From Clostridia bacterium (GTDB lineage: Bacteria > Bacillota > Clostridia > Oscillospirales > CAG-272): a stretch of DNA of 34,507 nucleotides. Every line of letters begins with the position of its first letter. The first letter of the stretch is position 1. Made by a program: the position numbers and the translations under genes. Shown piece after piece: positions 1 to 34,507 of the stretch. Location: positions 1-34,507 of the forward strand of contig JAFUPK010000010.1 in the NCBI GenBank assembly GCA_017481265.1. The letters run 5' to 3'. Under the pieces are notes generated by a model. The model made no database searches. It was not told the origin of the DNA and was given only the letters and a program-made list of their open reading frames with translations.

Positions 1-145
1 GGGTCGCTTTTTGGACGAATAAGGGGGATTTCGCACTCTGCGGAGTGCGACTCGGGGCGCTGCCCCAAGACCCTGCGCCCTTTTAAAAAAGGTCGATCAA
101 AACTTTTGTGCATTTTGTCAGCGCAAGACCTTTGTCAGCGGTCTG
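1..145 (-). repeat. Structured mobile-like repeat, copy A (truncated by window edge)
   Basis: This is the 5' end of the family also present at 11644-11877, 17971-18221 and 33669-33901, read on the minus strand. It starts with the terminal sequence CAGACCGCTGACAAAGG at 145. It retains the GATCGACC block, hairpin H1 (GGGGC agc GCCCC), hairpin H2 (CGCACTC cgca GAGTGCG) and the start of H3. The 3' end and the second flank lie outside the window. It sits directly downstream of the MATE gene and is in the sense orientation of that gene. Identity to the other copies is read by eye. No open frame is conserved. Confidence 0.9.
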
Positions 146-172
146 AGCCTCTCTACGTGAGAGGCTGTTTTT
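146..172. terminator. Hairpin abutting repeat copy A, beyond the MATE stop codon
   Basis: An 8-bp stem AGCCTCTC/GAGAGGCT with loop TACGT is followed on the plus strand by GTTTTT. It is flush with the outer CAG end of repeat copy A. By analogy with copies at 11.7 and 33.8 kb it is probably one of two duplicated target hairpins, the other lying outside the window. On the MATE transcript strand the hairpin has no U-tract of its own. Confidence 0.6.
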
Positions 173-1566
173 CAGTTAAGGCTCTTTTTATCCCATCGTT
201 TTCCCGCAAGCCTTACAAGGAATATTACCCCGCGGAAGCATAGCTCAATACACATGGCTACCCATACACCCATAAGTCCAAACCGCGGCGCAAGGATCGC
301 GGACAGAGGTATACGCACAGCCCACATACTTACAAGATTCATAATTCCCGATGCCATGGTGTCACCCGCACCGCGGAAAACTCCCGATGCCACAATAGAT
401 GCGGCGTACATGGGCTCAGCAAAGGCTTCAAGCCGCAGTACCCTCGTACCAAGCTCCACCACAGCCGCGTCGGGGCTCAAAAATCCGATCATATACGGCG
501 CCGCGAAGAACATAAGCGCTCCCGAAAGCGTCATCACAGCCATCCCGAACAAGGTGCACAGCCAGCCCAGTCGGCGCGTCATGTCCCTCCTGCGTGCTCC
601 GATGCTCTGCCCTATAAGCGTCGCCGCAGCAGCTCCGATGCCATACCCGGGCATATAGCAAAGACTCTCCGCTGTTACCGCAAATGAATTCGCCGCAATG
701 GATGTGTTTCCGAGAGGCGATACTATTTTCGTTGCAGCTATATAGGCGGCGCACATAACGCTCTGCTCCATCGCCACAGGCACTCCGATGCGTATGCCAA
801 GCCGTATATATCCCGTGTTCATTCGGCACCGTTCACCGCGTCTCAGACCCATTACAGGCGATCTGCGAAGGAGGCAGTATGCCATGACCGCCGCAGTCAC
901 GACCTGCGACATGGCAGTGCCGAGAGATGCTCCCGCAACACCAAGTCCCGCACCGGGGAGAGTGATTCCAAGCAGGTCATTGCTCGGAAAGATAAAGAAA
1001 TAGTTGAACACCACATCCAGCGCACACATCATCACATTAAGCATACCGGGAAGACGCATATTTCCGCTTGCTTGCAGCATTCCTCCCGAAAAAGCGCAAA
1101 GCTGCACAGCAGGAAGCGAAAGAGAAAATATAAGATAGTATGCACTTGAATCAGCGCGAATGTCGGCACCGCCTCCGAGAAATGCGGGCAGGACACCTGA
1201 CACGCCGGCTCCCACAGCGGCAAGCGCGACCGCAATAAGCATGGAAAAGACAAGCCCGTGCTTCATTATGTCCCGCGCTTCCCTGTCACGCCCTGCGCCT
1301 ATCTTCTGCGCCGCCTGCACAGTAAAGCATGTCACAGCCGCCGAGAGAAGTCCGTTCATAAGCCATGTGCTCGATGCCACAAGTCCTATGGAAGCGCTTT
1401 CGGCAGGTCCAAGCCGTCCTACCATGGAGGTGTCTATATACTGCATTATAATAGACGAGATCTGCGCCATGATCGCAGGAAAGCTGAGTGTCACGATAAG
1501 CGATATTCTGTCTTTAAGGGAAAGCCTTTCACCGTTTCTAAGGCGGGCAAGATGATCTGTTCTCAT
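172..1566 (-). CDS. MATE family multidrug/cation exporter
   Basis: The 464-residue integral membrane protein has the usual MATE length and about twelve hydrophobic segments in two similar halves. Visible family features are an N-terminal PAIMAQISSIIMQYIDTSMVG segment, where the QYIDTSMVGRLG part matches the typical TM1 region, and the repeated pattern in the second half (GVPVAMEQSVMCAAYIAATK). MATE proteins export cationic drugs or metabolites in exchange for Na+ or H+; the substrate cannot be told from sequence. The ATG start has a GGAG ribosome site seven bases upstream, and the promoter lies at 1598-1627. The gene is transcribed divergently from rubrerythrin and ends at repeat copy A. Family assignment is secure; function in this organism is inference. 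Confidence 0.93.
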   Translation of the reverse strand: MRTDHLARLRNGERLSLKDRISLIVTLSFPAIMAQISSIIMQYIDTSMVGRLGPAESASIGLVASSTWLMNGLLSAAVTCFTVQAAQKIGAGRDREARDIMKHGLVFSMLIAVALAAVGAGVSGVLPAFLGGGADIRADSSAYYLIFSLSLPAVQLCAFSGGMLQASGNMRLPGMLNVMMCALDVVFNYFFIFPSNDLLGITLPGAGLGVAGASLGTAMSQVVTAAVMAYCLLRRSPVMGLRRGERCRMNTGYIRLGIRIGVPVAMEQSVMCAAYIAATKIVSPLGNTSIAANSFAVTAESLCYMPGYGIGAAAATLIGQSIGARRRDMTRRLGWLCTLFGMAVMTLSGALMFFAAPYMIGFLSPDAAVVELGTRVLRLEAFAEPMYAASIVASGVFRGAGDTMASGIMNLVSMWAVRIPLSAILAPRFGLMGVWVAMCIELCFRGVIFLVRLAGKRWDKKSLN

Positions 1567-1597
1567 GTCTGCTCCAAAATTTTTTATTACAGCTTAC

Positions 1598-1627
1598 ATT
1601 ATATCAAAAAAACGTATATCTTCGCAA
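1598..1627 (-). promoter_or_regulatory. Promoter for MATE gene
   Basis: On the minus strand, a -10 TATAAT (1598-1603) is preceded by a weak -35 TTGCGA (1622-1627) with an 18-bp spacer. The 5' UTR would be about 25 nt and contains the GGAG site. Confidence 0.6.
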
Positions 1628-1646
1628 GCAAAAAGAAAAAATTTGC

Positions 1647-1675
1647 TTTACAAAGCCTCTAAGTTGTGTTATACT
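1647..1675 (+). promoter_or_regulatory. Promoter for rubrerythrin
   Basis: A -35 TTTACA (1647-1652) and -10 TATACT (1670-1675) are separated by 17 bp. They lie 60 bp before the start codon, and a strong CGGAGGG ribosome site follows. I see no clear PerR box. Confidence 0.6.
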
Positions 1676-1734
1676 TTAATTGATATATCACAGTTAAACA
1701 CCGACTTGATTCGGATTAAACGGAGGGAATAAAA

Positions 1735-2400
1735 ATGACAAAGTATATGTGCAAAATGTGCGGTGAGATCTTCGAGGTCGCTGACGGTGAGAAGGCTGTA
1801 TGCCCCAGATGCGGTCTTAGCGGTGACAAGCTCGTAGTTCTTGAGAGCGCTCCCGAAGCAAAAAAGACTAAGTACGCAGGTACACAGACCGAGAAAAACC
1901 TTGAGGCTGCCTTCGCAGGCGAGTCTCAGGCAAGAAACAAGTACACCTACTTTGCATCCAAGGCAAAGAAGGAAGGCTTTGAGCAGATCGCCGCTCTCTT
2001 CTTAAAGACCGCTGACAACGAGAAGGAGCACGCAAAGCTGTGGTTCAAGGAGCTTGCAGGCATCGGCGACACCGCCGAGAACCTTGCTCACGCCGCTGAC
2101 GGTGAGAACTACGAGTGGACAGATATGTACGACGGCTTTGCAAAGACCGCTGACGAGGAAGGCTTCCATGAGCTTGCTGAGAAGTTCCGCATGGTTGCTG
2201 CCATCGAGAAGCACCACGAGGAAAGATACAGAGCTCTTCTCAAGAACGTAGAGACCGCCGCTGTATTCGCAAAGAGCGAGGTCAAGGTATGGGAGTGCCG
2301 CAACTGCGGACACATCATGGTCGGCACAGCCGCACCTGAGGTCTGCCCTGTTTGCGATCACCCCAGAAGCTATTTCGAATTACACGCTGAGAACTACTAA
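1735..2400 (+). CDS. rbr: Rubrerythrin with rubredoxin-like domains at both ends
   Basis: The 221-residue non-haem iron protein reduces hydrogen peroxide in anaerobes, taking electrons from rubredoxin. The core (about residues 50-175) is a ferritin-like four-helix domain with the di-iron ligand motifs [14 protein letters not shown] and [11 protein letters not shown]-terminal rubredoxin domain has Cys188, Cys191, Cys204 and Cys207 (CRNC and CPVC). There is also an N-terminal zinc-ribbon or rubredoxin-like knuckle with Cys6, Cys9, Cys23 and Cys26. Carrying iron-sulfur-type knuckles at both ends is seen in some clostridial rubrerythrins. The start has a consensus GGAGGG site. A rubredoxin gene converges from the other side, a plausible electron-donor partner. 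Confidence 0.95.
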
Positions 2401-2425
2401 TAAAAAAGCCACCGCTAAACGGTGG
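2401..2425 (-). terminator. Terminator for rubredoxin gene
   Basis: On the minus strand, stem CCACCG/CGGTGG with loop TTTAG is followed by CTTTTTTATT. It starts immediately after the rubrerythrin stop codon and faces the rubredoxin gene, 70 bp away. Confidence 0.75.
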
Positions 2426-2443
2426 AAAGATACCGACTATCAT

Positions 2444-2478
2444 AAAACAAAGCTGCTTTTTGCAGCTTTGTTTTTTAT
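2444..2478 (+). terminator. Terminator for rubrerythrin
   Basis: A 13-bp stem (AAAACAAAGCTGC with its complement at 2462-2474, loop TTTTT) runs into a T-tract ending at 2476. Read on the minus strand it also ends in a short T run, so it may act in both directions. Confidence 0.8.
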
Positions 2479-2494
2479 CATCAGTTGGGCTTAT

Positions 2495-2656
2495 TCAATA
2501 AGTGTCGCTTTCAAACTCGTCTTTGCTGACGCCGCACTCGGGACACTCGAAATCGTCTGCAAGATCATCCCACAGCGTTCCGGGCTCGATGCCGTTGTCA
2601 ACGTCACCGACTTCCTCATCGTACGTATATCCGCAAATTATACAGACGTACCTCAT
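2495..2656 (-). CDS. Rubredoxin
   Basis: This small gene encodes 53 residues with the four cysteines that bind one iron: Cys5 and Cys8 (CIICGY) and Cys38 and Cys41 (CPECGV). It has the usual aromatic and acidic framework, with Tyr3, Tyr10, Trp29 and Phe36. Length matches the family. It is a soluble one-electron carrier; the likely partner is the adjacent rubrerythrin, although rubredoxins serve several enzymes. The ATG start has a GGGAGGG ribosome site 12 bases upstream, a long spacing, and a near-consensus promoter lies at 2718-2746. It converges on rubrerythrin with two terminators between. Confidence 0.93.
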
Positions 2657-2717
2657 TTGAAACTCAACCCTCCCTTAAAAATAATAAAAATGTAGCGGCT
2701 ATTTGTCCGCGGGGGAT

Positions 2718-2746
2718 ATTATAGCACAATGTATACGCGTATGCAA
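2718..2746 (-). promoter_or_regulatory. Promoter for rubredoxin
   Basis: On the minus strand, -35 TTGCAT (2741-2746) and -10 TATAAT (2718-2723) are separated by exactly 17 bp, 62 bp before the start codon. Confidence 0.7.
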
Positions 2747-2895
2747 TATGTAAATTCAAAAAAAGTAATGATAATCCTTAAAAATTCGGATTTCATTAGT
2801 GTTTTTTTGCAACAAAGTTCCACTCAGACACCGGTGTGTCACATTTCGACAAGTACGCGCGTAACATTTGCAGAATTTTTGTATATTTTGCGGTG

Positions 2896-2924
2896 TTGAC
2901 AAATAGACAGTTTTGCAGTATAAT
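2896..2924 (+). promoter_or_regulatory. Consensus promoter for 5S rRNA
   Basis: A perfect -35 TTGACA (2896-2901), 17-bp spacer and perfect -10 TATAAT (2919-2924) lie about 40 bp before the mature 5S end. This shows the 5S gene is a stand-alone transcription unit. Confidence 0.9.
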
Positions 2925-2965
2925 AAATGAGCACTCAAGGAGAGCACTCCGAGAGAAAGCGAATA

Positions 2966-3083
<118 letters not shown>

Positions 3084-3091
3084 AATAAAGG

Positions 3092-3120
3092 GTGCCCGCA
3101 ACAGCGGGTGCTTTTTTGTT
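3092..3120 (+). terminator. First 5S terminator
   Basis: Stem CCCGC/GCGGG, extended by G-U pairs, with loop AACA is followed by CTTTTTTG. It begins about 10 nt after the 5S end. Confidence 0.85.
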
Positions 3121-3170
3121 TTACAAATCCCGCCCGCCTTTGGGTGGGATCTGCAAAACGTGTTCGATTT

Positions 3171-3205
3171 GCATCCGCTACCCCGCCAACAGCGGGTGCT
3201 TTTTT
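3171..3205 (+). terminator. Second 5S terminator
   Basis: A 9-bp stem (GCATCCGCT at 3171-3179 with AGCGGGTGC at 3191-3199, one G-U pair) is followed by a T run. Confidence 0.8.
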
Positions 3206-3257
3206 GTTTTTCAAATCCCGCCCGCCTTTTGCGGTATTTTCAAAACGTGTTCGATTT

Positions 3258-3292
3258 GCATCCGCTACCCTGCCAACAGCGGGTGCTTTTTT
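3258..3292 (+). terminator. Third 5S terminator
   Basis: This is the same 9-bp stem as the second terminator, at 3258-3266 and 3278-3286, followed by TTTTTTG. Between here and the next terminator at 3414 I see only an imperfect CTGCC/GGCAG stem. Confidence 0.8.
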
Positions 3293-3403
3293 GTTTTCGG
3301 AAAATAACAAAATTCGCCTGCAACGAGCCGAACTGCCGTGAAGCTGATTTATAAGCATCTGAATCCGGCTCTGCCAAGCTAAGCGGCAGCTCTTATTCGG
3401 TTT

Positions 3404-3454
3404 TAAAAATAGAAGAGGCTTTCCGTCCCCGAAAAGGAGCAAAGGAAAGCCTCT
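3404..3454 (-). terminator. Terminator for MORN-protein operon
   Basis: An 11-bp stem (AGAGGCTTTCC at 3414-3424 with its complement at 3444-3454) is followed on the minus strand by TCTATTTTTAAAA. It lies 12 bp beyond the MORN gene stop codon. Confidence 0.75.
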
Positions 3455-3466
3455 TTGTTACTTTGT

Positions 3467-4324
3467 TCAGCCTTCAATGGGAGCCGACACCTCAGCATCT
3501 CCGCTTTCAGGCGCAGAATCCTCTGTACGAACGATAACTCCGTTCTCGAAATGTCCGGTATATACACGTCCCGAAGGCCATGTAAATGTGCCCTCGCCGT
3601 TCATATAGTTGTCCTTCCATTCGCCGGTATAGCTCTCGCCGTTTGCCCACGTGTAGGTACCGTAGCCCTCGCGGACATCATTTACGTAGGAGCCTGTGTA
3701 GCTGTCACCGGATGCCCATTCGTAAGAGCCCTCGCCGTTCTTCATGTTCTCTGTATAAGTGCCGGTAAATTTGTCACCGTTGGAGTAGACCATGCTGCCG
3801 CTTCCGTGACGCTTGCCTTCCTTGAAGCTACCCGTGTACACATCTCCCGTGCCCGAGGTATATACTCCCTCTCCGTCAAACTTACCGTTTACAAAGGTAC
3901 CCTCGTATTTGTCTCCGGAGGCCGTGAGCACACCTTTCCCGTGGATCACGTCACTTTCAAACTGACCCTCGTACACGTCTCCGTTTGCACAAACGAGCTT
4001 GCCCGTGCCGTGCTTCAGCATCCCCTGAAGCTCTCCGGTGTAGGTGTCTCCCGATGAGTAGGAAAGACCTCCGTCCTCCGTCACCTTGGCGCTCTTGCCG
4101 TCAGAATAGCTTATCATTCCCGACTTCGGGTCTCCCTCGGAATCGACGATACCGAAAAAGCGCACCTTGAGCCCATCACCTGTCTCCGATGTGATATATC
4201 TCACACCGCAGAAGTACGCCACAAGCACCGCTATAACGAGAAGCGCCGCGGCAGAGGCTATTATGATCGCCATAAGCTTAGGGAAGCTCATGCGCCTTCT
4301 TGTTCTGTATGATTGCATATCCAT
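3467..4324 (-). CDS. Membrane-anchored MORN-repeat protein
   Basis: The 285-residue protein has a basic N-terminus (RTRRR), one hydrophobic segment (residues ~20-45) and then about eight consecutive MORN repeats of 22-23 residues with the pattern GDxYxGxF...GxGxxxxxxG. The repeats probably form an extracytoplasmic beta-sheet rod. MORN repeats in bacteria are linked to membrane or protein binding; no catalytic domain is present, so the role is unknown. I chose ATG at 4324 because a GGGGG site sits five bases upstream; an in-frame TTG nine codons earlier has none. It is the last gene of a minus-strand cluster with the membrane protein at 4384-4911. Confidence 0.85.
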   Translation of the reverse strand: MDMQSYRTRRRMSFPKLMAIIIASAAALLVIAVLVAYFCGVRYITSETGDGLKVRFFGIVDSEGDPKSGMISYSDGKSAKVTEDGGLSYSSGDTYTGELQGMLKHGTGKLVCANGDVYEGQFESDVIHGKGVLTASGDKYEGTFVNGKFDGEGVYTSGTGDVYTGSFKEGKRHGSGSMVYSNGDKFTGTYTENMKNGEGSYEWASGDSYTGSYVNDVREGYGTYTWANGESYTGEWKDNYMNGEGTFTWPSGRVYTGHFENGVIVRTEDSAPESGDAEVSAPIEG

Positions 4325-4383
4325 TTTGACCCCCACACGCCGACCTTGCAAGTCGGACCGCTTTCAAATTTACATCACAGTGA

Positions 4384-4911
4384 TCATGAGAACAGATTCT
4401 TTGAGTTCTCGATAAAATGTGCATAAAGCACAGGGAAAAATCTTATAAACAGCTCTCCCGCAACAATAAGGAGCACGATTCCGATGACCATTTTGACCAC
4501 GGAACGCTCAGCTCCGCCGCGAAGAGACGCGGGAAGGCGCCTCTGAGACTTTGCGATCGCCTCAATGCCCTCCTCGTCAGTCTTCTCTGCAGGCGGGATA
4601 TACCATGCCGCACCCGAAGCTGTCTCAGTCTTCATAACATATCTGCGAAGAGGCGAGGTGTCCCGTAGCATCAAACGGCATTTCCTTTTCATGCCTGTGC
4701 TGAGCTTTTCAAGCTCTTCGGCGCTCTTTGCCGTTTCGGCAGACACAGCCCCCGAGGAATTCAGCACGCTGATTATCTGCGCGGCAAGCCGGCGACGGAA
4801 ATAATCGTAGAGCACCGCCGCTACTATTACGATCACGGCTATCCTTGTGAAGAACGGGACAAGCTCATCAAGACCGTATGTGTAAAAACCGTTGAAAATC
4901 GAAGCTAACAT
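4384..4911 (-). CDS. Membrane protein of unknown function
   Basis: I do not recognise a family. The 175-residue protein has a hydrophobic segment near the N-terminus (about residues 19-35, FFTRIAVIVIVAAVLYDYF), a charged middle region, and a second hydrophobic segment near the C-terminus (VVKMVIGIVLLIVAGELFI). The two segments would place the middle on the cytoplasmic side, given the arginine-rich stretches next to both. ATG at 4911 is preferred because AAGGA lies seven bases upstream. The gene lies between the DUF1934 gene and the MORN gene on one strand with short gaps, so a shared operon is likely. Confidence 0.7.
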   Translation of the reverse strand: MLASIFNGFYTYGLDELVPFFTRIAVIVIVAAVLYDYFRRRLAAQIISVLNSSGAVSAETAKSAEELEKLSTGMKRKCRLMLRDTSPLRRYVMKTETASGAAWYIPPAEKTDEEGIEAIAKSQRRLPASLRGGAERSVVKMVIGIVLLIVAGELFIRFFPVLYAHFIENSKNLFS

Positions 4912-4956
4912 GGCATATTCCTTATTATTTATTTTGTATTCCACCCGAAGGTGCGA

Positions 4957-5538
4957 TCAGCCCAAGGTGATCTTCATTTTTGTGCGCTGTGTTTCGGCAC
5001 CGTTCATCTCAACAGAGTAATCAAGCTCAATGACACCTTTACCCTTAGAAACGGTGTTCCTCACGCGCTTGGCGTAAAAGCACATGGGTATCCTCATAAA
5101 CCCAACGTTGTACTCGCAGGTATGGTGACGCCCTTCCTCCAGAACGAACATACTGCTGACAGTGCCCGAGCGAACGATGGCAACAAGCCCCGGCTCATCC
5201 TTGCGGAAGGTGATCTGAGTAAGCGTGCCGGGCACCTCAAGAAGCTCGCTCTCGTCGTATGTCACGGTAATACGTCACGCTGAAAAGCTGTACCTTCCCT
5301 CGGTAACGAGCTCCGTGCGCATGGGTCCTGCATCTCCCGCCTCCGCACTCATGGCTCTGAGAGCCGCGTCCTCAATGTCCACGGGAAATTCACTTTCGCC
5401 CTCCTCGTAAACAACGTCGCTTTCCGGGATAAGTCCCTCGGGAACTCCCTGATACGTGACAGACTCGATCCTCAGACGCACCGGCTCTCCCGCGGTCGGA
5501 AGCTTTTCTATCTTATCCATCTTATCTATGGATGACAT
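4957..5538 (-). pseudogene. DUF1934 (YwiB-like beta-barrel) protein interrupted by in-frame TGA
   Basis: Two consecutive open segments are in the same frame and are separated by one TGA at 5275-5277. Joined, they make a single DUF1934-type protein of about 193 residues. The N-terminal part carries VRLRIESVTYQG and MRTELVTEGRYSFSA; after the stop the frame continues RITVTYDESELLEVPG and ends with the barrel strands (EYNVGFMRIPMCFYAKRVRN, KGVIELDYSVEMNG). The family is a small lipocalin-like barrel of unknown role. The start overlaps the ThuA end (TGATATG) and lacks a ribosome site, suggesting translational coupling. The cause could be a nonsense mutation, a sequencing error or recoding. The domain call is fairly sure; the state of the gene is not. 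Confidence 0.7.
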
Positions 5539-5539
5539 A

Positions 5540-6262
5540 TCAGACAATAGGCTTGATGTAGGGGCAGTCGTTGGAGAACTCGTAGCCGACCTCATTTGGA
5601 GCGCACCAGTGAACAGCGTTCTTCAGTACGCGCTGAACGTTCTTGTCGTAGAAGGAACGGCAGGTCTCGTGACCGGGCTGGAAGTAGAAGATCTTGCCGA
5701 GACCGCGGGTAAATGTAGCGCCTGCGCGGAAGATGTGACCTGATGTGTACCATGCGCCGAAGATAAGATCGTCGGGATTGGGAATGTAGAAGGGCTCAGC
5801 GTAAAGCTCCTCGCTCTCAAGCTCGAACTTATCGGGAATACCTGCGGCGATGGGATGAGAAGGCTTAAGGTTCCAAAGGATCTCATGGAACTCATCACCC
5901 CATGAAAGGTTACCTGTAGTACCGACGATGCGCTTGAAGGGCTTGGAGTGGTGAGCAGAGTGGCAGGCGATAAAGCCCATGCCGTCGTATACTCTCTGGC
6001 GAACATACTCAACTCTCTCGTCGCTTACTGCATCGTGATAGCAGTGTCCCCACCAGATAAGAACGTCTGTATTGTCGAGAACCTCGTTGGGAATACCGTG
6101 ATCGGGATCGTCAAGGCAGGCAAGGCGTACTTCAACGTCATCGCACTCGCTGAGGAAATCACCGATGCAGCCGTGGATTCCCTTGGGATAGATCGCCGCA
6201 ACGTCGGGATTGTTCTTTTCGTGCTTAAATTCGTTCCAAATTGTAACTCTGATCTTCTTCAT
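5540..6262 (-). CDS. ThuA-like domain protein (trehalose-utilisation family)
   Basis: The 240-residue protein has a flavodoxin/glutamine-amidotransferase-like fold typical of ThuA. Recognisable blocks are IRVTIWNEFKHE at the N-terminus, DVLIWWGHCYHDAV, the nucleophile-elbow-like GMGFIACHSAHHSKPF and HPIAAGIPDKF, and GKIFYFQPGHE. Members are cytoplasmic and linked to sugar metabolism, but the reaction is not settled. ATG at 6262 has AAAGGA nine bases upstream. The same promoter (6521-6550) serves the short deleted paralog at 6308-6442. The stop overlaps the start of the next gene. Confidence 0.85.
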   Translation of the reverse strand: MKKIRVTIWNEFKHEKNNPDVAAIYPKGIHGCIGDFLSECDDVEVRLACLDDPDHGIPNEVLDNTDVLIWWGHCYHDAVSDERVEYVRQRVYDGMGFIACHSAHHSKPFKRIVGTTGNLSWGDEFHEILWNLKPSHPIAAGIPDKFELESEELYAEPFYIPNPDDLIFGAWYTSGHIFRAGATFTRGLGKIFYFQPGHETCRSFYDKNVQRVLKNAVHWCAPNEVGYEFSNDCPYIKPIV

Positions 6263-6307
6263 AATGATTTTTCCTTTCTTGAAAGCCATAGACAGGCTGT
6301 AAGTTCT

Positions 6308-6442
6308 TTAAACAATGGGTCCCGAAAAGGGGCATCCTTCGGGACGCTCAAAGGCGGTACTTACGGGAGCTGCCACCTCAGGTCTGTATTTTTCCTGTCT
6401 GAACTCATACCAAACGGTTACTCTTATCTTATTTTTCTCCAT
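6308..6442 (-). pseudogene. Internally deleted ThuA paralog
   Basis: This 44-codon frame begins KIRVTVWYEFRQEKYRPEVAA, which aligns with KIRVTIWNEFKHEKNNPDVAA at the start of the adjacent ThuA protein. It ends CPFSGPIV, which aligns with CPYIKPIV at that protein's C-terminus. About 200 internal residues are missing but the frame is intact. It has a proper start context (GGAG, then GGTCATT against ATG) and is the first frame after the promoter. It is best read as a tandem duplicate that lost its middle. It may still be translated as a short leader peptide. Confidence 0.75.
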
Positions 6443-6520
6443 AATGACCGTCTCCGATACACTGTCAAAATATGCAGCACCGCCAAGTCAATGTGCAGAC
6501 ATACCAAACCTATTTTACTT

Positions 6521-6550
6521 ATTATATCACAGCTATCCGCGACAAGTCAA
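6521..6550 (-). promoter_or_regulatory. Promoter for ThuA cluster
   Basis: On the minus strand, -35 TTGACT (6545-6550) and -10 TATAAT (6521-6526) are separated by 18 bp. The start would be near 6514, giving a 5' UTR of about 70 nt before the deleted paralog. Between here and the MarR promoter (6699) I see only AT-rich sequence. Confidence 0.7.
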
Positions 6551-6698
6551 TAGTATGCAGGTGAACGTTGTGTGTAAATTCTCCGAAAGCAATAGAAAGC
6601 CAAAGCACACGGCACGCACGAGCTGCAGGACTTTGCACACATACAAATATACACAAAAATATGCCTTTTACGTTCACATAATATTATCATTTCAAACG

Positions 6699-6735
6699 TT
6701 GACTTTTAACAATGTTAAGTGTATAATGTTTAACA
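6699..6735 (+). promoter_or_regulatory. MarR gene promoter with embedded operator
   Basis: -35 TTGACT (6699-6704) and -10 TATAAT (6722-6727) are 17 bp apart. The spacer holds a perfect inverted repeat, TTAACA-A-TGTTAA (6706-6718), and a further TTAACA half-site lies just after the -10 (6730-6735). This is where an autoregulating MarR protein would be expected to bind; the pairing with that protein is inference. Confidence 0.7.
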
Positions 6736-6754
6736 GTATTAGTGTAAGTCTCCG

Positions 6755-6804
6755 GTCCGCCTTCGACGGACTATTTTTGTGCACTGAAAGAAGCAGCACA
6801 AAAA
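6755..6804 (+). promoter_or_regulatory. Possible attenuator in MarR 5' UTR
   Basis: Stem GTCCG/CGGAC (6755-6771) is followed by TATTTTTG, resembling a weak terminator. The T-run itself (TTTTTGTGC, 6774-6782) can pair with GCACAAAAA (6796-6804). The two hairpins are adjacent and share no bases, except that the second buries the U-tract. The arrangement is suggestive only. Confidence 0.35.
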
Positions 6805-6826
6805 AATAATACATCAAGAGGTCAAT

Positions 6827-7267
6827 ATGGTAAACTATACCTTTCTTGCCACCGAGCTTTTAAAGTGTCTGTGCGCTTCAGCTGACGCAAAGCACCAGCG
6901 AAGCACCGAGGACTTCACCCACGGTGAAATGAGGATATTATCCTTGCTTTCGGATAAGGGTGACGGCATTTCTCCCACCGATATCTGCGAGCTCAGCAGC
7001 ATGACAACTCCCCGTATCTCAGCGGCGATCGCAAGCCTCACAAAGAAGGAGCTCGTCCTCCGACAGACAGATGAGCGCGACAAAAGACGCCTGCGCATAT
7101 ATATCACAGACAAGGGCAGAGCTCTTGTGGACGCAAAGAAAAAGGAGCTGACAGACTCTCTTGCCGATCTGCTCATGCACCTTGGAGAGACCGACGCCAA
7201 GGAGTACGTCCGCATAATGGAACGCATCCGCGAAGACGCGCTTTGTGAAAAAAGCACCGTACTGTAA
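6827..7267 (+). CDS. MarR family transcriptional regulator
   Basis: The 146-residue protein is a typical MarR-size winged-helix dimer. Residues ~28-95 contain the winged HTH: FTHGEMRILSLL, ISPTDICELSSMTTPRISAAI as the recognition part, and DERDKRRLRIYITDKGRAL as the wing with its conserved DxRxxR...LT-like motif. Flanking helices supply dimerisation. Cytoplasmic DNA-binding repressor, probably responding to a small ligand. It starts 21 bp ahead of the activase gene and is very likely co-transcribed with it, so it probably controls its own operon through the inverted repeat at 6706-6718. Confidence 0.93.
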   Translation: MVNYTFLATELLKCLCASADAKHQRSTEDFTHGEMRILSLLSDKGDGISPTDICELSSMTTPRISAAIASLTKKELVLRQTDERDKRRLRIYITDKGRALVDAKKKELTDSLADLLMHLGETDAKEYVRIMERIREDALCEKSTVL

Positions 7268-7288
7268 TAAAGAAAGAGATATAGCATT

Positions 7289-10219
7289 ATGATAACACTC
7301 GGAATAGATATAGGAAGCACCACCGCCAAGCTTGTCGCTTACAGCGAAGGCAAGATCATTTACTCTTGCTATGAGCGTCACATGGCACGCGTGCGCCAAA
7401 AGACAGTTGAAATGCTTGCAGAGCTTCGCCGCACTCTCGGAGATATACAGATAAATGCCGCGATCTCCGGCTCTGCAGGTCTCGGTGTCGCTGAGGCGGC
7501 AGGGATCCCCTTCGTCCAGGAGGTTGCCGCAACCACCGAGCTCGTTCGCCGTCTCCATCCCGAGACCGAAGCCGTCATCGAGCTTGGCGGCGAGGATGCA
7601 AAGATCATCTTCTTCGGTTCCGGAATCGACGAGAGAATGAACGGTACCTGCGCCGGAGGCACCGGTGCCTTCATCGACCAGATGGCAACTCTTCTCGGTA
7701 TCACCGCAGACGAGCTCGACAGTCTCAGCCTCAGCGCCCGCCGCATCTACCCCATCGCTTCCCGTTGCGGAGTTTTCGCAAAAACGGATATTCAGCCCCT
7801 GCTCAATCAGGGAGCACGCCACGAGGATATTGCCGCAAGCATCTATCAGGCAGTGGTCAACCAGACCATAGCAGGTCTTGCTCAGGGTCGCCGTATCGGC
7901 GGTCACGTGCTGTTCCTCGGCGGTCCCCTCTCCTTCTGTGAGGGACTTCACCTTCGCTTCCGCGAGACGCTGGGTCTCGACGAGAGCTGTGCCGTCCTCC
8001 CCGAATATGCAAGATGCTCCGTCGCCCTCGGAAGCGCGTTTTTTGCAGAAAATGCAGGCATCACCACTTCCCTTTCCGAGCTTGAGGAAAAGATCAGCCT
8101 TGCGCCTACGGTAAAGAGCTCGTCTGCCGCCCTTTCTCCCCTTTTCGACAGCGAAGCCGATTACGAAGCCTTCCGCGCACGCCATGCGAAGGCTACCGTT
8201 GCAAATATTGACCCCGCAGCATACACGGGCGATGCCTTCGTGGGTATCGACTGCGGAAGCACCACCACAAAGCTCGTGCTCCTTTCAAGCGACTGTGAGA
8301 TACTCTACAGCTACTATTCGTCAAACAAGGGAAACCCCGTTGAGGTAGTCCGCGAGCAGCTCAAATACATCCGAGAGCTCTGTGCAGACCGCATAACCAT
8401 CCGCGGAAGTGCCGTTACAGGCTATGGCGAGGAGCTTATCAAAAACGCCTTCGGAGTTGACATCGGTCTCGTTGAGACGGTTGCACATTACACCGCCGCA
8501 CGTCACTTCATGCCCGACGTTGACTTCATCCTCGATATCGGCGGACAGGATATCAAGTGCTTCCGCATCAAGAACGGTGCCATAGACAGCATCATGCTTA
8601 ACGAGGCGTGCTCATCCGGATGCGGCTCATTTATCGAGACCTTTGCAAAGAGCATGGGCTACACCTCCGAGGAGTTTGCCGCCCTTGCAAGGTACGCCAA
8701 AAATCCCGTAAACCTCGGAAGCCGCTGTACAGTGTTCATGAACTCCTCCGTAAAGCAGTCCCAGAAGGACGGCGCTACAGCCGAGGATATCTCAGCAGGT
8801 CTTTCAATAAGCGTCGTCAAGAACGCCATCTATAAGGTCATCCGCGCATCAAGCCCCGAGGAGCTCGGAAGCCGCGTGGTAGTTCAGGGAGGCACCTTCA
8901 TGAGCGATGCCGTCCTGCGCGCCTTTGAGCGAGAGCTTGGATGCGATGTTGTCCGTCCCGCCATCGCAGGACTTATGGGTGCATACGGCGCCGCGCTCCG
9001 TTCAATGAAGCTGAGGAGCTCATCGCTGATGTCTGCCGAAGAGCTTGCCACCTTTGAGCACAAGGCGAAGGCAGCTACCTGCAAGGGCTGTGCCAATAAC
9101 TGCAGACTCACCGTCAACACCTTCTCGGGAGGCAGACGCTTCATCTCCGGAAACCGCTGTGAAAGACCTCTCCATACAGACGGCGAGTACAAGGAGCACA
9201 AGTATAATCTTTACGATTATAAGCGCAATCTTCTCACATCCATGACCAAGGATGATCCCGTGTCAGGCGGACGTGCCGTTGTGGGAATCCCACTGGCTCT
9301 CGGCATCTATGAGACAGCTCCCCTGTGGCACGGCATATGGAAATCCCTCGGATTTAACGTGAGATTTTCCGAAATGTCCCGCCGCTCCACCTATGAGAAG
9401 GGTCAGTTCACCATCCCCTCCGACACGGCCTGCTACCCCGCAAAGCTGATGCACGGACACGTACAGGAGCTTATAGACGACGGCTGCGACATCATCTTCT
9501 ACCCCAGCCTTACATATAACGTAAAGGAGAAGGGCTCGGTAAACCACTACAACTGCCCTGTAGTCGCCTACTACTCAGAGCTTCTTAACGGAAATCTTGA
9601 GGAAATGGGCAAGTCAAGGTTCTTCTTCCCCTATCTCAATATCAACAAAAAGCTCGAGCTTGCCCGCGAGCTTGAACGGTACATTACCGAGCTTGGCTAT
9701 CCCATATCCTTCCGTGAGGCAAGACGTGCCGTCAACGCAGGCTTTGCCGAGTATGATGAGTATATGGCGAAGATACGCAGGATGGGAGAGCGCGCTCTCG
9801 ACCACGCAAAGCGCTACAACAGACGCATTATGATCCTCTCAGGCAGACCCTATCACATCGACGAGGAGATCTGCCACGGCATAGACAAGCTGGCGGCATC
9901 TCTCGGCTTTACGGTAGTCAGTGAGGACAGCATCGCCCACCTTGCAAAGACTCCCGACACAAGGGTCCTCAATCAGTGGACATACCACGCAAGGCTTTAC
10001 CGTGCCGCCGCATTTGCAGTCTCGCATCCGAGAGCAGAGCTCGTACAGCTCGTCTCCTTCGGCTGCGGAGTGGACGCCATCACCACCGACGAGGTAAGAC
10101 GCATACTTGAGGATGGCGGAAAATACTGCACGCAGATCAAGATCGATGAGATCACGAATCTCGGTGCCGTCCGCATCCGTCTCAGGAGCCTCCTTGCAGC
10201 TCTTGACGAGAAAGAATAA
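7289..10219 (+). CDS. Acyl-CoA dehydratase activase-like protein (two BadF/HgdC domains plus DUF2229)
   Basis: The 976-residue protein has two ASKHA-type ATPase domains. The first (about residues 1-260) has GIDIGSTTAKLV, a GGEDAK phosphate loop, GTCAGGTGAFIDQM and SRCGVF. The second (about 317-570) has GIDCGSTTTKLV, GGQDIK, NEACSSGCGSF and SRCTVF. The cysteines match those that hold the bridging 4Fe-4S cluster in HgdC-type activases, which drive electrons into 2-hydroxyacyl-CoA dehydratases by ATP hydrolysis. The rest (about 600-976) is the associated DUF2229 domain, with KGCANNCRL, DTACYPAKLMHGH and a late SFGCGVDA motif. No dedicated 2-hydroxyacyl-CoA pathway genes are nearby, so the physiological reductive role is unknown. 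The MarR gene is 21 bp upstream. Confidence 0.92.
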   Translation: MITLGIDIGSTTAKLVAYSEGKIIYSCYERHMARVRQKTVEMLAELRRTLGDIQINAAISGSAGLGVAEAAGIPFVQEVAATTELVRRLHPETEAVIELGGEDAKIIFFGSGIDERMNGTCAGGTGAFIDQMATLLGITADELDSLSLSARRIYPIASRCGVFAKTDIQPLLNQGARHEDIAASIYQAVVNQTIAGLAQGRRIGGHVLFLGGPLSFCEGLHLRFRETLGLDESCAVLPEYARCSVALGSAFFAENAGITTSLSELEEKISLAPTVKSSSAALSPLFDSEADYEAFRARHAKATVANIDPAAYTGDAFVGIDCGSTTTKLVLLSSDCEILYSYYSSNKGNPVEVVREQLKYIRELCADRITIRGSAVTGYGEELIKNAFGVDIGLVETVAHYTAARHFMPDVDFILDIGGQDIKCFRIKNGAIDSIMLNEACSSGCGSFIETFAKSMGYTSEEFAALARYAKNPVNLGSRCTVFMNSSVKQSQKDGATAEDISAGLSISVVKNAIYKVIRASSPEELGSRVVVQGGTFMSDAVLRAFERELGCDVVRPAIAGLMGAYGAALRSMKLRSSSLMSAEELATFEHKAKAATCKGCANNCRLTVNTFSGGRRFISGNRCERPLHTDGEYKEHKYNLYDYKRNLLTSMTKDDPVSGGRAVVGIPLALGIYETAPLWHGIWKSLGFNVRFSEMSRRSTYEKGQFTIPSDTACYPAKLMHGHVQELIDDGCDIIFYPSLTYNVKEKGSVNHYNCPVVAYYSELLNGNLEEMGKSRFFFPYLNINKKLELARELERYITELGYPISFREARRAVNAGFAEYDEYMAKIRRMGERALDHAKRYNRRIMILSGRPYHIDEEICHGIDKLAASLGFTVVSEDSIAHLAKTPDTRVLNQWTYHARLYRAAAFAVSHPRAELVQLVSFGCGVDAITTDEVRRILEDGGKYCTQIKIDEITNLGAVRIRLRSLLAALDEKE

Positions 10220-10240
10220 ATATTTTCGCTGAAGCAAAAT

Positions 10241-10312
10241 GCGATATATTCAGCTTCGCTGAATGTGATATGTTTTTCTCAGGCAAATGCGATATACGCC
10301 TACGGCGTGCGA
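10241..10312 (+). repeat. Three-unit 24-bp repeat (GYGATAT plus hairpin)
   Basis: GCGATAT at 10241, GTGATAT at 10265 and GCGATAT at 10289 are exactly 24 bp apart. Unit one carries stem ATTCAG/CTGAAT, and unit three carries ACGCC/GGCGT; the middle unit has decayed. The array fills the gap between two functionally linked genes, and its last unit reads in frame (ATGCGATATACG) into the downstream gene. Confidence 0.75.
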
Positions 10313-10334
10313 AACACAGAAAGGAAGGTCACAA

Positions 10335-11609
10335 ATGGCACAGACCTATATACCCTTCACCAAAGAAATGAAAAAGGATTACAAGATCCTTATTCCCAAT
10401 ATGCTTCCCGTACACTTCCGACTCATTGTCCGCGTTCTTCGCAACTACGGCTACGATGCCGAGCTTCTTGAGACCACAGGCCCCGAGATCGGCGAAACGG
10501 GACTTAAATACGTACACAATGATACCTGCTATCCCGCCATCCTCGTTATCGGACAGTTTCTTCACGCCATAAAGAGCGGAAAGTACGACCCCGACCGAAC
10601 AGCTCTCGTGCTGTTCCAGACGGGAGGCGGTTGCCGTGCCTCAAACTACGTATCGCTTCTCCGCAAGGCTCTCGAAAGAGCAGGCTACGGACACGTGCCC
10701 GTCATATCCTTCGGACTGGCGGGGCTTGAAAAGCACCCCGGCTTCAATATCGACCTCCCCAAGCTCCACCGCATGGTTTACGCCGTGCTCTACGGGGACC
10801 TTCTCATGACACTGGTCAACCAGACCAAGCCCTATGAGATATACCGCGGAGATGCAGAGGCAAAAAGCGAATACTGGTCGGCAAGGCTCACCGACGATAT
10901 GGCTAAAAACAGCATAAAATATCCCCGTGTCCTCGACAACTACCGAGAGATCGTCCGCGATTTTGCCTCCATCCCCATGAGGCGCTGTGAAAAGGTCAAG
11001 GTCGGCGTAGTGGGCGAGATATTTGTAAAGTTCTCTCCCCTCGGCAATAACAATCTGGAAAGCTTCCTCGTTTCCGAGGGTGCCGAGGTCGTCATCCCCG
11101 GACTTGCGGACTTCTGTATGTACTGTGTATACAACGGAATCGTGGATACACAGCTTTACGGCATCGGCAGAGCAAAGCGTGCCGTATGGGAGACTATTTA
11201 CAAGTTCCTCTTAAAGAAACAGCGTGACATAATCGACATTATGAAGGAGGAGGGCACCTTCCGTCCCATCACTCCCTTTGACCACACTGTTTCTCTTTGC
11301 GAGGGCTTTATAAACCGCGGTGTCAAAATGGGTGAGGGTTGGCTCCTTACCGCAGAGATGCTGGAGCTTTACGAGATCGGTGCTGAGAACATCGTCTGCA
11401 CACAGCCCTTCGGATGCCTGCCTAACCACATCTGCGGCAAGGGAATGATGAAGCCCCTGAAAGCGGCAAGACCGAATATGAACATAATCGCCATCGACTA
11501 TGACACGGGTGCATCTGTTGTAAACCAGCAGAACCGTATCAAGCTGATGCTTGCGGGAGCCGCAAGAAAAGCGACCGAAGCTCCCACCCCCGAAAAAACT
11601 CACGTATGA
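10335..11609 (+). CDS. 2-hydroxyacyl-CoA dehydratase-like (HgdB family) protein
   Basis: The 424-residue protein belongs to the HgdB/BcrC-type dehydratase family, matching the C-terminal domain of the ~1400-residue fused activase proteins. Conserved cysteines that could hold a 4Fe-4S cluster are visible: NDTCYPAI, TGGGCRASNY, ADFCMYCVYNG and VCTQPFGCLPNHICGKG. It would be the electron-accepting partner of the upstream activase. ATG at 10335 is chosen for its AGAAAGGAAGG site; an upstream in-frame ATG at 10287 lies inside the 24-bp repeat and lacks one. Its stop is followed by the hairpin that flanks repeat copy B. Confidence 0.88.
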   Translation: MAQTYIPFTKEMKKDYKILIPNMLPVHFRLIVRVLRNYGYDAELLETTGPEIGETGLKYVHNDTCYPAILVIGQFLHAIKSGKYDPDRTALVLFQTGGGCRASNYVSLLRKALERAGYGHVPVISFGLAGLEKHPGFNIDLPKLHRMVYAVLYGDLLMTLVNQTKPYEIYRGDAEAKSEYWSARLTDDMAKNSIKYPRVLDNYREIVRDFASIPMRRCEKVKVGVVGEIFVKFSPLGNNNLESFLVSEGAEVVIPGLADFCMYCVYNGIVDTQLYGIGRAKRAVWETIYKFLLKKQRDIIDIMKEEGTFRPITPFDHTVSLCEGFINRGVKMGEGWLLTAEMLELYEIGAENIVCTQPFGCLPNHICGKGMMKPLKAARPNMNIIAIDYDTGASVVNQQNRIKLMLAGAARKATEAPTPEKTHV

Positions 11610-11615
11610 TAAATA

Positions 11616-11643
11616 CCCCCCTTTGTATTAAACAAAGGGGGGT
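11616..11643. repeat. Target-site hairpin, left copy (repeat copy B)
   Basis: A 28-bp direct repeat of 11879-11906, identical. It is itself a hairpin: CCCCCC-TTTGT paired with ACAAA-GGGGGG. It abuts the outer end of the element at 11644. Neither strand has a clear T-tract directly after it. Confidence 0.85.
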
Positions 11644-11877
11644 CAGACTACTGACAAACCCTGTGCCAAAGCACAGGGTTTGTCAAATTAAACAAAAACT
11701 AAATCTAAAGTTAAAGGAGATGCGCGGTCTGCGGACCGCTTTTCGGACGAATAAGGGGTATTTCGCGCCTTGCGAGGCGCGATTCAGGGCTCTGCCCTAA
11801 AAACCCGCGACCTTTCGAGAAAGGTCGATCAAAGCTTTTGGGCATTTTGACAACGTGAAACCTTTGTCAGCAAACTG
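11644..11877 (-). repeat. Structured mobile-like repeat, copy B
   Basis: A 234-bp full copy read on the minus strand. It begins CAGTTTGCTGACAAAGG at 11877 and ends with TGTCAGTAGTCTG at 11644, giving terminal inverted repeats CAG-NNN-GCTGACAAA. Internal hairpins on this strand: H1 AGGGC aga GCCCT, H2 CGCGCCT cgca AGGCGCG (11764-11781), H3 GCGGTC cgca GACCGC (11724-11739) and the terminal long stem around ACAAACCCTGTGC. It lies between the convergent HgdB-like and GH123-like genes. Confidence 0.92.
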
Positions 11878-11878
11878 C

Positions 11879-11906
11879 CCCCCCTTTGTATTAAACAAAG
11901 GGGGGT
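11879..11906. repeat. Target-site hairpin, right copy (repeat copy B)
   Basis: Identical 28-bp partner of 11616-11643, separated from the element end by one extra C. It lies 11 bp beyond the stop codon of the GH123-like gene and is probably its original terminator stem. Confidence 0.85.
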
Positions 11907-11917
11907 ATTATCATCGT

Positions 11918-13555
11918 TCAGCTCATCATCTCGCCAATACGGCGCCTTACGTTTTCAATGTATTCCCTGCCGGGCAAGTAACGGTCAAAGGCAAGTCCTC
12001 CGTCAATGCCTTCATCTATAACGCGCAGTACAGCCTCCCGTCCGTAACGTGCCTCAGCCGCCTCAAGTGCGCGTATGTCGCAAAGTGCCTCGTAAAATGC
12101 CCGCAGACGCAGAGACGGAACAGCATCTCCGTTTTCACCGGGATATACGGAGAAGGCATCCCCTGCAGGAGCAAAATAGTCTCCGTCAGTTACAGTATAT
12201 GGGTCAACGCTGTAGCGTGAATACTGACTCTTGTAGAAGTTAAATCCCCAGTGCAAAAAGCCGGTGCATCTCGCCTTCCACATCTGGAATCCTATAACAC
12301 GCACACGTGAAAGCGGCATAGCGATATACCTGTTTGACACCTCCGAGCTTTGGCTGCAGCAATAGTACACCCAAAGTCCCTCCGGTATATGGCGAAGAAA
12401 ATCTCCTGCGTGATCCGTTCCCGGGATCGGCTTTTTGCAGATGCCCTTGGTGTAGAACTTCACATCCGAAAGGGCGTCCGCCACGATATACCCGTCAAGC
12501 AGATCGCTGACCGCCTCGGTAGCCGAGCGGTAGCTTTCCTCCTGCTCATCGGAGGGCTCATCGGAAATGTGGAATATGCACCTTTGATCAAGCCCACGAT
12601 CTCTCATATGTCCGAGGAATGCTTCAAGGAAGGAACGCAAAAAGGTAATGTACTCGGCGCTTCCCGAGTCAGTTTCCCAGCCGAATACGCGCTTTTGCTC
12701 GCCGTTCACACTTGCCATGACCTTGGGTGCGTGGTATGCTCCCCACTGAGTGAACAGATGGGATATCTCGAAATACTCAACACCCTCGTCAAGAGCCATA
12801 TCGCACCAGCGGTCAAGCTTTTCAAAGCCAAAGTGCCAACTGCCGTTTTCTAAAAACACGTCAACAAGCTGTACCGTAAGCCGTTCTCCACCCACCCGGG
12901 TGTCAAGGGGAGGGGTAAACACAGGTGTATACAGCGCATTTATTCCGTTTTCCACAGCCGTGCGTACCCATCGGCGAAGCAGACCAAAATGCTCATCGGA
13001 CAGAGCAGGTACACCGTAATACTCGGCAATGCAGTCCGCGTGAAGTATCTGCATAACGCAGGTCTTTTGGTGAGGAATAGCCGCTTCAAGCACCTTGAAG
13101 TCAAGCTTTTCCGTGACAGACTGCGACACTTCCTCATCCTTGGTGCAAAGAGTCAGCGAAAGGCTGTGTTCACCCGGGCAAAGGTCGGAAAGCTCGATGC
13201 GAAGCATGGTAAGCCCGCGCTGGGGAGCAAAAAGGAGAGTGTCCTCGTTTATCTCCGTCATAATATCGGGATATACTCCCGGCTCCTTTGACATATAGTC
13301 ATCGTCGTTCCATGTGGGATAACAGGGCACGCGGACGGGAACTGTGTCTATTCTGTAAAGGCGCGCTTTTCCACAATCAGCGGAAAGTGTCAAGGTCACA
13401 CCTGTTTTGAGAAAGGCATCCGTGTCACAAAAAACAGCGTGAACAGCAAATGTCTCTCCCGAAAAGATTGGGTACGGGGCGTAGTCCTTCACATCCTTCA
13501 TGGTGTGACATGAAAGAAACTTATCAAGGGGAGATGTGAATTTAAGCTCAAGCAT
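11918..13555 (-). CDS. GH123-like glycoside hydrolase (DUF4091)
   Basis: The 545-residue protein has an N-terminal beta-sandwich-like region and a C-terminal DUF4091/GH123 catalytic domain (about residues 160-545). The adjacent acid pair in HISDEPSDEQ matches the Asp-Glu pair used for substrate-assisted catalysis in GH123 N-acetyl-beta-galactosaminidases. Other family blocks are YFEISHLFTQWGA and RVIGFQMWKARCTGFLHWGFNFY. No signal peptide is visible, so it probably acts in the cytoplasm on imported sugars. Substrate is inference from the family. ATG at 13555 has GGAG six bases upstream; an in-frame ATG at 13567 lacks one. A lipoprotein gene lies 87 bp upstream on the same strand. Confidence 0.85.
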   Translation of the reverse strand: MLELKFTSPLDKFLSCHTMKDVKDYAPYPIFSGETFAVHAVFCDTDAFLKTGVTLTLSADCGKARLYRIDTVPVRVPCYPTWNDDDYMSKEPGVYPDIMTEINEDTLLFAPQRGLTMLRIELSDLCPGEHSLSLTLCTKDEEVSQSVTEKLDFKVLEAAIPHQKTCVMQILHADCIAEYYGVPALSDEHFGLLRRWVRTAVENGINALYTPVFTPPLDTRVGGERLTVQLVDVFLENGSWHFGFEKLDRWCDMALDEGVEYFEISHLFTQWGAYHAPKVMASVNGEQKRVFGWETDSGSAEYITFLRSFLEAFLGHMRDRGLDQRCIFHISDEPSDEQEESYRSATEAVSDLLDGYIVADALSDVKFYTKGICKKPIPGTDHAGDFLRHIPEGLWVYYCCSQSSEVSNRYIAMPLSRVRVIGFQMWKARCTGFLHWGFNFYKSQYSRYSVDPYTVTDGDYFAPAGDAFSVYPGENGDAVPSLRLRAFYEALCDIRALEAAEARYGREAVLRVIDEGIDGGLAFDRYLPGREYIENVRRRIGEMMS

Positions 13556-13642
13556 AGTAGTCTCCATTCAAACTATGGTTGCATAAAAGTCGCGGCTTTC
13601 CAAACGAGATTTAAACTTCTCGCCGGCACCTATAATAGCCGA

Positions 13643-14458
13643 TTATTCTATTATTTCTATGGGCTCCGCAGTCACGGGACAGTTTCTGACATCAAGAATG
13701 TGTTCATAGGAGACCTTCTCCAGATTCGGAAGCAGATCAAGGGATGAAAGATCAAGCCCGTCCTCACCCACAAAATGATCTATGGTGCAGAACATTTCGA
13801 AGTGCTCTGCCAGCATTTCTTTTTCTCGTTCACTAATAGCAGACTCCAAAACAACGATCGCTCCCACCTCCTTGGTTATGGGAAAAGCCGTGAGCATTGA
13901 CTGCTTGGCTTCCTCGGTAAGTCCGGGGGCTTCAGGATTTATGTATTCATAATAAGACATGAACGTTAACTTCATAAAATCGAAGTCATTCGCATTCATG
14001 CCGTTTATCACAAGCCCCGGATCCGCTTCAAAGCGATCACTGATATCTTCTAAAGCCCCACTGTAGCTTTTTTCATATCTGTCAACGCGAATGTATCCTT
14101 TGCCGATGCATATTGCGTAAAAATCGCTTCCGTTGATGGCGGCATCTATAACCTGCTTGCCATCCTTTACACCAATGCTTTCGATAGTAATGGTCTCTAC
14201 GGACTCGATCATACCGTCAGTCAGCTCTCCGCCGACCTCAACGCCGTGGTATGCGCGGATAGCCTCAAGAATGATATCGGGAAGCTCATCTTCTGCCTTC
14301 TCGGCAAGCTCTCCATGTACATCCTTTACCTCTTCATTGCTTTCGGCAGTAGTATCAGCCTTGCTCTCAGCATCGATCCTTTCCGAATCTCCCTTCGCGC
14401 ATGAATACAGAGAAATAACGGTAACAAGGGCAAGTAATAACGCAAATAATCTTTTCAT
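13643..14458 (-). CDS. Putative lipoprotein of unknown function
   Basis: The 271-residue protein begins with a lipoprotein signal peptide (MKRLFALLLALVTVISLYSC), with the lipobox cysteine at residue 20. An acidic serine/glutamate-rich linker (~20-55) is followed by a folded domain rich in alternating charged and hydrophobic residues. I do not recognise the domain. The start is 14 nt after AGAAAGG, which is long. It lies between thrS, whose terminator precedes it, and the GH123-like gene; no promoter of its own is clear, so read-through is possible. Confidence 0.75.
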   Translation of the reverse strand: MKRLFALLLALVTVISLYSCAKGDSERIDAESKADTTAESNEEVKDVHGELAEKAEDELPDIILEAIRAYHGVEVGGELTDGMIESVETITIESIGVKDGKQVIDAAINGSDFYAICIGKGYIRVDRYEKSYSGALEDISDRFEADPGLVINGMNANDFDFMKLTFMSYYEYINPEAPGLTEEAKQSMLTAFPITKEVGAIVVLESAISEREKEMLAEHFEMFCTIDHFVGEDGLDLSSLDLLPNLEKVSYEHILDVRNCPVTAEPIEIIE

Positions 14459-14490
14459 TTTGTAAAACCGTGCCTTTCTTAAATAAATTC

Positions 14491-14537
14491 AAAAAATACC
14501 AAAGCAGGAGCTGACCATAATGTTCAGCTCCTGCTTT
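14491..14537 (-). terminator. thrS terminator
   Basis: A 14-bp stem (AAAGCAGGAGCTGA and its complement at 14524-14537, loop of 9) is followed on the minus strand by GGTATTTTTTG. Confidence 0.85.
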
Positions 14538-14553
14538 TTCGCATGAAATAAAA

Positions 14554-16494
14554 TTATCTCTTCTTTTCCGCGACCTCAGAGAGGAGCTTTGCCTTGAAAT
14601 CACAAAGGGACATTACTCCGCCTTCGCCTTCGACGCGTGCGCGGACGGAAACAGATTCGCTGTTCATCTCGTTCTCGCCTACGATAACGATATAGGGAGT
14701 CTTTTCAAGCTGAGCCGCGCGGATCTTGTACTTCATGGTGTCCGTGCCAAGATCAGCCTCAACGCGGAGTCCCGCATCTGCAAGAGTCTGTCTGACCTTG
14801 TCTGCGTAATCGTTGAACGCCGTGGATACGGGGATGACCGTGACCTGATTCGGAGACAGCCACAGCGGAAGGGCGCCTGCGTACTTCTCAAGAAGAAGAG
14901 CAAGTGTACGCTCATAGCATCCCATGGATGTTCTGTGGATGATATAGGGGGTCGTCATAGAATTGTCGCGGTCAACATACTCCATACCGAACTTCTTCGC
15001 AAGGAGCATATCTATCTGGATGGTTACGATAGTGTCCTCCTTACCGAACACGTTCTTGCACTGGATGTCAAGCTTCGGTCCGTAGAAGGCAGCCTCGTCG
15101 ATGCCGATGGTGTAGTTCTCGCGGCCGAGAAGATCGTCAAGAAGCTCGCCCATAACAGCCTGAGCCTCGTCCCACTGCTCGGGAGTACCCTCGTACTTTG
15201 ACGTATTGTTGGGATCCCACTGAGAGAAGCGGAATGTGCAGTCCTCCCAGAGACCGAGAGTCTCAAGGCAGTATCTTGCAAGCTCAAGGCAGCCCTTGAA
15301 CTCCTCAGCAAGCTGATCGGGACGGAGAACGAGGTGTCCCTCAGAGATGGTGAACTGGCGGACACGGATAAGACCGTGCATCTCACCGGAGTCCTCGTTG
15401 CGGAAGAGAGTGGAGGTCTCGCCAAGTCTCATGGGAAGCTCTCTGTAGGAGCGCTTCTTATTGAGGAATACCTGATACTGGAAGGGACAGGTCATAGGAC
15501 GGAGAGCGAAGCATTCCTTGGTCTCGTCGTAAGGATCGCCGATGACGAACATACCGTCGAGGTAGTGATCCCAGTGGCCGGAGATCTTGAAGAACTCACG
15601 CTTACCCATAAGGGGAGTCTTTGTAAGGAGGTAGCCGCGGCGCTGTTCCTCATCCTCGATCCATCTCTGGAGAAGCTGGATAACGCGGCTTCCCTTGGGA
15701 AGCATAATGGGAAGTCCCTGACCTACGGTGTCGACTGTGGTGAAGAAGCCGAGCTCGCGGCCGATCTTGTTGTGGTCACGCTTGCGTGCTTCCTCGATCT
15801 GCTCAAGGTGAGCCTTTAGAGCATCCTTATTCGGGAAGGCTGTACCGTAAACACGGCAGAGCATCTTCTTTGTGGAATCACCTCTCCAGTAAGCACCTGT
15901 ACATGAGGTGAGCTTGAACGCCTTGATAGCGCCTGTGGAGAAGAGGTGGGGACCTGCGCAGAGGTCAACGAACTCACCCTGCTTATAGAAGGAGATGACC
16001 GCATCCTCGGGAAGGTCACGGATAAGCTCTACCTTGTAGGGCTCGTCACGCTCTTCCATGAAAGCGATAGCTTCCTCTCGGGGGAGAGTGAATCTTTCAA
16101 GCTTTGCGTTAGCCTTGATGATCTTCTTCATCTCAGCTTCGATAGCGGGAAGATCATCGGGAGTGAGTGCGGGGGTGATGTCGAAGTCGTAGTAGAAGCC
16201 CTCGTCGATAGCGGGACCGATAGTGAGCTTAGCTGTGGGGTAGAGAGTCTTTACAGCCTCAGCGAGAACGTGAGAAGCTGTGTGGCGGAAGACCTTTGCG
16301 CCCTCTGCATCAGCAAAGCTGAGAAGGGAGATCTCCGCATCGGCTTCGATAAGGTGAGTCATGCCGACGACGTTGCCGTTGACCTTAGCGGCAATAAACT
16401 CACGGGAAACGGGAGCGACACTTGCGCAAGCATCGTAGACAGTTACGGGAGCATCGAAGGAGAGCTCTGCGCCGTTAAAAAGTACCTTGATCAT
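14554..16494 (-). CDS. thrS: Threonine-tRNA ligase
   Basis: The 646-residue enzyme charges tRNA-Thr with threonine in the cytoplasm. Domain order is standard: TGS (residues ~1-60, VLFNGAELSFDAPVTVYDA), the editing domain with HTASH at ~73, the class II catalytic core with motif 2 (TSTLFRNEDSGEMHGL) and RPMTCPFQYQVF, and a C-terminal anticodon domain (PNQVTVIPV onward). Length matches bacterial ThrRS. ATG has AAGGAAGG at the usual distance. Expression is expected to respond to uncharged tRNA-Thr through the T-box leader directly upstream. Confidence 0.98.
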   Translation of the reverse strand: MIKVLFNGAELSFDAPVTVYDACASVAPVSREFIAAKVNGNVVGMTHLIEADAEISLLSFADAEGAKVFRHTASHVLAEAVKTLYPTAKLTIGPAIDEGFYYDFDITPALTPDDLPAIEAEMKKIIKANAKLERFTLPREEAIAFMEERDEPYKVELIRDLPEDAVISFYKQGEFVDLCAGPHLFSTGAIKAFKLTSCTGAYWRGDSTKKMLCRVYGTAFPNKDALKAHLEQIEEARKRDHNKIGRELGFFTTVDTVGQGLPIMLPKGSRVIQLLQRWIEDEEQRRGYLLTKTPLMGKREFFKISGHWDHYLDGMFVIGDPYDETKECFALRPMTCPFQYQVFLNKKRSYRELPMRLGETSTLFRNEDSGEMHGLIRVRQFTISEGHLVLRPDQLAEEFKGCLELARYCLETLGLWEDCTFRFSQWDPNNTSKYEGTPEQWDEAQAVMGELLDDLLGRENYTIGIDEAAFYGPKLDIQCKNVFGKEDTIVTIQIDMLLAKKFGMEYVDRDNSMTTPYIIHRTSMGCYERTLALLLEKYAGALPLWLSPNQVTVIPVSTAFNDYADKVRQTLADAGLRVEADLGTDTMKYKIRAAQLEKTPYIVIVGENEMNSESVSVRARVEGEGGVMSLCDFKAKLLSEVAEKKR

Positions 16495-16539
16495 GATGAT
16501 ACCTTCCTTTTCTACCTATAAAGGTGGGATAAAAATGAG

Positions 16540-16779
16540 AGAAATAAAAAATCCCTCCTGTCAGAGGGCTTGCACCCAGAGACAGCTGCGTAATGCTTCT
16601 GTCGGGGTGCTGATTATTCATCCGCACGGTTCCACCCGAGCTTTTAACTTAATTTAGAATATTAGCCGAGTAATACAGGTCGGCAGGGTGGTACCGCAAA
16701 AGCTTCCGCGAAGGCGGTCACAGCACGCAAAAAGCGCCGCCTCTCTCTGGCACGGAACGTCTAAAGCGACGTGTCCCAT
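16540..16779 (-). promoter_or_regulatory. T-box leader of thrS
   Basis: On the minus strand the leader contains the T-box motif GGGTGGAACCGTGCGG (16637-16622). An AGAGAG motif and a GCTG motif upstream match the distal part of stem I. CACCCC after the T-box can pair either with GGGTG of the T-box (antiterminator) or with GGGTGC further on (competing fold). A short stem CCCTC/GAGGG followed by ATTTTTT (16568-16546) is the terminator. The specifier codon is not certain; an ACC in GGTACCACC is the likely threonine specifier. Confidence 0.9.
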
Positions 16780-16785
16780 AGGAAT

Positions 16786-16814
16786 AGTATATCACAGTAA
16801 AACTCCCGTGTCAA
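16786..16814 (-). promoter_or_regulatory. Promoter for thrS T-box transcript
   Basis: -35 TTGACA (16809-16814) and -10 TATACT (16786-16791) are 17 bp apart on the minus strand. The start near 16779 gives a leader of about 285 nt. Confidence 0.85.
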
Positions 16815-16884
16815 GAGGGAAAAACAGATGATTTTATCCGTAAATAAAATAAAAAAATACGTAAGCTGTTTTATTTCTTCTCTC

Positions 16885-16913
16885 TTGACATTCTGTTTTC
16901 TCCATGGTATCAT
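16885..16913 (+). promoter_or_regulatory. Promoter for PHP gene
   Basis: -35 TTGACA (16885-16890) and -10 TATCAT (16908-16913), 17-bp spacer. The ~95-nt 5' UTR holds a small hairpin GTCTGC/GCAGAC (16943-16957) with no T-tract. Confidence 0.7.
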
Positions 16914-17012
16914 ACTATCGTAAATACAAAAGTCCGATTTTTGTCTGCTTCGCAGACACGCGCTTGTTTCATTAAGTATTGTACAGTCATAGGCTGAATG
17001 GAGGTCAACATT

Positions 17013-17963
17013 ATGATAATTCGTCAAGCTGCTTTTGAAAATATGAACGGCAAGCGCCACCTGAAGGGTGCGCTACATTGCCACTCAAGCCGTTCCGACG
17101 GTGACTCCTCTGCCGAAGAGGTGGTCAGCCGCTACTACCGCGACGGCTTTGACTTCATCGCTCTCACAGACCACTTCCGCTACAACCGCGAAAGCCCCGT
17201 CCCCCATCTTCCCATCACAGTCATTCCCGCAGCGGAGGGAGGCGCTGATATTAACGACGGCCTTGGACACGGCTTCCGCTGCTATCACACAGTCCTGCTC
17301 GGAAAAAACGACGAGACCAACGGATTTGCTCAGGGCGAGCGGATCCCAACGGGAAATGATCTTTCTCCCACAGGTAAGATCACCTGCGCCGAGGACTATC
17401 AGCCCTATCTCGACATGATCCATGAAAAGGGAAACATCACCTTCTACTGTCATCCCGAGTGGAGCTCCACTCCCGCAAGGCTCTTTGAGAATATGAAGGG
17501 CGACTTTGCCATGGAGATCAGAAACACAGACTGCGTCCACAGCTGTAACATGGACCGCGACTGCCCTTACTGGGATGAAGTCCTCGGTCAGGGCAAGCGT
17601 CTTTGGGGAGTTGCCGTTGACGACATCCACAGGCTTAACATGGCAGACCGAAGCTGGGTCATGGTTGGCGCCGACAACAACGTAAGCGACATTGTCGATG
17701 CACTTGCAAGCGGAGCCTTCTATTCCTCCTTCGGGCCCTCAATTTACGATTTCTATGTTGAGGACGGCAAGGCTCACATCGTCTGCGACACGGTAAACAG
17801 AATCGAATTCATGGCAGACCGCCATCCCACATCGGTATTCCGTGATCCCAACGGTGTCACTGAGGCTGAGTTTAACCTTAATGACAGCTATTTCTACATC
17901 CGCGCCTGCGTTACCGATTCCTACGGCAGAAGCGCATGGACAAATCCTATATTCCTTGATTAA
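17013..17963 (+). CDS. PHP-domain metallohydrolase (CehA/McbA-like)
   Basis: The 316-residue protein has the metal-binding motifs of the polymerase-and-histidinol-phosphatase fold: LHCHSSRSDGD (about residues 22-32), FIALTDHF and a later ITFYCHPEW. These enzymes hydrolyse phosphoester or related bonds with two or three metal ions; the substrate is unknown. No signal peptide is visible. ATG at 17013 has GGAGG eight bases upstream; an upstream in-frame ATG at 16998 overlaps that ribosome site and is less likely. The gene is divergent from thrS and ends two bases before the flank of repeat copy C. Confidence 0.88.
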   Translation: MIIRQAAFENMNGKRHLKGALHCHSSRSDGDSSAEEVVSRYYRDGFDFIALTDHFRYNRESPVPHLPITVIPAAEGGADINDGLGHGFRCYHTVLLGKNDETNGFAQGERIPTGNDLSPTGKITCAEDYQPYLDMIHEKGNITFYCHPEWSSTPARLFENMKGDFAMEIRNTDCVHSCNMDRDCPYWDEVLGQGKRLWGVAVDDIHRLNMADRSWVMVGADNNVSDIVDALASGAFYSSFGPSIYDFYVEDGKAHIVCDTVNRIEFMADRHPTSVFRDPNGVTEAEFNLNDSYFYIRACVTDSYGRSAWTNPIFLD

Positions 17964-17964
17964 C

Positions 17965-17977
17965 TAATATGACCGCT
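17965..17977. repeat. Short 5' target duplication of repeat copy C
   Basis: TAATATGACCGCT matches 18222-18234 exactly. Unlike copies B and D, this 5' flank lacks the rest of the hairpin. The last seven bases (GACCGCT) are also the element's own start. Confidence 0.75.
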
Positions 17978-18221
17978 GACAAAGGTCTTGCGCTGACAAA
18001 ATGCACAAAAGTTTTGATCGACCTTTTTTAAAAGGGCGCAGGGTCTTAGGACGGAGTCCCGAGTCGCCGCTACTTCGCTAAACGAAGTAGGGCAGAGGGC
18101 GAAAATCCCCTTATTCGTCCAAAAAGCGACCCGCAGGTCGCGCATCCCCTTTTACTTTTGATTTAGTCTTTGTTTAATTTGACAAACCCTGTGCTTTGGC
18201 ACAGGGTTTGTCAGCAAGCTG
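17971..18221 (+). repeat. Structured mobile-like repeat, copy C
   Basis: A 251-bp copy on the plus strand. It has GACCGCTGACAAAGG at the start, GATCGACC, H1 (GGAC gga GTCC), H2 enlarged by an inserted hairpin CTACTTCG/CGAAGTAG (18070-18090), H3 GCGACC cgca GGTCGC, and a terminal stem of about 15 bp around ACAAACCCTGTGC. It ends TGTCAGCAAGCTG. It lies between the convergent PHP and upp genes. Confidence 0.92.
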
Positions 18222-18253
18222 TAATATGACCGCTTGCCGTACGGCAAGCGGTC
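18222..18253. terminator. Palindromic hairpin flanking repeat copy C, 3' of upp
   Basis: A perfect 26-bp palindrome (18228-18253, GACCGCTTGCCG and its complement around TA) lies six bases past the upp stop codon. It begins with the 13-bp target duplication. On either strand the following sequence is only modestly T-rich (AATTTCTT on plus). Confidence 0.65.
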
Positions 18254-18259
18254 AATTTC

Positions 18260-18901
18260 TTATTTTGTTCCGAAAAGTCTGTCTCCGGCATCTCCGAGAC
18301 CGGGAAGGATATATCCGTTCTCGTTAAGGCATCTGTCAAGGGTAGATACAAAGATGTGTACATCGGGATGAGCCTCTGCAACTCTTGCTACACCCTCGGG
18401 AGCACCGATGACGGACATAAACTTTATGTTCTTGACGCCGCGTGCCTTGATTCGCTCAATGGCATCACAAGCACTTCCGCCGGTGGCAAGCATGGGGTCA
18501 ACTATGAGCACAAGCTTGTCCTCTATTCCGTCCGGAAGCTTGCAGTAATACTCATAGGGCTCAAGGGTCTCCTCGTTACGGCAAAGACCGATATGTCCCA
18601 CTCTTGCTGAGGGGAAGAGCACGTGGATACCGTTCACCATGCCAAGTCCCGCACGTAGGATGGGCACGATAACTATGGAGTTATCCTTGACCATGTGCTG
18701 AGTGCATACCTCAAGGGGAGTCTTGACCTCCACCTCAACGGTGGGCACACCCTCTCGCAAGCACTCAAAGGTCATGAGAGTCGTGATCTCCTCGATGAGC
18801 TCACGAAATTCCTTCATGCTGGTCTTTTCATTTCGGAGAATAGCGATCTTGTGATTTACAAGAGGATGATTGAATATGGTCACATTTTCGTAGTTTTTCA
18901 T
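18260..18901 (-). CDS. upp: Uracil phosphoribosyltransferase
   Basis: The 213-residue enzyme converts uracil and PRPP to UMP (pyrimidine salvage, cytoplasm). Diagnostic features are the PRPP loop VDPMLATGGSACDAI, RAGLGMVNGI, and the C-terminal uracil-binding region with LGDAGDRLFGT. Length matches the family (about 208-213). ATG at 18901 is supported by AAAGGCACGGTCA upstream and by family length; the frame is open further upstream but has no better site. It follows uraA by 73 bp and is surely co-transcribed, giving uptake plus salvage of uracil. Confidence 0.97.
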   Translation of the reverse strand: MKNYENVTIFNHPLVNHKIAILRNEKTSMKEFRELIEEITTLMTFECLREGVPTVEVEVKTPLEVCTQHMVKDNSIVIVPILRAGLGMVNGIHVLFPSARVGHIGLCRNEETLEPYEYYCKLPDGIEDKLVLIVDPMLATGGSACDAIERIKARGVKNIKFMSVIGAPEGVARVAEAHPDVHIFVSTLDRCLNENGYILPGLGDAGDRLFGTK

Positions 18902-18974
18902 TTTTTGACCGTGCCTTTCTCTGATTTGTGATGTTTTCCGTTTTCCGAAGATAAGGAAATGCCGACCGGATCTG

Positions 18975-20462
18975 TCAGTCCTCGGTCTTTTCCTTACCCA
19001 GCTTGCTCTTCTCAACCTTGGTAAGAACAGCGTTGGTAATGATTCCGATTATGAGAGCGGTAGCTATGGATGTGATCTGGATCTCGCCTGTAATTACTCC
19101 ATCCTTTGCGATCTCATAGGGAATACGGATAGCAAGACCGCCGATACCGGAAATAAGGATCGCGGCAACAACGAACAGATTCTTGTTATCTCCGAGATCA
19201 AGATCCTTGAACATCTTAAGTCCCGATACCGCAATGAAGCCGTAAAGTGTCAGGCACACACCGCCCATAACGCAAGCAGGGATAGTGCGAAGGAGAGCCA
19301 TAACAGGGCTGATAAAGGAAAGCACTATGCACATGAAAGCTGTTGCGGTGATAGTGCAGATGGAAGCATTTCTTGTAATTGCAACACAACCTACAGACTC
19401 GCCATAGGTGGTGTTGGGGCAAATACCGAATACCGTACCTGCAATGCTTCCGACACCGTCACCAAGGAGAGTGCGGTCAAGACCGGGCTCCTTTATAAGG
19501 TCGTGTCCGATGATGGAGGAAAGGTTCTTGTGGTCGGCAATATGCTCTGCAAATACTACAAGAGCAACGGGGAAGAATGCGATGATGACCTCAACAGCAC
19601 TGCCGAGAGAAATGAGAGTTGCCTGTGCTTCGGGATTCTTGGTAACCGCCTGAAGAGCTGAATGGATCTCGGGAGCGATATCACCGCTTGCAAGCTCTTT
19701 GGCTGCGCCGAAAACAGCGATCCTCGGATAATCGAAGAATGCAGTGATTCCCTTGAAGGAGCCGTCAGCGTTTGCAAAATTGTTTACAATAGGAGAGAAA
19801 TCCACTATCTTGAGATAGTCAACATCGAGGATAATACCGACAGCAGTAAATGCCGCAGCCGCAGCATAGCCTGCAGCGATACCGATAATAAAGGGAATAA
19901 GGCGGGGCATCATCCTTCTTTTCTGCGTGGAGCATATAATGATTGTAAAGAATGCGATAAGTCCGCAAAGAAGAGCAACAAGGTTATAGGATCCATACAT
20001 CTCAGATGAGGATGCCTTAGTGATATCTCCCATTGCATTTCCGGCAAGGGAAAGACCGATAAGCGCAACTGTGGGTCCGATGATAACGGGGGGCATGAGC
20101 TTGTCTACCCATGATGTGCCCGTAAAGCGGATCACAATGGCGATAACGACATACACAAGTCCGGCAATTACCGAACCGAGAATAATACCGCAGTAGCCGT
20201 ATGCCACAGCAACTCCGAGAGAGCTGAGGAATGCAAAGGAGCTTCCGAGGAACACGGGGCTCTTAAAGCGAGTGAAAAGCTGATAGATGAGAGTTCCGAT
20301 ACCTGCGCCGAGGATAGCGGCGGGGATCTGCGAGGGAAGACCGATGATAGTGGGAACTGCAATGGTGGCAGCAAGGATCGCAAGGACCTGCTGAAGCGCG
20401 AAAACGAGCATCTGACCGAATCGCGGCTTGTCGTGGATGTCAAAAACGAGTTTGTTCTCCAT
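18975..20462 (-). CDS. uraA: Uracil permease (NCS2 family)
   Basis: The 495-residue membrane transporter has about 14 hydrophobic segments and the family signature NTTYGESVGCVAITR in the second half, close to the UraA NTTYGEN motif. An AFxALQQVLAILAATIAVP-like start is also typical. It imports uracil, probably with H+. The start ATG (MENKLVF) has AAAGGTACGGTCATAAAC upstream. It heads the uraA-upp operon from the promoter at 20534-20562. I found no PyrR-type attenuator in the ~65-nt leader. Confidence 0.95.
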   Translation of the reverse strand: MENKLVFDIHDKPRFGQMLVFALQQVLAILAATIAVPTIIGLPSQIPAAILGAGIGTLIYQLFTRFKSPVFLGSSFAFLSSLGVAVAYGYCGIILGSVIAGLVYVVIAIVIRFTGTSWVDKLMPPVIIGPTVALIGLSLAGNAMGDITKASSSEMYGSYNLVALLCGLIAFFTIIICSTQKRRMMPRLIPFIIGIAAGYAAAAAFTAVGIILDVDYLKIVDFSPIVNNFANADGSFKGITAFFDYPRIAVFGAAKELASGDIAPEIHSALQAVTKNPEAQATLISLGSAVEVIIAFFPVALVVFAEHIADHKNLSSIIGHDLIKEPGLDRTLLGDGVGSIAGTVFGICPNTTYGESVGCVAITRNASICTITATAFMCIVLSFISPVMALLRTIPACVMGGVCLTLYGFIAVSGLKMFKDLDLGDNKNLFVVAAILISGIGGLAIRIPYEIAKDGVITGEIQITSIATALIIGIITNAVLTKVEKSKLGKEKTED

Positions 20463-20533
20463 GTTTATGACCGTACCTTTCTTATATTTGCGGCTATCTC
20501 CCATTTTTCACGGGATAATACGCTCACCCCTCT

Positions 20534-20562
20534 ATTGTATCATATTATGCACCGATTTTCAA
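20534..20562 (-). promoter_or_regulatory. Promoter for uraA-upp
   Basis: On the minus strand, -35 TTGAAA (20557-20562) and -10 TACAAT (20534-20539) with a 17-bp spacer. Confidence 0.65.
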
Positions 20563-20677
20563 ACATTTTTCGCATATTAAGTCAATTTTTCGCTTATTTG
20601 AGCAGAATCCATAAAAGCCACCGAAAAAACACGCCGCCTACTCTCACTGCTTTGGGCGCGAGCCTTGCCGAAAGCTA

Positions 20678-20706
20678 TTGCATTTCAGGGTAAAACGCGG
20701 TATAAT
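20678..20706 (+). promoter_or_regulatory. Promoter for LTA-synthase-like operon
   Basis: -35 TTGCAT (20678-20683) and -10 TATAAT (20701-20706) are exactly 17 bp apart. The start near 20713 helps decide that translation begins at TTG 20745 (with GGAGA) and not at ATG 20724, which would sit about 11 nt into the transcript with no ribosome site. Confidence 0.75.
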
Positions 20707-20744
20707 ATTATGGAATGTAACTTATGGCATCAGGAGAAACAGCC

Positions 20745-22721
20745 TTGAAAAATATACTATCAAAAACCAGCTCTCTTCTGCGCCGCGCCGCCCGTGTCAC
20801 GGAGCTAAGGTATGTCCTTTGGGCTATCCTTACAGTCCTCTTTTCCGAGATGCTCTCCACCGGTGTCCTGCGCGCCGTAGTGTACCCCTTTGTGCGTCCG
20901 CTTCCCTTCCTTGCCGCCGTTTTCATCGTGCTGACTACATACACCGTCAGCCTGCTTTTCAAAAAGAGACTCGGCATCTTCCTTTTGACAGAGGGAGTCT
21001 GGGTAGGCATTGCCATCGCCAACTGCATCCTCCTTTCATACCGCGTAAATCCTCTGTCCGCCGTGGATTTTTCCATACTCTTCTCGGTGTTCAGCATAAT
21101 AACCGTCTATCTTTCGGTGGTACAGCTTATCCTCATTTGCGCCGCCATCCTTGCAGCCATAGTCCTCGCTGTGTACTGCATGGTTCGCCTTCCCTCAAGG
21201 AAGCCAAATTATAAAAGAGTGCTCCTTTGTATGCTCGTATGCATTTTGCTCTGCTGTGCCGCAGTATTCTCCGCAGTAATGGCACACAAAAGCGAAATGA
21301 AGGAGCTCAATCTACCCGAAGCCTACAAGGAATACGGCTTTGTCTACTGCTTCTCACTTTCAACCGCGGACCGCGGTATCGACAAGCCGGGAGAGTATTC
21401 CGAAAACTCCATTTCCAATATCCTCAATGAGCTTGAAAACGAAAACGGAAACGAGCTCAAAAACCCGTCGAACATCGTATTTGTTCAGCTTGAGTCCTTT
21501 ATCGACACCAAGGATATCAAGGGCATTGAGACCAGTGATGACCCGATCAAAAACTTCCGTAAGCTGAAGGATTCCTACATCTCAGGCACCCTTACGGTAC
21601 CCGTTGCGGGAGCAGGCACGGTAAATACGGAGTTTGAGGTGATCTGCGGTATTCCGATTTCAAGCTTCGGTCTTGGAGAGTACCCCTATGAGACCGTCCT
21701 TCGCGAATCTCCCTGTGAATCCATCGCCTACTACCTCAGCGAGCTTGACTATACCTGTCACTCTATCCACAACCATACAGGCACATTTTATAACAGGTAC
21801 ACCGTCATGGAGAATCTCGGCTTTGACACCTTTACTCCCGTGGAATTCATGAGCGGAGTCAAGCGCAACAGCCTCGGCTGGGCTAAGGACCGTATTCTTA
21901 CAGACGAGATCATGACCGCCATGAGCTCCACAGAGGGCACAGACCTTGTGTACGCCATCTCAGTTCAGCCTCACGGCAAATACGTGAATGTTCCCGGCGA
22001 CTATGGAGATATCAAGGTCACCGGTGACTATGACGAGGCTACTCTTGCCTCCATGGAGTTTTACGCGAACCAGCTTGCCGATACCGACAGATTTGTAGGC
22101 GAGCTCATCTCGGAGATCAGTATGTCGGGTGAGAATACTGTGGTCGTTCTGTTCGGAGACCATCAGCCGAGCCTCGGACTTACGGACGGGCAGATGGAAA
22201 GCGGCTCGATCTATACCACGGAATACGTTATCTGGAGCAATTTCGGTCTCAACGGAAGCGGACGGGATCTCTGTTCCTATGAGCTTTCGTCCTTCCTTCT
22301 CGATATTCTTAACATCGAAGGCGGAGTCATCTCACGTCTCCACCGCGACCTCGGCAACGACGAGGACTATCTTACCCGCCTTGATGAGCTGGCATATGAC
22401 CTTCTCTTCGGAGAAAAGTACGCCTACGACGGTGAATTCCCCTATGAGATTCCTGAAATATCCTATGGAGTACGTAAGATCTCAGCCACAGGTGCATATA
22501 TCCACAACGAAACTCTCTATATCATGGGCGAAGCCTTTACCGAGGCAAGCCGCGCCATCGTGGACGGTAAGGAGAAGAACACCATCTATATCAACCCGAA
22601 TCTCATCGTCTGCTCGGACGTAAAGTCTGCCGACGAGATCTTCGTCGCACAGATCGCACGGGACGGCTTTGAGTTCTCACGAGTCCCCTGCCCAGTAGTA
22701 GAGGATCCCGACGAAAACTGA
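20745..22721 (+). CDS. LTA-synthase family protein (sulfatase-type phosphoglycerol transferase)
   Basis: The 658-residue membrane enzyme has five N-terminal transmembrane segments (to about residue 185) and an extracellular sulfatase-fold domain. The metal-site nucleophile threonine is in GAGTVNTEFEV, matching GTxNTEFE of LtaS; other metal or substrate motifs are VFVQLESF, SVQPHGKY and FGDHQPSLG. The family polymerises glycerol phosphate into lipoteichoic acid or decorates other polymers. I prefer the TTG start at 20745, which has AGGAGAA eight bases upstream. It leads a plus-strand operon with a pseudouridine synthase, an amidase and an AEC transporter. Confidence 0.9.
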   Translation: MKNILSKTSSLLRRAARVTELRYVLWAILTVLFSEMLSTGVLRAVVYPFVRPLPFLAAVFIVLTTYTVSLLFKKRLGIFLLTEGVWVGIAIANCILLSYRVNPLSAVDFSILFSVFSIITVYLSVVQLILICAAILAAIVLAVYCMVRLPSRKPNYKRVLLCMLVCILLCCAAVFSAVMAHKSEMKELNLPEAYKEYGFVYCFSLSTADRGIDKPGEYSENSISNILNELENENGNELKNPSNIVFVQLESFIDTKDIKGIETSDDPIKNFRKLKDSYISGTLTVPVAGAGTVNTEFEVICGIPISSFGLGEYPYETVLRESPCESIAYYLSELDYTCHSIHNHTGTFYNRYTVMENLGFDTFTPVEFMSGVKRNSLGWAKDRILTDEIMTAMSSTEGTDLVYAISVQPHGKYVNVPGDYGDIKVTGDYDEATLASMEFYANQLADTDRFVGELISEISMSGENTVVVLFGDHQPSLGLTDGQMESGSIYTTEYVIWSNFGLNGSGRDLCSYELSSFLLDILNIEGGVISRLHRDLGNDEDYLTRLDELAYDLLFGEKYAYDGEFPYEIPEISYGVRKISATGAYIHNETLYIMGEAFTEASRAIVDGKEKNTIYINPNLIVCSDVKSADEIFVAQIARDGFEFSRVPCPVVEDPDEN

Positions 22722-22765
22722 AGCGGCAATTCAACACAAATCAAGGAAAGGCTCGGTCATTACTT

Positions 22766-23743
22766 TTGAAAGCCTATGAAAGTGACGGCTGTGTCATACT
22801 CACAGCCACAATCGAGGACGCAGGTCTCCGCGCAGACAGCGCGGTGCTCACGGCAGTAAAGGAGCTGTCCCTCAGCCTCACACGGTCTGCTCTGCAAAAG
22901 CTGATCGAGGGCGGAGCGCTCACAAGATGCGGCACGCCGATATCCAAAAACACCAAGCTAAAGGACGGGGATGAGCTGACACTGAGCCTTCCCGAGCCTG
23001 AGCTTTGTGAGGTCAAAGCAGAAGATATCCCTCTCGATATAGTCTACGAGGACAGCGATATAATTATTGTAAACAAGCCTAAGGGAATGGTGGTACATCC
23101 CGCACCGGGACACAGCACCGGCACTCTCGTCTCGGCTCTGCTATACCATTGCGGAGAGTCCTTGTCCGGCATCGGCGGTGTCCTTCGTCCGGGCATCGTA
23201 CACCGCATCGACCGCGATACCTCAGGTCTTATCTGCGCGGCAAAAAACGACAGCGCACACATATCCCTGTCGGCTCAGCTCAAGGAGCACACCATGCACC
23301 GTACCTATGAGGCAATATGCATCGGTCGCCTCCGCGAGGAAACAGGCCGCATTGAGGCTCCCATCGGACGGAGTCGCAGTGACCGAAAGAAGATGGCTGT
23401 AGTCTCCGACGGCAGATACGCCGCCACAAATTACACCGTTCTTGAGGAATTTTCCGCCGCAGGCACCTCCGCCTCACATCTCCGTCTCGAGCTTGAGACG
23501 GGGCGCACCCACCAGATCCGCGTTCATATGGCACATATGGGGCATCCCCTTCTGGGCGACGAGCTGTACGGCGGCTCGTCTACTCAGTTTGAACGGCGCC
23601 ATCCCTCACTTTTTGAAGGTCAGTGCCTGCAGGCTGTAGCGCTCACCCTCACCCATCCGAGAACAGATGAGGTCATGACCTTCACCTGTCCCCTCCCCGA
23701 AAGCTTCGTACGCATCCTCGAGCTGCTGCGTGAAGGAAAATAA
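22766..23743 (+). CDS. RluA/RluD-family 23S/tRNA pseudouridine synthase
   Basis: The 325-residue enzyme has an N-terminal S4 RNA-binding domain (about residues 35-80, SALQKLIEGGALTRCG) and the RluA catalytic domain with motif VHRIDRDTSGL carrying the catalytic Asp. Later blocks HRTYEAI and LETGRTHQIRVHMAHMGHPLLGD match the family. It isomerises specific uridines in RNA. It starts with TTG and has AAAGGCTCGGTCA upstream; the ATG at 22777 is out of frame. It lies 44 bp after the LTA-synthase-like gene. Confidence 0.95.
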   Translation: MKAYESDGCVILTATIEDAGLRADSAVLTAVKELSLSLTRSALQKLIEGGALTRCGTPISKNTKLKDGDELTLSLPEPELCEVKAEDIPLDIVYEDSDIIIVNKPKGMVVHPAPGHSTGTLVSALLYHCGESLSGIGGVLRPGIVHRIDRDTSGLICAAKNDSAHISLSAQLKEHTMHRTYEAICIGRLREETGRIEAPIGRSRSDRKKMAVVSDGRYAATNYTVLEEFSAAGTSASHLRLELETGRTHQIRVHMAHMGHPLLGDELYGGSSTQFERRHPSLFEGQCLQAVALTLTHPRTDEVMTFTCPLPESFVRILELLREGK

Positions 23744-23773
23744 CGAAGTCTGTCTACCGAAAGGACTGATCCC

Positions 23774-25660
23774 TTGAAAACTCTTGTTAGACTTGCGCTG
23801 ACTCTCTTTCTCTTATTTATCCTTGCCTGTGCGGTATCTGCCGAGGACAAGATAACCGTAGTCCTTGACCCCGGTCACGGCGGGCGTGACCCCGGTACCA
23901 TCGTCGGCACAAGGTATGAATCCGAATACATAAACGATATAACCCCGCTTTTAAAAAAGTACCTCGAGGAAACGGGGAAATTTGAGGTGATCCTCACCCG
24001 CGGGGAAAACGATTATTTAAAATATCTCCCCCGTTCTCTGGTTGCATTCGAGGCGGATGCCGATATCCTCATCAGCCTCCATTTCAACAGCGGCGACACT
24101 CCGCAGAAGCACGGCGTGGAGGTGCTTGCCTCAGTCCTTGACGAGTGGTATCCCGAAAGGCTGGCAAAGTCCATCACTGCATCCATCTCAAAAAGCTGTA
24201 AGCTGTCCGACGGCGGCGTCATCCGTAAAGAGGATACGGGAGACGAGCGCGGCATATACTATTGGCACGATGATGTTCAATGGGATATTCCCGGCGTAAA
24301 AAGCTCCCGAAAGTCCGACTACTACAGTATGATCTCATGGGGAACCAAGCTCGGCTACCCCGCTATCATCGTAGAGCACGCCTATCTCTCAAACGCAGGC
24401 GACCTTGCCTTCTGCGACTCTGCGGGAGCCATGGACAAGCTTGCCCGCGCCGAAGCGGATGCAATAATCGAATATTACACAGGCCATACTCACACCTACG
24501 GCGAGTCCACCTGCGACCGCGCAGCAAACTGCTGCTTCGAGGGTGTTTTTTCCCGTAAATGTACCGTCTGCGGACATCGCACCGATATAACGCGAACTCC
24601 CAAGGATTCCTCTCTCCACGGCTGGACAGAGGAATCGTGCTCTGCCTCCTGCACCGCCGACGGCTTCATAAGCCGCGAGTGTCAGGTGTCACGCAACCTT
24701 GACGAAAAAGGTCTGCCCCAAGGCTCAGTACACACCTATTATGAGACCCTCCCCGCCTACGGACATAATATAAATGTTGATTTTGAACGCGCCGCCGCCC
24801 ATGCCGTCGATGGCTACAAAAAGGAATCCTGCCTTAACTGCGGTGAGGTGTGGGAGTATTTCTTTGCAGGTGAGCCTCATTCTTACGTCTCCGACGGAAC
24901 TGTCATAAGCTGCGCACTCAAGTCACCCTATGTAAATTACACCTGCACCGTCTGCAACGATACCCAAAGGCGCACCGTGGAGATACCTCCCCACAGCTTC
25001 GAGGTAACAGAAAGCCTTGATGCCACCTGCGAGGCAGACGGGTACGAAAAGCTTCTTTGTACCGTATGCGGTCATAAGGAAAGCAATACTCTTCCCGCTC
25101 TCGGTCACGATTTCGGCGAAAGGATAAAGGACATTACCTGCGCCCTCACCTCGTCTGAGATCACCTACACCTGCGGAAGGTGCTCCGTAAGCGTCACAGA
25201 GACGATAGAAATACCGCCTCACACAGACAAGCTGTCGGACTTTTCGGCACCGTGCTGTGAAGCTGACGGCTTTGAAACATATGTCTGCCGGGTCTGCGGC
25301 AGGACCGACAAGAAAATTCTGCCCGCCATCGGTCACAGCTATGACAGCGGCGAGCTCGTCCGCGACGCCACCTATTTTAAGGACGGTGAGCTCCGTTTTG
25401 TATGCGCAAACGACGATGCCCATATAAAGCTTGAGTCTATCCCCAAAAAGGCAGGCGGTATATTCATTATTGCCGCCGCAGCTTCCGCTTCCGTCCTCAT
25501 AATTGCCGTCATCGCCATCATTCTCCTTAAGGGCGCAAAAAAACGTCTTGCAGAGACCGCCGAGGAGGCATCCATCGTGCTCACAAGTGAAGATGTCAAC
25601 GAAGCGAAAAGTGAAAAAGACGAAAAAGACAGCGCAGAAGTCACAGACAGCCTGAGCTGA
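23774..25660 (+). CDS. Membrane-anchored N-acetylmuramoyl-L-alanine amidase with cysteine-rich repeats
   Basis: The 628-residue protein has a signal peptide (residues 1-23, MKTLVRLALTLFLLFILACA) starting from TTG. An Amidase_3 domain (~25-240) carries LDPGHGG, an SEYIN glutamate, LHFNSG and VEHAYLSN, giving the zinc His/Glu/His set and the catalytic Glu. Then come about five degenerate repeats with CxxCG pairs and LPALGHDF-like ends (~241-560), a transmembrane helix (~573-593) and a charged cytoplasmic tail. The enzyme cuts the amide between MurNAc and the stem peptide. The repeats are probably extracellular zinc-ribbon-like or disulfide modules that act as spacers or binders. Confidence 0.93.
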   Translation: MKTLVRLALTLFLLFILACAVSAEDKITVVLDPGHGGRDPGTIVGTRYESEYINDITPLLKKYLEETGKFEVILTRGENDYLKYLPRSLVAFEADADILISLHFNSGDTPQKHGVEVLASVLDEWYPERLAKSITASISKSCKLSDGGVIRKEDTGDERGIYYWHDDVQWDIPGVKSSRKSDYYSMISWGTKLGYPAIIVEHAYLSNAGDLAFCDSAGAMDKLARAEADAIIEYYTGHTHTYGESTCDRAANCCFEGVFSRKCTVCGHRTDITRTPKDSSLHGWTEESCSASCTADGFISRECQVSRNLDEKGLPQGSVHTYYETLPAYGHNINVDFERAAAHAVDGYKKESCLNCGEVWEYFFAGEPHSYVSDGTVISCALKSPYVNYTCTVCNDTQRRTVEIPPHSFEVTESLDATCEADGYEKLLCTVCGHKESNTLPALGHDFGERIKDITCALTSSEITYTCGRCSVSVTETIEIPPHTDKLSDFSAPCCEADGFETYVCRVCGRTDKKILPAIGHSYDSGELVRDATYFKDGELRFVCANDDAHIKLESIPKKAGGIFIIAAAASASVLIIAVIAIILLKGAKKRLAETAEEASIVLTSEDVNEAKSEKDEKDSAEVTDSLS

Positions 25661-25690
25661 GCATTATCATCCCGAAAGAAGGCAACAACC

Positions 25691-26629
25691 GTGAATTTTA
25701 CATCACTTCTCAGTACCATCGCAACTCTCGCACTCCTTATGGCGACAGGCTTCGGTCTGCGCCGCACGGGAATAATCGACAATGTATTCTCAAAAAATCT
25801 GTCCACCCTCATAGTAAGAGTAGGACAGCCAATGCTTATTATCTCGTCACTCATTTCACTTGAGTATTCTGCTGAAAATCTGCGACGCGGACTTATTGCC
25901 ACAGCTCTCAGCTTCTGCATTCACGCAGGTCTCGGCTTATTTGCCCATTTCGCCGTCAAAGGCTTCAAGAACCCCGACGAGCGAAAGGTAAGCGAATTTT
26001 CCGTAATGTTTACCAACTGCGGCTTTATCGGATTTCCTATAATCGAAAGCCTTTACGGTAAGGATGGACTTTTCTGCGGCGCATTTTATCTGGTCGGCTT
26101 CCATCTGTTCATCTGGACTTGGGGAATGGCTATCCTCTCCCGAGGAAGAGACGATATCAAGCTGACACCCCGTAAGATATTCATAAATTACGGTACCATC
26201 CCCTGTCTTATCGGTTTTCTTTTATTCCTGTGCCCCTTCCGCATCCCCGATTTTCTTGTGATGACAGCGGATTATCTTGCAAGTCTGGCGACCCCTATCT
26301 CCGTGCTCATTACCGGTGCACTTATTGCTACGGGAACCTTCCGTGATCTGTTTGGACGTCTGGGTAACTACATGGTCTGTCTTTTAAGGCTCATCGTGCT
26401 TCCCATGATCGTGTGCGTTGTGCTGAAGCTGTGCGGGCTTAGTGAGTTCCTCATCGTTTTCGGAACGGTCATGGCGGCCATGCCCTCTGCATCGGTCATT
26501 ACCATGTTTGGTGAGATGTACGGGATCATGCCCGGCTTTGCATCACGTCTTGTCGGCGTTACAAGTCTGTTGTGCGTAGCAACGCTTCCGCTGATGGTCG
26601 CATTCGCAGGCTTTATTGCAAATCTATGA
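25691..26629 (+). CDS. AEC family transporter (auxin-efflux-carrier-like permease)
   Basis: The 312-residue protein has ten hydrophobic segments, the expected pattern for AEC transporters, and motifs VRVGQPMLIISSL and FTNCGFIGFPI in the first half. Substrates in bacteria are usually organic acids such as malate or malonate, not auxin; the one here is unknown. The start is GTG with AGAAGG upstream; the first in-frame ATG lies inside the first membrane segment. It is the last gene of the operon and is followed by a terminator. Confidence 0.9.
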   Translation: MNFTSLLSTIATLALLMATGFGLRRTGIIDNVFSKNLSTLIVRVGQPMLIISSLISLEYSAENLRRGLIATALSFCIHAGLGLFAHFAVKGFKNPDERKVSEFSVMFTNCGFIGFPIIESLYGKDGLFCGAFYLVGFHLFIWTWGMAILSRGRDDIKLTPRKIFINYGTIPCLIGFLLFLCPFRIPDFLVMTADYLASLATPISVLITGALIATGTFRDLFGRLGNYMVCLLRLIVLPMIVCVVLKLCGLSEFLIVFGTVMAAMPSASVITMFGEMYGIMPGFASRLVGVTSLLCVATLPLMVAFAGFIANL

Positions 26630-26640
26630 CAAAAAAACAG

Positions 26641-26677
26641 AGCCACACTTCGCAAAAATGAAGTGTGGCTAAATTTT
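26641..26677. terminator. Bidirectional terminator between AEC and fakA
   Basis: An 11-bp stem AGCCACACTTC/GAAGTGTGGCT (26641-26651, 26660-26670) is followed by AAATTTTTA on plus and by CTGTTTTTTT on minus. Confidence 0.85.
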
Positions 26678-26687
26678 TATATTTTTA

Positions 26688-28391
26688 TCAGCCCTCGGCT
26701 ACAAAAATGAAGGGATATACGTCCTGTCCGCCCTCGGCGAGATATACCTCAACATCGGGGAACTTCTCGGCGGCATAGCTTTCGATAACGGCGCAGTCCT
26801 GCTCAGTCGCATCTGCTCCCACAAATACCGTCAGCATAAACTTATCCTCATCCTCAAACATCTTGTCAAGAAGTCCGCAGGCGGTGTCGGTCATTGAAGG
26901 ACGTGAAACAAGCATCTGCTTGCCAACAAAGCCTATGTAATCACCGTTCTTGATGGTAACACCGTTAAGCTCGGCATCGCGAACCGCAATAGAAACGCTT
27001 CCCGTGGTCACGTTTTCCATAGCCGCGATAAGTCCCGCTTCGATCTCTTCGGGATCCTCAGAGGTAGAGTCAAGGGAAGAAAGCGCAACATAGCCCGAGC
27101 CGATGTCGCGGCTGGGGATCACGTGGATGACGCTGCCCTCATATATCTCAGCCGCCTGGCTTGCGGCAAGGATTATATTACCGTTGTTGGGGAACACAAA
27201 GATGTGATCAGCATTGGTCTTGTCAAATGCCTCAAGGAAGTCGGATGTGGAGGGATTCTTGGTCTGTCCGCCGTCCACTACGTAGTCAGCTCCGAGATCA
27301 AGGAACAGCCTTTCGATGCCCGATCCGCTTGCAACAGCAATATATCCAAAGGGACGTCTCTCTCTCTGAATACTCTCAGCCTTAACCTCAGCCTTTTTCT
27401 CCTCCTTGCTTTCGGGAGCGATCTCGCTGTGCTGAACTGACATATTCTCGATCTTGACAGTGAGGAATTCGCCGAATCTGCGGCAGAACTCAAGAACACA
27501 CTCTGGTGTCATGGTGTGAACGTGTATCTTGACCACGCTTCCCGTCTTGAAGGAAACGATGGAATTTCCGATATTCTCTAAAAATTCCGTGATCACGGCA
27601 GGATCAAAGGTCTCGGGATCGACCTTGCAGTTCTGAAGCTGAAGAAGAAGCTCAGTGCAATAGCCGTAGGTCATAACGCTGTCAGGACCAAAGGCGGAAA
27701 GATCGACCTGTTGATTTACAGCAGATACGGGAGGCGCAAGCTCCACCTTTTCACCGCGGATCGCCTTCATAAAGCCCTCAAATATATAAAGAAGTCCTGC
27801 TCCGCCGCTATCGACCACGCCTGCCTCCTTGAGAACGGGCAGTATCTCGGGAGTATGCTCGAGTGACAGCTTCATCTCACTGATCACTGATGCAAAGAGC
27901 ATACCGACAGTACAGCCGAGCTCGACCTTTTCAACAGCGTTCTCAACTCCCTCGCGTGCAACCGTAAGGATAGTACCCTCCGCAGGCTTCATGACCGCCG
28001 CATACGCCTGCTTTACGCCAAGCTTCAGCGCGCTGCAGAGAGTGTCCACATCGGCTCTTGTGCATTTTTCAAGGCCGCGTGCCATTCCCGCGAACATCTG
28101 GGAAAGGATAACGCCGGAGTTGCCGCGTGCGCCGAGAAGCATTCCTCTCGAAACTGCAGATGCTACCTCAGAGATGCTTTCGGACTCCACCTTTGAGAGA
28201 GCCGCCGTACCGCCCTCAACAGTCATGCTCATGTTATCACCTGTATCTCCGTCGGGAACAGGGAACACATTAAGGTCATTGACCTCTTCCGCATTGAGTC
28301 TCAGGTTTGCAGCGCCCGCTCTTACCATTTCGGCAAAAAGCACACCGTCTATTTCAGTAAGATCAAATTTATTTGCTTCTGTGTTATTCAT
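26688..28391 (-). CDS. fakA: Fatty acid kinase catalytic subunit (DAK2 domain, YloV)
   Basis: The 567-residue protein has an N-terminal DhaL/DAK2 kinase domain (~20-205) with the metal-nucleotide motif NVFPVPDGDTGDNM, plus MLLGARGNSGVILSQ. A middle domain and a C-terminal DAK-phosphatase-like domain follow (about 340-567). FakA phosphorylates fatty acids bound to a FakB/DegV partner, feeding exogenous or released fatty acids into phospholipid. The gene is 33 bp downstream of degV on the same strand, consistent with that pairing. Function is established for the family, inferred here. Confidence 0.93.
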   Translation of the reverse strand: MNNTEANKFDLTEIDGVLFAEMVRAGAANLRLNAEEVNDLNVFPVPDGDTGDNMSMTVEGGTAALSKVESESISEVASAVSRGMLLGARGNSGVILSQMFAGMARGLEKCTRADVDTLCSALKLGVKQAYAAVMKPAEGTILTVAREGVENAVEKVELGCTVGMLFASVISEMKLSLEHTPEILPVLKEAGVVDSGGAGLLYIFEGFMKAIRGEKVELAPPVSAVNQQVDLSAFGPDSVMTYGYCTELLLQLQNCKVDPETFDPAVITEFLENIGNSIVSFKTGSVVKIHVHTMTPECVLEFCRRFGEFLTVKIENMSVQHSEIAPESKEEKKAEVKAESIQRERRPFGYIAVASGSGIERLFLDLGADYVVDGGQTKNPSTSDFLEAFDKTNADHIFVFPNNGNIILAASQAAEIYEGSVIHVIPSRDIGSGYVALSSLDSTSEDPEEIEAGLIAAMENVTTGSVSIAVRDAELNGVTIKNGDYIGFVGKQMLVSRPSMTDTACGLLDKMFEDEDKFMLTVFVGADATEQDCAVIESYAAEKFPDVEVYLAEGGQDVYPFIFVAEG

Positions 28392-28424
28392 GATAACTCC
28401 GAATCTGTATTTTTTCGTTTAGCC

Positions 28425-29291
28425 TTATCTGTTGTTGCCCACGAAGAAGAGTGCGAGGGTTCCGGGGCCTGAATGAGAGCCGATAACGGGTCCTACGGGT
28501 GTGATGATCTCGACCTCAACGCCGAATCTCTCCTTGATCTGAGCTGCAAGTATCTCTGCATCAGCAAGACAGTCGCCGTGGCTGATATAAACAGGACCTG
28601 ATGAAGAGTCAATGGCAAGCTCCTCCATCTTGTCTGCGAGAGCCTTGATAGCCTTCTTTCTTCCGCGGACGTTGAACATATTTATAAGCTTTCCGTTGTC
28701 GTCGACGTGGAGAACGGGCTTGATTCCGATGGCAGTACCGACGAATGCGGCAACGGCACCGACTCTTCCGCCTCTGTGGAGGAACTGAAGGTCGTCAACG
28801 GTGAACCAGTGACAGATGTTAAGTCTTGTATCCTCGACGTATTTTGCGGTCTCTTCAAGAGTTGCACCTTCCTCAAGCTTTTTCATTGCGAGAAGCACCA
28901 GCATACCGTAGCCTGTTGATGCGCAAAGAGTATCTGCAACAACGACCTTTCTGTCGGGATAAACCTCGGAAAGCTCAACTGATGCAAGGCGCGCTGAGTT
29001 GAAGGTGGTGCTGAGTCCCGAAGAGAAACCGATGTAGAGAACATCACGTCCCTCTTTCAGCTCTGCTTCAAAGCTCTGCTTGAAGTCCTCAACGTTAACG
29101 GCAGAGGTCTTGGCATCTCTGCCCTCTCTCAGGTTGCGGTAAAATTCCGCTGTATCAATATCGTTATTTCTGTACTCCTCCGGGGAATCCACAAAGCGGA
29201 ATCGAAGATCAATGCATTTAATGCCGTGGAGGTCAAGTACCTCCTTCGGCGTATCGCATGATGAGTCAACAAAAACGGTATAGTTATTCAT
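28425..29291 (-). CDS. degV: DegV family fatty-acid-binding protein (FakB)
   Basis: The 288-residue protein begins YTVFVDSSCD, the DegV phosphoryl/lipid-binding start, and has TSAVNVEDF, YIGFSSGLSTTFNSA and FLHRGGRVG, which line the lipid tunnel and carboxylate site. Length is normal. It holds the fatty acid for FakA. ATG at 29291 has AAAAGGAG; an upstream in-frame ATG at 29330 has none. The promoter is at 29336-29364. Divergent from a membrane XRE regulator that may control it. Confidence 0.95.
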   Translation of the reverse strand: MNNYTVFVDSSCDTPKEVLDLHGIKCIDLRFRFVDSPEEYRNNDIDTAEFYRNLREGRDAKTSAVNVEDFKQSFEAELKEGRDVLYIGFSSGLSTTFNSARLASVELSEVYPDRKVVVADTLCASTGYGMLVLLAMKKLEEGATLEETAKYVEDTRLNICHWFTVDDLQFLHRGGRVGAVAAFVGTAIGIKPVLHVDDNGKLINMFNVRGRKKAIKALADKMEELAIDSSSGPVYISHGDCLADAEILAAQIKERFGVEVEIITPVGPVIGSHSGPGTLALFFVGNNR

Positions 29292-29335
29292 ACGTGTCTC
29301 CTTTTTATCGGGATAAGCGTTATAATTCATCCTAT

Positions 29336-29364
29336 ATTATACACTAAAATCCCTCTCCAGTCAA
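29336..29364 (-). promoter_or_regulatory. Promoter for degV-fakA
   Basis: On the minus strand, -35 TTGACT (29359-29364) and -10 TATAAT (29336-29341) with a 17-bp spacer. Confidence 0.8.
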
Positions 29365-29390
29365 GGGAAGCGGCAAACTTGCTTGTAGAA

Positions 29391-29534
29391 GGTAGCATCT
29401 CGAGCGGTAGAATCGCTGTTTTTTCGCTCTACCGATGGTAGAGTCATTAAAAATCGCCGTTGCAATGTGCTGAAATATATGCTATAATATATTGAAACCA
29501 TGCGTTTTTCGCAAAATCTACCGTCGGTAGAATC
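29391..29534. promoter_or_regulatory. Operator array in the degV/XRE divergent region
   Basis: GGTAGNRTC occurs four times on the plus strand (29391, 29406, 29437, 29526). Two are parts of perfect palindromes: TCTACCGATGGTAGA (29428-29442) and TCTACCGTCGGTAGA (29517-29531), each 6+3+6. They bracket the XRE promoter, 89 bp apart. The nearest half-sites reach to 27 bp from the degV -35. Confidence 0.8.
29460..29488 (+). promoter_or_regulatory. Promoter for XRE regulator gene
   Basis: -35 TTGCAA (29460-29465), 17-bp spacer, -10 TATAAT (29483-29488). Palindromic operators lie on both sides. Confidence 0.75.
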
Positions 29535-29564
29535 ATCTTTCATCACAAAACGGGAGGTACGCTC

Positions 29565-30182
29565 ATGGATGAGCTTAAAAATATAATCGCAGAAAACATT
29601 CAGCTTCTGAGACGTGACGCGGGCATGACCCAGGCGTCTCTCGCCGAGAAGCTCAACTACACCGATAAGGCGGTGTCGAAATGGGAGCGCGGAGAGTCCG
29701 TGCCCGATGTCGCCGTGCTCCGCGACATTGCAGAGCTCTTCGGTGTAACCGTGGACTACCTGCTCCACCGAGAGCACGAGCGCAAGGCAGAGATCATCCC
29801 CATACACTCAAAGAAGAGACGCGTGTCAAACCACGCCTCGATCACCTGCATGAGCATCATTCTCGTCTGGCTTCTTGCCACATTTGCCTTCGTTCTCATC
29901 GACATCATCACACCGGGAATAACCACACACTGGCTCGCCTTTGTGTATGCAGTACCCATGTCAATGATAGTCTGGCTCATATTCAACTCCATCTGGTTCT
30001 GCAGACGCCGCAATTTCCTCATCATTTCCTTGCTCATGTGGACAGTTCTTGCTTCCGTCTACCTCACCCTCCTTCCCTTCAACGCCAACCTTTGGCAGAT
30101 ATTCGGGCTGGGCATACCGGGTCAGGCGATCATCTTCCTTTGGTCACGTCTCAGAAGCGCATCGCCCAAAGAGGATGAATAA
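29565..30182 (+). CDS. XRE-family regulator with C-terminal transmembrane domain
   Basis: The 205-residue protein has an N-terminal HTH_3 domain (about residues 8-62: NIQLLRRDAGMTQASLAEKL, YTDKAVSKWERGESVPD) and about four hydrophobic segments (~90-195). Membrane-tethered XRE proteins of this layout are common in Firmicutes and probably sense an envelope or lipid cue. A GGGAGG site precedes ATG. The palindromes flanking its promoter suggest autoregulation and possible control of degV-fakA. The link to lipid metabolism is inference from position. Confidence 0.9.
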   Translation: MDELKNIIAENIQLLRRDAGMTQASLAEKLNYTDKAVSKWERGESVPDVAVLRDIAELFGVTVDYLLHREHERKAEIIPIHSKKRRVSNHASITCMSIILVWLLATFAFVLIDIITPGITTHWLAFVYAVPMSMIVWLIFNSIWFCRRRNFLIISLLMWTVLASVYLTLLPFNANLWQIFGLGIPGQAIIFLWSRLRSASPKEDE

Positions 30183-30189
30183 TTCGGGG

Positions 30190-30223
30190 AAATATCGTTT
30201 TTATAAATAAATATACGATATTT
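30190..30223 (+). other. Inverted repeat after XRE gene
   Basis: A 9-bp inverted repeat AAATATCGT/ACGATATTT (30190-30198, 30215-30223) with a 16-bp loop starts seven bases past the stop codon. It could be a weak terminator or an operator site upstream of the ABC promoter. Confidence 0.45.
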
Positions 30224-30249
30224 ATTCAAAAATAAGTGCACAATGCCAC

Positions 30250-30278
30250 TTGACAAAGCATAATTATATATGTATACT
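30250..30278 (+). promoter_or_regulatory. Promoter for amino-acid ABC operon
   Basis: -35 TTGACA (30250-30255) and -10 TATACT (30273-30278) with a 17-bp spacer, 32 bp before the start codon. Confidence 0.85.
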
Positions 30279-30310
30279 GTATGTATCTTTTTACAGAAAG
30301 GTGAAAAATC

Positions 30311-31162
30311 ATGAAAAAGTTCCTTAGCATTATGGCTCTCATGCTCGCTCTCGTGCTCACAATGGCAGCTTTCACAGCTTGCGGCAGCACCAAGGACGGC
30401 GACGAGACAACAGCAGGCACAACAGCTGCTGAAAACAACGCAGCTACCGGCACAGACACAGACGCTGACACAGGCGCCGACACAGAAGGTACCACAGAGC
30501 TCACCACCATCAAGATGGGCACAAACGCAGCATTCCCTCCTTATGAGTACAAGGAAGGCGATGCTTTCGTAGGTATCGATGTTGAGATCGCAGAAGCTAT
30601 CGCGAAAGAGCTCGGCGCTACTCTTGAGATCGTTGACATGGAGTTTGATTCCATCATCACCTCCGTCAACCAGGGCGAGGTAGACTTCGGTATGGCAGGT
30701 ATGACCGTTACCGACGAGAGACTCCTTGAGGTAGACTTCACCTACAGCTATGCTACAGGTGTTCAGTCCGTTATCGTGCTTGACGGCTCCGACATCAAGT
30801 CCCTTGACGATCTCGAGGGCAAGAAGATCGGTGTTCAGCTCGGCACCACCGGCGACATCTACGCTTCCGACGACTACGGCACTGAAAACGTTACCAAGTA
30901 CGGCAAGGGTGCTGACGCTGTTATCGCTCTCAAGGGCGGCGACGTTGACGCTGTTATCATCGACAACGAGCCCGCAAAGGCATTCGTTGCTGAGAACGAG
31001 GGTCTTGCTATCCTTGATACCGAATACGCTGTAGAGGACTACGCTATCGCTGTTAAGAAGGGCAACACAGAGCTCCTCGACGACATCAACGCAGCTCTCG
31101 AAAAGCTCACCGAGGACGGCACCATCGACGCTATCATCGGCAAGTACATCAAGGCTGAGTAA
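30311..31162 (+). CDS. Polar amino-acid ABC transporter substrate-binding lipoprotein
   Basis: The 283-residue protein has a lipoprotein signal peptide ending in AFTAC (Cys ~24), a threonine/alanine/aspartate-rich linker (to about 60), and an SBP_bac_3 domain with TNAAFPPYEY, FVGIDVEIAEAIAKELG and DFGMAGMTVTDERL. It would be tethered to the outer leaflet and would deliver an amino acid to the permease. Codon use is strongly biased (GCT, GAC, ATC), as expected for a highly expressed gene. The strong hairpin after it may raise its mRNA level relative to the rest of the operon. Confidence 0.95.
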   Translation: MKKFLSIMALMLALVLTMAAFTACGSTKDGDETTAGTTAAENNAATGTDTDADTGADTEGTTELTTIKMGTNAAFPPYEYKEGDAFVGIDVEIAEAIAKELGATLEIVDMEFDSIITSVNQGEVDFGMAGMTVTDERLLEVDFTYSYATGVQSVIVLDGSDIKSLDDLEGKKIGVQLGTTGDIYASDDYGTENVTKYGKGADAVIALKGGDVDAVIIDNEPAKAFVAENEGLAILDTEYAVEDYAIAVKKGNTELLDDINAALEKLTEDGTIDAIIGKYIKAE

Positions 31163-31177
31163 TCTTTAAAAAAGCTT

Positions 31178-31212
31178 CACAACTTCAAAGGGGCTCCCCC
31201 TTTGAAGTTGTG
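31178..31212 (+). terminator. Strong hairpin after binding-protein gene
   Basis: A perfect 16-bp stem with a 3-nt loop (31178-31193 and 31197-31212). It is followed by TTCGTCTT, with only a weak T-tract, so it probably attenuates or stabilises the 3' end without fully terminating. Confidence 0.75.
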
Positions 31213-31223
31213 TTCGTCTTAAA

Positions 31224-31264
31224 CCGTTATCAGTTTTCCGATCGTTTCGGGAAAGTGATAACGG
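31224..31264 (+). other. Second hairpin in ABC operon gap
   Basis: Outer stem CCGTTATCA/TGATAACGG and inner stem TTTCCGA/TTCGGGAAA. No T-tract follows. Confidence 0.7.
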
Positions 31265-31348
31265 CTTAATTCTGTAAAGCTGTAACACATATAGTCCTTC
31301 TGCATAATCAGACGAAAGCTTTCGATGACAAAGCCTTTCGCACATTAC

Positions 31349-31513
31349 TCAAAGAAAAGGAATGGTCATAAGTTTGAAAATTAAGTACGCTTAAAGCGTA
31401 CGTCAGCTTTTTCAAACCCATTTGTGCCTTGCCGCCAAAAGGCGGGCGGCATTTTTCTCAGCCTCAAGGCTGAGAAAAAACGTCACAAATCAAAGAAAGG
31501 AATGGTCATAAAT
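31349..31513 (+). repeat. Duplicated 24-bp translation leader flanking two large stem-loops
   Basis: TCAAAGAAAAGGAATGGTCAT at 31349 recurs with one base fewer at 31490, directly before the permease ATG. Between them are stem-loop SL1 (31372-31417, GTTTGAAAA with TTTTTCAAAC and an inner GTACGCTT/AGCGTAC) and SL2 (31420-31490, ATTTGTG/CACAAAT enclosing two inner hairpins). After the first leader copy a TTG frame encodes only six residues (31374-31394). Confidence 0.7.
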
Positions 31514-32896
31514 ATGACAAAGAAAAGAATAATCGCCATAGTGATCGCCGCCGTTATCCTACTCGGCGCCGTGGCAGGTCTTATAATCAGCATCAAAAAG
31601 CAGGGCGAGGCTTCCGTCAGCATAGATATCCCGGAAGCTGAAGCACTGGTCAATGAGACCTTTGACGCCATGGCCGTCACCGCTCCGCTGAAGCTTATCT
31701 CCGATGCGAACAGTATCACCGTCAGCGACGTATCCTACGGAACCGAAAAGGATGTCATCCTCTCATGCACCGTCTCCACCGTGGATATTTACAGCGTGGT
31801 ATCTCCCCTCCTCGATGAGTTTCTCAGCTCCGACGTGAAGAAGCCGAACGGTATGTTCAAGTCCGCACTCAATTTCAAGCAGGAGTTTGAGGACAGACTC
31901 TGCGAGCTTATTGAAGGTGCTGAGAGTGTCACAAAGGATGTGGATATCTTCTTCTACGAGATCGACGGCACGCTTACTCTTTATGCTGAGAACAGCATCG
32001 TTGACACAGTCTACGGAGGTGCGGTAAAGCTTGCTGACGAGGTCATGAAGAGAACGACCTACACCGTCACCGAAAACGGCGAGCAGGTGGAAAAGCCCAT
32101 CGAGACCAACAACGTAAACAAGGGCTTTGTATCCTGCGTCCAGATGCGCTATACCGCAGAAAAGCCCGATGTTTCCGCACCTATAGTACGTACATGGAAC
32201 AACCTCAAGGCAGACTTCAAAAAGAACTTTATCGACCACGACCGCTGGCTCACCATAGTAAACGGTCTCTGGACCACCATCCGTCTCACTGTATTCTCTC
32301 TCCTTATCGGTATCGTTATCGGCTTTATCGTGGCATTTGTCCGCTGTACATACGATAAGCTCACGCGCCGCGGCCCCATCCTCAGCGTATCGAACTTCAT
32401 CTGTAATCTCTATCTCACCGTCACCCGCGGAACGCCTGTTGTGGTGCAGATAATGATAATCTACTTCGTTATGTTCATGCCTCTCGGCGTTGATAAGTTC
32501 ATCGCCGCTGTCATCTGCTTCGGTCTCAACTCAGGCGCATACGTTGCCGAGATCGTACGTGGCGGCATCATGTCCATCGACAACGGACAGACAGAAGCGG
32601 GCCGAAGCCTCGGCTTCAACTATATGCAGACCATGTACCACATCGTGTTCCCACAGGCGTTCAAGGCAGTACTCCCTGCCCTTGCCAATGAGTTCGTAGT
32701 CCTCCTCAAGGAGACCTCCATCGCCTTCTACATCGGCCTCGGAGACCTTATGTACGCAGGAAACGCTATCCGCGCGGCTACATACTCTGCCTTCATGCCC
32801 CTTGTTACCGTAGCAATTATCTACCTCATTATGGTCCTCGTGCTGTCGAAGCTCGTAAGTATTCTTGAAAGGAAGCTCAGAAACAATGAACGATAA
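31514..32896 (+). CDS. Amino-acid ABC permease with large N-terminal extracytoplasmic extension
   Basis: The 460-residue protein has an N-terminal membrane anchor (~4-28), an extracytoplasmic region of roughly 200 residues with no family I recognise, then a HisM/GlnP-type permease domain (~255-455). The permease part has [26 protein letters not shown], and the ATPase-contacting EAA loop [21 protein letters not shown]. Typical permeases of this class have about 220 residues, so the extension nearly doubles the length. It might help dock the binding protein. ATG at 31514 has AAAGGAATGGTCA upstream. It overlaps the ATPase gene by 11 bp. Confidence 0.9.
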
Positions 32897-33626
32897 TGTA
32901 ATAATCCGTGTGGAAGACCTCCACAAGTGCTTCAAGGGCTCGATCCACGCGCTTAACGGCATCGACGTTGAGGTCAAGCGCGGCGAGGTCGTGGTCATCA
33001 TCGGTCCTTCGGGATGCGGAAAATCCACCTTCCTTCGTTCGCTCAACCTTCTTGAGGAGCCTACAAGCGGACACATCTTCTTCGAGGGTACGGACATCAT
33101 GGATCGCAAGGTTGACATAAACCTTATGAGACAGAAGATGGGCATGGTGTTTCAGCAGTTCAACCTGTTCCCCCACATGACGATCCTTAAAAATATGACC
33201 ATCGCGCCCATGAAACTTCTTAAAAAGACCAAGGAGGAAGCTGAACAGCGCGCCCGCGAGCTTCTCCAAAAGGTCGGTCTTGCCGACAGAGCCGACGCTT
33301 ATCCCTCACAGCTCTCCGGCGGACAGAAGCAGAGAGTTGCCATCGTCCGTGCCCTTGCCATGAATCCCGATGTGCTTCTCTTTGATGAGCCGACGAGTGC
33401 CCTTGACCCCGAGATGGTCGGCGAGGTTCTTGACGTAATGAAGGATCTGGCACGTGAAGGCATGACCATGATCGTGGTCACACATGAGATGGGCTTTGCA
33501 CGCGAAATGGCAGACCGCGTTCTCTTCTTCGACGAAGGCAAAATTGCCGAGGAAGGCACCCCCGAGGAGCTTTTCGAAAATCCGAAGACTCAAAGAGCAA
33601 GAGACTTCCTAAGTAAGGTGCTTTGA
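32886..33626 (+). CDS. Amino-acid ABC transporter ATP-binding protein
   Basis: The 246-residue ATPase has Walker [10 protein letters not shown] (about residue 37-45), Q-loop FQQFNLFPH, signature LSGGQKQR, Walker [14 protein letters not shown] and H-loop VTHEMG. It powers the polar amino-acid uptake complex. ATG at 32886 lies inside the end of the permease gene and is preceded by AAAGGAAG, indicating translational coupling. The gene is followed by a hairpin and repeat copy D. Confidence 0.97.
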
Positions 33627-33644
33627 AAATTCAATAATAAAACA

Positions 33645-33668
33645 ATCTCCCGTTCAGATACGGAAGAT
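33645..33668 (+). repeat. Target-site hairpin, left copy (repeat copy D)
   Basis: A 24-bp stretch repeated with two changes at 33902-33925. It is the stem-loop CTCCCGT...TACGGAAG, flush with the element start at 33669 and lacking a T-tract. It follows the ABC ATPase gene by 18 bp. Confidence 0.85.
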
Positions 33669-33901
33669 TCAGGCCGCTGACAAAGGTCTTGCGCTGACAA
33701 AATGCACAAAAGTTTTGATCGACCTTTTTCAAAAGGGCGCAGGTTTTTAGGGCGGCGCCCTAAATCGCCCTCCGCAGAGGGCGAAATTCCCCTATTCGTC
33801 CAAAAAGCGACCCGCAGGTCGCGCATTCCTTTTACTTTTGATTTAGCCTTTGTTTAATTTGATAAACCCTGTGCTTTCGCACAGGGTTTATCATCAAGCT
33901 G
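33669..33901 (+). repeat. Structured mobile-like repeat, copy D
   Basis: A 233-bp full copy on the plus strand. It starts CAGGCCGCTGACAAAGG and ends ATCATCAAGCTG. Hairpins: H1 TTTAGGGC ggc GCCCTAAA (33746-33764), H2 CGCCCTC cgca GAGGGCG (33766-33783), H3 GCGACC cgca GGTCGC (33807-33822), H4 a 15-bp stem (33860-33893). Both neighbouring genes read in the same direction, so its sense orientation to the ABC operon is real. Confidence 0.92.
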
Positions 33902-33930
33902 TCTCCCGTTTAGATACGGGAGATTATTTA
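33902..33930 (+). terminator. Target-site hairpin, right copy (repeat copy D), with T-rich tail
   Basis: Stem CTCCCGT/ACGGGAG with loop TTAGAT, then ATTATTTATTT. This looks like the original terminator of the ABC operon, now separated from it by the element. Confidence 0.7.
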
Positions 33931-34043
33931 TTTCAAACATTCATTATAAAAATCCTTTTTTCAAGTCGGCGGGCGATATCTATTACCGATCTGCTTCCGG
34001 CAATCAATAGATTCATTCTCTCCACCCCATTACATTATATCTT

Positions 34044-34106
34044 TATATAAGTATATACTTATATATGAGAATTGTCAAGTGGGTATATATTCAATAGAAT
34101 ATATAC
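34044..34106 (+). promoter_or_regulatory. Promoter and palindromes of small XRE gene
   Basis: -35 TTGTCA (34072-34077), 17-bp spacer, -10 TAGAAT (34095-34100). A perfect 22-bp palindrome (34044-34065, centred on GTATATAC) lies just upstream, and a 9-bp inverted repeat GTATATATT/AATATATAC (34083-34091, 34098-34106) overlaps the -10. Both are good candidates for autoregulatory binding. Confidence 0.7.
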
Positions 34107-34130
34107 AAGAAGATTGGGTGGGAGATAATT

Positions 34131-34337
34131 ATGATAAAACTAACTCTCGACAAAGCACTTGAAAGCGCAGGGATAACACGCTATGAGCTTGCAAAGCGTA
34201 CGGGTATACGTTATCAGATCATAGATAACTATTATAAGAATAATGTAATAAGATACGACAGCTACGTGCTCGACCGCATTTGCGAAGCACTTAGCTGTGA
34301 TATATCGGATATCATTCTCTACGAAAATATAGAATAA
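34131..34337 (+). CDS. Small Cro/C1-type HTH protein
   Basis: The 68-residue protein is almost entirely a single XRE/HTH_26 domain: MIKLTLDKALESAGITRYELAKRTGIRY, then a recognition helix region (QIIDNYYKNNVIRYDSYVLDRICEALSCDISDII). It resembles small stand-alone regulators found next to mobile elements and antitoxin-type loci, but no partner gene is visible before the window ends. GGGAG precedes the ATG. Confidence 0.88.
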   Translation: MIKLTLDKALESAGITRYELAKRTGIRYQIIDNYYKNNVIRYDSYVLDRICEALSCDISDIILYENIE

Positions 34338-34341
34338 CAAT

Positions 34342-34369
34342 AAAACTCCCCGAACGCGGGGAGTTTTAT
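34342..34369 (+). terminator. Terminator of small XRE gene
   Basis: A 10-bp stem AAAACTCCCC/GGGGAGTTTT with loop GAACGC, four bases past the stop codon, with T-run inside the stem and ATGG after. Confidence 0.8.
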
Positions 34370-34419
34370 GGTTCTATAATAAAAGTTGGGGTAAGACCTG
34401 ACAGATAGCAAAAAAAGAT

Positions 34420-34490
34420 AGGCATATCTGCCGAAATCTGATAAAATAAAGTTGACTAGACAAAACTTTATCGGAGGAGCAGATATGCCT
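34420..34490 (+). promoter_or_regulatory. Inverted repeat that would sequester the next start codon
   Basis: AGGCATATCTGC (34420-34431) is the exact complement of GCAGATATGCCT (34479-34490), which contains the ATG of the following gene. Inside it ATAAAGTT (34446) pairs with AACTTTAT (34464). RNA started upstream would hide the start codon and part of the GGAGGAG site. Confidence 0.7.
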
Positions 34491-34507
34491 ACAGTCAATT
34501 ATATCGA
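34485..34507 (+). CDS. Start of unidentified gene, truncated by window end
   Basis: ATG at 34485 has a strong GGAGGAG site five bases upstream and reads MPTVNYI before the window ends. Seven residues are too few to assign a family. The leader with a start-codon-sequestering inverted repeat recalls the protection against external transcription known for some insertion sequences, so a transposase is one possibility; this is a guess. Confidence 0.45.

Follow-up and report, generated by a model that had tools for sequence, protein, structure and literature searches.

The short element described here is, to judge from its sequence, an IS1182-family MITE, and in 31 of the 52 copies scored in its genome it lies between matching flanks, mostly with a terminator hairpin at either end. 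It was noticed in a window of 34,507 nucleotides (the whole stretch of DNA analysed), which is one whole contig of a 2.50-Mb assembly (171 contigs, 82.5% complete), probably a metagenome assembly. The sequence-only reading could name no small-element class for it; this statement has to be withdrawn, since its ends, its target and its duplication are those of a clade within the IS1182 family.

Four copies of the MITE were found in the window. Copy A (1-145, minus strand; direct reading and repeat search) is clipped by the contig start and adjoined by a terminator hairpin at 146-166 (direct reading). Copy B (11644-11877, minus strand; direct reading and end-motif search) is a divergent subtype with the ends CAGTTTGCTGACAAA and CAGACTACTGACAAA; its left hairpin (11616-11643) and right hairpin (11879-11906), both located by direct reading and repeat search, are 28 bp long and agree letter for letter, and a single extra C (11878) stands between the element and the right one. 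Copy C (17971-18221, plus strand; direct reading, end-pattern and end-motif searches) is without the left terminal CAG. Its right flank (18222-18254, direct reading) contains a full hairpin at 18227-18254, and its left side is a partial duplication of that flank, of which 13 bp are kept at 17965-17977, running into the element end, with the same letters as 18222-18234. Copy D (33669-33901, plus strand; direct reading and end-motif search), with the ends CAGGCCGCTGACAAA and CAGCTTGATGATAAA, stands between a 24-bp left hairpin (33645-33668) and a right hairpin (33902-33925) with two differences from it, both read directly. According to the open reading frame list, each of the four copies lies where a long ORF has its 3' end, as had been claimed from the sequence, with copies B and C between convergent ORFs. 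An Rfam scan of the window gave a 5S rRNA as the sole match and no family for the element. Group IIC introns likewise insert at terminators, but are not known to duplicate the hairpin; such an intron was considered and rejected, because the element has no Rfam match and its length leaves no room for a reverse transcriptase.

Across the genome, 75 sites matched the end pattern GACAAAGGTCTTRYGCTGACAAAATG with at most 3 mismatches, versus none for the reversed control; exact matches to the terminal motif CAGNNNGCTGACAAA numbered 97 (control, 0). Of the copies behind 73 distinct left ends located by a script, 52 also had a right end and no less than 45 bp of flank; these were scored and the rest excluded. 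The scored set includes one truncated copy whose right end is spurious (locus L053) and copy C, whose flanks do not match; copy A, which has no left flank, and copy B, which was missed by the script, are outside it. A hairpin was counted when a stem of at least 7 bp lay within 12 nt of the element end, and flanks were taken as matching at a score of at least 14. Among the 52 copies, 41 had a hairpin on the left, 49 on the right and 39 on both sides, compared with stems in 4/50 and 6/52 control stretches taken 60-110 bp from the copies. The left and right flanks matched each other in 31/52 copies, versus 2/2652 mispaired flanks, and in the other 21 no match was found by the same score. The proposal made from the window, that a mobile element sits at terminators and duplicates their hairpins, is thus borne out at the flanks of other copies in the genome. 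In 13/52 copies the duplication was exact, flush and no shorter than 12 bp; these duplications measured 16-31 bp, the 16-bp case being half a hairpin. A T-tract in the right flank (40/52) and an A-tract in the left flank (40/52) fit the expectation for terminators. With a length of about 200-300 bp, inverted ends, 75 end sites and hairpin duplication, the family has the features of a MITE; a transposase gene would not fit into it, in agreement with the earlier description of the window copies as non-autonomous.

When each left flank was set against the right flank and against the inverse of the latter, it was nearer to the direct form in 21 MITE copies and nearer to the inverse form in 12, the corresponding numbers for transposase-bearing IS1182 copies being 30 and 2; on visual inspection, the A- and T-tracts alone account for the difference in most of the 12. 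Genuinely inverted hairpin loops were observed at L002, L012 and L035, and L024, which is clipped by a contig end, may have one too. Certain hairpins recurred at two loci (L008/L019, L019/L122 and L077/L123, and also the L053 pair), which suggests recombination between copies or an assembly error. MITE copies with paired hairpins were also recognised by eye in genomes G003 (L040) and G032 (L138, L139); at L137 the left hairpin is present and the right end is not clear. In the window's genome there is in addition a second short family (L112, L118, L119, L121) that shares these ends but has another interior, in which the hairpin is duplicated at L118 and present on the right side only at L112, and one end is visible at L119 and L121.

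Since IS1272, a member of the IS1182 family, has been published as stem-loop-targeting, IS1182 transposases were searched for as the helper. The window's genome gave 0 matches, a count in which a copy may have been missed given the 82.5% completeness of the assembly. The domain PF13751 was found in 0/12 genomes of the genus and 37/295 genomes of the bacterial family, and within the genus the only IS1182 transposase, in G005, is decayed. Among the loci fetched, no transposase-bearing copy with the MITE interior was noticed. The ends of 13 stretches at unpaired end sites (L111-L123) were read, and visual inspection of the ORFs of L115 and L116 revealed no transposase. The 2.5-kb interval between two ends at L053 was rejected as an autonomous element, for its long ORF resembles, by eye, a glycyl-radical enzyme and lies with a truncated copy. 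With no IS1182 helper found in this incomplete genome and with many of the hairpin pairs diverged (31/52 match), the MITE family may be inactive now.

The sequence-only reading had suggested looking for a transposase gene bounded by the same terminal sequence; genes beside that sequence were found within the same bacterial family, where relatives of the transposase alignment occur in 56/395 genomes. The sequence CAGACCGCTGACAAA, which has the letters of many MITE ends, stands beside IS1182-related transposase genes at L238 and L241, and its inverse at the right end of L242. At these three loci a contig end cuts the element or a single end is seen, which leaves no hairpin pair to compare. The protein of another locus, L101, matched the NCBIfam model NF033551 (IS1182) with 469 bits (cut-off 270) as well as Pfam PF13751, PF05598 and PF01609; its element has the ends TTCAGACTGAAGACAAAG and adjoins one hairpin per side, the two being unlike. 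The positions invariant in three transposases include D149, D275 and E402, which would suit a DDE triad. A 41-transposase tree placed L306, L238, L241 and L242 together (98/93), beside the G[A/T]AGACAAA group, and joined 32 rows with CAG ends at 91/89, under the usual mark; the positions of L306, L307, L236 and L240 are unsure because of their long branches. The MITE and these IS1182 elements have terminal inverted repeats in common, and the MITE chooses and duplicates its target as the transposase-bearing elements with such ends do.

For these transposase-bearing elements, GTDB genomes were scanned with the alignment of the three transposases, and the best 80 of at least 526 loci were kept; of these, 51 non-redundant copies that had both ends and flanks of no less than 45 bp entered the scoring, and 29 were left out. 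An initial automatic search for inverted ends flanking transposase ORFs had returned mostly chance pairs. Within the best 80 of at least 526 loci, to which the counts in this paragraph refer, most of the ends were CAGACTG[A/T]AGACAAAG. Hairpins adjoined both ends in 45/51 IS1182 copies, and controls 60-110 bp away contained a stem in 5/49 and 5/51. Matching flanks were found in 32/51 copies versus 1/2550 mispaired combinations, the remaining 19 being without a match. Exact flush duplications occurred in 30/51 copies; they were 20-36 bp long and centred on the hairpin, and 325/335 of their mirror positions, summed over the 30 cases, were complementary or G-T, which means that it is the hairpin itself that is duplicated. 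A different hairpin stood on each side in 13/51 copies, for which our guess is recombination between copies or misassembly. L180 and L203 showed no hairpin, with short repeats of 6 bp and 8 bp, respectively, read by eye.

Individual elements illustrate the duplication further. L151, a relative on a viral contig, has the identical hairpin AACTGGTATTGGTATTCACTAATACCAGTT on both sides, and L154 in Secundilactobacillus kimchicus is the same element with identical flanks. The Aminobacter IS1182 element (L306, on a plasmid, 41% identity) is bounded by the perfect ends CAGACTGCTGACAAACCCC, outside which a 20-bp hairpin, AGGGCGGCAGATGCCGCCCT, is duplicated exactly; its terminus can be written as CAGACTGCTGACAAAC, with the 20-bp hairpin on each side. 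In an Enterococcus casseliflavus plasmid element a 19-bp hairpin is duplicated. No matching hairpin pair was seen at the ISEfa7 copy in one plasmid. Twelve other IS1182-type loci were scanned for GGGGCTGT-type ends; both ends were obtained in four, and these four together with one ISCfr1 copy gave hairpin duplication in 0/5. The hairpin-duplicating clade, as seen among the best 80 of at least 526 loci and the plasmids, belongs mostly to Bacillota, with one alphaproteobacterium.

Sites without the element were also compared, as the sequence-only reading had advised, and the clearest one holds a single hairpin. The target of the transposase-bearing relative L186 in Butyrivibrio hungatei NK4A153 is element-free in Butyrivibrio VCB2006, XPD2002 and AE3009 and has one hairpin in each; the alignment covers 160 bp through this hairpin plus 7-19 bp of right flank at 99% identity and is divergent further out. 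It is the sole clean case among five sites queried. For the MITE, the genus was searched with the joined flanks of ten copies, which gave 20 gene-matched places (9 for copy B, 7 for copy C, 2 for copy D and 2 for other copies). No MITE was seen in these 20 places by eye, and a loose pattern gave scattered, chance-like matches; one of them, at L272, may be an IS1182 end. The eight most readable places (L264, L267, L268, L274, L275, L277, L278 and L280) each have a single terminator hairpin where the gene ends. The hairpins there differ in sequence from those flanking the MITE, so this evidence is weaker than that of L186.

The paired hairpins could have been there before the element, as tandem terminators between which it inserts or between which insertions alone survive selection. 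Terminators are safe landing sites, and 13/51 IS copies (from the best 80 of at least 526 loci), as well as L101, do lie between two unlike hairpins. This explanation is nevertheless very improbable, as 30/51 IS copies of the same set carry exact flush copies on both sides, the L186 empty site has one hairpin in three genomes, and the readable gene-matched places without the MITE have one terminator hairpin as well. Hairpins that belonged to the element and travelled along with it would account for those recurring at two loci (L008/L019, L019/L122, L077/L123) and for the L053 pair. However, mispaired flanks match almost never (2/2652 for the MITE, and 1/2550 for IS copies from the best 80 of at least 526 loci), so that nearly each locus has its own hairpin, and we give this possibility hardly any credence.

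Long direct repeats are also produced by the IS1202 and IS1634 families, and an element of such a type, with a wide fixed stagger, could yield a hairpin duplication. Against this, the related transposase-bearing elements encode IS1182 transposases, no element with these ends and another transposase was seen, and the duplications vary in length (20-36 bp) and are hairpin-centred in the 30 exact cases from the best 80 of at least 526 loci. An origin of this kind is accordingly most unlikely, on a level with travelling hairpins.

We therefore consider it very probable that a transposase of the IS1182 clade moves the MITE in trans, picks a stem-loop by its structure, and leaves the whole stem-loop copied on each side. 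The helper would be an IS1182-family transposase of the clade with ends close to CAGNNNGNNGACAAA, and its ability to mobilise the MITE is predicted. The target would be a perfect or near-perfect stem-loop, mostly an intrinsic terminator, with structure rather than sequence deciding; the symmetry and variable length of the duplications suggest that an extruded hairpin or cruciform is what the transposase recognises. The two 3' ends of the element would then be joined to the 5' feet of the stem-loop, one per strand, in a proposed strand chemistry, and gap repair would copy the entire stem-loop to both sides. Such copying would make the duplication as long as the hairpin, in line with the 20-36 bp of the 30 exact cases (best 80 of at least 526 loci). 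Where the hairpin is duplicated, the element follows its first copy, and the second copy precedes what used to lie downstream, as a rule a T-tract, so that the terminator is restored after the element; transcription may read through the first copy and make the element part of the 3' UTR, which fits the anatomy of copy D. A wider proposal, to which we would give somewhat less than an even chance, is that a broad IS1182 clade measures DNA secondary structure and cuts both feet of an extruded stem-loop or cruciform, whereby structure would set the target duplication and the terminator would be restored, the inverted loops at L002, L012, L035 and perhaps L024 being footprints of an exchange of the extruded strands.

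It has been reported that IS1272/TnSha1, an IS1182-family element of staphylococci, targets stem-loops, often terminators, with no primary-sequence consensus, and deletes or replaces the stem-loop with no duplication (PMC4923244, PMC5678879). The target is thus alike in both systems, and the outcome is opposite, for the stem-loop lost there is wholly duplicated here and the hairpin is retained on both sides. In the available portions of the papers found, stem-loop targeting by the IS1182 family is treated in PMC4923244 and PMC5678879 and not in PMC3281130, PMC3196728 and PMC10969869. Hairpin-targeting by this family is therefore already known from IS1272. Whole-hairpin duplication appears in the papers found in the open literature as a hypothetical branch only: in Fig 13, pathway b, of Wan et al. 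2017 (PMC5678879), attack of 3' ends on the 5' feet of the stem-loops duplicates the whole stem-loop. That pathway is drawn there, as far as the accessible text goes, without an example, whereas dozens of cases and an empty site are given here. The elements with these ends and duplications share their transposase family (NF033551) with the IS1182 members ISPse1 and ISCaa15, which differ in having 4-bp repeats according to the part of the record available, and with the four GGGGCTGT-type relatives and the ISCfr1 copy, which differ in having no hairpin duplication.

As a rule, the transposase fixes the length of the target duplication, which is short. ISfinder reportedly lists IS1182 direct repeats of up to about 60 bp, and its curators may know such repeats. 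A duplication whose length follows the target hairpin suggests that DNA structure is read by the transposase. An insertion behind a gene should do almost no damage, since it copies the terminator instead of destroying it, and this could account for the tolerance of about 75 copies in a small genome. For annotation, identical terminators flush on either side of CAGNNN...NNNCTG provide a signature of these elements. The IS1182 family would thus have two opposite outcomes at one kind of target, loss in IS1272 and duplication in the hairpin-duplicating clade, and this poses the testable question of how the geometry of strand transfer decides between them.

A second family of short elements was present in the same genome as the MITE (the short element of ~200-300 bp, with copies A-D in the window), with ends identical to those of the MITE and a different interior. 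In this family, the copy at L112:1674-1929 had a hairpin at its right side only, the flanking hairpin was duplicated at L118:1760-2015, and L119 and L121 were further loci of the family. In other genomes, the MITE core was present without CAGNNNGCTGACAAA ends (L041, L044, L144, L147, L149 and L146); at L146, from a genome of the same genus (G006), it carried a GAAGACAAA-type end, and the flanking hairpin appeared duplicated by eye. Another genome of this genus (G005; loci L108 and L272) contained a decayed IS1182 transposase gene directly 3' of a terminator hairpin, and a possible IS1182 end at the position corresponding to copy B (11644-11877).

At window 2966-3297, a pair of direct repeats of 87 bp each (78% alike) lay downstream of a 5S rRNA gene, as did three copies of CAACAGCGGGTGCTTTTTTGTTTT, a repeated terminator-like unit.

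The two hairpins flanking the MITE copy had common stems but inverted loops at L002, L012 and L035, and perhaps at L024; paired, compensatory stem changes between both hairpin copies were seen by eye at L002, L012 and L018. Identical hairpins were also found beside MITE copies at separate loci (L008/L019, L019/L122 and L077/L123; also L053), a pattern that looks like recombination between copies or wrong joins in the assembly.
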